The notes beneath the pieces were generated by a model. That model was not told the DNA's origin, did not search any database, and worked only from the letters and a program-made list of their open reading frames with translations. From a virus: a stretch of 64,000 nt of DNA. Within the stretch, counting starts at the first letter, position 1, and every line of letters begins with the position of its first letter. A program made the position numbers and the translations under genes. Below are positions 1 to 64,000 of the stretch, one piece after another. The stretch covers positions 103,585 through 167,584 of the IMG/VR virus record IMGVR_UViG_3300042484_002041, one strand, 5' to 3'.

Positions 1-850
1 ATTTTGATTTTAAATAGCTGCCATTGGTTTGTATGATGTGACGGATGTTGCTTTTTTTCTGTCCGATAATGTAGTCAATCAACTCGACATAAACTTGACT
101 GATAAACAATTCTCCGCCGGCCCATCGAATCTCTACAGGTTGATCTTTAATCTCATCAATAACTAGACGCTTGATCTTTTCAACAATGCCATTGTTAATT
201 TTTCGTATGTACAAGTGTTTGTTGTTGTTGATCAAGGCAGGTCTACAACTGGGACACTTGAAGTTGCAGGTATGATCAAAATCAAATATCAAGTTACTGG
301 GTACTTGTGAAAGCATTATGCTGCGACTGTCGACCGACTCCAGTGGTGCTGTATCGTCAGACGCTGCTACTGCTATTGGGTTAATGCTAAAGAACCTGCA
401 TAGATTATTGTTGCAATACAGATACCTACCGGCTAGTATTTCCTGACGTATGTCTTTGGCAGTCTGAGAATTTAAAATATCATAAATTGAATCAACTGCA
501 TTTATATTGCCGGCGAACTTTGGCAGCCAGGCAGGACTCTGACAGATGAATACGTCCCCGTATGAATTAATGCCCAGGGTTTCCCATGGTGCACGGCAGT
601 GGGCAACGGTAGCAGGTACTTTTTTATTAAAAAACACCTGTCCTTGCATGCGTCTGTTACCGTCGGCAATTTGGTTACCTTTGTTTAGCTGTTGATATTC
701 TTTGTATCTGCTGTCTACCGCAGTGCTAATACGTTGTTGTACAGCAGGATCAGAGGATCCTTTCCCATGTACTACTTCCCAAAATTCCGGCCAGCCTGGC
801 TCGGCTAGGGCTTGATATTCAGCTTCGTTTATGAAGTCATTTAATTTCAT
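1..850 (-). CDS. Radical SAM protein with N-terminal twitch-like Cys region, subgroup C (partial, cut by window edge)
   Basis: My own translation from the ATG at 850 stays open to base 1, so the 3' end lies outside the window. An N-terminal CxxPW...GxxFxC segment (CRAPW, then DVFICQ) resembles the SPASM/twitch auxiliary cluster region. It is followed by a radical SAM cluster CNFKCPSC (Cys195, 199, 202) and a WAGGEL segment where most members have GGEP. It is the closest relative in the window of the gene at 15,538-16,572, sharing the CNxxCPSCR core and the AWLP motif. The start overlaps the previous stop as ATGA, which implies translational coupling. Family knowledge: such enzymes cleave S-adenosylmethionine to start radical chemistry. 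The substrate is unknown. Confidence 0.88.
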   Translation of the reverse strand, partial: MKLNDFINEAEYQALAEPGWPEFWEVVHGKGSSDPAVQQRISTAVDSRYKEYQQLNKGNQIADGNRRMQGQVFFNKKVPATVAHCRAPWETLGINSYGDVFICQSPAWLPKFAGNINAVDSIYDILNSQTAKDIRQEILAGRYLYCNNNLCRFFSINPIAVAASDDTAPLESVDSRSIMLSQVPSNLIFDFDHTCNFKCPSCRPALINNNKHLYIRKINNGIVEKIKRLVIDEIKDQPVEIRWAGGELFISQVYVELIDYIIGQKKSNIRHIIQTNGSYLKSK

Positions 851-1548
851 AATGATGTCAAAAAAGACTGTTGGGTGTAATTTATAAAATCAGCATTTTT
901 ATCGGCTAGCCAGACTTTAGCTAATTCAAATTCGTCAGCAAAGGTAAATGGCACGCGCCACTTTTTTATTAAACAAATTGCATGGCACCAGGCCAGCCAG
1001 GGTACATTATTTGATAGGTCTAAGTCTACTAGTGCCCAGGACGTATTCTTAAAATTTTCTATAGCTGCAGAAACAAACACTGTGTTTGGTTGATACTGTA
1101 CATGATGATGATCTAAAAAATTAAACACTTGCTGGGAAAAAAGCTCTTGATTCAGAAACATCTGATCTGCGTCAATAACTTGGTAATCATAATATTCGCG
1201 CTGTATCAACTTGTCTTTGTTCATTCTCCAACAGGCATTATCAGATAACAAAAAAAATACTTCAAGCTCTGATGAACTGTTATGCTGTGGCGTTCTACTA
1301 TACCATTTATAATAGGAGTTTAAGTATGCAATAAATTGGGATTTGATTCCAACAAAAGATCCAGCAATATCAGTATCAGAAAAAACATTAGCATGTCCGA
1401 CACGAAAATTACCGGTCCTTGGGTGTAGATTAAATTCGTTGTGTGGCGGCTGCTGGATTTCAAATTGACCAGTTTCAAGTCCGTAGAACAAATTGGCTAA
1501 CCAATGACCGCCTTGGCCATTGGGGTAAATCACCGCTGGCTTTGTCAT
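847..1548 (-). CDS. Small protein with P-loop-like N-terminus, downstream partner of radical SAM gene
   Basis: 233 residues of unknown function. The N-terminus (VIYPNGQGGHWLANL) is a hydrophobic strand followed by a Gly-rich turn and a helix with Trp-Leu, the layout of a sulfotransferase-type nucleotide-binding loop. Comparable N-termini occur in the genes at 3,499-4,131, 50,771-51,559 and 54,699-55,505. It overlaps the upstream radical SAM gene by 4 bases and the downstream one by 4 bases (both ATGA), so the three should be co-translated. No 3'-phosphate-binding motif is clear, so sulfotransferase activity is only a guess. It could equally be a nucleotide-binding helper of the radical SAM enzyme. 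Confidence 0.7.
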   Translation of the reverse strand: MTKPAVIYPNGQGGHWLANLFYGLETGQFEIQQPPHNEFNLHPRTGNFRVGHANVFSDTDIAGSFVGIKSQFIAYLNSYYKWYSRTPQHNSSSELEVFFLLSDNACWRMNKDKLIQREYYDYQVIDADQMFLNQELFSQQVFNFLDHHHVQYQPNTVFVSAAIENFKNTSWALVDLDLSNNVPWLAWCHAICLIKKWRVPFTFADEFELAKVWLADKNADFINYTQQSFLTSL

Positions 1549-2804
1549 TTTAATTCTACTAACTCTGGAATTATATCTAACATATTTTCATTCCTTATGC
1601 TGTCGAGTTCATGTGTTTTGCGCCAGAATGTATCTATTAGATGCGTGTTGTCAGTGGCCATCATGAATGTGATTGCAGATTCAAATCCCTGGGTAGCTCG
1701 TTGCAATGGGTCTTGATCACGTAGCCAAACCAAATGCTCACGATACCGGGACTCAATTCGCTGTTTGTATTCCGTAGTAGCAATATCGATTCGATAGTGT
1801 TCTGGATCCTGTAGAATATTTACATTTAAATCCTGCGCTTTTAATAGACCTTTTGCAACCCAATCACGGTGAAAATCTGGCAAGTGCAAGGCATTCATTA
1901 TGCTTACAGTAGGACTAATATAGAAATCCACCTCAGGGCACATGTTGAGCATGTCTTTGCGATTTTGCTCTACTTGGGCCCACACAGTGCCCTTGCGTAT
2001 ATATTCACCATACCTGTACATGCCGTCTAAGCTGGCACCTACTGACACTGATTTGAACTGTTTCCAGTATTCAAATACTGACTTGCCCTTTAAATCCGTA
2101 TGCGTAAAGTTTGTATTATAAATCAACCGCACATCAAAACGGCCGCGCTTGACAAGTTCATTTAGAATGTTATAGTGCTCTTCCATGAGCAAGGGCTCGC
2201 CTCCGGCAAAGTAAATCTGCTCTACATAGTCCAAGTGCGGTTCTAACTGCGTCCACATGTCTGTGGGCGTACGGCCTGCAATATTCAGCACTGTGTTGTG
2301 TTTTTTCCAGTCTCCTCCAGCAAGCTTGGCTTGATCCTGGTACCACTGACTAGAGAAGATGTGCCCGCAACTACGACAACGCAGGTTACATAGGTTGCTG
2401 AATCGAATATCCCAGTAGGTCAGTTCAAAAGGATTTGATTCCAGTTTTTTGATCTGATGCCCGTGATGTTTATTAGCTGACCGCCGGCCTGAAAAGAAGC
2501 CGGCTGCTTCTTGTTCGTAGCAGCGTGTACAGGCTGAATTCTTGCGCTCGTTTAGCATGTCATCTCGCAGGAGTTGCAGAGGTTCGCCTTGCCAGATTTC
2601 TTCAAGTGTTTGAGTGCGGCAATTGCCCACAACTCCGGGTTTCATCTCAGCATGGCAACAAGGATAAGCTTCGCCAGTGGGATAGGCATGTAAGTGCACC
2701 CAAGGATAGATACAAAAAGTTTTAGATTCTTTGAGTAAGAATTCTTCGCGGCTTGTTAATTCAGTGGGCCGTACTAAATCACTGCTACTATAGTTGTATG
2801 ACAT
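1545..2804 (-). CDS. N-terminal-twitch radical SAM protein, subgroup A
   Basis: 419 residues. The N-terminal auxiliary region has FCIYPW (Cys31), PCC (Cys49/50) and CTRCY (Cys92/95), the pattern of a SPASM/twitch domain placed before the radical SAM domain rather than after it. The catalytic cluster motif is CNLRCRSC (Cys139, 143, 146), followed by AGGEP (201-204). The same order and spacing occur in the plus-strand gene at 49,213-50,778, including the IRNE/HRNE-type C-terminus before a final Pro-Glu-rich helix, so the two are paralogues. The stop overlaps the next gene's start (ATGA) and its own start abuts the upstream stop (TAATG). The auxiliary cysteines suggest additional Fe-S clusters. 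Substrate unknown; family members of this layout are usually annotated only as twitch-domain radical SAM proteins. Confidence 0.93.
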   Translation of the reverse strand: MSYNYSSSDLVRPTELTSREEFLLKESKTFCIYPWVHLHAYPTGEAYPCCHAEMKPGVVGNCRTQTLEEIWQGEPLQLLRDDMLNERKNSACTRCYEQEAAGFFSGRRSANKHHGHQIKKLESNPFELTYWDIRFSNLCNLRCRSCGHIFSSQWYQDQAKLAGGDWKKHNTVLNIAGRTPTDMWTQLEPHLDYVEQIYFAGGEPLLMEEHYNILNELVKRGRFDVRLIYNTNFTHTDLKGKSVFEYWKQFKSVSVGASLDGMYRYGEYIRKGTVWAQVEQNRKDMLNMCPEVDFYISPTVSIMNALHLPDFHRDWVAKGLLKAQDLNVNILQDPEHYRIDIATTEYKQRIESRYREHLVWLRDQDPLQRATQGFESAITFMMATDNTHLIDTFWRKTHELDSIRNENMLDIIPELVELK

Positions 2805-3511
2805 TATGTTCTAGGTTGATAAAGTTTAAGCCAGTGGCTTGATATGACATTTTGCAGATTAGAATTGACATCATGATCAAACACGCCCGGAGACAAAAAT
2901 ACAAATTCTGGAAATTGTATAAGATATTGAGTTATATCACTGTGCAATTGGTTTTCTTCATGGGGATCAGCTCTAAACATAATAAACTGACTGCTAGTGC
3001 TTCTACACTTCCATACTATTTGATTAACCCAGTTAGTAAATAAATCAAAATCATCTACCCACCCCAATTGCAGCACTAGGTTTATATTTCTAGTGTCAAT
3101 GGTCATAACTTTTTGATACAGTTGTTTATTACTTTTTACATTGTACACAGTGTGCAGTCCTGTGGGTTCGAAATGTTTAACAACATAACACCAGGCTTGC
3201 TGCGATTGTATGATCACGGGTTGATAGTTTTTTGCATGGCTGCACAGTGCATAGCTCTGATCATAGGATTCTGAATGTTGGTAAGTATCAATACTTTGAT
3301 CTAATAGTATTATCAAATCAAAACAATGTTCTACTGATCTTACAAAATCCACAGACACTGTTCCAACATCAGTATAATAACATCCATTTTTTATTTCAGT
3401 ATCTTCTGTCAACAGTCCATTCAGAGTAACTGCATACTTCTGTGCAATCAAGGCGCTGCGGTCAGCTGTATCCTCGGTACTGTTACCTATACAAAGAATT
3501 AATGATGCCAT
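2804..3511 (-). CDS. Unknown protein resembling the N-terminal extension of the 49,213 radical SAM protein
   Basis: 235 residues, not recognised as a named family. Residues about 65-100 contain a strand and Asp pattern (FDLIILLDQSIDTYQH) resembling residues about 45-62 of the radical SAM protein at 49,213-50,778 (LDRIVVVHGAADVYDY), in a similar alpha/beta setting. This suggests a stand-alone version of that protein's N-terminal domain. It sits between a P-loop-like gene (13-base overlap) and radical SAM gene A (1-base overlap), inside the overlapping cassette. The N-terminus ILCIGNSTEDTADRS is strand-turn-rich, but I see no catalytic motif. Confidence 0.75.
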   Translation of the reverse strand: MASLILCIGNSTEDTADRSALIAQKYAVTLNGLLTEDTEIKNGCYYTDVGTVSVDFVRSVEHCFDLIILLDQSIDTYQHSESYDQSYALCSHAKNYQPVIIQSQQAWCYVVKHFEPTGLHTVYNVKSNKQLYQKVMTIDTRNINLVLQLGWVDDFDLFTNWVNQIVWKCRSTSSQFIMFRADPHEENQLHSDITQYLIQFPEFVFLSPGVFDHDVNSNLQNVISSHWLKLYQPRT

Positions 3512-4131
3512 ACAAGATTACTTTCTCGGGCCCACGACTGCCATAACTGTTCAACAAGAGTCATGTCCAGGTGCAGGTTCAACTGTTGATTTAACTTTTC
3601 AATCTCTTGCATATAGCTATCTTGTTTTAAAAAAGTTAAAAATGGAATAGTGCATGATATATCCCTAAACTGATGTTGTAGTTGTCTTAACTGGGCAAGC
3701 TCACTAACAAAATTCAGAGTGTATTTTTTAGTTTCTTGATTATTAGATAAAAATTCCTGCTGTGTAGAGTCAACATCTATAAAAATAACATGCTGATAAA
3801 ATGTATCCCCCCATAGTGCGTTGGATTCCAATAACTGTGCAAATTCCACTGGGTGCCACCAGTCTATCAGCCAAAGATCGCTTTGTTCATAATGAAGAAA
3901 GTCTACTTTTCCTAGTTTATAACTCAAATAATCTTTTGCTTCTTCTTTTTTCCAATTATTAGCGTCCCATACAACATAACGATTGAATTTTTCGTGTGCT
4001 GATAATTTTTTTTTATATTCTTCTAGATCTACACAATTTGTACCAGTGATTGTTTTTTCAGAGAGGGTTAAAGTTTTGTATAACATACTACCGCCAGAAC
4101 CTGGTAAAAATACAATTGTAGCTTTCAACAT
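3499..4131 (-). CDS. P-loop-like (possible sulfotransferase-fold) protein, partner of radical SAM gene
   Basis: 210 residues. It begins with a strand and Gly-rich loop, IVFLPGSGGSMLYKTL (residues 5-20), matching the 5'-phosphosulfate-binding loop style of sulfotransferase-fold proteins. A second strand, HVIFIDVDST, falls near residue 115, and the C-terminal helix LNLHLDMTLVEQLWQSW has the amphipathic Leu/Trp pattern seen at the end of many phage sulfotransferase-like proteins. The gene starts on the last base of the upstream radical SAM gene (4,131), so the two are tightly coupled. I cannot identify a PAPS 3'-phosphate site, so enzyme activity is unproven. Confidence 0.72.
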   Translation of the reverse strand: MLKATIVFLPGSGGSMLYKTLTLSEKTITGTNCVDLEEYKKKLSAHEKFNRYVVWDANNWKKEEAKDYLSYKLGKVDFLHYEQSDLWLIDWWHPVEFAQLLESNALWGDTFYQHVIFIDVDSTQQEFLSNNQETKKYTLNFVSELAQLRQLQHQFRDISCTIPFLTFLKQDSYMQEIEKLNQQLNLHLDMTLVEQLWQSWARESNLVWHH

Positions 4132-5468
4132 TATAGTGTGTTATACCAGTCTGCTAGGGCAGGAAACGTGCCGACAAAGTCTTTGCCGCGACGTTGATCG
4201 TATTGTGTGTAAAACTGTTTGAAGTCATTTAATAGTTTGGGACTATCAAACGCTTCACTGTGCGGTGTCTCTACAACCTCTAAGTAATCAATTAGCCGCT
4301 GTACTTGATTGATCTCGTGCTCGTGCAGCCAGGGGTTGCTGCGGTGGCGATACATCCAGTCCTGTAGCCGAACACAGTAACGGTCACGCAGCTCATCACT
4401 TAGTACCAAAGGACTTTGAAAGCTGGGGAAGCGCAGTATGTTCACGCTAAAGTTCACACGGCTGCGTCCGTATATCTGCTTGAACTCTAGTAGCTGGTGC
4501 AACAGGTCTGTAAAGCTGTCCAAGCAAAGTGCATTAATAGTGCACATGACATGCACGGCCTTGACAGTGTTGGACTCTAGTAGGGCACACACATTCTCGC
4601 GCCATTCTTCATAGTCCAGGCCATCACGTATGTACTCGGCCTGCGCGGCCACGGCTTCTATGCTGGTGTACAACTCCACGTGCGGCAAAGGACAAATGGC
4701 TTCGATAAATTCTTTCACCTTGGCCAGCGGGAATCCCAGGTTGCTGTTGATTGCTAGCTTGGTAGTGGACTTGCCTTGATTCTCTTTGAACCATTCAATC
4801 AGCTTCCAGGTGTAGCCAGACATCAGGGGCTCGCCGCCTGTGATCCTTAGTTCTTGTAGGGTGGCGTGTAGGTCTGTTTCCCACCACTTGAAGAACGCAT
4901 CCACATACGGATTGACTTGATTAAACGTGTAAAGTTGAGCGCTATCGTGAGCGTGAGTAAAGTGGTTACGCCCATCAGACACCAGGTCGGTATAAGGGCC
5001 ATGCTTTTTAATGTCATTAACCCATGTACTACTGAAAGCAGGGTTGCAATAACTACAAGCGAACTGACAAGTTCGATCAAACGCAATCTCCAGGGTCTTG
5101 AGGTTAACGTCTTCGGTATATGGGATGGCAGTGGCAGCATGTAGATCCTTAATGGGGTAGATTTTTGATTTGTACACACGGTCGCTGATGGCATCGCGGC
5201 CCATGTCTTCAATCTTCCAGCAGTACTCACACCCGGTGGGGCGCTCTCCTGCTAGCATTTTTTTGCGATCGTCCTTTTTCTGGGGCGTGTTGTGCAAGGC
5301 ACTGGGGCGGGCAGTGACTTCCTCCGGACTCACTCCATGTGCAGGCGGGTGGTGACAGCTGGTTGTTTGGCCGCTGCCTAACCATATGGTGGCATTGTAC
5401 CACTTGGCTGCACAGAAACTGCTACTGATGGGGTCAAGGACTTCTTGACGAAAGGTTAAATCATTCAC
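4131..5468 (-). CDS. N-terminal-twitch radical SAM protein, subgroup B
   Basis: 445 residues from the GTG at 5,468. That start overlaps the upstream stop (GTGAATGA) and aligns with the N-terminus of its paralogue at 10,048-11,430; the longer open frame to 5,534 would overlap the neighbour by 74 bases and lacks homology. Auxiliary cysteines lie in FCAAKW (Cys19), SCHHPPAH (Cys38) and CEYCW (Cys80/83). The radical SAM cluster is CQFACSYC (Cys134, 138, 141), and TGGEP lies about 70-75 residues later. The conserved C-terminus DQRRGKDF..TFP is shared with the paralogue. The following P-loop-like gene starts on its last base. Substrate unknown. Confidence 0.92.
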   Translation of the reverse strand: MNDLTFRQEVLDPISSSFCAAKWYNATIWLGSGQTTSCHHPPAHGVSPEEVTARPSALHNTPQKKDDRKKMLAGERPTGCEYCWKIEDMGRDAISDRVYKSKIYPIKDLHAATAIPYTEDVNLKTLEIAFDRTCQFACSYCNPAFSSTWVNDIKKHGPYTDLVSDGRNHFTHAHDSAQLYTFNQVNPYVDAFFKWWETDLHATLQELRITGGEPLMSGYTWKLIEWFKENQGKSTTKLAINSNLGFPLAKVKEFIEAICPLPHVELYTSIEAVAAQAEYIRDGLDYEEWRENVCALLESNTVKAVHVMCTINALCLDSFTDLLHQLLEFKQIYGRSRVNFSVNILRFPSFQSPLVLSDELRDRYCVRLQDWMYRHRSNPWLHEHEINQVQRLIDYLEVVETPHSEAFDSPKLLNDFKQFYTQYDQRRGKDFVGTFPALADWYNTL

Positions 5469-6597
5469 GATGTTGGTTGATAAAGTTGAAAAACTTAGTA
5501 GGGAATTCAGATCGAATTCCTGGCACCATTTCAATCAAGTGCTGCTGGTTGTATTTACAAACTTCCCGTGCAGCAGCTAAGAAACTAGACAAGCTATTAT
5601 TACATAAATCTCCCACAATGTCAATGATTCTATCCATACGGTCCTGATGATTAGCTATACTATCAAAGCTTTCATCAATCAAATGGCCAAATGTTTTAAA
5701 CCCTAGGTTTCGAATATCACGATAAAATCCCGGGCTAGTGGCACAGATCCAAGGGTGACCCATGACCAACTCCTTGGCTATCTTCTCTGTGCGAAAGCTG
5801 TAAGGATAATCAAACACTGTTTCTGTTACCAAACTAAAGTATGTGTCACGGTATACTTCAGGAACAAGATAAATCTCGCCCCAAAGTCCATTAAATAGTG
5901 CATTCTTAACAAATGGCTGTTCTGAATTAGGCTGAATCTTGTTACCTCGGAATTGGGCAACTTCATACTCAGTCGGCAGGCATTGTATAGGTGTAGAAGT
6001 AGTCATTAGATCAATGCCAGACTGGGTCAATCTAAAATGTCGACTGGCTGTAGGTCTGCTATCTAGTATAGTCCATAAGCTGCGATCTAGTAATCCCCGG
6101 CGGTTAAGCTGTTCCCAGATGTATTTTCTATGAGGTCTGGCTCGGCCATTTAAGAAAAGGAAATCATAAGGCTTGTCCACGTGAGTGTAGATTTCCTCAC
6201 TGCGTTTCATTGCTGCCACATTCTCGTCGTAGTCTAGGATCTTTTCTAAAAAATGATCATGCAGTATATAAGGATACTTAGAGTCTAAGTCGCTGCCGCT
6301 GATCAGTAGTACCTTATGGTCAAGTATGAGCTGTTCTAATCCGATTCCTCGCAGCTGACTAACTAGCGGTTCTGAGCCTTCGGCAGAGTTACCAAATATC
6401 ATTATGTACTGCGGGTCCTGGGCCATTGCACAGAACTTTTCTCGATTGTCTAAGTACTGCCGTCGGCCTAGTACGTAGATGGAATCGGGGACCGGAGTAT
6501 GGCTAGCAAAGTCCCAAAACTCGTGTGTGCGCCAGGGCAGTAAAATATTGTAGACTTCACTGAATGTGTCGATTACTAAGTTACGTCTGTTGAGCAT
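5461..6597 (-). CDS. GT10-like putative glycosyltransferase, paralogue 1 of 3
   Basis: 378 residues. A strand and loop LFLNGRARPHRKYI (about 145-158) is followed by a C-terminal half carrying VTETVFDYPYSFRTEKIAKELVMGHP and then LGFKTFGHLIDESFDS. This order, an S/T-E-x and TEK acceptor-loop motif, a 'G-x-P' strand, then GF(R/K)TF and a DE-D pair, is shared with genes 7,321-8,391 and 11,427-12,374. The TEK motif resembles the donor-binding region of family 10 (fucosyltransferase-type) glycosyltransferases. That is an inference from motif style, not an alignment. Its neighbours, an SGNH hydrolase and radical SAM gene B1, fit a glycan-modification operon. It starts 17 bases inside the upstream gene. 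Confidence 0.65.
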   Translation of the reverse strand: MLNRRNLVIDTFSEVYNILLPWRTHEFWDFASHTPVPDSIYVLGRRQYLDNREKFCAMAQDPQYIMIFGNSAEGSEPLVSQLRGIGLEQLILDHKVLLISGSDLDSKYPYILHDHFLEKILDYDENVAAMKRSEEIYTHVDKPYDFLFLNGRARPHRKYIWEQLNRRGLLDRSLWTILDSRPTASRHFRLTQSGIDLMTTSTPIQCLPTEYEVAQFRGNKIQPNSEQPFVKNALFNGLWGEIYLVPEVYRDTYFSLVTETVFDYPYSFRTEKIAKELVMGHPWICATSPGFYRDIRNLGFKTFGHLIDESFDSIANHQDRMDRIIDIVGDLCNNSLSSFLAAAREVCKYNQQHLIEMVPGIRSEFPTKFFNFINQHRE

Positions 6598-7318
6598 GGC
6601 GTTCTACTATCCCTAGAATTCTTTTAGCTAGCAACTGAAAACAATGCCTGGCTGGATGACAGTTGTCAGGAAAGTTTGCGCTGCGTTTGGCAAAGTCTTC
6701 GATTCGTATCTGTTGATCCAGTTGGTCCAAGTGATCAATAATGTATTGTCTTTGACTCAGTTGGTAGTGATCTAAGATACGCTGTATTTTTTCAAAAGAA
6801 AAAAATGTATTAATTGGAGTGTTAATTCCTCCCAGTAGCTCACTGAGCCAATTTGGGATTACATGCCTGGCAAAGGAAAAATTTACAATACTGGATCCAA
6901 CTGGACTTTGCCCGCCAACTACAACAAACGGAATGTTGTATTCTTCACTAATCATCTGTGCGTATTTGTAGTTTTGATGATTAATATATGCTAAACTAGA
7001 ATCAAACTTAGTTATATCAAACTCAGGAAACTGTATGGCTGCTTCCTCAGGATCATCGATGATGATTTCTTGAATGTCTCTAAAGGATTCTGTATGGAAC
7101 CAGACAGCATAATCGTACTGATGATCTTGTTTTAGTGTCCAATACGCATGTCTTAATTGCCCAAAGTTTCCGGCGCTGCCAGCTGATATGTTGGTGACAC
7201 TGTGCCCAAACTCTCTGAGATAATGATCTAGGCCTGTGCCGGGAACAGGCTCAAAGAAATGAGTCTTGTTGGTCCATTCTCCCACACCCCAGCTGTCACC
7301 TAATATAAAAAATCGCAT
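6581..7318 (-). CDS. SGNH/GDSL-family hydrolase-like protein
   Basis: 245 residues. Block I FILGDSWGVGEW (3-14) holds the nucleophile-type GDS motif. A block II/III-like SAGSAGNFGQLRHA (about 47-60) follows, and near the C-terminus DNCHPARH supplies the D-x-x-H pair of block V. All catalytic blocks of an SGNH esterase/acyl-hydrolase are therefore visible in the right order. There is no signal peptide, so it is probably cytoplasmic. Placed between two GT10-like genes, it could deacylate or acylate a sugar, but the substrate is not evident. Only two bases separate it from the upstream gene. Confidence 0.8.
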   Translation of the reverse strand: MRFFILGDSWGVGEWTNKTHFFEPVPGTGLDHYLREFGHSVTNISAGSAGNFGQLRHAYWTLKQDHQYDYAVWFHTESFRDIQEIIIDDPEEAAIQFPEFDITKFDSSLAYINHQNYKYAQMISEEYNIPFVVVGGQSPVGSSIVNFSFARHVIPNWLSELLGGINTPINTFFSFEKIQRILDHYQLSQRQYIIDHLDQLDQQIRIEDFAKRSANFPDNCHPARHCFQLLAKRILGIVERHAQQT

Positions 7319-7320
7319 TA

Positions 7321-8391
7321 CTACCCAAATACATTATTAATTTTATATTGTTGCTCTTGCGCAAATTCCCAAAACCGTTGTTCGTTGTGCTTGAGGTCTG
7401 GCAACATATCGGTATACATCTGTTTGATTTGCTGTTTGGAAAGCCTGGTTAAAAACTTTATCACAGATACGATTGAATCGTGTATTTGGTGTTCTGGAAT
7501 ATCCTCTAGTTCGATACCATCAAACCAGTGCGTAAATGTTCGGAATCCATTGTCTCTTAGATACCGATAAATCTTTGTTTGGCCGTTTAGTATAAAAGGT
7601 CTCAATCCTAGTATGGGCTTCCATGTTTTCTCAGTGACAAACATATTGTCCCAGGGAAAGAATTCAGATTCGCAGACTATATTTAAAAAATGTGTTTGCC
7701 AGATATCCAGACGCCCTAGACTCAGTAAGTCGTACGGGATCCCTCCAAAATTGTTATGCACCAGGAATCTATTATTATAACTGTAGTCCTGGGCATTTTC
7801 TTCTACTGTCAAATACAAGTCTGTTTTTAGTCCCTGGCTAACATCGTAATCAACATCATTCTTGCCCAGGGTTACAATGCCAAACTGTTCTAGCTTATTA
7901 GAGTATATTTTTTCAACCAACTCAATTCGGTGCGGCTTTGGTTTTCTATTATAGCAAAGGTAGTAGTTATCTACTTCAGTAAGTAGGATCTGATCCTGGC
8001 TGTATCTGATAAAATCTTCTGCCGTTATAGTCGATGAAAAATTAAATGCAAACTCCGACTGCTCAAAGCCCCCAATATAATAGGCTTGTTTTACTTGTAG
8101 ATTCTTTTCAATCTCTGTTATTTGAGCAGGCAGTAGGAATATTGGTTCAGTAGATGCCATCCAAAATAAATTATCAAATTGTACTTTATCTTTGATCAAT
8201 TTGATAACATTATTGTATATACTGTTGTTATTTCCAAACTGTGGCCCGAACCAGGTCAGGTTGATCAGTAGGTTCGATTCGTCTTTGAATCTAGAACTAA
8301 TTTGATCTTGTATATTTTTAACTAACATGTGTTCTTGCGGTCCCCATTGCTCTTGTGGAGAAACCGCAGTGCCTATATAAGTTACAGTCAT
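7321..8391 (-). CDS. GT10-like putative glycosyltransferase, paralogue 2 of 3
   Basis: 356 residues. YYLCYNRKPKPHRIELVEKI lies near residue 145 and matches the FLFLNGRARPHRK segment of the 5,461-6,597 protein. The C-terminal half has CESEFFPWDNMFVTEKTWKPIL, RPFILNGQTKIYRYLR and GFRTFTHWFDG. These are the three defining segments of the paralogue group seen also at 11,427-12,374. By analogy with GT10-type enzymes, the TEK-W-KP stretch should hold a nucleotide-sugar donor. It overlaps the upstream sugar dehydrogenase by 4 bases (ATGA), linking it to nucleotide-sugar supply. Function is inferred. Confidence 0.65.
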   Translation of the reverse strand: MTVTYIGTAVSPQEQWGPQEHMLVKNIQDQISSRFKDESNLLINLTWFGPQFGNNNSIYNNVIKLIKDKVQFDNLFWMASTEPIFLLPAQITEIEKNLQVKQAYYIGGFEQSEFAFNFSSTITAEDFIRYSQDQILLTEVDNYYLCYNRKPKPHRIELVEKIYSNKLEQFGIVTLGKNDVDYDVSQGLKTDLYLTVEENAQDYSYNNRFLVHNNFGGIPYDLLSLGRLDIWQTHFLNIVCESEFFPWDNMFVTEKTWKPILGLRPFILNGQTKIYRYLRDNGFRTFTHWFDGIELEDIPEHQIHDSIVSVIKFLTRLSKQQIKQMYTDMLPDLKHNEQRFWEFAQEQQYKINNVFG

Positions 8392-9179
8392 TGTCGCATG
8401 CCTTGAAAAACTGTTGTTTTAATTTTTTGGTTATCGTTGTCGATTGCTCGGAGCAACTCAAAGTCCAGTTTGTTTTCTTTAAGATAGTTAATTAACACTT
8501 TTACATCCTTGGGCAAACACATCCCTCCATAACCACGTAGAGTTTCGCTGCAATCCATATAGTTGTCAGACGCAACGTCCCTAAGTAGGTATGCTTCTTT
8601 TATTAGATTGTAGTTAGCATTGGCAGCCTGACATACCTCATACATAACATTTGAAAATGCTACTCTGACAGCATTGAACACATTATTATAATATTTCAAT
8701 ATTTCAGCTTCGGTAGGGGAGAGTTTTTTGATATTGTCCGGGAGGGTTCCGTGACTTTCTACAACCAACTGATATGCTCGATCGCTTGCTGTTCCAATGG
8801 CCAATAACTTGTGGTTTGTAACGAAGTCTTCAACTGCACATCTTTCACGCAAAAACTCCGGCACAAAACATATATCTAACGTTGTTTGTTTGCTTAACAT
8901 TTCGGTAGTGCCTGGCGTCACAGTGCTTTTTATAGCAACTACACCTGTGTATTGATAGTCATTTAATAAATTAACAACATCAATGACATTAGACTGGTCA
9001 ATTGCTCCATCATTCGATAACGATGTTGATACACATATATAAACAATATCTGTATCAAGTACATCATTGATGGTAGTGCGTAATGCTAAATCGTGTATGC
9101 TTACTTGATGTTTCTGTAATAAAAATCCTTGTCTACATGCTTCGCCAACTACACCGACTCCAACGATTCCGACTTTCAC
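8388..9179 (-). CDS. Short UDP-glucose/GDP-mannose dehydrogenase-family protein
   Basis: 263 residues. It has an N-terminal Rossmann fold GVGVVGEA (7-14), the VCVST-type strand (YICVSTS), KSTVTPGTT, FVPEFLRE, and the catalytic-cysteine loop GYGGMCLPKD (Cys221; family consensus GFGGSCFPKD). It keeps the NAD-binding and central helical domains of UDP-glucose 6-dehydrogenases, which convert UDP-glucose to UDP-glucuronate. Full-length enzymes run about 390-450 residues, and the C-terminal UDP-sugar-binding domain is missing here. It may work with another chain, act on a different substrate, or be a phage-specific minimal form. It overlaps the epimerase gene upstream and the GT10-like gene downstream by 4 bases each. 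Confidence 0.88.
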   Translation of the reverse strand: MKVGIVGVGVVGEACRQGFLLQKHQVSIHDLALRTTINDVLDTDIVYICVSTSLSNDGAIDQSNVIDVVNLLNDYQYTGVVAIKSTVTPGTTEMLSKQTTLDICFVPEFLRERCAVEDFVTNHKLLAIGTASDRAYQLVVESHGTLPDNIKKLSPTEAEILKYYNNVFNAVRVAFSNVMYEVCQAANANYNLIKEAYLLRDVASDNYMDCSETLRGYGGMCLPKDVKVLINYLKENKLDFELLRAIDNDNQKIKTTVFQGMRQ

Positions 9180-10051
9180 GGCAATGACTCCAGGGTTAAT
9201 TTAATCCCTGTATTTAAGTTAACATTTTGCGTATACTCTATTTTTGATTTTAACAAGGATATATCTGGACATCGTCTGCTAACAGAACCTAGCGGTGCCG
9301 GATGTAACACCAGCCGGCCACTGACATTAAGATATGTTTTAATTAGATTTGCTACTGCCAGGATTGATATTTCTTCGTCAGAGCCAACATTGATTGGACC
9401 ATTGATCGGAGCGTCTAGTAACTTGATAGTTGCATCAATTGCATCAGTAATATAAAAAAACGATCTAGTGTTACTGTGTCCATGTAAATCTGTGTTACCC
9501 TGGCGCAATCTATTAGCAAACTCTGGAATAAAATGATCCACTTGCCCGGGACCATAAATGTTATGATATCTAATTATTGTAAAGGGTTGGCCGAACTGTT
9601 GATGGGCAGCAGCACACAACAGCTCAGATGCAATTTTAGATCCTCCATAACTCCACCGTGGATTTAATATGTCATTGACTGTCAGTGGCACTTGTTCATC
9701 AGTCGGTACCAAATATCCAAATGTATCAACACTGCCAGCATAAGATTCACAAGTACCGGTGAAGATAAAATGGTTACACTGATTCAGATACCGGTCCAGT
9801 AAGTACTGTGTCGGTAAAATATTGTTTGTAGCAACGTCCCAGGGGTTGGTATAAAAATACTTTGTACCATTGAACGCTGCGGCGTGAAATACGATATCAA
9901 CATCGGGTAGATTTTTAACAGTGGTTTGATCACATAAATCAATGCCAATTTTCTTATCAGCGCAATACACTGTATATCCATTCTTTTCAAGTGCTGTTAC
10001 CAAATAAGAACCAATAAATCCGCTGCTGCCCGTGACTAGTATTTTTTTCAC
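9176..10051 (-). CDS. NAD-dependent sugar epimerase/dehydratase (extended SDR), possibly UDP-glucuronate decarboxylase-like
   Basis: 291 residues. The Rossmann motif GSSGFIGSYL lies at 8-17, the catalytic YGGSK pair is near 155, and VSRRCPDISLLKS near the C-terminus resembles the RRKPDI.. motif of UDP-glucuronate decarboxylases and related sugar epimerases. NxYGPGQ (HNIYGPGQ) is typical of nucleotide-sugar SDR enzymes. Placed directly before the UDP-glucose dehydrogenase-like gene, it suggests a UDP-glucose to UDP-glucuronate to UDP-xylose route, though 4-epimerase activity is just as possible. It overlaps its neighbours by 4 bases on both sides. Confidence 0.9.
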   Translation of the reverse strand: MKKILVTGSSGFIGSYLVTALEKNGYTVYCADKKIGIDLCDQTTVKNLPDVDIVFHAAAFNGTKYFYTNPWDVATNNILPTQYLLDRYLNQCNHFIFTGTCESYAGSVDTFGYLVPTDEQVPLTVNDILNPRWSYGGSKIASELLCAAAHQQFGQPFTIIRYHNIYGPGQVDHFIPEFANRLRQGNTDLHGHSNTRSFFYITDAIDATIKLLDAPINGPINVGSDEEISILAVANLIKTYLNVSGRLVLHPAPLGSVSRRCPDISLLKSKIEYTQNVNLNTGIKLTLESLP

Positions 10052-11430
10052 TGTTTACTCCAGTACTCACATTCGGCCCACCAGGTGCGCATCTCGGGAA
10101 ATGTCTTCAAGAAATCTGTTCCTCTTCTGCGATCGTGCTCACTAAAGAATCGATAAAAGTCTGCACGAGCCTGAGAATGATTTTGCCCTAATCCACTACG
10201 CATCCAGGCAAGATCTCGATCTAGTCGAGCAACTTCGTAGTCCTTGAAACCTTTAAAAGGTAAGCTAGCGTTTTCTTTATTCTCTGACATCCAGGTATGC
10301 ACTTGATCTAATCTAGTAACATAGCTTTCGGGCAAGATCTGCAAGCTTTGCCAAGCAGGTTCGCGCAGCACAGGCGTGTCAAACCACACCCGTTGATAAG
10401 TTTCAGAATAACGATTGCGTAATTCTAATATGCCAGCAAACAAGGTTTCTAGACTAGGTATACTCAGGTTGTTCATTGTTATGATGAACGTTAAGCTGTT
10501 ATAGCTAGGGATTTCTGTGAGGAATTGATTTACCCTATCCCATAACAGATCAAAGTCTAGTCCGTGTCTGATGTATTCAGCCTGTGCACCCCATGCGTCC
10601 AAGCTCACGTACTGCATAAAGTGTTCGATACGACCGTCGCACAGTTGCTTAACGGATGACAAGTATTTCTGCCACAGCTTTTCTTCCACACTAAAGTTGC
10701 TAGTAACATTCAGGTGCAGTTTAGGGCTGGGGTTAGCAATCACATAGTCAAACACACGGTATGTGTTCTTGTCCATGAGTGGCTCGCCACCGGTCATTCT
10801 AAAGTGTTCCAGCTGCGGGTATAACTCGGGCCACCAGGCCCAGAACGCATCCACATACGGATTGTCTTCACGGACAGGGATAACACGCCTTGACCCTGTA
10901 AAGTGGTCAGGTGCATTGTGTGGTGTTTTAGTAGGATAGGCACCGTGCTGGTCAACTTCGGCTTGCCAACTACTACTGAATTGCGGGCTACAGTAGCTGC
11001 ATTTCAAGTTGCAAGCATGATTAAAGTTGACTTCTACATAGCTAGGAATCACATCATCCTCGTTGCCGGTGCTGTTCTTTATCTTATCAAAGTCCAGGGA
11101 AGCCCAGGGTTCTCCACTACGGTAGTGTCTATCACTGAGCTTGCCTTGATCTTCCATGTTCCAACAGTACTGACATTCAACTGGTTTCTCCCCGCGCAGC
11201 ATCATCTGTCTCTGTGTTTTTTTGTGCGTGGTGTTATGCAGTGCAGACGGATTAAGTTTTATTTCAGCTGGGTCAATTTGATGCAACGGAGGGTGGTAAC
11301 AGCTATTATTCAATCCAGTGGGCAAGTGTAAACTGACTTGTTTCCATTTAGCTAGACATAGTGCAGGTCCAAGATCCTGTTTCATTTGTTCGGCTGAATT
11401 TAAAAATATGCTTTTGTTTGCTGCGGTCAT
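10048..11430 (-). CDS. N-terminal-twitch radical SAM protein, subgroup B (second copy)
   Basis: 460 residues. Auxiliary cysteines lie in LCLAKW (Cys25), SCYHPPLH (Cys44) and CQYCW (Cys86/89). The radical SAM cluster is CNLKCSYC (Cys140, 144, 147) and TGGEP lies at 213-217. Alignment by eye to the 4,131-5,468 protein is strong along the whole length: SALHNT..KK..R..ML.GE.P, NPYVDAF..WW, QAEYIR.GLD, and DRRRG.DF..TFP at the end. It overlaps the GT10-like gene upstream and the epimerase gene downstream by 4 bases. Unlike the subgroup B copy at 4,131 it has no P-loop-like partner directly downstream. Confidence 0.93.
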   Translation of the reverse strand: MTAANKSIFLNSAEQMKQDLGPALCLAKWKQVSLHLPTGLNNSCYHPPLHQIDPAEIKLNPSALHNTTHKKTQRQMMLRGEKPVECQYCWNMEDQGKLSDRHYRSGEPWASLDFDKIKNSTGNEDDVIPSYVEVNFNHACNLKCSYCSPQFSSSWQAEVDQHGAYPTKTPHNAPDHFTGSRRVIPVREDNPYVDAFWAWWPELYPQLEHFRMTGGEPLMDKNTYRVFDYVIANPSPKLHLNVTSNFSVEEKLWQKYLSSVKQLCDGRIEHFMQYVSLDAWGAQAEYIRHGLDFDLLWDRVNQFLTEIPSYNSLTFIITMNNLSIPSLETLFAGILELRNRYSETYQRVWFDTPVLREPAWQSLQILPESYVTRLDQVHTWMSENKENASLPFKGFKDYEVARLDRDLAWMRSGLGQNHSQARADFYRFFSEHDRRRGTDFLKTFPEMRTWWAECEYWSKQ

Positions 11431-12374
11431 AATTGTGTTATTGTTGTTTGATAAGTGTGTTGTTGGAGCAAATTATAGTTGTGATCCAACGAGTACTGCA
11501 TATCCCAATACATTGCTTCTAGCTCAACTGTTGTTTTTTGTGATAGCATATCTATTAGATTGAAAATCTTTTTCAATCTGTCTCCGCTGGAGAATCCATC
11601 ATACTCTTCGTCCCAAAAATCATTGAACGTCCTAAATCCCATTTGTCGCAAGTATGCCAGGTAATCTTTAGATCCAAATATAATAAATGGTTTCTTTAAT
11701 AACATAGGTCTTACTGTTTTTTCTGTAGGGAAAAAAGTCCGGCCTGCGATATGAGATTCTACTACTATATCTACTAGCGTATGCTTATACATGCTAGTTA
11801 ATGGATCATCGTAGTGGTATCCTGCTGTGGCTGTATATCCCGCAGAACTATTTTGTAGCAGTGGTAAACGCGGTATCATCTCGCCGGCTGCCGAGGCTTG
11901 CTGTACATCATAGGTTAACAGCTTGTCTAATTCGAACTGTATTAAATTATTAGGATCAATCGTGGCAGAAAAATGTACTAGCGACTGATCGAAATAGTTT
12001 TTCCATACATAGCCAGCTAATCCTAGTCGCCCGGCCGTAGGTCTATGATAGAAACAAAGAAATCTCTTGCTTAAATCCCATGTGTGCAACTCTGGGTTTA
12101 TTTCATACGTATTTCGAATCCAAAAGTTAGGACCATTAAACTGTATATTATATTTCTGATGTTGTTCTAATGGATTCCATGTCTTAATACAAACAGACTC
12201 AAACTTAAACGCATCTAACAGTGTGTATACGCCTAGGTTTTCCAAACAAATTGCCTCGGGATCTAACTCTAACTCAATTGCTTGCCCCTGATGTTTCGTC
12301 AGAAACTGAATAAACTCAGTAAGGTTCCAGAAACGATCACTTGTAGCACTGATTACAAAACTAGGTGTTACCAT
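11427..12374 (-). CDS. GT10-like putative glycosyltransferase, paralogue 3 of 3
   Basis: 315 residues. FLCFYHRPTAGRLGL (about 107-121) corresponds to the N-R-HR segment of the two paralogues. VVESHIAGRTFFPTEKTVRPMLLKKPFIIFGS and YLRQMGFRTFNDFWDEEYDG follow in the C-terminal half. FF-TEK-x-x-P and GFRTF-x(4)-DE-x-D are the conserved features shared with 5,461-6,597 and 7,321-8,391. A glycosyltransferase role is inferred from this GT10-style motif and from the cassette context, not demonstrated. It ends 4 bases inside radical SAM gene B2 and overlaps the preceding gene by 7 bases. Confidence 0.65.
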   Translation of the reverse strand: MVTPSFVISATSDRFWNLTEFIQFLTKHQGQAIELELDPEAICLENLGVYTLLDAFKFESVCIKTWNPLEQHQKYNIQFNGPNFWIRNTYEINPELHTWDLSKRFLCFYHRPTAGRLGLAGYVWKNYFDQSLVHFSATIDPNNLIQFELDKLLTYDVQQASAAGEMIPRLPLLQNSSAGYTATAGYHYDDPLTSMYKHTLVDIVVESHIAGRTFFPTEKTVRPMLLKKPFIIFGSKDYLAYLRQMGFRTFNDFWDEEYDGFSSGDRLKKIFNLIDMLSQKTTVELEAMYWDMQYSLDHNYNLLQQHTYQTTITQL

Positions 12375-13291
12375 CCCTCTTGCTGCCGTATAACATCAAT
12401 CTCTCGTACCATGACACCACGGCTGTGCCAGTTGCTGCGGTAGTGGTGCTTGAAGAATTTACTTTGATCCGCATCAAATAAATTGACCGGGAGTCCCAGT
12501 TGTGTATTAAGTGCTACAGCAGTGGAGGTGATCATGTGGTAGGCGCTTTGTTCCGAAACTTCATTCCAAATCTGTTCAAGGGCATCAAACGACTGTACTT
12601 CAGTATGGTCCCACTCACTTAGCATGGTCTTGAATGTACCTAATCTGGCGCCAGCAATGGCCCAGTTGCCGTGTTCAATATCCTGCCCGACGTTTTGCCA
12701 TACAGTAAGGTTGTCAAGGTTACGTTGGTGTACACGATCTCTGAACTCGCTTAGTGTGGGCTTGCGTCCTTTGTCCAGGCACATCTTAACACCTTCTCTA
12801 AACCCGGCGCGCCAGGCGTGCTGTGCTGATCCATTAGGGTATGTAGTAGAGAAGCAGTCATGCATGGACCAGTACAAGGGGTCAAAGCAAAACTCCACTT
12901 GTGTCTCTGTGCGCCCATCTGTAGCCTCATGGGTACGCATGTTTTGCACAAAGGTACGGGTCCAAGAACTCATGCCTCCATTGCCGTACATAAGGCCATT
13001 GACGTGATTTCGGGCGCGCCAACGGAACACTGCGTTTTGGTAATCCTCTGTGGGCAAGTCTAGAGTTTGATTAAAGAACGCAGGATCAGGCATGTTGTCG
13101 CCGTCGATCAGGATGAATCGTTCGGTATCACTTGCCTCTGCTGCTGCCTTGTGTGCTGCATCACTGCCCTTGACTCCGTCAACGCGGCGTGCCCAGGGTA
13201 CCATATTCCGAATCTTGATCCAGAACTCTTCCTTTTGTGGTTCATCATAGCTTAGATAAACTACATCTAACTCTGCTACATCAACTTTCAT
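12368..13291 (-). CDS. GT-A-like putative glycosyltransferase of a phage family
   Basis: 307 residues. A nucleotide-binding-type start VVYLSYDEPQKEEFW (10-24) is followed by ERFILIDGDNMPDPAFF near 57-73, where DGDN is a plausible metal-binding DxD motif of a GT-A fold. YGNGGMSSWTR follows. The rest has no recognisable domain but is well ordered and free of low complexity. It clusters with two further GT-A-like genes and shares base composition with them. I recall similar proteins as hypothetical or glycosyltransferase-like in T4-like environmental phages. Donor and acceptor are unknown. Confidence 0.7.
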   Translation of the reverse strand: MKVDVAELDVVYLSYDEPQKEEFWIKIRNMVPWARRVDGVKGSDAAHKAAAEASDTERFILIDGDNMPDPAFFNQTLDLPTEDYQNAVFRWRARNHVNGLMYGNGGMSSWTRTFVQNMRTHEATDGRTETQVEFCFDPLYWSMHDCFSTTYPNGSAQHAWRAGFREGVKMCLDKGRKPTLSEFRDRVHQRNLDNLTVWQNVGQDIEHGNWAIAGARLGTFKTMLSEWDHTEVQSFDALEQIWNEVSEQSAYHMITSTAVALNTQLGLPVNLFDADQSKFFKHHYRSNWHSRGVMVREIDVIRQQEGW

Positions 13292-13634
13292 ATTTCTTTG
13301 TCCATTTGATATGCGGCGATAGGGCCGATACTACAATGCTAACATCACTAGGCGCACAAGGTGTGCCGTTCTCGGCGCCAGGAGTTAACTTAGCAAGTGC
13401 TGCGGTGCGAGCCGCTACTGTTACTAACTGTTGATCCACAACCCGCACATGATAAGATTGTGTTGCATAGGTAGCATGATCAATCTCAATATAGTTACCT
13501 GGCAAATCCTCCATGCTGTACACAATTGGCATGCCTGAATCATCATGATACAGTCTATAAAACACCGGAGGCGGTGCAGCACGATCCCAAGCTGCCCAAG
13601 CTGCCCAGAAGTTGTCTGTGGTTTCGTTACTCAT
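13281..13634 (-). CDS. Small conserved-looking hypothetical protein in glycosyltransferase cluster
   Basis: 117 residues from the ATG at 13,634. That start overlaps the upstream stop as ATGA and is better than the in-frame TTG at 13,640. The protein has an aromatic N-terminus (FWAAWAAWDRA), a central segment YRLYHDDSGMPIVYSMEDLPG that looks like a small beta-sheet, and a polar C-terminus ending in a K-rich tail. No catalytic motif, signal or membrane segment is visible. Its fixed place between two glycosyltransferase-like genes, with overlaps at both ends, suggests a partner or accessory subunit of those enzymes. Confidence 0.72.
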   Translation of the reverse strand: MSNETTDNFWAAWAAWDRAAPPPVFYRLYHDDSGMPIVYSMEDLPGNYIEIDHATYATQSYHVRVVDQQLVTVAARTAALAKLTPGAENGTPCAPSDVSIVVSALSPHIKWTKKYES

Positions 13635-14392
13635 AACCAATTCTTAACATGATAGTGAAACATGCCCCATTGCGCAACTGTGTTAATTCGCACGCCAGGG
13701 TCGGTGTGTTCCCAGACCAGTTCCCGTGTCCAGTTGTCAGTCTGAATAGGATTTATATATCGTTTCATGTGCACAATCTGTGGGCCAACACCAGTAGGTA
13801 AAGTTACACGCTCGGGGCCCATGATTTGTGCAGCCATTGCGTATACAACGTCAGTTGTAGCAGCCTCGTCGGGGAACTTGAGTAAGGTACGATACTGAGC
13901 CCAGTTTTCAAATATTCGACGCACCCACTCAAAAAACTCTTGCGCGGTTGTGCTCAATCGCCAATAGGTTATGGCGTTGTATACATCAGGCAGGTTGTTG
14001 TCATCAAACAGCTTGCGGTAGCGGCGACTCGTAGCAGGCTGATCATAAAAATCTCTTGCGCCTTGACTAACAACAACATCACGATGTTCAAACAGTGTCC
14101 ACCAATGGTCGATAGGAGAAGCTGCGATCATGTCAGCTTCCAACTTGATAGTCTGACGGAATGGGCTGGCTCTAAACACTTGCCAGTCGTTGGCAAACCC
14201 GCCTAGATTACCAGACGGCAGTGTCCTCACAATGTCAAAGTCAGATTCCTCAACTGCTGAATCAGTTAACAAGCACACCCGAGCCTCGGGGTGCAGTTGG
14301 TGTATGCTACGGGCCAAGTGTCTAGCGCAATTTACATAGTCAACTGTGTCTGTATTGACTGCAGGGATTAAGTATCCACGTTCTTCAAGCAT
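13631..14392 (-). CDS. GT-A-like putative glycosyltransferase
   Basis: 253 residues from the ATG at 14,392 (an in-frame TTG lies at 14,401). IPAVNTDTVDYVNCARHLARSI (N-terminus) and VCLLTDSAVEESDFDIV follow the nucleotide-binding strand-helix-strand pattern. TIKLEADMIAASPIDHWW near 100-117 provides an ExD/DxD-type metal site (LEADM). GARDFYDQPATSRRYRK and NAITYWRLSTTAQEFF follow, as in GT8-type proteins. The adjacent upstream gene has the same architecture (LVLDADYV), so the two look like divergent duplicates. It overlaps both neighbours by a few bases. Confidence 0.75.
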   Translation of the reverse strand: MLEERGYLIPAVNTDTVDYVNCARHLARSIHQLHPEARVCLLTDSAVEESDFDIVRTLPSGNLGGFANDWQVFRASPFRQTIKLEADMIAASPIDHWWTLFEHRDVVVSQGARDFYDQPATSRRYRKLFDDNNLPDVYNAITYWRLSTTAQEFFEWVRRIFENWAQYRTLLKFPDEAATTDVVYAMAAQIMGPERVTLPTGVGPQIVHMKRYINPIQTDNWTRELVWEHTDPGVRINTVAQWGMFHYHVKNWL

Positions 14393-15182
14393 GGGCGACA
14401 ATGTTCATTAGAGTGCGCTTGCCCATGGCATGGAAGTCTTGGCCATTGAACTCTATCCACTTTCTCTGCGATTGCGCAGTCAGATAGTTGACCCTAAAAT
14501 GGTCGGTATCAGTCTGTACTAGTTCATGTTCAGGGGTCAAGCTAGCCAAGGGCCAGGCAATGTTGGGTTGGTGCAGTACATGCCCATTAACTATGTTAAG
14601 TGCTATGCTCAGTGCATGGTCGTTGCGGTAGGTGCTGCGCGGGTTTCCGTACAGGTTGCAGTAATGTTTCCAATTTTCTCGAACCATTTGCATACTTCCA
14701 AAAATTAACTCGGCTGTGGTGCTGCGTCTAAACATCATGACTGTAGCCCAATACATTGGCATACGATTGCGACCAAAGTAGTTTAGATCATTGAATGTTT
14801 GTAATCCTGTAACATCATATGCCAGTCGGTGACAGAGAAAATCTTGCTGCGTCTGCAATGTGTTCTCAAGTTGCGTGCTTGCAACTACATAGTCGGCATC
14901 TAGGACTAAGGTTTGATCCCAGGGTGTTATCTCGTATGCTGTGGTGCGGTTAGAGTTGTGCCATACAACATTGGTACCAAAATCAGTAAAGTGCCGTGTG
15001 CTTGATCCTTCTGGCACGGCGCGAATTACTTTGTCAAATGCATCTACGCGCTCTGTGCTGTCAGTTACTACTGCAACAGGAATATTCAAGTGACGGCGAA
15101 TCCGATTGGCAGACCAAGCAGCCATGGCCAAATAGTCAATTTCTGAATTGTTAAATGCAAAAATTAATGCACCAGTTGTCAT
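14385..15182 (-). CDS. GT-A-like (GT8-style) putative glycosyltransferase
   Basis: 265 residues. GALIFAFNNSEIDYLAMAAWSANRI opens the fold, VAVVTDSTERVDAFD completes the donor-binding half, and TLVLDADYVVAS near 90-101 carries a classical DxD (DAD) metal-binding motif. WATVMMFRRSTTAELIF and NDHALSIAL match acceptor-side features of GT8-like enzymes. The start overlaps the preceding gene by 4 bases. It is the second gene of the cassette after the promoter at 15,494-15,522. Specificity cannot be read from the sequence. Confidence 0.78.
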   Translation of the reverse strand: MTTGALIFAFNNSEIDYLAMAAWSANRIRRHLNIPVAVVTDSTERVDAFDKVIRAVPEGSSTRHFTDFGTNVVWHNSNRTTAYEITPWDQTLVLDADYVVASTQLENTLQTQQDFLCHRLAYDVTGLQTFNDLNYFGRNRMPMYWATVMMFRRSTTAELIFGSMQMVRENWKHYCNLYGNPRSTYRNDHALSIALNIVNGHVLHQPNIAWPLASLTPEHELVQTDTDHFRVNYLTAQSQRKWIEFNGQDFHAMGKRTLMNIVAHA

Positions 15183-15484
15183 CTCTGTTTGCTAACTTGT
15201 TCAAACTCCACTAACCATGCGTTCATTTGTTCTTGCCAGCGGCTGTAGGCCAGCAGTTGCAGATCTAAAGTGTTTACTCTTATTGGTGTGTTATACAGAT
15301 CTAGCAATACTACATCTTGTTCAGGGCAAGCCTGCAACAATGTTAGCAACTCTGGGCCAGCACGCCACATACCGCCGGCATGAGCAAACAGCATTTTGGC
15401 TGTGTACTTTTCGTTAAGTAACCGACGAGCAGACTCGTGGTCAAATCGTGCCCGTGAATGAGCGATAAGTTGATCTGTATCCAT
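15179..15484 (-). CDS. Small hypothetical protein, first gene of the accessory operon
   Basis: 101 residues: a helical N-terminal half (RARFDHESARRLLNEKYTAKMLFAHAGGMWRA), a beta segment DVVLLDLYNTPIRV, and a helical C-terminus with MNAWLVEFE. I recall small T4-like phage proteins with the same F-GGMW-A and LLDLYN pattern but no assigned function. It lies 9 bases after a TATAAT element and overlaps the first glycosyltransferase gene, so it leads the cassette transcript. Confidence 0.75.
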   Translation of the reverse strand: MDTDQLIAHSRARFDHESARRLLNEKYTAKMLFAHAGGMWRAGPELLTLLQACPEQDVVLLDLYNTPIRVNTLDLQLLAYSRWQEQMNAWLVEFEQVSKQR

Positions 15485-15493
15485 ATAGCAACT

Positions 15494-15522
15494 ATTATAC
15501 AGAAATGCTAGACAAAAGTAAA
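15494..15522 (-). promoter_or_regulatory. Sigma70-like promoter of the accessory cassette
   Basis: Read on the minus strand: -35 TTTACT (15,517-15,522; 4/6 of TTGACA), a 17-base spacer, and -10 TATAAT (15,494-15,499; 6/6). It sits in the only gap between the gene at 15,538 and the first gene of the overlapping cassette (start 15,484). A host-type promoter here would allow expression before gp55-dependent late transcription. Confidence 0.6.
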
Positions 15523-15537
15523 GTACTAAATTGTCCG

Positions 15538-16572
15538 TTACCCTTGGATTGCTTGTACTAGACCCACACCAAAACTTATTCGATTTTTAAATTCGTTATA
15601 TGTTTTCGTAAGGCATTCCATAGCAGCATTGTGCTCCAAATGCTCAACATTGCCAATAACATCATGATCGGCATAATTATCCCAAGAACCCCAATCTTCG
15701 AGTTTTGTGATCCCCCCAAAAAATCCGTAATCGACACATACTTGACAAAAATTTTGTATATCAAAGTAATTGTCGCGTTGGATTACAAGAGTTAAGGCAA
15801 CTGATATTTTGTTAGTCTGGGTTTGCTCTTTAAGGTAATCAAAGTTATCAAGTAATTGTTCCCATTTACCGCCGAGTCTAACTTTTTCATATACTTCTTT
15901 GCTACCGGCATCGATGCTGATTAGATATTCGGTGATACGATCACGTATGCTGCTGTCTGCAATTTGTTTTCTTATCAAGAGCCCGTTAGTAAACAGTTTT
16001 ATATGTTGATCTTTTTTAGGCTTAAATCGATGTATCAACGGACGTAGTATAGAACTAGCCAGAGGGTCGCCATTACCGCTCATGATAATTCTGCACGGAT
16101 GGTCAAAGTTTTCTAATAGTGTTACTAAATGATTAACCTGTACTAGTTTTATATCATAGTCAGGTCCACTTGTGATCATTTTTGCATCGCGTCTGCAACT
16201 AGGGCAACGAAGATTGCAGCTTTCATCTATGTTAATTGATATAGTGTAAATGGGCCGACTAATATTGCCATTGGTTATGCCGCAGCGCGAAACAGCACAG
16301 TGTGAGAATTTTTTACTTGCTATATCTTGCTGCAATTCTAACGCAGTAGGACTAGTCCATACTTGCTCTAATGTTGTAAAGTCTGTAATTTTACCCACAC
16401 TTATCGGTAACCATGCTTCGCACTCACAAATAAAACAATCACCTTTCCAATCCACTAGTAATGTTTTGTTAGGTATGTCACAGGAATGTGGTATGTCTAA
16501 CTGCAATTGTTTGTTTCGTGGGATTGCAGTATATGAAAATTGATTAGCAATTGGTATAACAAGAGTGGCCAT
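15538..16572 (-). CDS. Radical SAM protein with N-terminal twitch-like region, subgroup C
   Basis: 344 residues. N-terminal auxiliary cysteines lie at CDIPN (Cys31), DCFICEC (46, 49, 51) and CAVSRC (92, 97). The radical SAM cluster is CNLRCPSCRR (Cys119, 123, 126). Where others have GGEP it has SGNGDP. EDWGSWDNY near the C-terminus contains an acidic-aromatic patch. It pairs with the truncated gene at the window edge (1-850). It stands alone, with a terminator upstream and a promoter-bearing gap downstream. The start ATG has no clear ribosome binding site, and TATAAATG straddles it, which I regard as chance. Confidence 0.92.
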   Translation of the reverse strand: MATLVIPIANQFSYTAIPRNKQLQLDIPHSCDIPNKTLLVDWKGDCFICECEAWLPISVGKITDFTTLEQVWTSPTALELQQDIASKKFSHCAVSRCGITNGNISRPIYTISINIDESCNLRCPSCRRDAKMITSGPDYDIKLVQVNHLVTLLENFDHPCRIIMSGNGDPLASSILRPLIHRFKPKKDQHIKLFTNGLLIRKQIADSSIRDRITEYLISIDAGSKEVYEKVRLGGKWEQLLDNFDYLKEQTQTNKISVALTLVIQRDNYFDIQNFCQVCVDYGFFGGITKLEDWGSWDNYADHDVIGNVEHLEHNAAMECLTKTYNEFKNRISFGVGLVQAIQG

Positions 16573-16584
16573 TTATAAGAAAGT

Positions 16585-16605
16585 AAAGGGCCAATAAGGC
16601 CCTTT
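16585..16605 (-). terminator. Intrinsic terminator after the tail-fibre genes
   Basis: A perfect 8-bp stem AAAGGGCC/GGCCCTTT with loop AATAA. On the minus strand it is followed by ACTTTCTT, a T-rich tail. It lies 20 bases past the end of the fibre gene (16,626) and separates late virion genes from the accessory radical SAM cassette. Confidence 0.65.
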
Positions 16606-16625
16606 GACTATGTTAGTTTTTTACG

Positions 16626-17621
16626 TTATACCACAGTAGCAGCAATCGTAGGTGTGCCCCAACTTGCTGTAGTAAGGTAAGTGGAACTCGGCGGGAAATA
16701 TGTAACCAGTGTCGTTGGTGCTGTTGCTGCACCGAACGATGTGGCTGGGCTCGACAAGCCTGTGCCGCCAGAGATATTGTCTGACGATCCTGCACCTGAA
16801 CCGCCCGGGTCGGTCCAGACAGTTGTTAATACCAACTGTGTGCCGGTTCCTGCTGTTTTGGCATTTATCTGAATGAATGAACCTGTATAAGGGGCAGTAT
16901 CAGCAAATTGCTTGTAAATGAGTGTATCGGAAGTAAGTAGCTGGTACCAGCCAGTTGCAGTTAATAATGTATTCGGAGTTCCTGTTCCGCCAACTTTGGT
17001 GGTACCTGTATAGTTTGTACCAGCAATACTTGCTGTGCCGCCACCTGTGATATTAATATTACCAACTAGCGTGTTTGCCAGGTCATTCCATTCAGTATCA
17101 GCTGCTGTAGTATCAGCAGTCTTTTGTGTCTGCCATCTAACTATGCCACCGGCATTAAAGAAATACCGTGCAGCATCGGCACTGGCCCAGGTAATTGTGT
17201 GAGTAAATGTAATAGTCCAGGCGGCAGCGCCCGATCCTGTTGCAGTAGTTTTACTTATGTTACCAGTAAATGTACCGTACTGAGTGCCACTTGCTGCTGC
17301 GTTAGCACGATTTGCTGTTATTGTGGTAAGATCGGTGTTTACTGCTGCCAATACCGCAATAGTGTTGCCGGCCACTGGTGCTGTTCTTGCAGTAGTTGTG
17401 GCGCCGGTATGACTGGCCATTGATTGGATATTATTAACAAGGCCAGCCCATTGTGTAGCTGTTACAGTACCTGCAGCAGACACTGTAGTCAATTCAGATT
17501 GCCCATATCCACTGGTAGTGGAACCAGTTGCCCAAACGTTGTTAACGTTGGCGCCAACGTTTGTGCTAATAAAGCCATTATAATCCGCTGCTTGAATTAA
17601 GCTGCCGCTGGTGTAAGTCAT
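16626..17621 (-). CDS. Putative tail fibre/adhesin protein, Thr/Ala/Gly-rich
   Basis: 331 residues with strongly biased composition (Thr, Ala, Gly, Asn, Ser) and no cysteine. Regular beta-strand-sized segments such as GNTIAVLAAVNTDLTT, YGTFTGNISKTTATG and GGIVRWQ suggest a beta-rich fibrous protein. There is no signal peptide. As the last gene of the virion operon, next to a fibre protein and before a terminator, it fits a tail fibre tip or distal adhesin. No lectin or enzyme domain can be named. Confidence 0.7.
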   Translation of the reverse strand: MTYTSGSLIQAADYNGFISTNVGANVNNVWATGSTTSGYGQSELTTVSAAGTVTATQWAGLVNNIQSMASHTGATTTARTAPVAGNTIAVLAAVNTDLTTITANRANAAASGTQYGTFTGNISKTTATGSGAAAWTITFTHTITWASADAARYFFNAGGIVRWQTQKTADTTAADTEWNDLANTLVGNINITGGGTASIAGTNYTGTTKVGGTGTPNTLLTATGWYQLLTSDTLIYKQFADTAPYTGSFIQINAKTAGTGTQLVLTTVWTDPGGSGAGSSDNISGGTGLSSPATSFGAATAPTTLVTYFPPSSTYLTTASWGTPTIAATVV

Positions 17622-17630
17622 GTTTGATCC

Positions 17631-19001
17631 TTATTTTGATGCAACAATGGCTTCGACAACGCCTTCTGCATCTGTTAATTTATCTTCTAGCGCACGACCC
17701 AGTACATTAAAATGCGTCGCTTCACCAGGTTTTGCTGATCTAGCAAGTCCATTTCCAGCCGAAACTAAACGGTCTCCTTTGAATACCTTACCAACTGCGC
17801 GAACCGGAACACGTCCAGTCATTGCAACCGGTGGGTGAGTTGCGTCGTCGCCGGCTGCTGAATTCATCAAATAAGCTGCTTGTGTGCTTATCACTCCAAA
17901 CACATTTTCGCTTAGTTCAAGCAAGGAGGTTGTGATTTCGGCGGTTCCGCCTAGTTCAACTACTGTGCCTGGAGCAATAAACTGATCAGCAGCAAATCTC
18001 TCAGCAACGTCAGCATACTGTGCCGATGTAGACTTGGCGAATATAGTGTTAAAGTACCCAGCCGAAGAACCGATGTTACCGACTCCGTTACCATTGCCGT
18101 TGATCAAGCTAACGACACTTAGCACAGTCGGCGAGCTAACTACGCCAGTTGCGCCAGCAACATCAAGCACTGTGGTGTTAACTCCAGCAACATTAACTTG
18201 CAATAGCAAGTTGCCGGTTTGTGTTTGATTACGAAAGAACACATCATTGCCACTGACCAGGACACGAGCATCACTATTAACACCAACAGCTAGGCCACTA
18301 TTGTTAAGTATGCCCAGCGTTCCTGTGGTAGTGTCGTTGCTGGTTGCACTCAAGAAGCCGGTACTATCAATACCATCAAGTAGTTGCGAATCAGTCGCAG
18401 TGCCACGGAACAGGTTATTGCTAACCGAAGTGCTTAGTTGCATACCAGGACTAATTGTAGCAAACCCAGTAATTAAAGTTTGTGGAGTAAACGTAGCATC
18501 CTTTGACAGGATTGCAACAATATCGTTCTCAACATAAAACATAACAACCACGTGGTCTGCAGACAGATTGTCAGTGACAGTCATAACAACTGCCCCCGAA
18601 GTGCCTTGACCAGCTGTGCTAGCCGGGCCAACTAAGATGAAGGCAGCTCCAGACCAGACTTTGAGCTGTGCATTGGTGCTATCATACCAAAGATCACCCT
18701 GCACATTACTAGTCGGTGCTGTGGCACTAGCTGTTGCTGCGCTAACAACCTTAAAGACGCTACCATTGTAGACCTTCAATAAATTATTAGCTTTGTCCCA
18801 CCACAGCTGACCCACTAGCGGTGCGCCGGGTTGAACTGTGTTTGATCCACTCTCTAGCAAGTGAATAAAGTTCTCGTCGAGGAACTCACCGTAACCGGCA
18901 TAGTTTTTACCAACTAGAGTCATGCTCGAGCTAGTGTTAATGGTACCATCTGCTACTGTTGCAAAAATAGTTCCATCTGTTAAGTTAATGGTATAGGCCA
19001 T
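17631..19001 (-). CDS. Tail fibre protein with C-terminal AxYADVAERF-type domain
   Basis: 456 residues. The N-terminus INLTDGTIFATVADGTIN and GQLWWDKANNLLKVYNGS/GDLWYDSTNAQLKVWSG are two copies of a short W-bearing module frequent in T4-like phage fibre proteins. The middle is Ser/Thr/Asn-rich beta structure. The C-terminal part STSAQYADVAERFAADQ...PGTVVELGG is the conserved segment seen at the end of many phage fibres, often next to chaperone-type endings. A perfect late promoter lies 26 bases upstream. The fibre probably contacts the host surface. Confidence 0.82.
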   Translation of the reverse strand: MAYTINLTDGTIFATVADGTINTSSSMTLVGKNYAGYGEFLDENFIHLLESGSNTVQPGAPLVGQLWWDKANNLLKVYNGSVFKVVSAATASATAPTSNVQGDLWYDSTNAQLKVWSGAAFILVGPASTAGQGTSGAVVMTVTDNLSADHVVVMFYVENDIVAILSKDATFTPQTLITGFATISPGMQLSTSVSNNLFRGTATDSQLLDGIDSTGFLSATSNDTTTGTLGILNNSGLAVGVNSDARVLVSGNDVFFRNQTQTGNLLLQVNVAGVNTTVLDVAGATGVVSSPTVLSVVSLINGNGNGVGNIGSSAGYFNTIFAKSTSAQYADVAERFAADQFIAPGTVVELGGTAEITTSLLELSENVFGVISTQAAYLMNSAAGDDATHPPVAMTGRVPVRAVGKVFKGDRLVSAGNGLARSAKPGEATHFNVLGRALEDKLTDAEGVVEAIVASK

Positions 19002-19026
19002 CTTGTCGTTTACTCCGTCTTATTAC

Positions 19027-19034
19027 TATTTATA
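19027..19034 (-). promoter_or_regulatory. T4-type late promoter (TATAAATA) before the tail fibre gene
   Basis: TATAAATA on the minus strand, identical to the T4 late consensus, in the 52-base gap before the ATG at 19,001. A second 7/8 copy (CATAAATA) lies at 19,051-19,058, overlapping the preceding gene's end. Because the phage encodes gp55, the late sigma factor, this is the expected driver of fibre expression. Confidence 0.7.
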
Positions 19035-19053
19035 GGACAATAATACATCATAT

Positions 19054-19659
19054 TTATGTTGCGCTCAAGTTTGTCAGAGTCTGAATTCGAACCGTGTAAT
19101 CAATTTGAATTTGACGATTTAGACTCTTCTGAACTGGATGGAATATCACATGAGTGATCAACATAAGATTAGCTGAACTACCTTCCCAAGATTTAAGTCC
19201 TAATTCGTCAAAAACGAATTCACCGTTAAAATTTGTGCTGTTGTCAAACGCTTGCTGCCCGGGTGGCTCGCCGTAATCCAACAGGCAAGTTACTAACACA
19301 TCAGTGTACACTTTACCCGAAGTGTGTAGCACTGTAAGATTATTGCGAGTAGGGTCTGTGTTGGCTGCGCTACCATCTTCGACTACTTTGATATAGGTTT
19401 GATTGTAGAGGTCTGCATTTTGCCCAGTGGTATTTGGGGGCAAATATGTGATCACACCGGTAGGATCTACCGAGCTGCCGCCGTTGCCAAACGCCATTGC
19501 ATAGATGAACCCTAGATTTTTGTTAGCTAGTGTTTGTGCCAATGCCACACTCATATTTTCATAATGGATGGCATTGTATTTGTCCACAAATACTTCTTGT
19601 GTAACGGGATCATAAATCTTTAAAAATCCCTCGATTTTAGCAGGGCCCAGGTCCATCAT
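19054..19659 (-). CDS. Virion structural protein (baseplate/fibre-associated), family with KIYDP N-terminus
   Basis: 201 residues. The N-terminus IEGFLKIYDPVTQEVFVDKYN and NAIHYENMSVALAQTLANK are typical of a small T4-like virion protein family. The rest is beta-rich with FGNGGSSVDPTG and VQKSLNRQIQIDYTVRI. The start overlaps the stop of a 50-residue gene whose C-terminus repeats the same KIFDP motif. Its place between the giant baseplate-associated protein and the fibre suggests a connector between them; that is inference. Confidence 0.75.
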   Translation of the reverse strand: MMDLGPAKIEGFLKIYDPVTQEVFVDKYNAIHYENMSVALAQTLANKNLGFIYAMAFGNGGSSVDPTGVITYLPPNTTGQNADLYNQTYIKVVEDGSAANTDPTRNNLTVLHTSGKVYTDVLVTCLLDYGEPPGQQAFDNSTNFNGEFVFDELGLKSWEGSSANLMLITHVIFHPVQKSLNRQIQIDYTVRIQTLTNLSAT

Positions 19660-19808
19660 GATCGTATCTCCACGAAAACTTCTTTTGTGGATGGGTCAAA
19701 TATCTTTACAACTCCATCCACACTAAACCCTGCCACTTCATTAGGGACAGGGCCAGGTCTGGCGGACTGTGGCTTGGGTGTAGGGGTGTTTTGTTGCTTT
19801 TGGTCCAT
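19656..19808 (-). CDS. Short gene sharing the KI(F/Y)DP..EVFV motif with its neighbour
   Basis: 50 residues. A Pro/Gln-rich N-terminus (QKQQNTPTPKPQ) leads into GVVKIFDPSTKEVFVE, which matches GFLKIYDPVTQEVFVD at the start of the next gene. It begins 16 bases after the stop of the giant gene, with AGG about 10 bases before the ATG, and its TGA overlaps the next ATG. The strict spacing on both sides and the shared motif argue that it is translated. It may be a free copy of a small beta-hairpin adaptor. Confidence 0.55.
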   Translation of the reverse strand: MDQKQQNTPTPKPQSARPGPVPNEVAGFSVDGVVKIFDPSTKEVFVEIRS

Positions 19809-19824
19809 ACGTTATTTACCTGCT

Positions 19825-22800
19825 TTAATTACCACGGATAAACCTAGCTGCCAAAGTATTTGTATCTTGTAGGCTAATCCCGTCACTTGGGGTACTAATG
19901 CCCGGGTGATACCAGCTTAGGCCTTGCCGAATTCGAATACTTACTTGATAACCTGCTGCAGGCGCTGTTGTAAACGCAATTGCAACCGGGGAATCGGTAA
20001 TTATAATGTACCCGCCCATTTGTTTAATCCCGCCCACATACACCTCGACTGCTTCAACTAGTTCAGTGCTGTCGAGACTAGAAATTGAGATCTCAGTTGC
20101 AGTGAATACAGTTTCTGTACCATCCCCCAGGAAGTTTTGCGCAATTATTCTATCTTGGTATTCTACTGGTAACAAATTACCAATACCAATGTCATATACC
20201 GCCGAACCAACCGCATGATCGGCTGCTGCTGTACCGGCAGTTCCACGACGTAACCCACTGAGTGTGTTGGTTATAAGGTCCCGGGTACGGTATGTAATCC
20301 TCTCGCCATTGATTGTAATCAAGCCAAATAATCCTGCAGTTAGATTAGGTTCAGACAGTTGGCCCGCATCATCAACATAGATTACCGCGTCGTCGCTATT
20401 CAATACAGACACAAGTTGTGTAGTAGTACTGGTTGTGATTCTGTAAGTGCTTTGTTGTCCGCGCATGTCTTGAAATATACGGAAAGCAATACCACCAGGC
20501 AATACGCTTTGGGTAAAGCTAGTAATAGCCACCACCTCATTAACAGCAATTGGAGGCCCAGAGATTACGATAGCAGTCCCATCAACTACATAATTTAAAC
20601 CTTCGTATAAGTAAAGTCCATCTAAGGATACCATGATACGATTAGGATTAGATATAATACGTCCAGTATCAAATCTATTGGTTTGAATAATTGTACCTTG
20701 GCTGTAATCGTATGACCCGGGATCACCTGTTATTGCGCCTGCGTCGTACAGAGTTGAGTCATATGATTCAGATACTAAAGTGCCAATTGTTTCTGGACCC
20801 ACAAACACCTGTGTTAAAATGTTTTGTTGTGCTGTGTCATTCCAGGTGGTTACTGAAACAACATCGTTCACAATAGGTATAAACCCGCTTCCAGATTTAA
20901 ATGTTAACACGTTGCCAACAATAGTATAAACAGATGCAGTGCTTACAGTGATTACAACTTCTGTTCCGATAAGAGGGAGTTCGGCTAGAACAACAGTTCT
21001 CGGGTCTCCGGTATACGGTGTTACTGTAAACTGTGATCCCAGGGTCAATCGAACGTTATTTACAAACACCGAAACCTCGTTGTCTGCGATTAAAGCCTGA
21101 CTATACCCACCACGGACAGGCAAGTAATATTCAAGACTTGATCCATCTCCAATATATTCTACGCCCTCGACTGGCCGAGCACGAACCCCATTTTTCTCAA
21201 CAATCACATTGGCCGGATTTGTCCCGCCTAAGTAGTTGGTTAAAGTATATACAAGTTCACCTGCACTAACAAAGTACTCAGTTACTGGTAGACTCCAGCT
21301 ATATGTTGTTGGGAGTTCTGATCCTAGTATTGTAACCACAACATCGTCAGTACTGGTCCAGGCGGCATCAAACACAATTTCAGTGTCTGAAATGTTGATT
21401 GTGTTATAGGTGTAATCAGTAACAAATATTCCATTCACAAACACCACAACTTCTGAGATGAGACTGTATGCAACAGGAACTACAACAGTGTCGCCAATGT
21501 CTGCACCATTGTAACGATTACGGTAGAATTGATTTCCTCCGCCTAATTCGTACACATCAATTAATAAAGTATTACCTGTAACAACGCCCGAATTAACGGT
21601 CACTGTTTGATTAACCCAATCAATTACATAATCAACTGATGGCACTAACTCGTTACCCACGGTCTTGTTAAACAGTCGAATTGCGCTTGGGAATTCGAGC
21701 AAATCAGCAAAACTATAGCTGGTCCCGGCTAAAGTGAATTGATAACCAATCGAGATTAACGGGAATCCATGACCGTCACTTTGCCAGTCGGCGCCCGGTG
21801 TAGTATATACTCGCAGATCTAATGTGTCAAATATTGCTCCGGGCACCAGTTCTTCTGGTGCATGACTTGAGTATGTGTCAACAAACGCACCACCATCCAC
21901 ATCAATTGCAGACGGGCCTACACCCAGGTACGGATCGACAAAGTTGCTTTCGTAGATAGCGTCTAGAATTGCCGGATCATAGGTTGGCAGTCCCTCTGGT
22001 CCGTATGCAATATTATCATATGGGTTAATGTCGAAGTTTCCAACATCGAAACCAGTATCTTGGTCAAAGTCCGGACCATACACTTGTACACCTGGATAAT
22101 CAACACCAGAAATTAACAGAGCAAGATCAAGACCGGGCTCATTAGGAGTTGCAACATAGTAGCCCATGGTACGGTCAACACCGTTGAGATCACCGGCAGG
22201 GACAACGGTCCATTGCTGTGGATCAAAAGTTTCGCTTTGTACACCAGTACTGTCATCGCTAGTGGCTTCCCACACACGGTTGATATAACGTACTAGCGTG
22301 CCGTTGTCGTAGTTTTCATTAGGTACCCACTCTTGCACATCAGTTTGATACTGGTAACGGTCGTACTTGATGGTGGTTTTAATATTACGCACCAATGCGT
22401 TAGACAGGTTAGCATATGCTCTTGCTCCGACTCCGTCACCGACAATGGTAATGACCGGTGTTTCGCTGTACCCTGAACCAGCAGAGATAATTTCAATTCC
22501 GATTACTCGGCCTGCACTGTTGATTTTTGCAACCAATTCAGCAGCAACCGCACTGTCTCCGGTGATCACTACTGCGGGTTCAAAGGTGTAGCCCGAGCCG
22601 TTGTCAATCATGACAACTGAATCAACTGTTAGCAAGTAGTTTTGATACCACTGGTTCCAGGGGAAAGTTTGCCATACGGTAGATGTAGACGGAACACTTG
22701 ATGTTGTACTTAATGTGCCCGAGTTATCAAGCACTGGACTTACAAACAATCCTTGTGTGGGATCCCAATAAGCCGGAAGGTCAAAGTCAGTGAGCGATCC

Positions 22801-25800
22801 CAGGAACTGGTCAAAGCCGTTGTATATTAGATTAAACTGTCGAATCTGCACATGATACGGTTTAACCTCCTGTATGTAATTCAATACAAAGTCTTGATTG
22901 TCTTCCCGATAGATCTGGTACGGCAGTAACTGACGAATTGTATGGTCAACATCAATCAGGCTGGTCTTGGTCAACCACAACGGTGCTTGTTGTTCGCTAA
23001 GAATAAAGTTAAACATCAAGGTCAGTAGATTATTACGTTCGATCGCTAAATCGTCAATGAATAATTCCTGATTGATAGCCTGGATTATTTTTCGTGTTTC
23101 TATAGTAGGCTCTTGATCATAATACTGGGCATCAAACACTTCAACATCAAATCCAAATCGTCCGGCACTATAATCCCAAAGAAAATTGGAGAATTTGATT
23201 GTTCCAGTTTGCAATCCTACACGAACCCATGTTGCATTAGTATATCGATAAATTTCCCACTTGCCTTGTGCATTAGCAGTAACCTTCACTGAACTACCTT
23301 CGGCCACAGTCAAAGTCAACAATGCAGAGGCGTTAGACACTTCAGTTACCGGACGTGTTAGTGGATTGTATCCGGCTAAGTACCAATTTTGATAGCTCCA
23401 ATACCTCTTTGTATCATATGTCTGCACTCGGATCAGCACAAGATATCGAAGTTGTTGCGGGCCTGTTTCGGCAAGTTGGTAAATTGTCCACAATCCGTTG
23501 AATTCGCTATCACTAGCAACGAGATATCGGTATCCGATCGGAACCTCTGCTAGATTTTGATACGCCAATTCTTCCTGATTTGCTAGACGTTTATCCCAGG
23601 CTCCGGATGTAGCCGACGGTTCTGGTTCTGAGCTGTTCAACAGATTAAACTTGCGCATTTCTGTGATTGGAAGCTCGGCTAACACAGTGTTGGCTTCGCC
23701 AAGGTAATTTTGCAATGCCAGGAAACGATTACGGAACATGCTCTGACGCGGCCTTGTGGTTACGCCATACTTTTCGCTGGGGCTTAAGAATGGATCAGGT
23801 ACCGCAGCGCCTTGAAGATCTTCTCCACTGAAACTGTCTTGAAACTTTTGATACAAGCCATCATTTAAGAACCCATCAGATCGATTAGATATCAGTTGGT
23901 ATTCCGAATGCACTACACTATCGTTAAACTGTTGATCAAACTCAACATGCAATACAGTATCGCTGGCAACAATATATTCAAGCCCGTTGTATACTGCAAC
24001 GGTGCTAGAATTAACAGGCGCAATATACGGAATACCACTTGCACGCGGATTTGCAATGTACTGAGCAATTGTGTTGGTGCTTAGTGTTTTCTTGGCTTGT
24101 TGGTTCACTGTTACTAGCCCGGCAACCCAGAAGTAGTAAGTGACAATAAACAAACCTTGCTCATTCACCGACGATGTTGCAGTGTAACTGTTAAAGGCGT
24201 AAGGGATCCCAGGGCCTGTGTAGTTGATTGGAGGAGTTGAACTTGAGATCCACTGGAATACTTCAATGATACTGCCCGGGAACACTTGTCCCCATCGACG
24301 GCTGGCATACACTATATCATTTTGGTTAGGATCAATGAATCGTGTATTTGTAGTATTCCACCAGATGTGTCCAACTCGAACCTCGTCCCAGTGCACTCCG
24401 TAATTGTTAACAGTTCCAATATTATAGGCAGCTGGGTCAATTGCACCGGTATAATTAATGTTTTGTGCTATTGCACCAAGCATACGACCTTGTAACGGAT
24501 CAAAGTAATCAAAATACTGTTTTGGTGCGTTGCTAACACGATCATACATGAACACTGTGTTTAACAAGTTAATGTCAACTACAGGTTGCTGCACTCTGCG
24601 TGGTTGCCACACAGGTGCGTGTGTGGGATTTGTGAACTGAACCATGCGTCCCCAATCAACTGATGGGGTCCCATCGACATTGACGGCATTGACACGACCC
24701 GGGGCTCCTACTAGCAGTTCACCTGTGGTATAGTTAAGTGCTGTTCCAAATTTGCCATAAGCTGTAATTTCGTTATCGTATATCTGTTGTCCAAATACAA
24801 ATTTTGCTGAGTTAGTCAAGCTAGGATTCGCCGAAGGTAGCATGTCGTACTCATAAACTGCCCCACTTTCAATTACAGTATCGGCAAATGCAGTACTGAA
24901 TGAATCAAAATAGGTTTTTCCTTGATCAAATGTAGTTGCAGCAATAGTACTGCCGTTGGGTGCACCAATTATCAACGATGTTACTTGATCGCTGATAAAC
25001 ACACTCTTACCAAAGTTTGCCCTATCTTGCGGGACTGGGCTAATAAGTGTCTGCACCCAAACATAGGTGTCGAATCCAAGATCATCAAACACAGTACTAG
25101 CGTTTGATGAATCATCCAGCACAGCACCAATGCCGGGCAATACCCGAAGTTTGTTTCTTACCGGAGCCGAATTATAATTCTTTACTGCAAATACAATCCG
25201 GCCGCTGACTACAACAATTGCTGCACCAGATACTGGTGCAGACACAAATATAATTTCTTCAGTGGTATTATCATAGGTGTAATCAGTTGTGTATATTTGC
25301 AACACGTCATTTACATAGACTACGGTAGTGTATGCGCTTGCATCTGAATAGATGGATCCAATGTTAAACACTGTAGTCGCCCCGGTACCAATTAATGTGA
25401 CATCGTTGGTTGCCGTTACGGTTACATTAGGTAATGCCCCAGAGGAGATTGCAGCATTGATGTCACTGATTAGATCGGCAATTGATGTGCCAGTCACCTC
25501 AACAAATACGTCATTGATACTTAGGTAATTTCCGATACTGAGGGTTGGGTTAGCAATGGTCGAGGTTGTTGTTCCGTACACACGACTAGGATTTGATAAA
25601 AATTCAACAGATCCTGCTTGTGGCAATGCAATGCTATCATTCGGTGCGCCGACATACAAACTGCAATTATTAACACAGATATCTAACGCATTACCATACG
25701 AAGCATTATTATCGGGTGTATTAGATTCAATTACCTGGACTAGATGAAATTGATTTGTTTCAATTTCGATAGTGTCTCCGACTGTGAGAGAGACTGAGTT

Positions 25801-28800
25801 TGATAATGTAACAATATTGCCAGACAGCGAGTAGTTGCCGTCAAGATAGTCAGCCGAGTTTACTAAGAATTCACCGTTGTGCAACACTGCCACAGGCTCG
25901 ATAGGTGTCTCGACTGTAGTGTATGCCAATTGAGACGCATTTGTAACTTGGAATCTCTGCACACTTCGACAGTAGATATAAACTTTACCTGCTTTGGTGT
26001 AGGTTTCTTCCCCGACTACATCAACATCAGGGCAACCAATAATGAGTTGGCGGCCATCTGTTGTAGTAGTAACGCTATGTCCAAATCGATCTGTCCCGGC
26101 TGCTGTAGCTGGAGTCAATGTAGCAATTGGATCCCAGTAATCACGGGCCGATACAATAATACTGTCCCCCAGTACAGGAAATGTCGGCAGCAGGTTGTCA
26201 AATGTTACAATGCCCGACGAGTAAGTGTAATCAATATAAGGACGATACAGAACTCCGTTAACTGCAACGGTAAACGAGAAGATATTGCTCGAACTAACTG
26301 TAGATAACTCAACAGTAATATCAAACGATGCAGTTGTGTCATTACCGGTGCCGGTTTGAACATTAGGATCTAATTGTGTAATTGGATTCAAGTCAGCAAA
26401 GAATACTAAAGTGTAGCTGATACTAGATGATCCAGGGATCGGAGTATCAATAGTAAATTGAGTTGCACTGTCAACTGATACAATTTCTGTACCAACAGTG
26501 ATTGATCCTGATCCAGAATAATAATATATCTTTTGGCCTGCTGCAAGCCCGGTAGTACTTGATACAGTAAGCTGTGTTGCAGCACCATTGACTATCGTGT
26601 TATATGTTGGGCCAGTTTGCCCGACTGTGATCACTAGGTCATTTGCCGGCGAAGAACCACCAATTTCTGTGTACAGGATCAGAATCTGATCACCGGGGGT
26701 ATAATTATCTCCAGGATTAATAATGCTAACACTATATTGCCCACGTACAACGTTAACCAGGAATGTTGCACCTGTACCACCGCCAGGGGATACTGTACCA
26801 GACACGTTGTTATAATTAGCAGTGTCAAGTTGCACTACACTACGGCGACTGAGCACGAGTCGCTGGCCTTGTGGTGGTGACTGTCCTAAAATAACATTAG
26901 TACCATCAATTTGATAATCAGTGTTAAGAATAAGGATTCGATTGTTTAAAACTACACCAATTTGCGTGTCAGTCAGGGAGGTATCGCCGAGAATCGGCAA
27001 TAAAGAATAAACAATGACTCCTGGGCTGGTAATGTATTCAGTAACACGTTCTTCAACCGATTGTAACCCATATGCATAAACTTTATTTTCGCCCGGGGCA
27101 CCGATATACATCCAACGCTCATCTTGGCTAATGGTTGCACTGTAGCCAAACTCAACGATCGTTGAGCCATCTGCGTCGGGTGCAACTAACAGTTGCCGTA
27201 ACTCAAACTGTGGTGTATTAGCCGGACGATATATTGTGACTGCATATCCAATGCCGCCGGCGCTTTCCGGAGCGCCGGCAATTGCCCAGGTCTGATCACC
27301 GATATCAATCGTGCTACCAAAACCAACAGTGTCGGCGGTAGACAAAGTGATGATAATTTCATCTTGCACATACTGATCCGACGACTCCTTGACGTAACTA
27401 AAAATGCCGCCTGCCCCACTGTTGTAACCCGGTGCACCCACTAGCGCACTAAGATTTCGAAACCCTTGTGCAATTGCTGCACCGAATCTTTGGCTGTCTT
27501 CTTGGACAGTTGGTGCAAATTCTTGTACCCCTTTAAATACGTCAGTTTTTTCCAACATGGTCCAATGGGATTGCCCATTGTTGTCGACCCATACCTTGGC
27601 GCCAGGTAGCAAGGACTTTGCATAAGGTAAATCTACAATGTCTGATGGTTGTGCAACTCGTGATGTCTGTAGGGTAAATCCTACCCCTGTACCAGTTGCA
27701 ACGTCGCGACCATCTGTAAAGGTGTAATTGATCAATACCGAGTAAATTCCCGGGATTGATTGCACACGATAGATGCCATTGATTGCAGGATCAAAATACT
27801 TAATAACCAAGTAATCGCTTTTTGCTAATCCATGAGCAATATTAAATGTTACTAATACAAAGCCATCAAGATTGTCACTAACCGTAACAATTTGTCCCGG
27901 GATAGGATCTGAGCGAAATACACCCCAGTTATAACTGTTGATTTTTGCAACCCAAATGGTTGTGCCTACACCCACAGTCAACAATGCTGCGTTTACATTT
28001 TGTGGATCATCGAGGCTAAACACCGTAATATCAACATCGTCAAGATCAACATATCCTGCACTTGGCAAAATACTATCGCCTACTACAACATTGGTAGTAG
28101 GTAAGAAATCCGGCGACGTAAGCTTGGCACTGCTTTTCCAGACATTTTCCAACAGAACTATTTGATCGGACTTGCTTGTCTGTCCAGGATTAATAACTTG
28201 AATCAATGCTGGATCTGATTTGAACAGTGCTTCGTTAAGTAACAGCTCAACATAATTACGGTTGGCAGTTGCACCGTACTGACTCTTAAGAATTGCCCAG
28301 TATTCATAAATGTCATACTGACTGGTTTCTTTGCCCAAGTTGGCATAGGTAAACAGCTCGGCGCTGCGAAGTGTGCCTTTGGTGCCCAGGAATTGTTGGT
28401 ATAGGCTAACTTGACTTATATCATCGAGATTCAGAGACTGCATGTATTCTCTTGGCCGGAATCCAATTAATCCAAACGAGAATAAATCAACTTCTTGCTC
28501 TAAGTTAGCGTCATAGACGCTGTAGCTAGTGGCCAGTTGGTTACTGGCCATAGCCGAGTTCGGTAACAACCCAATTTGAATCTCATCGTAATCGCTCTTA
28601 AGCCACAGTGCATAATTGAATTGCTGGCTAGGCTCAATAATTTTGCTGGCTGCCCAATAATCATTCTTAAACTGTACAATCTCGCCCTTGGCATACTTGC
28701 GATTAGGAATCCATTCAAGTACCGTGTCTTGATTAATAACAAAGCCTGGGGCGTTAACAGTTCCATTCCAGTCGGCACTGAGCACTCCAGACACCTGTAC

Positions 28801-31800
28801 TCGGCTTTGACGGGCTCCTGTCACTGGTTGATAGATCAAGTCAGCAAAAATACTAACGTTGTCGAGTGCAATTAAATGCTCAAAACTAGTAAAACGTAAA
28901 TCAATGTAATTGATTGTGTCGTTGTTGATGCTGGTTACTGTGAAGGTATTCTCTAATCGATCGATCACAAGACTACTACCAGGAATCGGAATACGATTCT
29001 GATTCAAAATCAAGTTATTGACTGTTGGAGTTGCAATGCTTTCTGCTACTGCTCCTGGCACAGTTATGCTTAACTTAGTAGCCGTCGGGTTCAGGTTAAT
29101 CACGCTACCTACACTCCAGCCCTGCTGTATCCAGTACAGAAACTCACGAGCCATTTGCACCCAGTCTAGCTCATATCCATTCTCTCTTGCATCAAACGTG
29201 AACCCTTTGTCTTTAAGCAAGCGGCCATAACTGACCAAGAAGTCGCATACTCCATTAAATGTTGTAAACACATATCCATACGGCACCTGTACGATGTTAT
29301 CGGTATACATGGTGTTAATTGTTGCTGTGGCATTCCCAACTGTTAAGTTCTGTCGGGGGCCGGCTGACTGACTAACAAAGATTTCAAAATACGGACGTGT
29401 GGTACTATAGCCAACTACTGCCCACCCAGTGTCGGTTCTCTGTACAATTACCGAGCTATAAACAGCACGCTCAAATGCTTGATTCTTGTACAGCAGGATC
29501 TGATAGCTTTCATCGGGCAGCATCAATCCAGTATTCAAACTGTTAGGGGTGCCACGCTCAGTGTAAATTTTTAAATATTGCTTATCAGTGAACGCTGCGG
29601 CGCGCCAGCATAATTGCACACCAATGTTTGCAAGTCCAATACTCAAATCTTCTGTACTGGTATTCCCGCCCATACGGTTATAGTCAATAATCCAGTTAAT
29701 GTAACTGGCCTTGCTTGTGCCATTGCCATATAACGGAGTTAGATTTTTTGCATCCAGCCGATATCGCCCGTCCCAGAGATATTGCTCCAGTGCGTCATCG
29801 TACACATAGCGATCTCTGTCTTCAAACAAGCTAAAGAACTTGGCTGGCTTTGTTAGAGCCAGCAGTCGCATGACTGCAAATGGCCAGGCGCTGCTTGAAC
29901 GCCAGGAATTTTCCACCGGGCCGTCATCGCCGAATTGCCAAGGACGACGGAAACTGGTTGCATCATAATTACCCACGGTAGCGGATAGTGGGCTCAACAA
30001 ATTGCCTTCAGAATCTGATGGGATAACTCTTAACAAGTCAGGGCGCTTGTATTGCTGCAATACATAAAACCCAGCAGGGTCTCGTACAAGGCCAGCTTGC
30101 AAGTCTTCCCACAACACTAAGTTACCAGAAGTGTACGGTGCAGGTCCGTATTCATTTTGCCACCAATCGGGTTCTTGACTAAATCCCAGCATTTCCCAGG
30201 GACGAGTGTTGGGATAGATTGTATCGTAGAAGTAATTGTAGATGCCTCTCCAGGCACCTGGCAAAACGTCACCGGTTAATCTATCTGCACTCTGGCTATA
30301 ATTCCAAGTAAATTGGTTGTTGGCCAAGTACCGTTGGGTAGTATAGTCTAGTTTGTTCCATCCGATCCAGCTCAAGAAGCTGGTGCTTAGTATTTGATTG
30401 ATCTCACCAAGATTATAATCCGTGGTACGGAACTGTCCAGGAAGAACATCTGCCAAGTCAATTGGGATCGGTGACTTGATCTTGAGATTATTAAAGATTC
30501 GTGTTTCAAACTCTAACAATACTTGATCTCGGAAGTCGCCAAATGCGCGAGTAATCGACCCATCGTGCCCTTGAATAACCAGTGTATCAGTTACCGATGT
30601 TTGGTCAACAAAAATTTGTGGGAGGTATGCTGGATACAGTCCCATTTTTGTCGGAGTGTTAGGTATATAACTACCATAGGTTGCCGAGTACTCTCGAATA
30701 GCAATAGTGTCACCCACTGCTAACGGTACTGTAATTGTCACAGTAGGGCTGTCAACGCCCACAGTGTACTCGTAGCCAAAAGTTAAAATGTTACCATTGA
30801 GATAGATCAATAGCCCTTGAAAGTTCGACGAAGTAAAATCGTATACGTATGTGGTATCAAATACCGGAGTAGAAATTAACGAATAGGTATATGTGTTTAG
30901 GATATAAGTTTCGCCAGACGGAATCATGTCCGACCAGTAAAACGGTAGTTGATCAGACTTGCCAACTGAGATTTCAAGTATCACCTGGTCCAGAATTTCT
31001 GTGGGAGTATTGTTAATAAAATCTCCCTTGCTCGCTAGGTCTAGGAAAATAGCCTTGTACTTTTCATATTCTTGACCATTGAATCGCAGTGAGTTAAACA
31101 GTTCATACTGTTGGCGACGCAGGAATACACCAGTCAACGTCAGCGGCGAGCTGTTTTGAACAATATTGGTGCCATAAGGGATAATATCACCCAGGTCACG
31201 TGTGTTGTTTGCCCCGTTGATAGGTCCTTGAATATTTTTAAGATTCTGACCAATACTATTATAATGATTGCGGATAGTACCTAATGTAAACGCATCACTA
31301 TTCTCATTCAACGGATTGTTTTCTAAGTTCAATGGAACTTGATAGTACGCAAAATTACTACGCACATCACTAATAATCTGCGCCTCAATAAGTACGCCCA
31401 CTAATTGAATACTTGTAAATGTCACAGTGGTGGTGGTGGTGGTACTAGTTATAACATATTGTGTAGGATCAATGAAGACTCCCTCAATGAACAGTTGCAA
31501 CACCGGATATACTGTATCGGTTGCCGGCGGAACATCAAACACCAGCGGTTCGCCGGCGTAAGTAAAACGGAACACTTGACGGCTACGATTTTCAGCAGCC
31601 GCAGTTTGCCACCCAATTAGCGGGCTGAACTGGGTACGGTCAATGTATTGCCGCACAAATCCCTGGCTGATTGGTATTTCAGAGCTGACGTTATTGCGCA
31701 CATAGATAAAACTGTCAGTGTACAGGTAGTTGGAAAATAAGATATCTCCAACATTGTTGATGTTGAGATATTTTAATCCAAACCCCAGTACAGCATCAGT

Positions 31801-34293
31801 TCGAGCTGTGCCACCATCGGTATACCCAAACAAACGACTACCAGTAAAGGTCGAGCTTGGATACACTGATCGATCAGCATAACTCACTCCCTGTGAGTCT
31901 CGAACGTTAAACAACGGTGCTTGGTTGACGCTGGTTTTTTCTTGTGCTAGATTCCAGGCCGCACCGTCATACCAAAAGCTTTGCCCTTGGCGGTTAACCC
32001 CATTAAGACAAACTACTGTTTGATTGATCTGGGTAAGACTATCGGGGACCGGAACAAGATCAATGATCAAGATTCCAGAGTTATTTGGATCAATAAATTG
32101 AACTTCAAACACACGGTCTCGTACCTGGGTGTCAATGTCCGCAGCAAAAATCACCCGTGTTCCGGTAACAAATTGATACCCATCAACTGCATAGCCGCGC
32201 TGTCCATTGATGTTGGAGAATGCGTCTGTTTCAGTAAAATCAATAATGTTTATTGGCAACTTACCTTGTGTACCAAAATTATAAAGTTCTGTGCCGGCAC
32301 GTATTTCAACAATAGGACGTTTTGCTCGAGTATTGTTGTCAAGTACTGCGACTTGATTTGTGTACTCAGCTGTGGCGTTGATCACATCAATATGGAACCA
32401 ACGGTTACTCCGACTCCACGCATTACGATCTCGTGCTGCACGGTTGATTGTAAGATAATCTGGAATAATTGGTGCATTTAAACTGCCATCAAACGCAAAT
32501 GCATCATAGGGAGAACTACTAAACGGGTCGGTAGCACTACGAGTATATGTTTCGGGTGTAACAAGTTCGCGTATTGGAATTAATTGAATACCATTGCCAC
32601 GGGTAGCACCAGCAATTCCTGTAGCAGGCAATGCTGCGCCAGCAGGTCCGCCGGCACCGGGGTTGGCCAAGCTCTCGGCTACAGTGTCATAGATATTCTG
32701 TTGGTACTCGGCTGCATTATATTCCAGCCCTGTTCTCTTTTGATTTTGATAGTAGTGCCATGTTCCAAAGTATGCCTCTCCGTCAATAAATCCCACACGA
32801 AAATCAATTCCCGGGCCGGTCCCAACTCCCTCCACATAGAACGAAAGTGTTTGAAATTCCGGTGGCTCAACTAATCCACGCAACTGAATTTTAAGTCCGT
32901 TAGTAAACACCACTCCATTAGGACTGGTGTAAGTACGTGCTCCAATAATCTCATCAATGTCAAGTGGCTCGTTCTGCTCAGGATCAACAAGACGGATACG
33001 TCCGAACATCTCTGGAGAAGTACTGTCTTGGTAGTACAATGTATCCAGCACAGCAGTTAGCAAGGGAACTTGTTCAAAATACCCTTGTGCTGTTTTATAC
33101 CATTGTGTACTACTGTACTGGGTACCAAACGAAATTTGAAACTTATCAAAAATTTCAATCGGACGGATTGCATTTAATTGCATGTACTGGCGGTCATCAC
33201 CATCAGTGATGTACTGTATCTGCCAAACGGAATAGCGATTTGCTAAACCTGTAATTACAGTAGCTTGATCAAACAGCAAGCTGTCGTAACTGCCAGGCCA
33301 GTCGTCAAGCGGATCAGGGTCATTAATCGGGGCAGTACGAACCAGTGGATCGAATAAGGTAGTCTGAGTCCAATCTTGATCAGTAGGGGCTTGATTGACA
33401 AAAATTACAGTGCGTCCATTTAGCCCAGTAATACCATCAATACCACCGGGAAAACTTGCTTGGAAATCATCAACGTAGACATTGTTTAGATCGTAGAAAC
33501 TTACTGTAGTCGACACCAAGTCGGCATTTGGCACGGTCGACAACGTGTAGTAAAAGTCCTGGGCGGTCTTTAACGGAACATTAAAGGTCACAGTACCCGA
33601 GTCGTTTCCGTTGTTAGCTACACCCAATACATCGCGGCTAGAAATGTTCGGCGAAGACGGTAACCGGCCGTTGACACCGGGTACAGTTTGAATCCAAAAT
33701 CCATTCCCAGTTTGATTGACGTTGAAGTTATAGGTACCGCCACGGACCAAAGTAACGGATGGGTTATCGTCCCGTAGGCCCGTGAATCGATATGCTCTTG
33801 TATCAAATGTGTCAACCCGCATAACATCCCAGGAATATTCGGTGGGATATTGTATTACGCCAACGTTGACGCTATCGGGACCTGCCGGCAGCCAGTAGTA
33901 CTGACTGTAGTTTACTAGCTTGTCTAAATCACAAAACGGATCCCAGGAATAGTATTCGCTTTCAAACAATCGATCTTCTAATTGAGTATTGGCGCCTTCA
34001 AGAGCCAGTGCGTCGATCATACCCGGGTAGGTAATAGCGTCAATTGCCCGCTTGGTTTCAGTTTTATAAAAAATAACACCCGGGTCAAGTTGATAGTTTG
34101 TTCTTGTTGCAGTTGGCTCAACTACATAATTGTCCGCTGGATTAACGCCAGGACCCACACGATTACCGACCCATCCGTAGGTCTTTTTAACAGCCGGTTC
34201 TTGTGTAAGCTGATCTAACGTTGCCGCAAGAAACTTTTTGTTAGTTTCAGTGCGGAATATTTCTGGTAGTAAATCTACAGTTTTGCGTGCCAT
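19825..34293 (-). CDS. Giant 4,822-residue baseplate-associated virion protein with FG-GAP and repeated beta modules
   Basis: A single uninterrupted frame that starts two bases after gp6 ends, the place held by gp7 in T4. Residues 1-140 look like an ordered attachment domain (LLPEIFRTETNKKFL; SEYYSWDPFCDLDKLVNYSQYYW). Seven FG-GAP-like blades lie at about 2,270-3,220. About ten short modules of the type (V/I)xxNGxxL...DYT...V(G)D.I..I are scattered at roughly 934, 1161, 2448, 2674, 2801, 2993, 4279, 4409, 4556 and 4749. Two carbohydrate-binding-like motifs (YAKGEIVQFKNDYWAA ~1,860; YDNGTLVRYINRVWEA ~3,990) and GSGY-x-P repeats (~3,900-3,965) are also seen. There is no signal or membrane segment. 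It probably forms a fibre-like or wedge-linked appendage; no enzyme activity is visible. T4 gp7 is only about 1,030 residues, so equivalence is positional only. Confidence 0.85.
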   Translation of the reverse strand: MARKTVDLLPEIFRTETNKKFLAATLDQLTQEPAVKKTYGWVGNRVGPGVNPADNYVVEPTATRTNYQLDPGVIFYKTETKRAIDAITYPGMIDALALEGANTQLEDRLFESEYYSWDPFCDLDKLVNYSQYYWLPAGPDSVNVGVIQYPTEYSWDVMRVDTFDTRAYRFTGLRDDNPSVTLVRGGTYNFNVNQTGNGFWIQTVPGVNGRLPSSPNISSRDVLGVANNGNDSGTVTFNVPLKTAQDFYYTLSTVPNADLVSTTVSFYDLNNVYVDDFQASFPGGIDGITGLNGRTVIFVNQAPTDQDWTQTTLFDPLVRTAPINDPDPLDDWPGSYDSLLFDQATVITGLANRYSVWQIQYITDGDDRQYMQLNAIRPIEIFDKFQISFGTQYSSTQWYKTAQGYFEQVPLLTAVLDTLYYQDSTSPEMFGRIRLVDPEQNEPLDIDEIIGARTYTSPNGVVFTNGLKIQLRGLVEPPEFQTLSFYVEGVGTGPGIDFRVGFIDGEAYFGTWHYYQNQKRTGLEYNAAEYQQNIYDTVAESLANPGAGGPAGAALPATGIAGATRGNGIQLIPIRELVTPETYTRSATDPFSSSPYDAFAFDGSLNAPIIPDYLTINRAARDRNAWSRSNRWFHIDVINATAEYTNQVAVLDNNTRAKRPIVEIRAGTELYNFGTQGKLPINIIDFTETDAFSNINGQRGYAVDGYQFVTGTRVIFAADIDTQVRDRVFEVQFIDPNNSGILIIDLVPVPDSLTQINQTVVCLNGVNRQGQSFWYDGAAWNLAQEKTSVNQAPLFNVRDSQGVSYADRSVYPSSTFTGSRLFGYTDGGTARTDAVLGFGLKYLNINNVGDILFSNYLYTDSFIYVRNNVSSEIPISQGFVRQYIDRTQFSPLIGWQTAAAENRSRQVFRFTYAGEPLVFDVPPATDTVYPVLQLFIEGVFIDPTQYVITSTTTTTTVTFTSIQLVGVLIEAQIISDVRSNFAYYQVPLNLENNPLNENSDAFTLGTIRNHYNSIGQNLKNIQGPINGANNTRDLGDIIPYGTNIVQNSSPLTLTGVFLRRQQYELFNSLRFNGQEYEKYKAIFLDLASKGDFINNTPTEILDQVILEISVGKSDQLPFYWSDMIPSGETYILNTYTYSLISTPVFDTTYVYDFTSSNFQGLLIYLNGNILTFGYEYTVGVDSPTVTITVPLAVGDTIAIREYSATYGSYIPNTPTKMGLYPAYLPQIFVDQTSVTDTLVIQGHDGSITRAFGDFRDQVLLEFETRIFNNLKIKSPIPIDLADVLPGQFRTTDYNLGEINQILSTSFLSWIGWNKLDYTTQRYLANNQFTWNYSQSADRLTGDVLPGAWRGIYNYFYDTIYPNTRPWEMLGFSQEPDWWQNEYGPAPYTSGNLVLWEDLQAGLVRDPAGFYVLQQYKRPDLLRVIPSDSEGNLLSPLSATVGNYDATSFRRPWQFGDDGPVENSWRSSSAWPFAVMRLLALTKPAKFFSLFEDRDRYVYDDALEQYLWDGRYRLDAKNLTPLYGNGTSKASYINWIIDYNRMGGNTSTEDLSIGLANIGVQLCWRAAAFTDKQYLKIYTERGTPNSLNTGLMLPDESYQILLYKNQAFERAVYSSVIVQRTDTGWAVVGYSTTRPYFEIFVSQSAGPRQNLTVGNATATINTMYTDNIVQVPYGYVFTTFNGVCDFLVSYGRLLKDKGFTFDARENGYELDWVQMAREFLYWIQQGWSVGSVINLNPTATKLSITVPGAVAESIATPTVNNLILNQNRIPIPGSSLVIDRLENTFTVTSINNDTINYIDLRFTSFEHLIALDNVSIFADLIYQPVTGARQSRVQVSGVLSADWNGTVNAPGFVINQDTVLEWIPNRKYAKGEIVQFKNDYWAASKIIEPSQQFNYALWLKSDYDEIQIGLLPNSAMASNQLATSYSVYDANLEQEVDLFSFGLIGFRPREYMQSLNLDDISQVSLYQQFLGTKGTLRSAELFTYANLGKETSQYDIYEYWAILKSQYGATANRNYVELLLNEALFKSDPALIQVINPGQTSKSDQIVLLENVWKSSAKLTSPDFLPTTNVVVGDSILPSAGYVDLDDVDITVFSLDDPQNVNAALLTVGVGTTIWVAKINSYNWGVFRSDPIPGQIVTVSDNLDGFVLVTFNIAHGLAKSDYLVIKYFDPAINGIYRVQSIPGIYSVLINYTFTDGRDVATGTGVGFTLQTSRVAQPSDIVDLPYAKSLLPGAKVWVDNNGQSHWTMLEKTDVFKGVQEFAPTVQEDSQRFGAAIAQGFRNLSALVGAPGYNSGAGGIFSYVKESSDQYVQDEIIITLSTADTVGFGSTIDIGDQTWAIAGAPESAGGIGYAVTIYRPANTPQFELRQLLVAPDADGSTIVEFGYSATISQDERWMYIGAPGENKVYAYGLQSVEERVTEYITSPGVIVYSLLPILGDTSLTDTQIGVVLNNRILILNTDYQIDGTNVILGQSPPQGQRLVLSRRSVVQLDTANYNNVSGTVSPGGGTGATFLVNVVRGQYSVSIINPGDNYTPGDQILILYTEIGGSSPANDLVITVGQTGPTYNTIVNGAATQLTVSSTTGLAAGQKIYYYSGSGSITVGTEIVSVDSATQFTIDTPIPGSSSISYTLVFFADLNPITQLDPNVQTGTGNDTTASFDITVELSTVSSSNIFSFTVAVNGVLYRPYIDYTYSSGIVTFDNLLPTFPVLGDSIIVSARDYWDPIATLTPATAAGTDRFGHSVTTTTDGRQLIIGCPDVDVVGEETYTKAGKVYIYCRSVQRFQVTNASQLAYTTVETPIEPVAVLHNGEFLVNSADYLDGNYSLSGNIVTLSNSVSLTVGDTIEIETNQFHLVQVIESNTPDNNASYGNALDICVNNCSLYVGAPNDSIALPQAGSVEFLSNPSRVYGTTTSTIANPTLSIGNYLSINDVFVEVTGTSIADLISDINAAISSGALPNVTVTATNDVTLIGTGATTVFNIGSIYSDASAYTTVVYVNDVLQIYTTDYTYDNTTEEIIFVSAPVSGAAIVVVSGRIVFAVKNYNSAPVRNKLRVLPGIGAVLDDSSNASTVFDDLGFDTYVWVQTLISPVPQDRANFGKSVFISDQVTSLIIGAPNGSTIAATTFDQGKTYFDSFSTAFADTVIESGAVYEYDMLPSANPSLTNSAKFVFGQQIYDNEITAYGKFGTALNYTTGELLVGAPGRVNAVNVDGTPSVDWGRMVQFTNPTHAPVWQPRRVQQPVVDINLLNTVFMYDRVSNAPKQYFDYFDPLQGRMLGAIAQNINYTGAIDPAAYNIGTVNNYGVHWDEVRVGHIWWNTTNTRFIDPNQNDIVYASRRWGQVFPGSIIEVFQWISSSTPPINYTGPGIPYAFNSYTATSSVNEQGLFIVTYYFWVAGLVTVNQQAKKTLSTNTIAQYIANPRASGIPYIAPVNSSTVAVYNGLEYIVASDTVLHVEFDQQFNDSVVHSEYQLISNRSDGFLNDGLYQKFQDSFSGEDLQGAAVPDPFLSPSEKYGVTTRPRQSMFRNRFLALQNYLGEANTVLAELPITEMRKFNLLNSSEPEPSATSGAWDKRLANQEELAYQNLAEVPIGYRYLVASDSEFNGLWTIYQLAETGPQQLRYLVLIRVQTYDTKRYWSYQNWYLAGYNPLTRPVTEVSNASALLTLTVAEGSSVKVTANAQGKWEIYRYTNATWVRVGLQTGTIKFSNFLWDYSAGRFGFDVEVFDAQYYDQEPTIETRKIIQAINQELFIDDLAIERNNLLTLMFNFILSEQQAPLWLTKTSLIDVDHTIRQLLPYQIYREDNQDFVLNYIQEVKPYHVQIRQFNLIYNGFDQFLGSLTDFDLPAYWDPTQGLFVSPVLDNSGTLSTTSSVPSTSTVWQTFPWNQWYQNYLLTVDSVVMIDNGSGYTFEPAVVITGDSAVAAELVAKINSAGRVIGIEIISAGSGYSETPVITIVGDGVGARAYANLSNALVRNIKTTIKYDRYQYQTDVQEWVPNENYDNGTLVRYINRVWEATSDDSTGVQSETFDPQQWTVVPAGDLNGVDRTMGYYVATPNEPGLDLALLISGVDYPGVQVYGPDFDQDTGFDVGNFDINPYDNIAYGPEGLPTYDPAILDAIYESNFVDPYLGVGPSAIDVDGGAFVDTYSSHAPEELVPGAIFDTLDLRVYTTPGADWQSDGHGFPLISIGYQFTLAGTSYSFADLLEFPSAIRLFNKTVGNELVPSVDYVIDWVNQTVTVNSGVVTGNTLLIDVYELGGGNQFYRNRYNGADIGDTVVVPVAYSLISEVVVFVNGIFVTDYTYNTINISDTEIVFDAAWTSTDDVVVTILGSELPTTYSWSLPVTEYFVSAGELVYTLTNYLGGTNPANVIVEKNGVRARPVEGVEYIGDGSSLEYYLPVRGGYSQALIADNEVSVFVNNVRLTLGSQFTVTPYTGDPRTVVLAELPLIGTEVVITVSTASVYTIVGNVLTFKSGSGFIPIVNDVVSVTTWNDTAQQNILTQVFVGPETIGTLVSESYDSTLYDAGAITGDPGSYDYSQGTIIQTNRFDTGRIISNPNRIMVSLDGLYLYEGLNYVVDGTAIVISGPPIAVNEVVAITSFTQSVLPGGIAFRIFQDMRGQQSTYRITTSTTTQLVSVLNSDDAVIYVDDAGQLSEPNLTAGLFGLITINGERITYRTRDLITNTLSGLRRGTAGTAAADHAVGSAVYDIGIGNLLPVEYQDRIIAQNFLGDGTETVFTATEISISSLDSTELVEAVEVYVGGIKQMGGYIIITDSPVAIAFTTAPAAGYQVSIRIRQGLSWYHPGISTPSDGISLQDTNTLAARFIRGN
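24640..27490 (-). repeat. Seven FG-GAP-like propeller blades inside the giant virion protein
   Basis: Blade starts and GAP cores in order: RFGAAIAQ/LVGAPGY; GFGSTIDI/AIAGAPES; EFGYSATI/MYIGAPGE; RFGHSVTT/LIIGCPDV; SYGNALDI/LYVGAPND; NFGKSVFI/LIIGAPNG; KFGTALNY/LLVGAPGR. Most end in a (V/I)(Y/F)-x-(Y/F)-type strand, as in integrin alpha-chain repeats. The count of seven equals the blades of an integrin-type beta-propeller. Between blades 3-4, 4-5 and 5-6, other beta modules are inserted. Residues about 2,270-3,220. Confidence 0.7.
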
Positions 34294-34295
34294 TA

Positions 34296-37200
34296 TTAAT
34301 ACTCACCCGTTTGGCTAATTGTTGTTGATATTGTAGAACCTGTTACATTAACAGGATACAGACCCGCTACTGGCGTCTGACTGCGGATATTACTCTGTGT
34401 GAGTGCTTCGATAACCTCAACATCTGACACAGTGGCTGCGCTCACAAAAATTTCATTTGGCGCTGATCGGATTTCATAAAGATCACCGAAACTCTTTAAT
34501 GGGTTCAGCGGCACCAGCACTACTGAACTCACAATTGAACCCATTTGCCTGTGCAGATATGCAGATAGTTCAGAGAAGAAGAAGCTGTCTCCAAAATCCC
34601 ATTTATCAATTGTAAAATAAGAATTAACATTAGCAATAACTTGACTCTTGATTTCGCTTATGCTAGCAGTGCTCTTGGCAGCGCGAACTACTTTGATAGT
34701 TGCACGTAGTTCCGGGGCTGCCTTTGCGCCAAACAATGGTTTGAATACGACACTGTTAAGAACAATGTTATCAGATATCATCTTAAAGTCATTTAGCCTG
34801 CCGTACGCAGTGCTAAGATCAGCAATGGTGGGCATGGTTGGCATTAGCACAGTGCCAGTAGTATCCTTGATGTAGTTTTGATACGCAGTATAATACTCCT
34901 GCACCACCACATAGATATCAATGATATTAGTTGTGCCTGGGTCAATTACATTAGTAAGTGCACTATTGTGGCGGTACTGATAGTACAAATCTTGTCTACC
35001 GGTACGTGCAATAAAATCAGTACGTTGCGTCAAAGTACGTTGAACAAGACCGTTAACTGTTGCTACTGTTAGTTCATAGAACAATTTTGATATAGTAGTG
35101 TAAAATATTTGACCGTTAATGAATTCAGTCTTAACTAACTCAATAGTATCTAGTGTGGGGTACATGGTATTAACAATTCCCGATGCTAATGGCAGGTATC
35201 TCTCTAGATTATCAAAATCGGTTACTAGTTGTAAAAACACCAATTTGGTAGTGGGACTAACATTAGGTGCAACCAAATCATCAAAAAAGTCTGGGTTGTC
35301 TGCGACACCATCTGCATCGCTATCGGCAAAACTTACAACAACTTGATAGTCATTAACAAACCCATCACTTTCGATTGGCTGTGCAATGATATCCATTGTA
35401 ACATCAGACGGCAACGGCAGGTTTGAATCAGGACGACTATTGCTCTTGAGAGCCCGAACAAAGTCATTAATTACTAGCCCAGTTTTGGGATCATAGACTT
35501 TTTCGCTGCCGTCAAAAAAGAATCGTGTCTCAATGACGCTAGCAAAGAGGTAATCAAGCCCACGGTTAACCACAGTGTACTTGATTCCATTTGTTGTAAA
35601 CTGGACTAACCAAGAAGCATCAAGATTTAATCCTGCTGTGTTTTGTGCATAGGTCAGGCTAAAGGTCGAGTCGGCTGCTAAGTTTGTGCTGGTAATAATA
35701 TACCAAGATGCGTTAAGGTAATCATATCCGAGTCCAAAATTACGTGCTAGTTCAACTTGTTGCAGTATCTGTTGTTGAATTGCATTAGGAAGATCATCAA
35801 CAAACTTAGGAATAACTTCTAATGCTAGTGCGCCAGCAGGCACAAAATTATTCAGTGCAACCGGGCCTATTCCGTCGGGCAAGTTGCCTAACCCTTGCGC
35901 TGTGCCATCTAACACAACTGCAATTATTGTTGCCCAAATAACTATCTTGTCGCCCGGAGCAGTAGGTGTGCCAGCAATCAAACGATTGTTACTGTTGAAA
36001 TAATAACCGGCGGGTGGGCCAAATTTGATCAAGCTACCTTGTGTAAGATATTTGCAATTGTTAGTAGTATAGATACCAATTGGTTGCGGTAATCCTTTGT
36101 TATCTTTAAAGTAACCAGTGGTTTGATTGACCACAGTTGTGGTTTGTTGCCAAGACGTGCTTAGTACAGCAAGATTGGGTCTCGGAAAGTTAGTTGGATT
36201 GTAGTAAAACTGTAAGATGCTCCGGCTGGCCAGAAGTGGCTCGACTGTTTGTGTAAGAACATCCACAATGTCATTGACATTTATCCAATCAAATTGAAAG
36301 CTCGGCAATACATTTTCACGGTATAACACTCCGTCGCTACCAAAAATATTGGTGCTAGAATACTTGCCTGTAACGTCAGTCAAGTCAGTGTAGCGGCTAG
36401 TACCAGTTGAACTACGTGCAACTGCCTTGCTCTTGATAATTGAGTTATACTGTGTGAACGGGAAGTTGTTGTAATCTTCGCCATTGACCATACGGTTCTG
36501 AGTGTAGTAACGTGCAGGAGCACGTTGCTTGATCTCATCGATTGTTTCACGACTTTGGGCATTGCTTACCGGAGTAGTAATGCCGCAATTTAATGTAAGT
36601 GTTTCCAGGCGCCCATAGCGACTAACATAACTCACTTGGATTGCTACAGACTGCATTTCTTCAGGATTGATAACATACTCAAGCCCGTTGCTGGCGCGAA
36701 CATATGCGCGGAATATCCCGACCGGAATTTCTGCAAATACACCATCACCAAATGTCAGTGTGATTTGATCGTTGGCTCTGCTGGTAATGCTGTAAGTTTG
36801 CCGTTGATCCGGCGCCAACTGATTAACTGCAGCCGCATAGGTGTTTTGCACATAAAGCCACTCGCTAGCAATGCTGCCTAGGCCATCTAGCTTGTACAGC
36901 CAATGGTCCTCATCGTTACAGCCTTCAATGTTGATATTTACTGTGCGATTAGGCAATGCCTCGGCCAAGTTGAAGTCTTGGTTTTGCAATACGCCTTGTT
37001 TGAACAGAAAGAAAAACCCAGTATTATTACTTCCGAACCCTAGTTGGTCATTTCGGTACAGCATATTAAATGCGCCGCTGGGTTTTGGAGCTGGTTCGTA
37101 TACATAGTCTTTGCCTTGCGAGGTCCCGCTCACTGCTGCAAAAGGCATAGTAATGCCATCTACACTAGAAGTGTAGGGTACCACTGGCAAAAAACCCGGG

Positions 37201-37775
37201 ACAAGATTGAGAGTGTACTCGTCTGTTCGAATTCCCAACAGAGTTTGATCATTAGCCGGCCGGCCAAACTTTTGACTGTCAACAAGAGAAGCATTAACGA
37301 TAGCGATGAACTGCTCGAACCAATTTGGATTAGTTGGATCGTTCCAGTCAATAGTTAAGTTACTGAGATTTACGCCGTTGTAATCAATAACGCTTTCGCT
37401 GGTGGAAATTGAAAATACTTTAAGGAATCCCTGCGCTGCTTGATTACGTTTGGGTGTATAGCTAACCAAATTAGCCAGGCGTACCACGCTGTCACGTCGT
37501 TCAGCAGTGTCTAAAAAGTTTTCGCGGGCGTTTAAGTCATTACGGAATGCCAGCGACTGGCCCATAAATGCCATAACGTCCAGCAAGGCAACAAATTCTG
37601 ACGATTCAATGTAGTCGTTGAATGTCTCTGGGTAGTAAAGTCGCAGATAATCTATGAAACTTTTTCGTAATGTTTCAAAGTCGTAACTTTGAAAATCGGC
37701 TTCGCGATAGGTCTGGTATAATCTCTTCCAGTCCTCTACGCCGAATATAGCAGTTTGTCGTGCAGTCTTAGCCAT
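34296..37775 (-). CDS. 6: Baseplate wedge protein gp6
   Basis: 1,159 residues. The N-terminus VEDWKRLYQTYREADFQSYDFETLRKSF, then SEFVALLDVMAFMGQSLAFRNDLNARENFLDTA and SVVRLANLVSYTPKRN, is the hallmark of T4-type gp6, the wedge protein that forms the iris-like ring holding baseplate wedges together. The gene is larger than T4 gp6 (about 660 residues), with extra beta-rich material in the middle and C-terminal half, as in other environmental T4-likes. It lies between gp25 and the giant protein, preserving the T4 25-6-7-like order across the wedge module. Confidence 0.93.
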   Translation of the reverse strand: MAKTARQTAIFGVEDWKRLYQTYREADFQSYDFETLRKSFIDYLRLYYPETFNDYIESSEFVALLDVMAFMGQSLAFRNDLNARENFLDTAERRDSVVRLANLVSYTPKRNQAAQGFLKVFSISTSESVIDYNGVNLSNLTIDWNDPTNPNWFEQFIAIVNASLVDSQKFGRPANDQTLLGIRTDEYTLNLVPGFLPVVPYTSSVDGITMPFAAVSGTSQGKDYVYEPAPKPSGAFNMLYRNDQLGFGSNNTGFFFLFKQGVLQNQDFNLAEALPNRTVNINIEGCNDEDHWLYKLDGLGSIASEWLYVQNTYAAAVNQLAPDQRQTYSITSRANDQITLTFGDGVFAEIPVGIFRAYVRASNGLEYVINPEEMQSVAIQVSYVSRYGRLETLTLNCGITTPVSNAQSRETIDEIKQRAPARYYTQNRMVNGEDYNNFPFTQYNSIIKSKAVARSSTGTSRYTDLTDVTGKYSSTNIFGSDGVLYRENVLPSFQFDWINVNDIVDVLTQTVEPLLASRSILQFYYNPTNFPRPNLAVLSTSWQQTTTVVNQTTGYFKDNKGLPQPIGIYTTNNCKYLTQGSLIKFGPPAGYYFNSNNRLIAGTPTAPGDKIVIWATIIAVVLDGTAQGLGNLPDGIGPVALNNFVPAGALALEVIPKFVDDLPNAIQQQILQQVELARNFGLGYDYLNASWYIITSTNLAADSTFSLTYAQNTAGLNLDASWLVQFTTNGIKYTVVNRGLDYLFASVIETRFFFDGSEKVYDPKTGLVINDFVRALKSNSRPDSNLPLPSDVTMDIIAQPIESDGFVNDYQVVVSFADSDADGVADNPDFFDDLVAPNVSPTTKLVFLQLVTDFDNLERYLPLASGIVNTMYPTLDTIELVKTEFINGQIFYTTISKLFYELTVATVNGLVQRTLTQRTDFIARTGRQDLYYQYRHNSALTNVIDPGTTNIIDIYVVVQEYYTAYQNYIKDTTGTVLMPTMPTIADLSTAYGRLNDFKMISDNIVLNSVVFKPLFGAKAAPELRATIKVVRAAKSTASISEIKSQVIANVNSYFTIDKWDFGDSFFFSELSAYLHRQMGSIVSSVVLVPLNPLKSFGDLYEIRSAPNEIFVSAATVSDVEVIEALTQSNIRSQTPVAGLYPVNVTGSTISTTISQTGEY

Positions 37776-37794
37776 GGTCGCCCGTCTGTTTAAG

Positions 37795-37817
37795 TATTTA
37801 TGGTTCTCAAAACCATA
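37795..37817 (-). promoter_or_regulatory. Late-promoter-like CATAAATA with overlapping hairpin before gp6
   Basis: CATAAATA (37,795-37,802, minus strand; 7/8 of TATAAATA) lies 20 bases upstream of the gp6 ATG. It partly overlaps a 7-bp perfect stem TATGGTT/AACCATA with a 5-base loop (37,799-37,817) in the 47-base gap after gp25. The hairpin lacks a T-tract, so it may be an mRNA processing or stability element rather than a terminator. Confidence 0.5.
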
Positions 37818-37822
37818 CAGTT

Positions 37823-38197
37823 TTAGACGTAGCTGGCTCGTCGGGTCTCTTGATTAAAGAATATAGATAAAAGTTCAGTGGTTTGATTTGGTACCAGCTG
37901 TACCAAGACCTCAATTAATATACCATTTTCCTGAGGATACAAATTAGCACTGGCAATATAAATCCTGGGGTCTTGACCGGCAACACGTTGTATTTCAGCA
38001 AGCATGGCAGCTTCAGTGTCCGGTGTTTGATTCTCAAACAGGTAATGCCAAATTGTAGTGCCGTATGCCGGCCGACCCGGTAATTCACCCTGTTGGATAT
38101 TAAATGCGTTCGAAAGATCCCGCTTGATCAATGCAAAATCCAGTAGTGTGAATTTTTTGTATTGATTGATAGTACTAAATCCAATGAATGTCGACAT
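37823..38197 (-). CDS. 25: Baseplate wedge protein gp25 (lysozyme-like fold)
   Basis: 124 residues, the usual size for gp25. LLDFALIKRDLSNAFNIQQGE and ELPGRPAYGTTIWHYLFE match the conserved gp25/type VI TssE core, in which a short RPEFG-type loop anchors sheath assembly to the wedge. It lies directly before gp6. The EPR-like motif of TssE is represented by PGRPAYGT. In T4, gp25 nucleates sheath polymerisation and has no lytic role. Confidence 0.93.
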   Translation of the reverse strand: MSTFIGFSTINQYKKFTLLDFALIKRDLSNAFNIQQGELPGRPAYGTTIWHYLFENQTPDTEAAMLAEIQRVAGQDPRIYIASANLYPQENGILIEVLVQLVPNQTTELLSIFFNQETRRASYV

Positions 38198-38208
38198 GCT
38201 AATATTTA

Positions 38209-39708
38209 TTATAGAAAACGTCGAACTATTGGACCAAACGCAATTGCCGGGATTTTTGGATCACCTAATATTGACTTGGCTGCTGCGTCAACACTGGCTC
38301 TGTCCACAGTGCCCACAATTCCTGCTGGGTTAAAGGCTGCCTTGGCTGCTGCTTCTGCGCCACCAAGTAATCCCCCTAGCCCTCCAACAATTCCCCCTAG
38401 ACTACTTCCTAAGCTACCAATTGCACCCGATAATGCACTGTTAAGCTGACCTGTTAACGCAGCAGCCGGATTCCCGAGTGCTCCTGTAATTTTTCCACCA
38501 ATGCCGCCCAGCGCGCCTTGCAACTGCCCTGTGATGCTACCGACAGCGCCCGATGTACTACCTAGGCTGCTTAACGTACTAGCGGCTCCGCCTAGTGCGC
38601 TCGAAGCTGCGCCACTTAGTGCACCAGTAACGCTACCTAGTGCTCCTGAGGCCGCACTACTTAAAGCACCAGTGGCCCCACTTAATGCACTCGAGGCTGC
38701 ACCACTAAGGGCGCCTGCTGCGCCAGCGATAGAACCCCCTAATATGCTAGTGGCCTGAGTAGGCAAGCTACCGAGCCCGGGAATTTTGTTTAGCATAGCA
38801 GGTGCATTAGCCAAGTCTGTTATAGTTTTTAGAGCCGGGTTGTCTGCTAACGCTGGAATTTTTGCAAGACTTGCAACACTGCCGATCCCCGGTAACGAGT
38901 TTAATTGATTAGTAACCAGGTTGACTGCTTGCTGGCCACTTTTAGCAACGTCATTGATCTGCCCCGCAAGGCCTGCAGGTGCTTTCCCCGCTGCCCAAGC
39001 TGCTACATCAGTTGCACCAAACTTGCTTGCTGCTTGCACTAACCCGCCCAGGTTCTTCGCTGATTCTAGGCCGTTAACCACACCTAGTTTTTTCAACTGC
39101 GACATCCCGGCATTCATAACGCTTTGTTGCGCTTCGCTTTGAAGCTTAGAGTTAGTAACAAATCCGCCTAGGTCAGAAACTCCGTTCTTGCCAGTCCACA
39201 TCGAGGGACTTGCAAGTAAACTTTGTAATTTTTCTGGGTCAACCCCGGCGCTAAAATACGTTGCCACGGTCCCGGGTTTCAAAAATCCCTGCTGCTCGAG
39301 TTGACTTGGGCTCAATCCGTATGTGCCTATTCCGGCTGCTAATGGTGATGTGCCAGCGGGCAGCAATGATCGTGCTGTTGCGGTAAGAGATTGGGCCTGT
39401 GCTAACAGGCCTGTAACTTGCGAAGTATTCAACGATCCAATTGAGATACTGGCTACGCCTTGCTTTAACACATCTGCTGCAGACACAGCTTGTAGAATTG
39501 GCACGGTAGCTAATCCTGCTATTGTAGCTGCTGTCTGTGTTCCTATAGCGGACAACCCTTTTAATGCTTGCCCTGGACCAATTGCGCTTAATGTGCCGGC
39601 ATTAAGCTGCCGCTCGTATACAATTTTTGCCTGCTCGGGAGTTGTATCGTTGGGCACCGTTACGGTATAGTTGTTACCGTTCGAATCCGTGAAATTAAAA
39701 TCTTTCAT
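38209..39708 (-). CDS. Small-residue-rich virion protein of the baseplate/hub operon
   Basis: 499 residues. Residues about 130-200 hold a conserved-looking domain (LSPSQLEQQGFLKPGTV, then SLLASPSMWTGKNGVSDL) that I recall from several T4-like tail proteins. Residues about 320-460 are almost entirely Ala/Gly/Ser/Leu in near-repeats such as GALSGAASSALSGATGAL and GALGSVTGALSGAAS, forming a long low-complexity hydrophobic stretch. The C-terminus FGPIVRRFL is distinct. No enzymatic motif is seen. It overlaps the SGNH-like gene by 4 bases. A role in the hub, spike tip or ejected tail contents is inferred from position. Confidence 0.65.
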   Translation of the reverse strand: MKDFNFTDSNGNNYTVTVPNDTTPEQAKIVYERQLNAGTLSAIGPGQALKGLSAIGTQTAATIAGLATVPILQAVSAADVLKQGVASISIGSLNTSQVTGLLAQAQSLTATARSLLPAGTSPLAAGIGTYGLSPSQLEQQGFLKPGTVATYFSAGVDPEKLQSLLASPSMWTGKNGVSDLGGFVTNSKLQSEAQQSVMNAGMSQLKKLGVVNGLESAKNLGGLVQAASKFGATDVAAWAAGKAPAGLAGQINDVAKSGQQAVNLVTNQLNSLPGIGSVASLAKIPALADNPALKTITDLANAPAMLNKIPGLGSLPTQATSILGGSIAGAAGALSGAASSALSGATGALSSAASGALGSVTGALSGAASSALGGAASTLSSLGSTSGAVGSITGQLQGALGGIGGKITGALGNPAAALTGQLNSALSGAIGSLGSSLGGIVGGLGGLLGGAEAAAKAAFNPAGIVGTVDRASVDAAAKSILGDPKIPAIAFGPIVRRFL

Positions 39709-40532
39709 TGTGGTTTAGAATCCTCAGTGAGATTAAGTTTTTTTATTACAAAATCAGCAAATATATCGCTGTTGCTCGGATCATAATGAAATCTTGCATT
39801 AGCAGTACTATTAAGCACAACCAAGGCTCTATAATTAAATTCCTGTACATCTACTTTGTAGTTTGGTGGTAGCCAACTGATATTTTTTTCATGTGCGTGT
39901 ACGAATAATGGATCAACAAATACTATAAATGGGATTTGATGTTGTTGTAGACGGCGACAAGCATCGCTAATAATCCAACAATCCTGTTGCCGTTTAACAC
40001 GTGAATCATACAGATTTAACATGTATAGCTTTATCGCAGACACCTGCTCATCATTTAATTTGTAAAAATTATTCACTTTATTGTCTGGAAAAGCTAAATT
40101 ACCTAACGATTCACTTATAAGTGTAGGATCTGTTAAAAATTCATGCTTACTAGATAAATCTGGATGGGGGCTATACTGTATATTTGAAATCCCTCGATCC
40201 GGCTTGTAGTATCCCGGTTGAGTTCTTAACCAATTTTTAAAATTAAACTTATTCCTAATCCAGGTGATAAGCGTCTGGTTATTAGAATTTATTATCGGGA
40301 GTTCAATTCGATCCCATGTAGTAGTTCCGACTACTACATAATCCACACCAAGTTCGATAGCTTTATCAATCTGAAGAGCTATAGTAAAATTGCTACACCC
40401 GCCACGGGCTAGACTTACTAAATCAAAGTCGACTTTGTTTGCAAGTTTTTCTCCAAAACTCAATCCTGGGTAGTCGAGATCGGATGTGAACCAACTAGCT
40501 CCGCAGACTGCTATTTTTTTACGATTGTTCAT
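39705..40532 (-). CDS. SGNH-like protein in baseplate operon, divergent catalytic residues
   Basis: 275 residues. KIAVCGASWFTSDLDYPG resembles SGNH block I, but with GAS instead of GDS (Ser still present). LARGGCSNFTIALQI resembles block II, and YVVVGTTTWDRIELP resembles block III. Near the C-terminus HYDPSNSDIFADF has Asp but Asn where the catalytic His of DxxH is expected. It sits between the gp5 spike gene and a hub-like gene with overlaps at both ends, unlike the intact SGNH gene at 6,581-7,318. It may be a non-catalytic or altered relative. There is no signal peptide. Confidence 0.7.
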   Translation of the reverse strand: MNNRKKIAVCGASWFTSDLDYPGLSFGEKLANKVDFDLVSLARGGCSNFTIALQIDKAIELGVDYVVVGTTTWDRIELPIINSNNQTLITWIRNKFNFKNWLRTQPGYYKPDRGISNIQYSPHPDLSSKHEFLTDPTLISESLGNLAFPDNKVNNFYKLNDEQVSAIKLYMLNLYDSRVKRQQDCWIISDACRRLQQHQIPFIVFVDPLFVHAHEKNISWLPPNYKVDVQEFNYRALVVLNSTANARFHYDPSNSDIFADFVIKKLNLTEDSKPQ

Positions 40533-42022
40533 TATGCTGCCGGCACCTCTTCTGTTACGGTAGTATCCGGTGGTACTTCTTCAGTTACTACATCATTAGC
40601 CGTTGTATCAGTTTCTACAGGTGCGACCCCTCTGTTGTGATATGGGTACGGCTCATGTGTAGGTGCACGAGTCACAGAACTTATCAGTGTGCCGGGCTCA
40701 ACTTTCCACCCTTCGTTGGCAACAAATTTTACATCAGGCAATTCCTTATCGTCAATCTTGACTGAGGGAAGTACATTAGGCGGCGCGCCCGAGTTGAGCC
40801 CAATAGTAGTACCCTTGAAGTTTAATGTGCTTTCTGAATTCCATCCCCCGACGCCGGCTGACTTTAGTGCCAGAGCACCAGACGAATTGATGCTAACCGT
40901 GTTGGTTCCATCAAGTATTAACTTGTTAGTAGCAACCAGGTTCATAGCAGTGGCAGTCAACTTGACGTTGACACTTTTCAAGTTGATGTTCTTTCCAGCA
41001 TACATGTTGATGTCATCATCTGCGTGGAGATTAATTGTACCTTGTGTTCTTATGTTAACCGAGTTAGTCGAGAATACATCCATGGTACCTTCTGATCCCA
41101 GTTCAATCCAGGACTGCCCGTTAGCATGTGTTATATAGAAACAATCGCCATCATCACTCATGGTAATCTGATGGCCTTTACTGGTACGAATACGTACCAG
41201 ATTGTCGTAGCCGTCGATGTCGCCATCGTCCATGATAACGCTGTGGCCGCCACGACGGCCAATAATATTCAGATTTGCAAGAGTGACCTGGCCGGCTGCT
41301 AGCTGTTGTTGAAGTTGTTCATCAGTAATGCCGCTTTGATAGATTGCTCGGCCCGGGGTCGAAACACCGTATACTGAGCTAGGGCTTTCTCTCTGGCTGC
41401 TGGACGTGATGGGACCGCGGATAACATCATCAATCAGCCCTTGCTGTAACATGATAGCAGCAACGTAGGAATGGATTGGTTTAGGTGCGTCGAAGAATCG
41501 CGGACTTTCGGCAATTTTTGGGTCTACATTGTTAATTTCAGTCACTGGCAACTGAGCACTCTGAGAGAAGTATGGGTTATCAGATGGTATAAAGTTCCTT
41601 GTTCCGGCCACTGCCGGAATCATGTGATTAAGTCCATCTTCGGGCAAGCAGCCCACATAAATTCCCTGGTTAGGGTCGCCACCAATAAAAAAGCAAATTA
41701 CTCTTACGCCAATATCCGGCGGAGTAAACCACATGCCATAACTTTGTGGGTTGCTGCGAAATGTGCCCGGGCTAGAGTTAGAAGCTTCGCCGGGAGTAGA
41801 TCCGTAGAATGGCGGTATATAGCTAACTGTTCGCCACAGGCTAGTGTCATCTATTTTTTTTCCAGCAAACTGTTCAATATAAACCTGTAGACGTCCGCTG
41901 CGGGTAGGGTCAATGTTGTTACGAACTTCGCCAACAAATGGCCCAAATTCCGTAGGCGTGCCACCTCGTCCAAATTGATACCCTTGGCCACGACCCCGGC
42001 TGCGCTGTATATTATCTGCCAT
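40532..42022 (-). CDS. 5: Baseplate hub/spike protein gp5 (OB-fold plus beta-helix, no lysozyme domain)
   Basis: 496 residues. The N-terminal OB-fold region FGPFVGEVRNNIDPTRSGRLQVYIEQF and MWFTPPDIGVRVICFFIGGDPNQGIYVGCLP matches gp5/VgrG-type spike proteins. The C-terminal half repeats short strands (VFSTNSVNIRTQGTINLHADDDINMYAGKNINLKS) typical of the triple-stranded beta-helix needle. T4 gp5 carries a lysozyme domain between these parts; none is visible here. A lytic domain is instead encoded in the tape-measure-like gene at 58,555. The spike ends with Pro/Glu/Val repeats. Confidence 0.9.
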   Translation of the reverse strand: MADNIQRSRGRGQGYQFGRGGTPTEFGPFVGEVRNNIDPTRSGRLQVYIEQFAGKKIDDTSLWRTVSYIPPFYGSTPGEASNSSPGTFRSNPQSYGMWFTPPDIGVRVICFFIGGDPNQGIYVGCLPEDGLNHMIPAVAGTRNFIPSDNPYFSQSAQLPVTEINNVDPKIAESPRFFDAPKPIHSYVAAIMLQQGLIDDVIRGPITSSSQRESPSSVYGVSTPGRAIYQSGITDEQLQQQLAAGQVTLANLNIIGRRGGHSVIMDDGDIDGYDNLVRIRTSKGHQITMSDDGDCFYITHANGQSWIELGSEGTMDVFSTNSVNIRTQGTINLHADDDINMYAGKNINLKSVNVKLTATAMNLVATNKLILDGTNTVSINSSGALALKSAGVGGWNSESTLNFKGTTIGLNSGAPPNVLPSVKIDDKELPDVKFVANEGWKVEPGTLISSVTRAPTHEPYPYHNRGVAPVETDTTANDVVTEEVPPDTTVTEEVPAA

Positions 42023-45000
42023 TAGTATTCCCTTGCAATCTGTTGTGGTGGTTCAGGATCTGCAGCCATTGGCGTAAATCCAAATGATACATTGGGCTCG
42101 ATCCCGACCTGCTGTGTACCACTAGTGGGAGGATCCGATGGTAGTGCCGCAGCAGTATTTGCTAAATCTACCCGCCTTGGATCTGTGGCAGCAAATGCTG
42201 CCGATGATTGTCCACCACCGGTTAATTGATCTGTATTAATTCCCAACTCGCCTAATGAATTCGGGTCTATGATGTCAGTTTCTGCAGATTGCTGGGTGCG
42301 GGAGTTATTATTAGCAGGATTCGAAAATCTTCTTGTTGATTCAGAATTTAAGTCGGTAATATCCGTTTTCTTGGTTGCCTTTGCCGGGAATGTTATCAGA
42401 ACCCCATCTAGGTCTTGAGTAAACCGACCACGGCTAAAATTACTCGTAACCTCAACTGCCTTGTACACATAAACATTATAGTTAGGACGGACGTTTTGAT
42501 TTGGATTCATCAAGCCTGTATCCATATCATAGTCAACAGGTGTGTTGAACTCAATCTCAAAAAGCACTTCCTGATTTTCAAAATTTATAGTGCCATCGGT
42601 TAAAAAGTTGTTGCTGTAAATCTTTTTACCTTGTAAGCCGTTCCACAACTCGCCTTGTTGTAGCCAGGCTGGATCGCCAACAATGGACATTTTAACCCGT
42701 GCTTGGTCCGCAGGGCTGTACAAGTAGGCGGCTGCGTTAGCGCCAGGCTCATTTGTTTTTCCGGGCTGGCCTTGATCGCTAATATTACTTCTTGTTTGCC
42801 AACTGTTTTTTTCTTGCTCTCGACCGTATGGCGTAGAGGTACGGTTGGTGGCGTTGACTGTGTTGTAGAACAAGTAGTTAAAGTCTTGCTCAAAGGTTAA
42901 AATCTGACTGTTTTGTCCAGTAAACCAATGCTTGTATTGTTTGTGTACACCATTTTTTCGACTGACCGGAAAGTAATCGCTACGAACACCATATACTTTG
43001 TACATGCTGACTTGATAAGTTATTTTATAAGCATAATCGTTGCGCTTGGGGTCATAGCCCTTGGGTGTTACTTGCGTACCAATACGATACCAGGCGAATG
43101 GACCTGCTGGTTTTCCGCTAGGGGTGTCTTTGTCATCAACCTCATTGCCCTCTTTGTCAACAGCAGGAGACCTAAGTTGTTGATCATAAATGTAGGTGCT
43201 ATTGCGCACTGCTTGGTCAATAAACTGTACAATGCTAGTACCTGCTAGTATTGCAGCATTTTTACTGTTAAAGTTAACAGTTTGTTTACTTGACAGCTTG
43301 GCTTGGGCAGCGTCTGCTGGTATTACCATGCCCACAGTAGCATTGCTTGTGAGCTTATTATCTTGCCTCGGCGGCTGCGTTTTGGCGTTTTGCATTGCAT
43401 CATCAACAATGATAATTTCGTACTCGTCGGGTATTGTAAATGTTCCCGGAACACGCTCTTGTTCAAATTTGTTAAGTGCTGCTGCTAGCCCTGATACAAT
43501 TGTCGGATTGGGTGCAGCACTGGCCACAGGTGGCGCAGTTTCTGTACTGGTATTAGCACGGGAAGAATCCGGCACAGGGGCATTATTAGTAGTATACTTG
43601 GCATTGCCAGACAGCAACTCTTTGAGCGTGGTGGCTGTTACTTCAACGTTGTACGGTATGACCCCGCGTGCTTGCCCAGTTGCGATACCATTCTGAGGAC
43701 AAACGGCGCTGCACTCATATTCAGTTAACTTGTTAGCAACACGGAACTTGATACCAGTAAACTGGAAAGGAATAAACTTTTCAACAATAGCAGTAGGGCC
43801 CATTGTTTGGTCAAAGTTGACCACTTCACCATTGACGTTGACTAAATTACCATCCTGGTCGTACCCATAAAATCTAATCACCATTAGATAGTTTTGAGCT
43901 GCATAATTTTGTGGTGATTTTGTTGCTCCTTGCGCTTTGGCCTGTTCCTGACAAGCAAAATACAAGTTATCTAATAAAGAAATGCCATTGGGTTCTGAAA
44001 TACGAAACCCTAGCTCAACTGCATTGTGCGCTCCTCTGGTGCCTTTGCCCATGAGAAGACTGCGTATCTTGACATCATCAATATAATAATCCAGTGGGAA
44101 AAACTGGTTACGAGAAGCAGCAGAGGGTGCAGCTTGATCAGTATTAATGCCCAGCTCACCCACAGTGTTTAGAACAGCTTGATCAGCAGAGTTGCTGTCT
44201 TTTTGTGCAGTTCCCATGGTGCCCTGAGGGGCTCCGCCCGACTGCATCAGCAGTTGCATGCCGTTTGTGGTCTTTTGTGGAGATTGTAATAATTTTGCGT
44301 AGGCCTGGGGACTTGCTATGTAGATGCTGATATTATAGGTATAGCTAGAATATTTGTCAAGCACATTGTCTTGGGGGATTAGTGCAGTTGCAGCAGTGCT
44401 GCCATACGCTGCATTGATGCTGCTGCGCACGGAGTTGTCATCTCCTGGGGCTCCCTTGCCCGAATCTCTAGTAGGGGACGCCACAGGGGTCGCTGCACTA
44501 GAACCAGCGTCTTCATTTAATGCACCAAAGTCTGTGCCCCGGGCAGCGGATTGTGCCGACGGCGCGGCTGCACCGGGTGTTGCTGTAAACGGTGGGTTTG
44601 ATTGTGTGGTGCCTATCGTTCTCGTGGGGGCATTGAGTCCAGTGTCGGTAGTTTTGTCTGGATCAAATGCGTCAGCGTTGCTGGGGGTCTGGGCACTGGC
44701 TGTTGCAGTGCTGGCCGGCGCTGCCGGTGGTGGCACAATTTCACCTGCCGAGACTGGGGGCGCAGCAGGTGGTGTCGGTGTATATAGACTCTTCAGTGAC
44801 GCATCTACTTCATTTATTACAGGGATCATACCTAGAAACCAGGCCGTCTGGGCTGGTGTCGCCGTGGGCGAAGCGGCAGTTCGGTTTATGCCACTGATAA
44901 CGGTAGCAGCAGAGCCGTCAAATACTATACTACCTGAACTACTTATCACCTGAAACGTTACATCCCCGTTGACTGTGTCGAGCATCCCCAGAATAGTCCA

Positions 45001-45054
45001 ATCACCACCCGGTGGTATATTAGGGTAGCTGCGTGTCTGTTGTACGATTGCCAT
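42022..45054 (-). CDS. Large baseplate hub-region structural protein
   Basis: 1,010 residues. The N-terminal 100 residues are beta-like (VQQTRSYPNIPPGGDWTILGML), followed by a Pro/Ala/Ser/Thr-rich linker (about 90-210). A central ordered region (SYTYNISIYIASPQAYAKLLQ; LDYYIDDVKIRSLLMGKG; RFYGYDQDGNLVNVNGEVVNFD) has the strand pattern of hub or tube-initiator proteins. The motif GELGINTDQ occurs twice (about 292 and 938). Placed between the gp53-like pair and gp5, it occupies a hub position; gp27 equivalence is possible but not demonstrated. It overlaps gp5 by one base. Confidence 0.7.
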   Translation of the reverse strand: MAIVQQTRSYPNIPPGGDWTILGMLDTVNGDVTFQVISSSGSIVFDGSAATVISGINRTAASPTATPAQTAWFLGMIPVINEVDASLKSLYTPTPPAAPPVSAGEIVPPPAAPASTATASAQTPSNADAFDPDKTTDTGLNAPTRTIGTTQSNPPFTATPGAAAPSAQSAARGTDFGALNEDAGSSAATPVASPTRDSGKGAPGDDNSVRSSINAAYGSTAATALIPQDNVLDKYSSYTYNISIYIASPQAYAKLLQSPQKTTNGMQLLMQSGGAPQGTMGTAQKDSNSADQAVLNTVGELGINTDQAAPSAASRNQFFPLDYYIDDVKIRSLLMGKGTRGAHNAVELGFRISEPNGISLLDNLYFACQEQAKAQGATKSPQNYAAQNYLMVIRFYGYDQDGNLVNVNGEVVNFDQTMGPTAIVEKFIPFQFTGIKFRVANKLTEYECSAVCPQNGIATGQARGVIPYNVEVTATTLKELLSGNAKYTTNNAPVPDSSRANTSTETAPPVASAAPNPTIVSGLAAALNKFEQERVPGTFTIPDEYEIIIVDDAMQNAKTQPPRQDNKLTSNATVGMVIPADAAQAKLSSKQTVNFNSKNAAILAGTSIVQFIDQAVRNSTYIYDQQLRSPAVDKEGNEVDDKDTPSGKPAGPFAWYRIGTQVTPKGYDPKRNDYAYKITYQVSMYKVYGVRSDYFPVSRKNGVHKQYKHWFTGQNSQILTFEQDFNYLFYNTVNATNRTSTPYGREQEKNSWQTRSNISDQGQPGKTNEPGANAAAYLYSPADQARVKMSIVGDPAWLQQGELWNGLQGKKIYSNNFLTDGTINFENQEVLFEIEFNTPVDYDMDTGLMNPNQNVRPNYNVYVYKAVEVTSNFSRGRFTQDLDGVLITFPAKATKKTDITDLNSESTRRFSNPANNNSRTQQSAETDIIDPNSLGELGINTDQLTGGGQSSAAFAATDPRRVDLANTAAALPSDPPTSGTQQVGIEPNVSFGFTPMAADPEPPQQIAREY

Positions 45055-45055
45055 G

Positions 45056-45313
45056 TTATAACCCCAACACTGAACGTATCAACTCTGGCTTAGGCAAGTA
45101 AATTCCGACACCTACTACAAAGTCAAAGAATGGGTCAGCCAATCTGTTTGGGTTTCTGGCGGCGAATGTCCACCATAATCTAGAATCGCTGTATAAGTCA
45201 AATGCTAATAAGTCTGCAAGACTGCTGTCAATTTCCGTGATGTCTCTCTTTGCAACCGCAATTTGTTCTCGAATACCAGCAATAATTTCTTTAATTTCTG
45301 CAACGGTAGCCAT
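45056..45313 (-). CDS. gp53-like baseplate wedge protein, shorter paralogue
   Basis: 85 residues. ADLLAFDLYSDSRLWWTFAARNPNRLADPFFDFVVGVGIYLPKPELI matches the core of the adjacent gp53-like protein (YDLYQESNLWWVFYQRNPN..PPWDFEAGKMIYIPK) almost position for position. It lacks that protein's N-terminal FTTPYSQFYLD segment and starts with a short coiled-coil-like stretch instead. Two tandem genes of this type suggest duplication. gp53 in T4 completes the wedge and has a LysM-like core. Confidence 0.78.
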   Translation of the reverse strand: MATVAEIKEIIAGIREQIAVAKRDITEIDSSLADLLAFDLYSDSRLWWTFAARNPNRLADPFFDFVVGVGIYLPKPELIRSVLGL

Positions 45314-45316
45314 AAA

Positions 45317-45616
45317 TTAAAACCCCAGTGTGCTGCGCAATGTAGTAATCTTGGGAATGTAGATCATTTTGCCTGCTTCAAAATCCCAGGGTGGTGCAGT
45401 TAACGTGTTGGGATTGCGTTGATAAAACACCCACCATAGATTAGATTCCTGATACAAGTCATATGCCAGTAGGTCTGGGCGGTATTGGTACGTCTGATTC
45501 AACTTGATAAGATTGTCATCGTTCTCTTTGGGGATGGGACGATTGACCATGTTGTCAAGATAAAACTGAGAATATGGCGTAGTAAAGTACGGACTTGTTG
45601 CGTTGTAATTAGCCAT
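45317..45616 (-). CDS. 53: Baseplate wedge protein gp53
   Basis: 99 residues. PYFTTPYSQFYLDNMVNRPIP, then LAYDLYQESNLWWVFYQRNPNTLTAPPWDFEAGKMIYIPK, is the recognisable gp53 pattern (W-WVF and a final I-IP strand, with a LysM-like core). The start coincides with the last base of the gp48-like gene. A shorter paralogue follows directly. Confidence 0.85.
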   Translation of the reverse strand: MANYNATSPYFTTPYSQFYLDNMVNRPIPKENDDNLIKLNQTYQYRPDLLAYDLYQESNLWWVFYQRNPNTLTAPPWDFEAGKMIYIPKITTLRSTLGF

Positions 45617-47190
45617 TACCAGAACCCTCCCTTGAGCAGGCTGCCGCTGGCATATTGTTGCAAGTTAAATATCTTGCTGATGTCCGAGCGGCTTTGGATC
45701 GGCAACAATGTAAGACTGATATCCATTTTAGTGGGCACATAAGTAGGAGAATTAATTTGTAGGGTTGCTGGCGGCGGGGGTTTAGTCATGCCACCGGGTG
45801 CTGCCTTGATGCCCAGTAGTCTGCCCAACACAGCAGTAATGGTAGTCGGAGCAGCTATACCACGATCCCGACGATCAGTCAAGTTGGTACCGTTGTTGGA
45901 TACACTTCCGGCTCGGATGTAGTCCACATCATTAGGAAGATTGTAACTGAAACTAGACACCAACACAGGATGATAGTTGAACTGGTATTGCCCCAGGCCG
46001 GACAAGAAACACACCGGGGGAGGCGCGCCACGCATGGGGTCAGTAGCACCGTAGAACATCTTGGTAACACTGCGGAAAAAGTGAATCACTGCCAACAAAT
46101 AGTTAGCCTCGGACGTGTCCTGTGCAGTAAAAGTACCTGTCAGGCTTATTTCTTCCACGGCGCTGTTTTGATAAAAGTAGCCACGATAGTTGCTGTGCGT
46201 CAAGTCATAGGGAGTATAGTTTGCACGGTACGCAGTTGATATGGTAGGGGTGTAAGGGAATATCACACCATCTGTGTACAACAAAGGTTGCATGATACCA
46301 GCCGCAGACACCTGACCTGCATCAAGCTGCTCAAGTGCTGCAGCCTTGTACAAGTAGGTGGAGTTGGGAGCCAGGCTCAACTTGAATCGCCAGTCGCCGT
46401 CGTTTGCCTGTTTGCGTTGTTGTGACAAGCTGGTTTGATCACGGGCTTTTTGGAGCGTTACTTCTTTGCTAATCTGGGCAATTTGTTCGGTACTCAGTTC
46501 CCGACCTGCTCCTACCCGAGGATCTTTTTTAGGGGACATTGCAGCAACATCATCAGTAATGACGTCGTTAACTGCTTGGTCAGACGTACGGTACGGATCT
46601 TTTGCAGCTTTTGGGACAAAATTTAGCTCTGCTGCGGCATTGGCCGCAGCCAGGTCTTCTGGGTTTCGCTCATCGAACGGAAAAGCTTGTGCGGCCGGTG
46701 CGTCAGTTGTTATAGGTGGTGGTGGCGCTTCAGTTTGCTCATCGTACGGATAGGTCTGTGCGGCTGGGGTATCTGTTGTAGCTCGTGCTGGCGGGACAGC
46801 AGCAACTGCATTAGGATCCCCTACTGTCCCGCCAGGCGGAGTGTTTGTTTGGGTACCGGGCGGCCCGGTTTCTGCTTTTGCAGCCTCTGCGTTGGCATCA
46901 TTACGTAACTTTACTAAAGCTGTACCTTCGGCAACAGCTGATCGGATTTGGGCGCCCAGGGCATTTGATTTATTTTGTAAATCTCCGGCTAGATTAGCTA
47001 ATCGAGCTTCTTCGGCAGTATTACCACTGGCAATGGCCCTTTTTCGCTCGGCTTGTATTTCATCAAATTGCCGTATTATCTCTACTTGTTCTTTTCCTAA
47101 TGAAGCAGCGGTGGCTCTATACTCGGTGATTTGGGCAGTATAGCCTGCGGCTACTTGTCGCCAATCTGCTGCTGTGGTGGGGTCTGCCAT
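45616..47190 (-). CDS. gp48-like baseplate tail-tube cap protein with N-terminal linker
   Basis: 524 residues. Residues 1-110 are a helical coiled-coil-like region and 110-250 a Pro/Thr/Ala/Asp-rich linker. From about 265, DWRFKLSLAPNSTYLYKAA, GVIFPYTPTISTAYRANYTPYDLTHSNY, ANYLLAVIHFFRSVTKMFYG and PPPVCFLSGLGQYQFNYHPVLV match the gp48/gp54-type tube-cap proteins of environmental T4-likes, which start tail-tube polymerisation on the baseplate. First gene of the minus-strand virion block; AGGAT lies 7 bases before the ATG. A poor late-type box (GGTAAATA, 6/8) lies 20 bases upstream. Confidence 0.75.
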   Translation of the reverse strand: MADPTTAADWRQVAAGYTAQITEYRATAASLGKEQVEIIRQFDEIQAERKRAIASGNTAEEARLANLAGDLQNKSNALGAQIRSAVAEGTALVKLRNDANAEAAKAETGPPGTQTNTPPGGTVGDPNAVAAVPPARATTDTPAAQTYPYDEQTEAPPPPITTDAPAAQAFPFDERNPEDLAAANAAAELNFVPKAAKDPYRTSDQAVNDVITDDVAAMSPKKDPRVGAGRELSTEQIAQISKEVTLQKARDQTSLSQQRKQANDGDWRFKLSLAPNSTYLYKAAALEQLDAGQVSAAGIMQPLLYTDGVIFPYTPTISTAYRANYTPYDLTHSNYRGYFYQNSAVEEISLTGTFTAQDTSEANYLLAVIHFFRSVTKMFYGATDPMRGAPPPVCFLSGLGQYQFNYHPVLVSSFSYNLPNDVDYIRAGSVSNNGTNLTDRRDRGIAAPTTITAVLGRLLGIKAAPGGMTKPPPPATLQINSPTYVPTKMDISLTLLPIQSRSDISKIFNLQQYASGSLLKGGFW

Positions 47191-47254
47191 ATACTATCCT
47201 AGTCGATATTGTATTTACCGGCTCCAAAAAACACTAGCATTATAGGTTCAGAGC

Positions 47255-47283
47255 TTGACTTATCGGCAGCATTGTGCTACAAT
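47255..47283 (+). promoter_or_regulatory. Sigma70-like promoter of the gp55-gp47 operon
   Basis: -35 TTGACT (47,255-47,260; 5/6), 17-base spacer, -10 TACAAT (47,278-47,283; 5/6), upstream of gp55. It supports starting gp55 at the TTG codon at 47,308 rather than at the ATG at 47,209, which would read through the promoter. AATAAATA (47,281-47,288) overlaps the -10 and could be a weak late element. Confidence 0.6.
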
Positions 47284-47307
47284 AAATATATTTTAAGGAA
47301 CCCTAAA

Positions 47308-48186
47308 TTGGCTACCACTACACCTAGAGTAAACTATCTCAACAATCGAGACCTGCTCAAAGAGATCCACTTGAGCAAGAACACCTATTGTTCCTTTTTG
47401 ACACCTGAACTTGATCATAGATATGATCTAATTTTGCCCAGTGTTAGTAAAATTAATCAAAAGACCATTGCCGAAGCTCGAAAAGCACAGGCCGATCGTG
47501 TCAAATACGACACCGGCGAGGTAATCAACGAGAAGAAGATTCTGGTTACCGATCTTGTGTTCAGGGTCATGACCCGCGAGCACATTCCACTGGCTCCAAA
47601 GAAAAAGCCCAAGGTGTTGGCCAAGAAGAAAAAGATCGAGGACATTTTAGAGTTTGAAGAGATGCCACTGGATGACCCACTAGATGACTTGATCGACGAG
47701 CCCATGCTGGATCCTACTCATGTGCGTGTGAACTTCCCACCGTTCTTTCACTATCGGGTTACTGATCACAAGATTCCATATCTTGTGGGCAAGAGTCACT
47801 GGCGCGGCGATCTCGAAACCGGCGAGTACTGCCGGGATCATGGAACAATGACCAAAAAGCTGGCCCTGATGTTTATCAAGCTGTGCGAACGCTATGCAAC
47901 ACGCAGCAACTGGCGCGGGTACACTTACAATGAAGAAATGCGCGGCCAGGCGCTGCTTCAACTCAGCCAGATTGGACTACAGTTTGATGAGTCAAAAAGT
48001 GCAAACCCTTTCGCATACTACACCGCTGCCATAACAAATAGTTTCACCCGTGTGCTCAATATTGAGAAGAAGATGCAGAACATCCGTGATGACATTTTGG
48101 AAATGAACGGCCTTAACCCAAGTTGGACTCGACAAAATTCCGGCAAAGTGCCAGGCGCTGTCGTTCCTGTTGCTAGCGAAGAATAA
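47308..48186 (+). CDS. 55: Late-transcription sigma factor gp55
   Basis: 292 residues from the TTG at 47,308, preceded by AAGGA at an 8-base spacing. KLCERYATRSNWRGYTYNEEMRGQALLQLSQIGLQFDESKSANPFAYYTAAITNSFTRVLNIEKKMQNIRDDIL is the recognisable sigma-2 region of gp55, which recruits host RNA polymerase to TATAAATA late promoters. An acidic/basic linker of about 60 residues (KKKPKVLAKKKKIEDILEF...DDPLDDLIDE) lies in the N-terminal half and is longer than in T4. The conserved sigma-2 stretch is well preserved. It leads the plus-strand recombination operon and is followed 13 bases later by gp47. Confidence 0.92.
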   Translation: MATTTPRVNYLNNRDLLKEIHLSKNTYCSFLTPELDHRYDLILPSVSKINQKTIAEARKAQADRVKYDTGEVINEKKILVTDLVFRVMTREHIPLAPKKKPKVLAKKKKIEDILEFEEMPLDDPLDDLIDEPMLDPTHVRVNFPPFFHYRVTDHKIPYLVGKSHWRGDLETGEYCRDHGTMTKKLALMFIKLCERYATRSNWRGYTYNEEMRGQALLQLSQIGLQFDESKSANPFAYYTAAITNSFTRVLNIEKKMQNIRDDILEMNGLNPSWTRQNSGKVPGAVVPVASEE

Positions 48187-48199
48187 TACACACTTACAC

Positions 48200-49216
48200 A
48201 TGGCAAACCTATTCAAGAAGGCCATTGTCTTTACGGACATTCACTTTGGTCTGAAAAGCAATAGCCTGCTACACAATCAGGACTGTGAAGATTTTGTAGA
48301 TTGGATCATTGAAACAGGACAAGCACAGGGCTGCGAGACTGGCATGTTTCTTGGGGATTGGCACCACCACCGCGCCTCTATCAACTTGCAGACCCTGAGC
48401 TTTAGCCTTAGGTCCTTGGAAAAGCTCAGTGCTGCTTTTTCACAGTTCTTCTTCATCCCCGGCAATCACGATTTGTACTACCGGGACAAGCGTGACATCC
48501 ACGGTGCAGAGTGGGCCAAGCACATCCCCAACATTCACATCTGCAATGACTGGTTCCAGGAAGGTGATGTTGTAATTGCCCCTTGGCTAGTCGGGGATGA
48601 CCACAAACGTATCGCCCGGATGTCCGGCAAGTACATGTTTGGTCATTTTGAGCTGCCACACTTTAAGATGAATGCCATGGTGGAAATGCCCGATCATGGC
48701 GACATCAAGGTGGAACACTTTGGACAATACGATCAAGTGTTCTCCGGACACTTTCACTTGCGGCAGCGCCAAAAAAATATCAATTACATTGGCAACAGCT
48801 TCCCACATAACTTTGCCGATGCCGGAGACACCAAGCGTGGTTGTATGATCTTGGATTGGGGACAGGAGCCCGAGTATCACGCCTGGCCCAATCAACCGCT
48901 GTACAATGTATGGGACTTGAGCCATGTTATCGATCATGGCGACACTATCCTCAAACACAACATGCATGTCCGGGTGCAGTTGGATATTGAGATTTCATAC
49001 GAAGAAGCCAGTTTTATCAAAGAAACATTTGTCAAGACCCATAATCTTCGCGAGATGGCACTGATTCCAAACAAGCGCCAGTCACTCGAGGACGACATGT
49101 CTCCCGGTGATGTCAAGTTTGAAAGTGTAGATCAAATTGTAACTGATCAGATCACCAAGATTGAATCTGAATTCTACGATCCCAAACTATTGCTGCAAAT
49201 TTATCAAGCTCTATGA
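48200..49216 (+). CDS. 47: Recombination exonuclease subunit gp47 (Mre11/SbcD-like metallophosphoesterase)
   Basis: 338 residues from the ATG at 48,200; an in-frame TTG at 48,170 would start inside gp55 and is less likely. VFTDIHFGLK (DxH), LGDWHHHRA (GDxxH), FIPGNHDLYY (GNHD), FGHFELPH and FSGHFHLRQ are the five metal-binding blocks of Mre11-type nucleases. With gp46 it forms the complex that resects DNA ends for recombination-dependent replication. Its stop overlaps the next start (ATGA), although the next gene is an inserted radical SAM gene rather than gp46. Confidence 0.95.
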   Translation: MANLFKKAIVFTDIHFGLKSNSLLHNQDCEDFVDWIIETGQAQGCETGMFLGDWHHHRASINLQTLSFSLRSLEKLSAAFSQFFFIPGNHDLYYRDKRDIHGAEWAKHIPNIHICNDWFQEGDVVIAPWLVGDDHKRIARMSGKYMFGHFELPHFKMNAMVEMPDHGDIKVEHFGQYDQVFSGHFHLRQRQKNINYIGNSFPHNFADAGDTKRGCMILDWGQEPEYHAWPNQPLYNVWDLSHVIDHGDTILKHNMHVRVQLDIEISYEEASFIKETFVKTHNLREMALIPNKRQSLEDDMSPGDVKFESVDQIVTDQITKIESEFYDPKLLLQIYQAL

Positions 49217-50778
49217 TCAAGGTCCAAGATGCACTGGAGTTGTTGTCGCGCCAGTACAACATCATCGGCACCATTGATCTTGGGCAGTCTAGTTTTTTTG
49301 ATCTTCATAGCTTTTTAAAGTCAGTACATCAAGAGTGCTACCAGGCACTTGACCGTATTGTAGTCGTACACGGCGCCGCCGATGTATACGATTATACAGA
49401 TGCACCTGGGCAAAACATTGTCCAACTACAAAAGTATGCAAGAGAAATTGATATCTCAAATTGTTTTATTGTAGTGGTATCAGGCGACGCCGATATCAAC
49501 CAGGGGCTTAAACAAGCTCGGGATGCGTATGCGCCCGGAGACACCGTGATTGATAGCATTTGTATTGACGCAGAATTTATCAAACAAACATCGCCGGCAC
49601 AGGATACATTTTGCATTCTACCTTGGATGCACTTGTATGTTGGCCCCGATGGTAATGTGTTGCCTTGTTGTGTAGCTGATCAACGGCTGCCGCTAGGTAA
49701 TATCAAACAAGAGTCTATATCTTCGATCATGAACGGGCCTGCTGCACAGACATTGCGCAGTAACATGCTTAACGGGCAGCGTAGCCCAGAATGTGAATTT
49801 TGTTACAATAGAGAAAGTCATGGCCTGCCCGGGCTTCGGATTGGGCATAATAAAACCTACGGGCATCTCAAAGATCCTGTTGCATCTGCGGTAGTCAACG
49901 ACTTTAAACCAGTGTTTCTTGATGTCCGCTTAAACAACATATGTAACTTGAAATGTAGAATGTGCAGCAGTTACTATAGTAGTTCAATTGCGCAAGAAGA
50001 GGTCGAAGTATTTGGTAAGTCTGTTGTTAGAAACACAACAATGATCAACCAGCAACGACGGCAGTATCTACAGGACATCCTAACATACATACCCTCAGTT
50101 AATCACATTTATTTTGCCGGCGGCGAGCCGCTGTTGGCTCCTGAGCATTATCAGATTGTTGATTCAGTGCTTGAACAAAATAAAAACGAGGTATCTCTCT
50201 CGTATAATACAAATCTCACTACATTGAAGTTTCGAGATAGAAATGTGCTCGACCTTTGGAACAACTTTAAACAAATTAGTTTAGGGGTAAGTATTGATGC
50301 CGAGGGCGCAGTGGCCGAATATGTCCGCCATGGGTGCGAATGGAACACAGTAGAGTCAAATTTATTTGCAGTTAAAACACACTGCCCGCATATACAGATA
50401 AACATTGCATCAACTTTGGGTTTTATGAATGTTGCTAGCCTAATTGAGTTGCAGCAACGGTGGTATCAGCAAGGTATTGTACTATTGTCCCAATTTTCTG
50501 TCAGCATGATGACTTCGCCTGCCCATCTGACTGTTAGAGTATTACCTAACCATCATAAGCAGCGGCTTGCACAAGCTATCCAGTCTCATATCAAGTGGTG
50601 CAACGATATAGACCAAAGTCTGGGTGCACAGTGGCAGAGTGTAATTGATTACATGTGGAGCCAGGATGATAGTCATCACTTATTGGAATTCCGTAGACTA
50701 ACCAGTATCCTAGATCAGCATCGTAATGAAAGTTTTGCTAACGTATTTCCTGAATTTAACGACTTGATGCATGACTAA
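49213..50778 (+). CDS. Radical SAM protein subgroup A with extra N-terminal domain, inserted between gp47 and gp46
   Basis: 521 residues. Residues 1-125 form an alpha/beta domain (IVVVHGAADVYDY, CFIVVVSGDADINQG) not found in the other radical SAM copies. The auxiliary region follows, with FCILPWMHLYV (Cys134), LPCCVAD and CEFCYNRES. The cluster is CNLKCRMC (Cys244, 248, 251), then AGGEP (GGEP 303-306). It aligns end to end with the 1,545-2,804 protein. The start overlaps the gp47 stop and its end overlaps the next gene by 8 bases, so the radical SAM plus partner pair is inserted into the recombination operon. Its substrate is unknown; the position could reflect mobile-gene insertion or regulated early expression. 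Confidence 0.93.
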   Translation: MIKVQDALELLSRQYNIIGTIDLGQSSFFDLHSFLKSVHQECYQALDRIVVVHGAADVYDYTDAPGQNIVQLQKYAREIDISNCFIVVVSGDADINQGLKQARDAYAPGDTVIDSICIDAEFIKQTSPAQDTFCILPWMHLYVGPDGNVLPCCVADQRLPLGNIKQESISSIMNGPAAQTLRSNMLNGQRSPECEFCYNRESHGLPGLRIGHNKTYGHLKDPVASAVVNDFKPVFLDVRLNNICNLKCRMCSSYYSSSIAQEEVEVFGKSVVRNTTMINQQRRQYLQDILTYIPSVNHIYFAGGEPLLAPEHYQIVDSVLEQNKNEVSLSYNTNLTTLKFRDRNVLDLWNNFKQISLGVSIDAEGAVAEYVRHGCEWNTVESNLFAVKTHCPHIQINIASTLGFMNVASLIELQQRWYQQGIVLLSQFSVSMMTSPAHLTVRVLPNHHKQRLAQAIQSHIKWCNDIDQSLGAQWQSVIDYMWSQDDSHHLLEFRRLTSILDQHRNESFANVFPEFNDLMHD

Positions 50779-51559
50779 TGTTTGTATTTTAGGTATGCCC
50801 GGGCTGTATCAAAATTGGTTAATGTCAGCATTAGACCCATCTAGCGAGTGCATAGAATCAAGTGACAGCAATTTTTTATCAAAACCAAAAACGTTGCGCT
50901 GGGTACGAAAGTTTGATGCCAGCGTCGAGCAGGTACGAAAACAATATCCAATTGTTATTAACACCTATGTAAAGGATGAAAACTTTGTATGGTACCTTTA
51001 TAACTTTTTGGAAAAAACCGATGGGGTTGGGATCAAAGTTGACAACTTAGCCAACGACTTGTTTACCAAGGCGCCGGGCACTATTGCGTTTAGTTTCATG
51101 CTTGATCACTTTGTGGATTCGTATAATATCACTACCGAAACTGCAATCGAGGTGATCAACAATAGCCTTGTTGAGTATTTTTATTTTTTGCTGATGGACA
51201 AAAATTCTGAATTCAAAATCAAATCATTGCGTGAGGAATCCGATGCGATCAATCTTGAATTTGATACCTTTGCCGATTACGATGCGTTAGTCACATTGCT
51301 GGATCAAGTACCAGGGTTTGATGCTGCCCACTTTCAAAATATGTATAATCGGTTAGTAGATCGTAATCACATGTACTTGCACAAGAAGCAACGGTTTAGA
51401 GAAAAAATAGCCAATTACCAAAATCTTGATTTGTTAGAACTTGCGTATGTTGGCTATTTGGTAAGCAACCACACCAACACCATGTTAGACTGGTATAATG
51501 TAGATACCAGAAATTCTGCTATCCAAACTCATAGACAACTGCTGCTTGAAAGTGTATAA
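50771..51559 (+). CDS. P-loop-like partner protein of the inserted radical SAM gene
   Basis: 262 residues. The N-terminus VCILGMPGLYQNWLMSALD has the strand, Gly-Pro/Gly turn and Trp-Leu helix found in the other P-loop-like partners (847-1,548; 3,499-4,131). The middle and C-terminus are mostly helical and acidic, with no clear catalytic site. It overlaps the radical SAM gene by 8 bases, the same arrangement seen on the minus strand, which argues that the two proteins work together. A sulfotransferase fold is possible. Confidence 0.72.
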   Translation: MTNVCILGMPGLYQNWLMSALDPSSECIESSDSNFLSKPKTLRWVRKFDASVEQVRKQYPIVINTYVKDENFVWYLYNFLEKTDGVGIKVDNLANDLFTKAPGTIAFSFMLDHFVDSYNITTETAIEVINNSLVEYFYFLLMDKNSEFKIKSLREESDAINLEFDTFADYDALVTLLDQVPGFDAAHFQNMYNRLVDRNHMYLHKKQRFREKIANYQNLDLLELAYVGYLVSNHTNTMLDWYNVDTRNSAIQTHRQLLLESV

Positions 51560-51568
51560 TTAACGACA

Positions 51569-53332
51569 ATGATTCATATCCGCGACCTTACCGTTAAGAA
51601 CTTCATGAGCGTGGGCAACGCCACGCAAGCCATCAACTTTGATCGGCAGGACCTTACCTTGGTCCTGGGCGAGAATTTAGATATGGGAGGGGATGGAAGT
51701 CGCAATGGTACCGGGAAAACCACAATCATTAATGCATTAAGCTATGCGTTGTATGGGCATGCGTTGACCAGTATCAAGAAGGACAACTTAATCAACAAGA
51801 CCAACGGCAAAAATATGCTAGTCAGTCTTGATTTTTCGGTTAACGGTAAAGATTACCGTGTTGAACGTGGACGCAAGCCTAATCTTCTAAAATTCTATAT
51901 CAACCGAGAAGAGAAGGCAGCCGAAGACACCAGCCAAGGCGATAGCCGAGAAACACAAGACGAGATTGAATCCGTACTGGCCATGAGCCACGATATGTTT
52001 CGGCATGTGCTTGCCCTTAACACCTACACTGAACCGTTCCTGAGTCTTAAAGCCAACGAGCAGCGGGTGATTATTGAGCAACTGCTGGGTATTACGTTGT
52101 TGAGCGAGAGAGCAGACAAAATCAAAGAGCTCAGTCGCACAACCAAGGACGGAATTTCGCAAGAAGAAATGCGTATCCGAGCTGTGCAAGAAGCCAACAA
52201 GAGGATTGAAGAACAAATCGAAAGCTTGAAAAAACGCCAAACACTTTGGCTAAACAAGCAAAGAGAAGATTGTGCAAAGTTAACTGCTGCAATCAATAGT
52301 CTGGAGACGATCAATATTGAAGTCGAGGTGCAGTCACACAGAGATCTCGAAAGTTACCATGCTCGAAAGAAGTCTATCGATGACTGCAATCTCTGGATCA
52401 AGAGTATTACCGCTAGTATTGCCAAACAGGAGAAAGTACTTGTCCAGCTTAAAAAAGAGATTGCCTCCCTGGAAGACCATAAATGTTACGCCTGCGGGCA
52501 AGGTATACACGATACTACACAGGGAGACATACGAAGAGCTAAACAGAACTCTTTGGATGACGCTGGTACACAGGTTAGCACCTTGGTGTCTCAACTCAAG
52601 GAATATTCGGATACAATCACTGAACTTGGAGCCCTTGGCGCTGCGCCCAAGGTGTTTTATGACACGTTGGAACAAGCTCTAGACCACCGTAACAGTCTTG
52701 ATACACTGCGCAAGGATCTCTCTGCTCGCAGAGGTGATGCCGACCCATATGGTGAACAAATCGACGACATGCAAGGCAAGGCACTACAAGTCATCGACTA
52801 CGTGGTGCTGAATGAGCTAACACGACTGCAGGAGCACCAGGACTTCTTGCTCAAACTTCTAACAAACAAAGACAGCTTTATACGCAAGAAAATTATCCAG
52901 CAGAATCTAAGCTACTTGAATTCCCGCTTGACTTATTATCTTGACAAGATTGGGCTGCCGCATCAAGTTGTGTTCCAAAACGATCTTACTGTTGAAATTA
53001 CTGACTTGGGGCGAGATTTGGACTTTGATAACCTGAGTCGCGGAGAACGCAACCGGCTGATCCTATCAATGTCTTGGGCATTCAGGGATGTGTATGAAAG
53101 CTTGTTTAACACAATCAACCTGTTGTTTGTAGATGAGCTAGTGGATTCGGGCATGGACTCAATTGGTGTGGAGAATTCCTTGGCCATCATGAAGAAGATG
53201 GCCCGCGATGGTGGCAAATCTGTATGGCTTGTGAGCCACCGTGATGAACTGATCGGGCGTGTCAACAACATACTCAAAGTCACCAAAGAAGCAGGCTTTA
53301 CTAGTTACAACACAGACGTTGATCTCGAGTAA
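51569..53332 (+). CDS. 46: Recombination nuclease ATPase subunit gp46 (Rad50/SbcC-like)
   Basis: 587 residues. Walker A GSRNGTGKTT lies at 43-52. Helical arms flank a zinc-hook CYAC (Cys306, 309). The ABC signature LSRGERNRL is near 487 and the Walker B-type strand LLFVDELVDSGMD near 518. With gp47 it resects DNA ends for recombination-dependent replication. The arms are much shorter than in cellular Rad50, as usual for phages. A TAGACA-17-TATAAT element lies just before the gene but would give a nearly leaderless message, so the gene may also be read through from the pair upstream. Confidence 0.95.
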   Translation: MIHIRDLTVKNFMSVGNATQAINFDRQDLTLVLGENLDMGGDGSRNGTGKTTIINALSYALYGHALTSIKKDNLINKTNGKNMLVSLDFSVNGKDYRVERGRKPNLLKFYINREEKAAEDTSQGDSRETQDEIESVLAMSHDMFRHVLALNTYTEPFLSLKANEQRVIIEQLLGITLLSERADKIKELSRTTKDGISQEEMRIRAVQEANKRIEEQIESLKKRQTLWLNKQREDCAKLTAAINSLETINIEVEVQSHRDLESYHARKKSIDDCNLWIKSITASIAKQEKVLVQLKKEIASLEDHKCYACGQGIHDTTQGDIRRAKQNSLDDAGTQVSTLVSQLKEYSDTITELGALGAAPKVFYDTLEQALDHRNSLDTLRKDLSARRGDADPYGEQIDDMQGKALQVIDYVVLNELTRLQEHQDFLLKLLTNKDSFIRKKIIQQNLSYLNSRLTYYLDKIGLPHQVVFQNDLTVEITDLGRDLDFDNLSRGERNRLILSMSWAFRDVYESLFNTINLLFVDELVDSGMDSIGVENSLAIMKKMARDGGKSVWLVSHRDELIGRVNNILKVTKEAGFTSYNTDVDLE

Positions 53333-53393
53333 TATTCAATTTTATCAATCTATACTTTAAGGCATAACTAAACAGCAAGGATAAATCACACAC

Positions 53394-53822
53394 ATGACAT
53401 GGCTGTATCAAGACACCCCAGTTGAGACACTGCCCGAAGAATGTGTAGGATTTGTCTACTTAATCACAAATAATCTCTCTGGCCGCAAATACATAGGCAA
53501 AAAATTAGCAAAATTTAGTAAAACGACATATAAAACAGTCAAACAAAAAAACGGCATCAAGAAGCGGAAGAAGATACGATCAAAAGTCGATTCAGACTGG
53601 AGAGAGTACTATGGGTCAAGCCCAGAATTAACTGCTGACATAATCACACTAGGCACCGAAAATTTCTCCAGAGAAATACTTTTTTACTGCAAAAGCAAAT
53701 CGGAATGTTCTTACGTTGAAGCAAGAGAACAGTTCCAAAGAAAAGTATTAGAATCAACAGATTATTACAATGGCCATATACAAGTAAGAGTACACGGCTC
53801 CCACATACTAAACAAAATTTAA
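53394..53822 (+). CDS. GIY-YIG domain nuclease-like protein
   Basis: 142 residues. GFVYLITNNLSGRKYIGKKL (18-37) is a GIY-YIG catalytic core with the VYLI and KYIG strands. It is followed by a Lys-rich stretch (KQKNGIKKRKKIRSK) and WREYYGSSPELTADI, then EARE near 112, as in small phage GIY-YIG proteins often encoded beside gp46/47. A ribosome binding site AAGGA lies about 14 bases before the ATG. No intron or repeat flanks it, so homing is not supported. Its likely role is host or competitor DNA cleavage. Confidence 0.85.
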   Translation: MTWLYQDTPVETLPEECVGFVYLITNNLSGRKYIGKKLAKFSKTTYKTVKQKNGIKKRKKIRSKVDSDWREYYGSSPELTADIITLGTENFSREILFYCKSKSECSYVEAREQFQRKVLESTDYYNGHIQVRVHGSHILNKI

Positions 53823-53837
53823 TTTAAGACTCTGTGC

Positions 53838-54257
53838 TGGGTATTTGCCCCAGCCCCATTGAGGTTGTACAGGTAGTGCTGTGCCGTCAGATCTTGGGCG
53901 TCAAAGGATAGGCCAACTTAGGTTTAAATGATAGAAGCTCTGCGAAACAGATGCAACTTCTACACAAGGAATTTCGCTTGTATGGGATTACCTGTGCTCC
54001 GTTGTGAGTCAAGGCTGAGATTAAGGGGTACCGCACAACCGCCTCTATTGCATGCAGATGCAAAGATCTCTTATACAAGTGACTGCGTGAGCTCAGCTGA
54101 GAGTCTCCAGACATTCTTGCCCGGGTAACGGGCAAGTATGACCACTGAGTCTAGCTGAATATCTCTAAAGCAAAAGCAACAGCATTACTCTGCGTAGATA
54201 TAAAAACAGCATGTCTGAGCGTGAGCGAAAGACATAGCTGTACGCAGTACAGCTTTT
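53838..54257 (+). ncRNA. Candidate structured RNA in a 477-base gene-free stretch
   Basis: Between the GIY-YIG gene and the minus-strand gene ending at 54,300 there is no convincing gene on either strand. The DNA is full of stem-loops: GCTGGG/CCCAGC (after 53,836), TTGCAT/ATGCAA (after 54,045), perfect CTTGCCCG/CGGGCAAG (54,116-54,136), and a long compound stem CTGCGTA...TACGCAG (54,190-54,247) enclosing CAGC/GCTG and ATGTCT/AGACAT. It ends at a terminator-like hairpin (54,236-54,257). It does not match tRNA, tmRNA, RNase P or group I intron signatures that I could check by eye. Function unknown. Confidence 0.35.
54236..54257 (+). terminator. Terminator-like hairpin at the end of the structured stretch
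   Basis: AGCTGTAC / GCA loop / GTACAGCT followed by TTT (54,255-54,257). It is a perfect 8-bp stem with a short U-tract, oriented to stop plus-strand transcription. Part of its 5' arm is shared with the longer stem at 54,190-54,247, so the two structures exclude each other. Confidence 0.5.
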
Positions 54258-54299
54258 ACAATGTATCAAATAATCGCTAATATAAATGAGCAGTTACGA

Positions 54300-54635
54300 T
54301 TAAAATTGATCTGGCCAATCTCTAAACAGTGCATGTTGTATGGTCGAGCAATCAACAAACTGATTAAAGCTCTTGTGTTTCACTTCGAGTTCGCCCTCTA
54401 GAGGCGCTACACGTTTAAAGGCTTCGTCCATCTGAGCCATGTTTTTAAACTCCATAATAATAAGCCATTCGGGCATGTCGGCGATGCTACGGAATCCCAG
54501 CTTACAACGAGTAATACGATAACTCTCCATCTTGCCTTCGGCTTTCAAGTGGTCAAAGAAACTCTTCATTCCATTGACCCATTCCAAGTCAGTGATGTCG
54601 CCTTCTTTGTTTGCCCAAATAGTGTATAAGTCCAT
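54300..54635 (-). CDS. Hypothetical ferredoxin-like-fold protein
   Basis: 111 residues from the ATG at 54,635 (MDLYTIWAN); the in-frame TTG at 54,671 would add 12 poorly ordered residues. The strand-helix-strand layout (LYTIWANK; WVNGMKSFFDHLK; ESYRITRCK; WLIIMEFKNMAQMDEAFKRV; VDCSTIQHALF) suggests a dimeric alpha/beta-barrel or ferredoxin-like fold. I believe it belongs to a small conserved family of unknown function. It is not linked to its neighbours by overlap. Confidence 0.7.
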   Translation of the reverse strand: MDLYTIWANKEGDITDLEWVNGMKSFFDHLKAEGKMESYRITRCKLGFRSIADMPEWLIIMEFKNMAQMDEAFKRVAPLEGELEVKHKSFNQFVDCSTIQHALFRDWPDQF

Positions 54636-54698
54636 GTGTATTCTTTCAAGTATAAGTATTTTATCTAGCAACTACTCCTTAGGAATAAAACGATAGGT

Positions 54699-55505
54699 AT
54701 GATTACTCCCTTTATCGATAAAAATGCAATTACTCCTTGGTCAAAGATGATTGTAGTAACAGGAATTCCTGGATCCAGAGCGGACTTCTTAGCTGGGTGG
54801 CTAAGTCAAGGACACCCGACTTTGTTTCAACATATGCGATGGGACATAATTACAGGTTATGGAATTAGTACAATTGGATCACCGTTGAATTGGCACGTGC
54901 TGACTAATGCGTCAACTGATAACAGGACTATAGAAATAAATGCTGCGGCTGCAGCCTGGTGGTGTGCCGACGCACATTGGGCAGTTTCTAAATCTCATCA
55001 GCCTAGTTCAATCCTGCAGCACTGGATCCCGAAAGATCATGCAGACAAGTTTATATTTGTTGATATTATAATGGATACAGTCGAAACAACACACCAAGTG
55101 CAGTGGGAGAATTTTGTAAAAAATATTCTGTGGAACTATACCAATGGCAGCAGGCGCGGTCGCACTAAACTCTGTAACTTTTGCAAGTACGATCTATCAG
55201 AGTTAACTGACACCGACGCACTGTTGGCTGTCTTGGATTACATGTTTAGTACAGATATTTTACAAGTTACACAGCGCAATTTTGATTATACGTCTGCAAT
55301 CAACAGTGACTTTGATGTAATATCAACTGAGTATAGTAAAATAATGCAACCTGATGGCATTGTGGAGTTAGCAGACAAACTGGGTATCAGTGAGCCTAAC
55401 ATTGATTTGTGGAACTCTCGGTTATGCGAAGCTCGCAGCCCGGACAGAATATTTGCATTAAACAAGTGGTGGGAAAAACCCAATTACCCTCTTCCCGGAA
55501 AATAA
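54699..55505 (+). CDS. P-loop-like (possible sulfotransferase-fold) protein
   Basis: 268 residues. VVTGIPGSRADFLAGWLSQ (about 18-36) is a Gly-rich P-loop-like N-terminus. WAVSKSHQPSSI (about 95-106) followed by DKFIFVDIIMDTV recalls the K-x-H and strand before the 3'-phosphate site of sulfotransferases. The C-terminus LADKLGISEPNIDLW...ALNKWW fits that fold. It is a lone plus-strand gene whose 3' end overlaps the convergent amidinotransferase gene by 22 bases. It resembles the radical SAM partners but has no radical SAM gene beside it. Confidence 0.68.
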   Translation: MITPFIDKNAITPWSKMIVVTGIPGSRADFLAGWLSQGHPTLFQHMRWDIITGYGISTIGSPLNWHVLTNASTDNRTIEINAAAAAWWCADAHWAVSKSHQPSSILQHWIPKDHADKFIFVDIIMDTVETTHQVQWENFVKNILWNYTNGSRRGRTKLCNFCKYDLSELTDTDALLAVLDYMFSTDILQVTQRNFDYTSAINSDFDVISTEYSKIMQPDGIVELADKLGISEPNIDLWNSRLCEARSPDRIFALNKWWEKPNYPLPGK

Positions 55506-56503
55506 TCTTGTTTTACACCTGCTCGGTGTAAATCACTTGTTACACAATGTATGCCACCGTCCCAAAAATACCTATGCCTAAATGGCACAACATGAGGGGT
55601 TATTCCGAATCGTTCCAGCGCATCAAACACTTGTTTATTGTAGCTAAACACTATGACATTTTTAGGGTCAATGATCAACATGTTAACATCAAACACAGTT
55701 TCTTCTACATACCCTACCCAGTGCCCGAGCCAGTTTTCGACTAAGTCAACTACATCTTGATCGTGTTCGAACCCGGGAATCCACCACTTTCCTTGATTTT
55801 TCAATTTAAGATCACAGAAAGGTTTTACTTTCTGCCAACTTTGTCCGGGCAAATAAACAACTTCCCAGTCCGGGAAAGTAGTTGCGTAAGTTGGCACATC
55901 GAACAGACTGATAATCAATCCCGGTATTACCGGACAGTAGGTACCATCGCTGTGGCCTCCGGTATTGATAATGTGATTTCGTGTACTGGTAAATTCTTGA
56001 TCAACGCTTTGTTTTAATTCTGTAGCGTCTTGATTATATGAATTTGTTCCAAAGTATAAATCTTGACCGATTCTAGATACCATTGCTCCGTTAATTGTAG
56101 CAAGATCAAACTCTGTGACAACTGTATTTCCTTGCGCCGCGACTTGCTTTACAATGTCTTCGTATCCGCCGATCCAACCAGGCGCAGTATTGAATTTTTG
56201 ATAAAAAGTACTACCGATCATGATACTAAGATCTCGGGGAGTCATTGGTGGTGGGATGTAACGCGAATCATCTGGTAACAAATAATGCATGCTATCTTTA
56301 AACACAGTAGGCCTTAGAACTTCAACCCCAAACTGCTCTAACTTGTCAACAATGTTTTGATAATCTTCCTCAGTCTCAATTGCTATTTTCTCGAATAATT
56401 CACGTACATGCGGTACTTGAATCCAAGAATAGAATTCTGGAGGATAGCTACGCCCTACAATGCAAACTTTAAGTGGGTCCCAGTGTTGATAGACTGAATA
56501 CAT
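55484..56503 (-). CDS. Amidinotransferase-family enzyme (glycine/inosamine amidinotransferase-like)
   Basis: 339 residues. PPMTPRDLSIMIGSTF, MVSRIGQDLYFGTNSYN, GGHSDGTYCPVIPGL (His184, Asp186) and VPFRHRYFWDGGIHCVTSDLHRAG (Cys320) match the active-site segments of amidinotransferases (family consensus GGG.HC.T.D), which transfer an amidino group from arginine. A catalytic His, Asp and Cys are all visible. Length fits the family (about 350-390). Substrate could be glycine, an amino sugar phosphate or another amine. It lies at the end of a short minus-strand run after gp26. An amidinotransferase is unusual in a phage. Confidence 0.85.
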   Translation of the reverse strand: MYSVYQHWDPLKVCIVGRSYPPEFYSWIQVPHVRELFEKIAIETEEDYQNIVDKLEQFGVEVLRPTVFKDSMHYLLPDDSRYIPPPMTPRDLSIMIGSTFYQKFNTAPGWIGGYEDIVKQVAAQGNTVVTEFDLATINGAMVSRIGQDLYFGTNSYNQDATELKQSVDQEFTSTRNHIINTGGHSDGTYCPVIPGLIISLFDVPTYATTFPDWEVVYLPGQSWQKVKPFCDLKLKNQGKWWIPGFEHDQDVVDLVENWLGHWVGYVEETVFDVNMLIIDPKNVIVFSYNKQVFDALERFGITPHVVPFRHRYFWDGGIHCVTSDLHRAGVKQDYFPGRG

Positions 56504-56506
56504 ATA

Positions 56507-56938
56507 TTATAGTGGTCCTAAAAGTTCAAATCCCTGCATGTTTTGTTTATACAGGTGTGCTTGTTCCAAGTACAAGTACTCAAATCCACGAGCACGGTAT
56601 ATTGCACATTCAGTTTGCAAGCTCTTGATACCAAGGCGCAGTTTGGGTGTCTTGTAATCCCATGCAAACTGTGCACATAGTGCATTCTTGCTGTCGTAAC
56701 GTTCAATCAGGCTAAACGCAACTAGTTTATCCCCATCTCGGTAGCCAATAACATCTGTATTGGCTGCTGTGTATCTGCTGTTAAAGATGGGCATGACACT
56801 GGCAAAATGCTTGTAGACGCAGTAGCGTTTGTATATGTCGTTGAGCTGCGCGATGTCGGGATCAGTAATGTAGTACCAGTCGCAGCTGGCTGGGTACTCG
56901 GTTTGCGCAAGATTTATGCGGGCAAACTGATAGCTCAT
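56507..56938 (-). CDS. GNAT-fold protein resembling the C-terminal half of arginyl/leucyl-tRNA-protein transferase
   Basis: 143 residues. ITDPDIAQLNDIYKRYCVYKHF and GDKLVAFSLIERYD open a GNAT-type fold. DYKTPKLRLGIKSLQTECAIYRARGFEYLYLEQAHLYKQN matches the end of ATE/Bpt enzymes (consensus D...SLG..S...EI..A...G..Y.YLG......YK). It is short for a full ATE (about 230-250 residues) and lacks the N-terminal Cys-rich domain. It could add or recognise an aminoacyl group, but activity is not shown. It overlaps the preceding gene by 4 bases. Confidence 0.65.
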   Translation of the reverse strand: MSYQFARINLAQTEYPASCDWYYITDPDIAQLNDIYKRYCVYKHFASVMPIFNSRYTAANTDVIGYRDGDKLVAFSLIERYDSKNALCAQFAWDYKTPKLRLGIKSLQTECAIYRARGFEYLYLEQAHLYKQNMQGFELLGPL

Positions 56939-57441
56939 TCTCTAGGATCCGGGCGGTGGTTGAACAAGTTAGCAAGATACTCTTCGGGCCATGACTTGTA
57001 AAATCCCTTGTGCGCCATGACCCGTGCCTTGCTGTTGAGATCACTCAAGCCCTGCACCATGGCTAGCGCATAGGTGCCCTGATTCAAACACACTCCGTTT
57101 ACCATTTCCGGGTCCGACGGGTGATCTTCTAACACAATTAGATCCTTTGCTAGCAGGAAATCTTGATTGGCACGTTCTAACTGTTGATGGAAATCCAAGT
57201 ACGGCCAACTGCCCGGGCGGTACGCATACACTACCACTTCTTTGCCTTCTAAGCCAGTTGCGGCCAGCCCTTGTAGGTCCTGGTACGGCCGTGTGCCCAA
57301 GCGAACATCAAAGCTGCCGGCTAGCCTAGAACGGCGTGCGTACGGGCATGGTGGCCAGTTTCCCAAGGCCGGGTGTGGAATCTCAACAAAGCTGGTGATC
57401 CAGTTTTCGATATCTTCGCGCACCTGTGTAATGTCTAACAT
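56935..57441 (-). CDS. Hypothetical protein in the gp26 downstream run
   Basis: 168 residues, not recognised. ENWITSFVEIPHPALGNWPPCPYARRSRL gives one conserved-looking motif (a Trp-Pro-Pro-Cys-Pro-Tyr-Ala loop), and DHPSDPEMVNGVCLNQGTYALAMVQGL gives a second, with Asp and Cys residues. There is no signal peptide or membrane segment. It is coupled to the ATE-like gene by a 4-base overlap and lies 8 bases after the gp51-like gene. Its role is unknown. Confidence 0.65.
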   Translation of the reverse strand: MLDITQVREDIENWITSFVEIPHPALGNWPPCPYARRSRLAGSFDVRLGTRPYQDLQGLAATGLEGKEVVVYAYRPGSWPYLDFHQQLERANQDFLLAKDLIVLEDHPSDPEMVNGVCLNQGTYALAMVQGLSDLNSKARVMAHKGFYKSWPEEYLANLFNHRPDPRE

Positions 57442-57449
57442 AGTTGTTC

Positions 57450-57647
57450 CTAGAAAAATGGCAGCCCAGACTTTTTCGTCGTATCCAAGTTTTCCTTGAT
57501 GATGCCATTGATGATCTCACGTTCAGAAAAACTCAAATGCATGGCCTGCTCATATGTGATACCGCCCCGCATGTACCAACACAGCTTGAGTATCTCGGTG
57601 CGTATACTCTTGGCCTCCTTTTCCATGCCCTCGATGGTTTTAACCAC
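57450..57647 (-). CDS. gp51-like baseplate hub assembly protein
   Basis: 65 residues from the GTG at 57,647. EILKLCWYMRGGITYEQAMHLSFSEREIINGIIKENLDTTKKSGLPFF is the distinctive small helical pattern (CWYMRGG ... EREII..II.EN...TKK.GLPFF) found after gp26 in environmental T4-likes. The frame stays open upstream to a CTG at 57,662 (reading LTPERVVKTIE), which may be the true start. It lies 18 bases past the gp26 stop. A hub assembly role comes from family and position. Confidence 0.78.
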   Translation of the reverse strand: MVKTIEGMEKEAKSIRTEILKLCWYMRGGITYEQAMHLSFSEREIINGIIKENLDTTKKSGLPFF

Positions 57648-57664
57648 CCGCTCGGGGGTCAGAG

Positions 57665-58501
57665 TTAGGAGGCGGCTCCGAAAAAATTTGACATATCAAG
57701 TGTGAATTGCTGGTCGTAGTCATTGCCGCAACTGGTGCACTTGATATGTAGTGGCTGCATTTCAGCCTGTTTCTTGATCTTGATGATCTGATCACGGATC
57801 ACAGCAAACACCTTGCGATCGCAGTTGGCTAACCACTCGTTAATGTGCTCTTGCTCAACCACACGCACCTGCGGCGTCTGCACCATGGCAATGCTCTGTG
57901 CCAGGGCCTGTGTGGTAAACATAGTGATCTTCTTTAGCATGTCGCCAATCTCTTTGAGACGGGTCTCATCTTCTGCACCGGCCTGTTGCAGCATGGCCAT
58001 GGTCTTTTGATCGGCAAACTGCGCCATGCTGTTTTCGTTGATCTGTTGGTAACTCATGGGCTTCAAGAACACCTTGAGTTCGCCCACGTCAATGCCAGAA
58101 GTGTAATCAGGTCTCCCGATAGTTTCCATCACAGTGCGCAAGTCCACGCCATACTCGTCCTCGTTTGCACAACCAGGACAGGTGGTGTTGATGTCCATCT
58201 CGTGCCCGTAGGTGGCGATTCTGATAGCAATCAATACAGTATCAATGTCCATAGCCGGCATGCCCCAGGCACTTTTGATATTGGGAATACAGCTTTCAAT
58301 CACCGAGTTCACAGCGTTGCCATTGAACAGTGCGTCTGGTGTTCGATAAGTGATCTCATCCAGTGTGGTCATTGGCAACACTGGGTATTCATTGTTGGCT
58401 GTGGGTTCCAGGGCGCCTTCTTGGTAGAATCGCCCGCCGCTGGGCAGTTGGATATAAATTGAAGGTTGGCGAAAATACTGTTTTAAAGGGTTAGTTTCCA
58501 T
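57665..58501 (-). CDS. 26: Baseplate hub protein gp26 (T4 baseplate protein family)
   Basis: 278 residues from the ATG at 58,501; the open frame extends upstream to 58,564 but crosses the late promoter. METNPLKQYFRQPSIYIQLPSGGRFY, MTTLDEITYRTPDALFNGNAV and DIDTVLIAIRIATYGHEMDINTTCPGC match the T4 baseplate (gp26) family. Two Cys pairs, CPGC (Cys130-133 approximately) and CTSC near the C-terminus, probably bind one zinc. A perfect TATAAATA promoter lies 35 bases upstream. It heads a minus-strand run that includes the gp51-like, ATE-like and amidinotransferase genes. Confidence 0.88.
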   Translation of the reverse strand: METNPLKQYFRQPSIYIQLPSGGRFYQEGALEPTANNEYPVLPMTTLDEITYRTPDALFNGNAVNSVIESCIPNIKSAWGMPAMDIDTVLIAIRIATYGHEMDINTTCPGCANEDEYGVDLRTVMETIGRPDYTSGIDVGELKVFLKPMSYQQINENSMAQFADQKTMAMLQQAGAEDETRLKEIGDMLKKITMFTTQALAQSIAMVQTPQVRVVEQEHINEWLANCDRKVFAVIRDQIIKIKKQAEMQPLHIKCTSCGNDYDQQFTLDMSNFFGAAS

Positions 58502-58535
58502 GAGTTTGAGTTTGAGTAAATACGATGTAGCTGTA

Positions 58536-58543
58536 TATTTATA
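58536..58543 (-). promoter_or_regulatory. T4-type late promoter (TATAAATA) before gp26
   Basis: Perfect TATAAATA on the minus strand in the 53-base divergent gap between gp26 (ATG 58,501) and the tape-measure-like gene (GTG 58,555). The spacing leaves a leader of about 28 bases. Confidence 0.75.
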
Positions 58544-58554
58544 GGTAAAAAATC

Positions 58555-61500
58555 GTGGACCCACAAATTCAAGAACTAATCGAGCGCATGCGTGAGCTAG
58601 TTGCGACTATTAGAGCAACTAGTAAGACTAGCACCGTCGGCACTGGATCAGGCGATGATACTGGCGGTGATGCCGCCAAAGCATTTACACGTGGGTCGGA
58701 CAAGATTGTAAATGCAATGGCTACTCTAGCGCTCAAGTTAGATGGCAGAGCTAGAACCACCCGTGAAGAGACTCTAGCGGTCAACAGGTTTGCCAAGCAA
58801 GTTGAAAAGATTACTTCAAAACAAGATGCTGCTGCTAAGAAAATTGAAGAGGCGGCAGCGGCGGCGGCAAAAGCATTGGCTGACGCAGCCGAAGCTGCAA
58901 GATTAGCAGCACGAACAGATCAGCAAATTGCTGCCGATAAACGATCAGCAAATATTAAACAGTTAAGCGCCGGTGCACAAGATGCGAGAAAAGGTCGCGA
59001 AGGTGCTGCAGGAGTCTTCAAAGATTTTGAAGATCTAGGCACCGGAAGCCAGCTGCTTAAAGATAAATTCATGTCTCTAGGCGGAAATAGCATGACAGCC
59101 CAGATTGGGTTGCAAGCACTAGCAGCCGGCGCAGAAGGTGTAGTCAAAAGTCTTGCCGGGTTTGGCTCGGCATTAGATAAAGGACAACGAGGCGCAGCAG
59201 TTAGTGCACAGGCTTTCAGTGACTTGGTAACTCCTTTGCTTGATTTTGCTGACACCATTGGCAAAATCATAACTGTTGCATCTTTCTTTCTCCCGGGAGG
59301 TGCATTAGGTAAAGTATTATTTAAAGGTGCGGTAGCAGCCGGTGGCGCCCTAATTAGTTTGGGCAGTTCTGCTGGTAAACTTTCTCTTGAGTATATAAAA
59401 GTATCTGCGGCTGCAGCAGACGCCCTATTCAAGAGCTTTAATTCACTAAGCGAAGCTGGCGCAACCACTGCTGGCGGCATGGATGATGTATTTGTACAGC
59501 TTCAAACGCTGGGCATGACACTGTCGGAGATTGACAAGTTCACCACCCTCATTGGTAAGAACAGCAAGGTACTATCACAGTTTGGTGCCACTGCAGCCGA
59601 AGGCGCAAAGTTGTTTAGTGAAGTAGCCGGCACATTGGTCAAAAGTGATCTTGGAACGCAGCTTAACCAGCTAGGTATTACCGCTGATGAACAGCGTGAA
59701 TCGGCCCTGGCTTACATGAACATTCAAGCCAAGACCGGACAGCTTAATTTAAAGAACACAAAACAATTAATAGAAGAATCAGGCAAGTTTGTTAAAGAAC
59801 TTGACATGGCTGCTAGACTCACTGGCGCCACGCGCAAAGAACAACAGGAAGCTAGAGAATCTGCACAGACAGAATCACGTTTTCGCGCAGCGCAAATTGA
59901 AGCAGAGCAAAATGGCGATACAGAGCGACAAGCTGAATTAGAAGTTATACAACGCACGTTCGCCCTTGCAAGGCCTTTTGTTGGCGAGGAAGCAGCGAAA
60001 GGTGTATTACAGATTGGAGCAAGCGGCGGCGCCATGACAACCGACGCGGCTATTGCTGCTCAACAATCGCTTGGCGTAACAAAAATAATGCAAGAACGGC
60101 AAGATAAAGGTTCAATTACCGACGAACGTATAATGCAGATAATGGCAGAAACGGCCGATGCACAACGAAAAAGTACCCTTGGTACTAGTAAGTTTATTGG
60201 TGATATAAAAACACAAATTGATAATGCAGGGATAGACGATTTAATAAAACGAAATAAAGCACTTACTACAGGTGCTGCCGAGGCCGGATTCACTGGCCCT
60301 GATGCACGCGAAAAGTATTTGCAAAAGGAACTCGACGACCGAAAAACCAAACCTACCCAACCAGGTAGTACTACCGGGGCCATGGTTGGTGCAGATCGCG
60401 CACAGCAGTCAGCAGCCATGATGATGGACAGCGCCAAAGCGGTAGGAATGGCTGCATCGGTGAATCAACGTGCGTCTACTGCCTTTGCTGATGCAGTGAA
60501 AATGTTTAGTAAGACTGTTGGTGCCAAACAGCCCACGGGCGGAACATACTCTAACGCAGAACTGGGCACTACAGGTACGCTGGGCACTCCAGGTACGCTG
60601 GGAACTCCTGGTACTCTGACCACGCCTGCTACGCTGGGCACAGCGCCGACCCCGAATGCGCCGCAAGGACGGACCGAAACTGGTGCTCCTATCTCTCCGA
60701 TCGCTGCAATACAGACAAGTGCAATAGCCGAATCTCGTAAAGCCGCTGATGCAGCTAGAGAAAAAGCTATAGATGCAGTTAAGAAGCACGAAGAAGCCAA
60801 AGCAGAATTAGATATATTTAAAAAAGCCAATGCTAGCAGAGAACAAATAGCAGCAGTTGAAGCCAGACTTGCTGTATTGGCTAAAGAACGCGAAAAAGCC
60901 GAACAAGACGAGAGTGCTGCTTCGAGAAAAGTATCAACGCAAGCTACAGCATTAAGAGCTCAACAAAACAAGGATGCGCAAGAATACAACAAGTGGTTAA
61001 ACGGGAATGTCAATGAAAGCAAAAAAATTGGCACAACACTTGTTACTGATGAAGCCACACGACAGGTCTATGCATTTGATGAAGCTAAACTTGCAGAAAC
61101 TGATCGAGACAATTACGAACGATTTGTTAAACGAAAAGAACAACTGATCAAAGATGGCATTGAAAACTTTGAAAAAATTAATAAGATTAAGGCTGGGGAA
61201 GTTAGCGACGCAGAAAAAGAAAAAATCAAAGCAATTGCCCGTGCTCAAGCAGCCAAGGAGTTTACACCAGCAGCCGTAGAAACTGGTGCAGCTACTGTCA
61301 TGAAGACGACATTGCCGGCTGTTCCGACCACACCAACTGCACCGGCTGCAGCAGTATCAGCATCGACTGCAGCTGGTGCACCACCGCCAACTGTTAAACC
61401 CTCTGCACCACTGCCACCTGCACCACCGCCACCTGCACCACCGGTATCAGCATCGACTGCAGCTGGTGCACCACCGCCAACTGTTAAACCCTCTGCACCA

Positions 61501-62703
61501 CTGCCACCTGCACCACCGGTACTACCGCCAACTGAACAAACTGCTCCGCGTACTAAAGTAGCAGGGACTCCTAAACAGCCAGCAATCTCGGGCCAACTAA
61601 AAGAAGATTTACTATCTCAGTTGTCTGCTAGCGGAATTACAAGTAAAACCGCTCATGCAAATATTTTAGGGAATTTAGAAGCTGAGTCAAAAGGTAATGC
61701 AAGTGCAAGCGAAAGTTTAAATTATAGTCCTGAACGACTGTTGGCTGTTTTCCCTAAGAAATTTAAAGATTTAAACGATGCCAAAGAATTAGTAGCACAG
61801 GGACAAGAAGCAGTAGGTAACCGCGTATATGGCGGTCGAATGGGCAATCAATCTGATGAGGGATATATGTACCGGGGCCGTGGTTTAGTTCAACTAACTG
61901 GAAAAGACAACTACATAAAGTTTAGTAAGTTACTGAATATGCCAGACTTGGTAAAAAATCCAAACTTAGCAGCAGATCCAGAAATTTCTAAAAAGATTGC
62001 TGTTGCATTCTTTAGCGAGATGCAAAAAGGAGGAACTGATCTTACTGATATTTCTGCAGTCGGTAAAGGAGTTGGGTATGCTGGCGGCCAAGAAGAAACT
62101 AATAAAAGAGCAAATTTAGCAACCAACTACATGGCTACCGGCGGGGTAGTTAAATCAACACCGGGCGGGGTAGGAGTAGTAGCCGGGGAAGCAGGACGAA
62201 ACGAAGCGTTTGTGCCGCTGCCCGACGGTAAGTCAATCCCGGTTGTGATAAAGGATGTACAAAACTTATCCACCGAAATATCTGGATTGTCTAAACTAAT
62301 TGCCGGAATCTATGACACTGTAACACCATTCTTAAAATCAGATGATAACACTGCAACCTTGGCCAAGAGACAGATGCCGGTTGCACCTGATCTTGCAAAT
62401 TTAGCTGGCGTCAACACTCCGAACTTGGGCGAGATTACTGCTCCTAGTATCGACCGGGCTGATGTGACTTCTAATAACATTGGTAAATTAATCGACGAGC
62501 TCAAAGAGCAAAATAAATCCAACCTGAAGGATGCAATGAGTTCAGTTGCCGGCGAGTTAAAAGATGCATTAAAAGGCATGTCTCCGCAGTCACAGGATAA
62601 CTCAGCTAGTCAAGATCTTGTGGCAGCAGTGAACGAAATGGTACGGACACAGCGCGATACCAATGCAATCAGCTCTCGGATACTGCAAGTAAGCCAGAAC
62701 TAA
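58555..62703 (+). CDS. Tape-measure-like tail protein with GH19-type lytic domain
   Basis: 1,382 residues from the GTG at 58,555 (AGGT about 10 bases upstream). A helical N-terminus is followed by a hydrophobic segment (~232-275), long Ala/Lys/Gln-rich helices, a GTLGTP repeat (~669-699) and a Pro-rich repeat (934-988). A GH19/lysozyme-like domain spans ~1,016-1,196: Glu1042 in LGNLEAES, YSPERLLAVFP, and YMYRGRGLVQLTGKDNY. GEAGRNEAFVPLPDGKSIPV (~1,211) is the tail-end motif typical of tape-measure proteins. A lytic domain inside the tape measure suggests local peptidoglycan cutting during injection. gp5 here lacks lysozyme, so this may be its replacement. It lies just before portal gp20. Confidence 0.82.
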   Translation: MDPQIQELIERMRELVATIRATSKTSTVGTGSGDDTGGDAAKAFTRGSDKIVNAMATLALKLDGRARTTREETLAVNRFAKQVEKITSKQDAAAKKIEEAAAAAAKALADAAEAARLAARTDQQIAADKRSANIKQLSAGAQDARKGREGAAGVFKDFEDLGTGSQLLKDKFMSLGGNSMTAQIGLQALAAGAEGVVKSLAGFGSALDKGQRGAAVSAQAFSDLVTPLLDFADTIGKIITVASFFLPGGALGKVLFKGAVAAGGALISLGSSAGKLSLEYIKVSAAAADALFKSFNSLSEAGATTAGGMDDVFVQLQTLGMTLSEIDKFTTLIGKNSKVLSQFGATAAEGAKLFSEVAGTLVKSDLGTQLNQLGITADEQRESALAYMNIQAKTGQLNLKNTKQLIEESGKFVKELDMAARLTGATRKEQQEARESAQTESRFRAAQIEAEQNGDTERQAELEVIQRTFALARPFVGEEAAKGVLQIGASGGAMTTDAAIAAQQSLGVTKIMQERQDKGSITDERIMQIMAETADAQRKSTLGTSKFIGDIKTQIDNAGIDDLIKRNKALTTGAAEAGFTGPDAREKYLQKELDDRKTKPTQPGSTTGAMVGADRAQQSAAMMMDSAKAVGMAASVNQRASTAFADAVKMFSKTVGAKQPTGGTYSNAELGTTGTLGTPGTLGTPGTLTTPATLGTAPTPNAPQGRTETGAPISPIAAIQTSAIAESRKAADAAREKAIDAVKKHEEAKAELDIFKKANASREQIAAVEARLAVLAKEREKAEQDESAASRKVSTQATALRAQQNKDAQEYNKWLNGNVNESKKIGTTLVTDEATRQVYAFDEAKLAETDRDNYERFVKRKEQLIKDGIENFEKINKIKAGEVSDAEKEKIKAIARAQAAKEFTPAAVETGAATVMKTTLPAVPTTPTAPAAAVSASTAAGAPPPTVKPSAPLPPAPPPPAPPVSASTAAGAPPPTVKPSAPLPPAPPVLPPTEQTAPRTKVAGTPKQPAISGQLKEDLLSQLSASGITSKTAHANILGNLEAESKGNASASESLNYSPERLLAVFPKKFKDLNDAKELVAQGQEAVGNRVYGGRMGNQSDEGYMYRGRGLVQLTGKDNYIKFSKLLNMPDLVKNPNLAADPEISKKIAVAFFSEMQKGGTDLTDISAVGKGVGYAGGQEETNKRANLATNYMATGGVVKSTPGGVGVVAGEAGRNEAFVPLPDGKSIPVVIKDVQNLSTEISGLSKLIAGIYDTVTPFLKSDDNTATLAKRQMPVAPDLANLAGVNTPNLGEITAPSIDRADVTSNNIGKLIDELKEQNKSNLKDAMSSVAGELKDALKGMSPQSQDNSASQDLVAAVNEMVRTQRDTNAISSRILQVSQN
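61354..61518 (+). repeat. Perfect 75-bp direct repeat in the tape-measure-like gene
   Basis: Bases 61,354-61,428 and 61,444-61,518 are identical (75/75), offset by 90 bases. Each encodes a 25-residue Val/Ser/Ala/Thr start followed by Gly-Ala-Pro and a proline-rich tail. The 15 bases between them repeat the PPAPP end. Perfect identity points to a recent duplication in a flexible linker before the lytic domain. Confidence 0.9.
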
Positions 62704-62704
62704 C

Positions 62705-62712
62705 AATAAATA
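62705..62712 (+). promoter_or_regulatory. Late-promoter-like AATAAATA before portal gp20
   Basis: AATAAATA (7/8 of the late consensus) lies 50 bases before the gp20 ATG at 62,762. A GCCCG/CGGGC hairpin (62,730-62,747) is in the leader, and the strong ribosome site AAAGGA lies 8 bases before the start. Confidence 0.5.
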
Positions 62713-62761
62713 TAGTGTCAAGCAAGGTGGCCCGATCGTACACGGGCAAAGGATCAAAACA

Positions 62762-64000
62762 ATGGCTGAACAAGAACGCGGTAAAAGTGGCGGGTGGAAA
62801 AAATATTTCAAGGTCGCTAACAACAATGGGCAACTGAGCCCACTGTCGGGCAGGGACTCCGAAGGCCTTCCCGGGTACGGGCGCCAAGACGGACGTGATC
62901 CCATGCGCGGCCACGCGGATGTTGTTTACAGAAACTACGCTAGCCGGCTGCCGGAAGTTTACACAGGCCACCCCAACCGTGTTGAACGTTACAATCAATA
63001 CGAGAACATGGATTCGGACTCAGAGATCAACGCCTGCTTGGACATTCTTGCTGAGTTTTCTACACAAAGTGATACTGACTCTGAAGTACCATTCCAGGTC
63101 AAGTACAATGACAAGCCCACAGATCATGAAGTTGAGATCATCAGGAAACAGCTACAGCAGTGGGTCAAGCTGAACAAGTTTGACCAGCGCATCTTCCGTA
63201 TTTTCCGTAATACCATCAAGTATGGCGATCAAGTGTTTATCCGTGACCCGGAAACATTTGAGCTGTACTGGGTAGACATGACCAAGGTTGCCCGAGTGAT
63301 TGTGAATGAAAGCGAAGGCAAACGGCCCGAGCAGTACATCATTCGTGACATCAACCCCAATTTCCAGAACTTGTCTGTGGCGGTTAAAACAACCAATGAC
63401 TTCCAGCACAACCCAGCCAGCTCGGGATACACTGCACCGTACAACTACAGTGCACCTAACTCTGCAGCAGGCGGGTCTGGCGGCAATAGATTCTCCGCTG
63501 CCATGAACGAAGCAGTAATTGATGCCAAGCACATTGTGCACCTGAGCCTGAGCGAGGGCCTGGACTATTACTGGCCCTTTAGCATGAGCGTGCTGGAGAC
63601 CATATTCCGTGTGTTCAAGCAAAAAGAACTGCTAGAAGATGCTGTGCTGATCTATCGTGTTGCCCGTGCTCCGGAACGCAGAGTATTCAAGATTGACGTT
63701 GGAAACATGCCCAGCCACATGGCAATGGCATTTGTTGAGCGGGTCAAGAACGAGATTCACCAGCGTCGAATTCCCAGTCACACTGGCGGCGGTGCAAACA
63801 TCATGGACAGCAGCTACAATCCGCTGTCTATCAATGAGGATTATTTCTTTCCCCAGACAGCAGACGGACGTGGCAGTTCAGTTGATACCCTGGCAGGCGG
63901 CAGCAACCTGGGCGAAATTGATGACTTGAAGTATTTCAACAACAAGATGTGTCGTGGCCTGCGTGTGCCGTCCAGCTACTTGCCAACAGGACCAGATGAC
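62762..64000 (+). CDS. 20: Portal protein gp20 (partial, runs off window end)
   Basis: The ATG at 62,762 is preceded by AAAGGA. The frame stays open for 413 codons to the window edge, so the C-terminus is missing. SDSEINACLDILAEFSTQSD, LNKFDQRIFRIFRNTIKYGDQVFIRDPETF, KHIVHLSLSEGLDYYWPFSMSVLETIFRVFKQKELLEDAVLIYRV and YFNNKMCRGLRVPSSYLP match T4 gp20, which forms the dodecameric head-tail portal. It follows the tape-measure-like gene. Confidence 0.95.
   Translation, partial: MAEQERGKSGGWKKYFKVANNNGQLSPLSGRDSEGLPGYGRQDGRDPMRGHADVVYRNYASRLPEVYTGHPNRVERYNQYENMDSDSEINACLDILAEFSTQSDTDSEVPFQVKYNDKPTDHEVEIIRKQLQQWVKLNKFDQRIFRIFRNTIKYGDQVFIRDPETFELYWVDMTKVARVIVNESEGKRPEQYIIRDINPNFQNLSVAVKTTNDFQHNPASSGYTAPYNYSAPNSAAGGSGGNRFSAAMNEAVIDAKHIVHLSLSEGLDYYWPFSMSVLETIFRVFKQKELLEDAVLIYRVARAPERRVFKIDVGNMPSHMAMAFVERVKNEIHQRRIPSHTGGGANIMDSSYNPLSINEDYFFPQTADGRGSSVDTLAGGSNLGEIDDLKYFNNKMCRGLRVPSSYLPTGPDD

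Follow-up and report, generated by a model that had tools for sequence, protein, structure and literature searches.

A fixed array of five N-terminal-twitch radical SAM genes beside the fibre genes of jumbo phages, with relatives in Bdellovibrionota

Radical SAM genes of the window and of the whole record

The window analysed is the final 64 kb (64,000 nucleotides) of IMG/VR record IMGVR_UViG_3300042484_002041, which totals 167,584 bases; coordinates refer to the window unless given as record positions. Radical SAM (rSAM) open reading frames (ORFs) were present at all six places named in an earlier note: C1 (1-850), A1 (1545-2804), B1 (4131-5534), B2 (10048-11430) and C2 (15538-16572) on the minus strand, and A2 (49213-50778) on the plus strand. 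C1 is truncated by the window edge, the complete gene (record 103178-104434) encoding 418 aa. The NCBIfam profile NF033640 (N_Twi_rSAM, N-terminal-twitch rSAM; curated cut-off 170 bits) matched A1, A2, B1 and B2 over their full length, with 393, 380, 308 and 326 bits, respectively. C1 and C2, rSAM proteins with an N-terminal SPASM-like domain, scored 85 and 37 bits and thus fell below the cut-off. The SPASM domain PF13186 was detected N-terminally in A1, A2, C1 and C2, and at least four Cys residues precede the CX3CX2C motif in each of the six proteins. The PF13186, NF033640 and Cys-motif evidence agrees on a Cys-rich auxiliary region ahead of the rSAM core, as had been proposed. Judged by their sequences, NF033640 members are predicted to carry two 4Fe-4S clusters and to cleave SAM; the cluster cysteines are intact.

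The six genes had been described as three pairs, A, B and C, with exactly two copies per subgroup. An all-against-all comparison within the window gave identities of 33% for A1-A2, 33% for B1-B2 and 26% for C1-C2. The entire record, however, holds 13 rSAM ORFs (C1 included), so the three pairs are mostly a window-edge effect. Two further ORFs, at record positions 99036 and 101237, also match subgroup A (25-30% identity to A1/A2, E-values of 1e-26 to 5e-45). Together with a member at record 94468 they lie at most 10 kb upstream of the window, and one more is located at record 1824. These four and A1, A2, B1 and B2 constitute the eight NF033640 members of the record (214-393 bits); aligned together, the eight paralogues were too divergent for use in a genome scan. 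The claim that so many rSAM genes are unusual for a phage held up, as control jumbo phages of 248-469 kb had one (PBECO4), four (Phosso), four (Vibrio phage QD01) and six (Vibrio phage K566) PF04055 matches.

Three other rSAM proteins of the record were noticed. Two are MoaA-like (record 39712 and 41781; L011:712-1716 and 2781-3803), the type encoded at 39712 being 29-34% identical to one member of a recurring Bdellovibrionota trio with an N-twitch rSAM (L102, L108, L113 and L114). The third has 734 aa (record 76150-78354; L001:784-2988) and, by eye, an N-terminal B12-binding-like region.

Five rSAM genes form an array of fixed order

With A1 as query, IMG/VR gave 212 matching stretches; the 80 loci listed among them were analysed. 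A1, B1 and B2 proved to be three of five members (R3, R4 and R5, respectively) of a fixed array, R5-R4-R3-R2-R1. Its order and strand were identical in every locus with the complete set (75 of 75); these do not amount to 75 independent cases, as one virus is represented by some of the contigs in nearly identical copies. Phage relatives of A1, B1 and B2 therefore co-occur in the same genomes, as the earlier note had anticipated. R3 is 74-83% identical across the 80 related loci listed, and the CX3CX2C and twitch cysteines were intact in 385 of 385 array proteins. When a baseplate protein (42022-45054) served as an independent seed, the array was found in 13 of 16 contigs, the three negative ones being fragments of 50-88 kb. 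All 20 long records examined contained 6-17 copies of the NF033640 family.

Accessory genes occupy the R2/R1 gap in 38 of the 75 loci, the R3/R2 gap in 18 and the R4/R3 gap in 8. In the record studied here, they include C1 (2 of the 80 listed loci) and the ORFs within 847-1548, 2804-4131 and 6581-10051. An apparent R4-R5 fusion, a 952-aa frame in G023/G032, was rejected, a TAA codon lying between the two genes. In place of the three chemistries on one product that the earlier note had envisaged, there are no fewer than five conserved rSAM proteins, accompanied by variable additional ones. That five rSAM genes keep one order next to the fibre genes in 88 or more jumbo-phage contigs points strongly to a single pathway.

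Neither the NF033640 family nor the occurrence of rSAM cassettes in the host-recognition regions of phages is new. The host-recognition region of pelagimyophages combines tail-fibre genes with glycosyltransferases and rSAM cassettes (PMC7029224). There, the rSAM genes are variable additions, whereas here five orthologous genes keep their order across a jumbo-phage lineage. Neither the ordered array nor the glycosyltransferases are part of the NF033640 family definition, and the open-access literature searched yielded neither a function of this family nor a paper dedicated to it. We found no prior description of the fixed five-gene array and its Bdellovibrionota link in the open-access literature searched.

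Phage setting

The array-bearing relatives are giant phages of lake and sea, with contigs of up to 352 kb. At 40532-47190 lie structural genes similar to those for the baseplate and virion of jumbo myophages; the protein encoded at 45616-47190 shows ~31% identity to Sinorhizobium phage Phosso and to the 121Q/PBECO4 group. PBECO4 has a similar local order of gp46, gp47, sigma factor, structural protein, gp25 and hub. An ORF of 4,822 aa (19825-34293) has fibre genes on one side and baseplate genes on the other, and Phosso carries a 4,555-aa virion protein at the matching position. In this isolated phage, too, four rSAM genes adjoin fibre genes and a giant tail protein, a layout like that of the array cassette, although they gave a single, weak NF033640 match. 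Identity with the moraphages, 24 of which have a lysine-tRNA ligase (PMC12619734), is unlikely, as 11 records lacked a match to PF00152 (class-II aminoacyl-tRNA ligase).

A2, which has an additional N-terminal region of ~130 aa, occurs sporadically (5 of the 80 listed loci). Together with the ORF at 50771-51559, it lies between a gp47-like gene (SbcD, 48170-49216) and a gp46-like gene (SMC/AAA, 51569-53332). Since gp46 and gp47 are neighbours in PBECO4, the A2 region (48170-53332) resembles an insertion into this recombination-nuclease pair.

The cassette around the array

The array belongs to a cassette with the usual order fibre genes, u101, GT265, GT256, u119, GT307, R5, GT-B-like, R4, R3, R2, R1. 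In the window, all of the cassette genes described below with window coordinates lie on the minus strand. At the head of the cassette is fib331 (16626-17621), a Ser/Thr/Gly/Ala-rich, Cys-free and presumably fibre-like protein that has no family in the databases. The likewise fibre-like fib456 (17631-19001) gave a match to PF11962 (Peptidase_G2, IMC) below the cut-off (9.6e-5). The small conserved ORFs u101 (15179-15484) and u119 (13281-13640) displayed no obvious precursor-peptide features. GT256 (13631-14401; 73 of the 80 listed loci), its paralogue GT265 (14385-15182; 70 of 80) and GT307 (12368-13291) constitute the conserved glycosyltransferase core. GT256 is GT-A-like by eye and matches phrog_1903 (unknown function), while GT307 was assigned as a GT-A/GT2-like glycosyltransferase via its homologue in L117 (11400-12950; PF00535, E = 7e-7). 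The cassette glycosyltransferases and fib331 had no match in the cultured phages searched.

The protein encoded at 5461-6597, which mostly sits between R5 and R4 (73 of 80 listed loci), has no sequence family that we could find. Its AF2 model (pLDDT 93.7) gave weak Foldseek matches, for the most part to GT-B glycosyltransferases. Paralogues of this GT-B-like protein are encoded at 11427-12374 (28 of 80) and at 7321-8391, the latter an accessory protein that shares its C-terminal domain. Further accessory genes encode an SGNH-hydrolase-like protein by eye (6581-7318; GDSWG motif, no Pfam match), a short UDP-glucose/GDP-mannose dehydrogenase-like protein (8388-9179; PF00984, 4e-18; PF03721, 1e-12) and an NAD-dependent sugar epimerase/dehydratase (9176-10051; PF01370, 3.7e-39). 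The accessory ORFs at 847-1548 and 3499-4131 (5 of 80) have no family and that at 2804-3511 (2 of 80) no convincing one. C1, C2 (4 of 80 listed loci) and the genes at 7321-10051 look like variable decorations.

R1 is followed by U365 and an O-carbamoyltransferase (family match E = 7e-53), then, on the opposite strand, by an amidinotransferase (record 93449; E = 1e-13) and two GT-B-like genes, and finally by GT676. A ThyX gene flanks the cluster. Within the cluster region, strong hydrophobic segments were confined to ThyX, a 61-aa ORF and, marginally, one accessory ORF; neither a flippase or polymerase nor any further clear membrane protein emerged from the scan of the cassette.

Phylogeny of the array proteins

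Two trees were calculated, one with FastTree (146 rows) and one with IQ-TREE in quick mode (62 rows); long branches limit the deeper joins in both. R1, R2, R3, R4 and R5 each formed a separate, well-supported clade in both trees. R4 and R5 grouped together (support 98 and 100), bacterial genes of L109 lying next to R5, and R3 grouped with A2 and Bacteriovoracaceae genes (98 and 87). R1 was sister to L104 (100 in both trees). The bacterial partners differ by member, namely L104 for R1, L101 for R2, L097/L099 for R3 and L109 for R5. Because R1-R5 form clades of their own with which Bdellovibrionota genes group, the array is best read, as far as sequence comparison goes, as a set of old paralogues common to Bdellovibrionota and not as recent duplicates.

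Thus, the six window genes are paralogues, as the earlier note had stated, but each of R1-R5 represents an old orthologous lineage of its own. A1 and A2 do not form an exclusive clade, since genes of Bacteriovoracaceae and other Bdellovibrionota group with both. B1 and B2 do share one clade, yet not as an exclusive pair, given the bacterial genes beside B2 and the additional phage copies. That three duplicate pairs arose within the phage is hardly credible: the best reciprocal matches of the window do pair up and R4 and R5 share a clade, but the five-way orthology in at least 88 contigs, the bacterial genes that group with A1 and A2 and the window-edge effect speak against it, so that the idea is contradicted for A, and for B and C it holds in part, in the sense of old paralogy.

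Relatives in Bdellovibrionota

A genome scan for N-twitch rSAM genes gave 21 loci, for the most part in Bdellovibrionota. Scores above the NF033640 cut-off were obtained in 60 of 192 genomes from this phylum (that of G041, Halobacteriovorax; 6 of the 192 were the scan's own seeds) compared to 3 of 299 Pseudomonadota genomes. GT307 was present in 13 of the 192 genomes, all 13 of them family-positive; the hypergeometric P of 1e-7 is uncorrected for relatedness and overstates the evidence because the sampled genomes of one phylum are related. In seven genomes (G040, G044, G079, G121, G133, G135 and G227), GT307 directly adjoins an N-twitch gene, and in G150 and G160 both lie on one contig, tens of kilobases apart or less. 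GT307 and N-twitch genes therefore also co-occur in a second type of organism. Glycosyltransferases within three genes of N-twitch genes were mildly enriched (13/119 vs 6/147, p = 0.028), while 14 of the 21 bacterial loci had no recognised glycosyltransferase within this distance.

Loci L117 and L115 display the phage order, fib331-u101-GT265-GT256/265-GT307-rSAM-rSAM. The L117 contig belongs to Bdellovibrionales and carries, upstream, a pheT-like gene and others of housekeeping type; L115 has the look of phage sequence that ended up in a bacterial bin. In a single case, L105, a homologue of the MAT fibre Bd2133 (8ond, E = 5e-12) adjoins an N-twitch array. The terms "radical SAM" and "glycosyltransferase" are absent from the text of the MAT fibre paper (PMC10769870). 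Bdellovibrionota thus resemble the phage cassette in their multi-copy N-twitch arrays, their GT307 neighbours and one array beside a Bd2133-like fibre, but their arrays are chromosomal, and the fixed R5-R1 order was not seen among the loci inspected. Two single Bdellovibrionota-type genomes, G039 and G040, each contain more than ten clustered N-twitch rSAM genes above the cut-off.

Structural comparison

The N-terminus of a profile built from 48 family members matches the C-terminal twitch of BtrN (residues 186-257), and the core matches SkfB/anSME. Therefore, the domain order is reversed: BtrN, a sugar-cyclitol twitch rSAM enzyme of aminoglycoside biosynthesis, has the core followed by the twitch, whereas in NF033640 proteins the twitch precedes the core. 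The latter also possess an extra C-terminal region, and the overall structures are not close. The best PDB matches of the R3 AF2 model (pLDDT 90.8) were anSMEcpe, sactisynthases, SkfB and also BlsE. As the best TM score was only ~0.39, we found no close solved relative of R3.

Possible function of the cassette

The GT-A/GT-B-like proteins, the BtrN-like twitch and the missing membrane export genes make glycan tailoring the best reading. We consider the chances even that the cassette encodes a soluble glycan-tailoring pathway of the host-recognition region, acting on a fibre or on the host surface. The glycosyltransferases would build a glycan, as the putative common product. The five N-twitch rSAM enzymes may then act one after another, abstracting hydrogen from sugars or glycosylated residues so as to deoxygenate, epimerise or oxidise them. 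The single auxiliary cluster would hold the substrate or oxidise it, and the carbamoyl and amidino transferases would cap the glycan. In known pathways, carbamoyltransferases and amidinotransferases of such families serve to decorate small molecules, sugars and cyclitols among them. Because fibre genes head the cassette, the adjoining virion fibre is the likeliest acceptor, with the host surface as the main alternative. Glycan tailoring is favoured by the fibre-adjacent position, the capping transferases, the BtrN twitch, the GT307 link and the pelagimyophage precedent (PMC7029224). Counting against it are the R3 structure, as near to peptide-acting enzymes as to BlsE and close to none, the weak Foldseek basis of the 5461-6597 assignment, the lack of a database family for fib331 and the 14 bacterial loci without a neighbouring glycosyltransferase.

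The same fibre genes at the head of the cassette, the peptide-acting nearest folds (anSME, sactisynthases, SkfB) and the MAT-fibre homologue beside the L105 array would also suit a RiPP-like modification of the fibre polypeptide itself (epimerisation, cross-links, C-C or thioether bonds), with the glycosyltransferases acting separately. We regard this as rather improbable, since Pfam scans detected no RRE/PqqD-type peptide-recognition domain in ten rSAM enzymes, fib331 and fib456 contain no Cys, and the presence of carbamoyl- and amidinotransferases points rather to the decoration of sugars or small molecules. Unlikely to a similar degree is an alteration of host surface glycans for receptor masking or superinfection exclusion, which has been proposed in print for the glycosyltransferases of the pelagimyophage region (PMC7029224) and would agree with the accessory sugar-nucleotide genes. 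O-antigen and capsule synthesis loci have a flippase and a polymerase, whereas the cassette lacks such membrane proteins, and the fibre-adjacent order is kept even in the distant L115 and L117. DNA can be a substrate of glycosyltransferases and carbamoyltransferases from phages, and ThyX flanks the cluster; nevertheless, DNA hypermodification with sugars or carbamoyl groups on phage bases is very unlikely, given that nine records gave no TET/JBP match (in a search without positive control), that the cassette sits with fibre genes instead of replication genes and that the Bdellovibrionota arrays are chromosomal.

Speculatively and with low probability, a multi-step rSAM pathway would modify viral tail fibres, at the level of glycans or of residues, and its partnership with glycosyltransferases would also serve the prey-recognition fibres of predatory Bdellovibrionota, the genes having been exchanged between predators and jumbo phages. 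Should the fibre indeed be the acceptor, radical-modified structures would take part in host recognition by phages, and we found no description of such structures in the literature searched. The array provides a gene set, a glycosyltransferase partner and Bdellovibrionota relatives with which the rSAM chemistry can be sought. Two minor features of the record were observed besides: at least seven small paralogous ORFs of 70-85 aa with unassigned function (record 61643-67196; L012:3643-9196), and, at 55484-56503, a second amidinotransferase-like protein with 32% identity to the cassette copy at record 93449.
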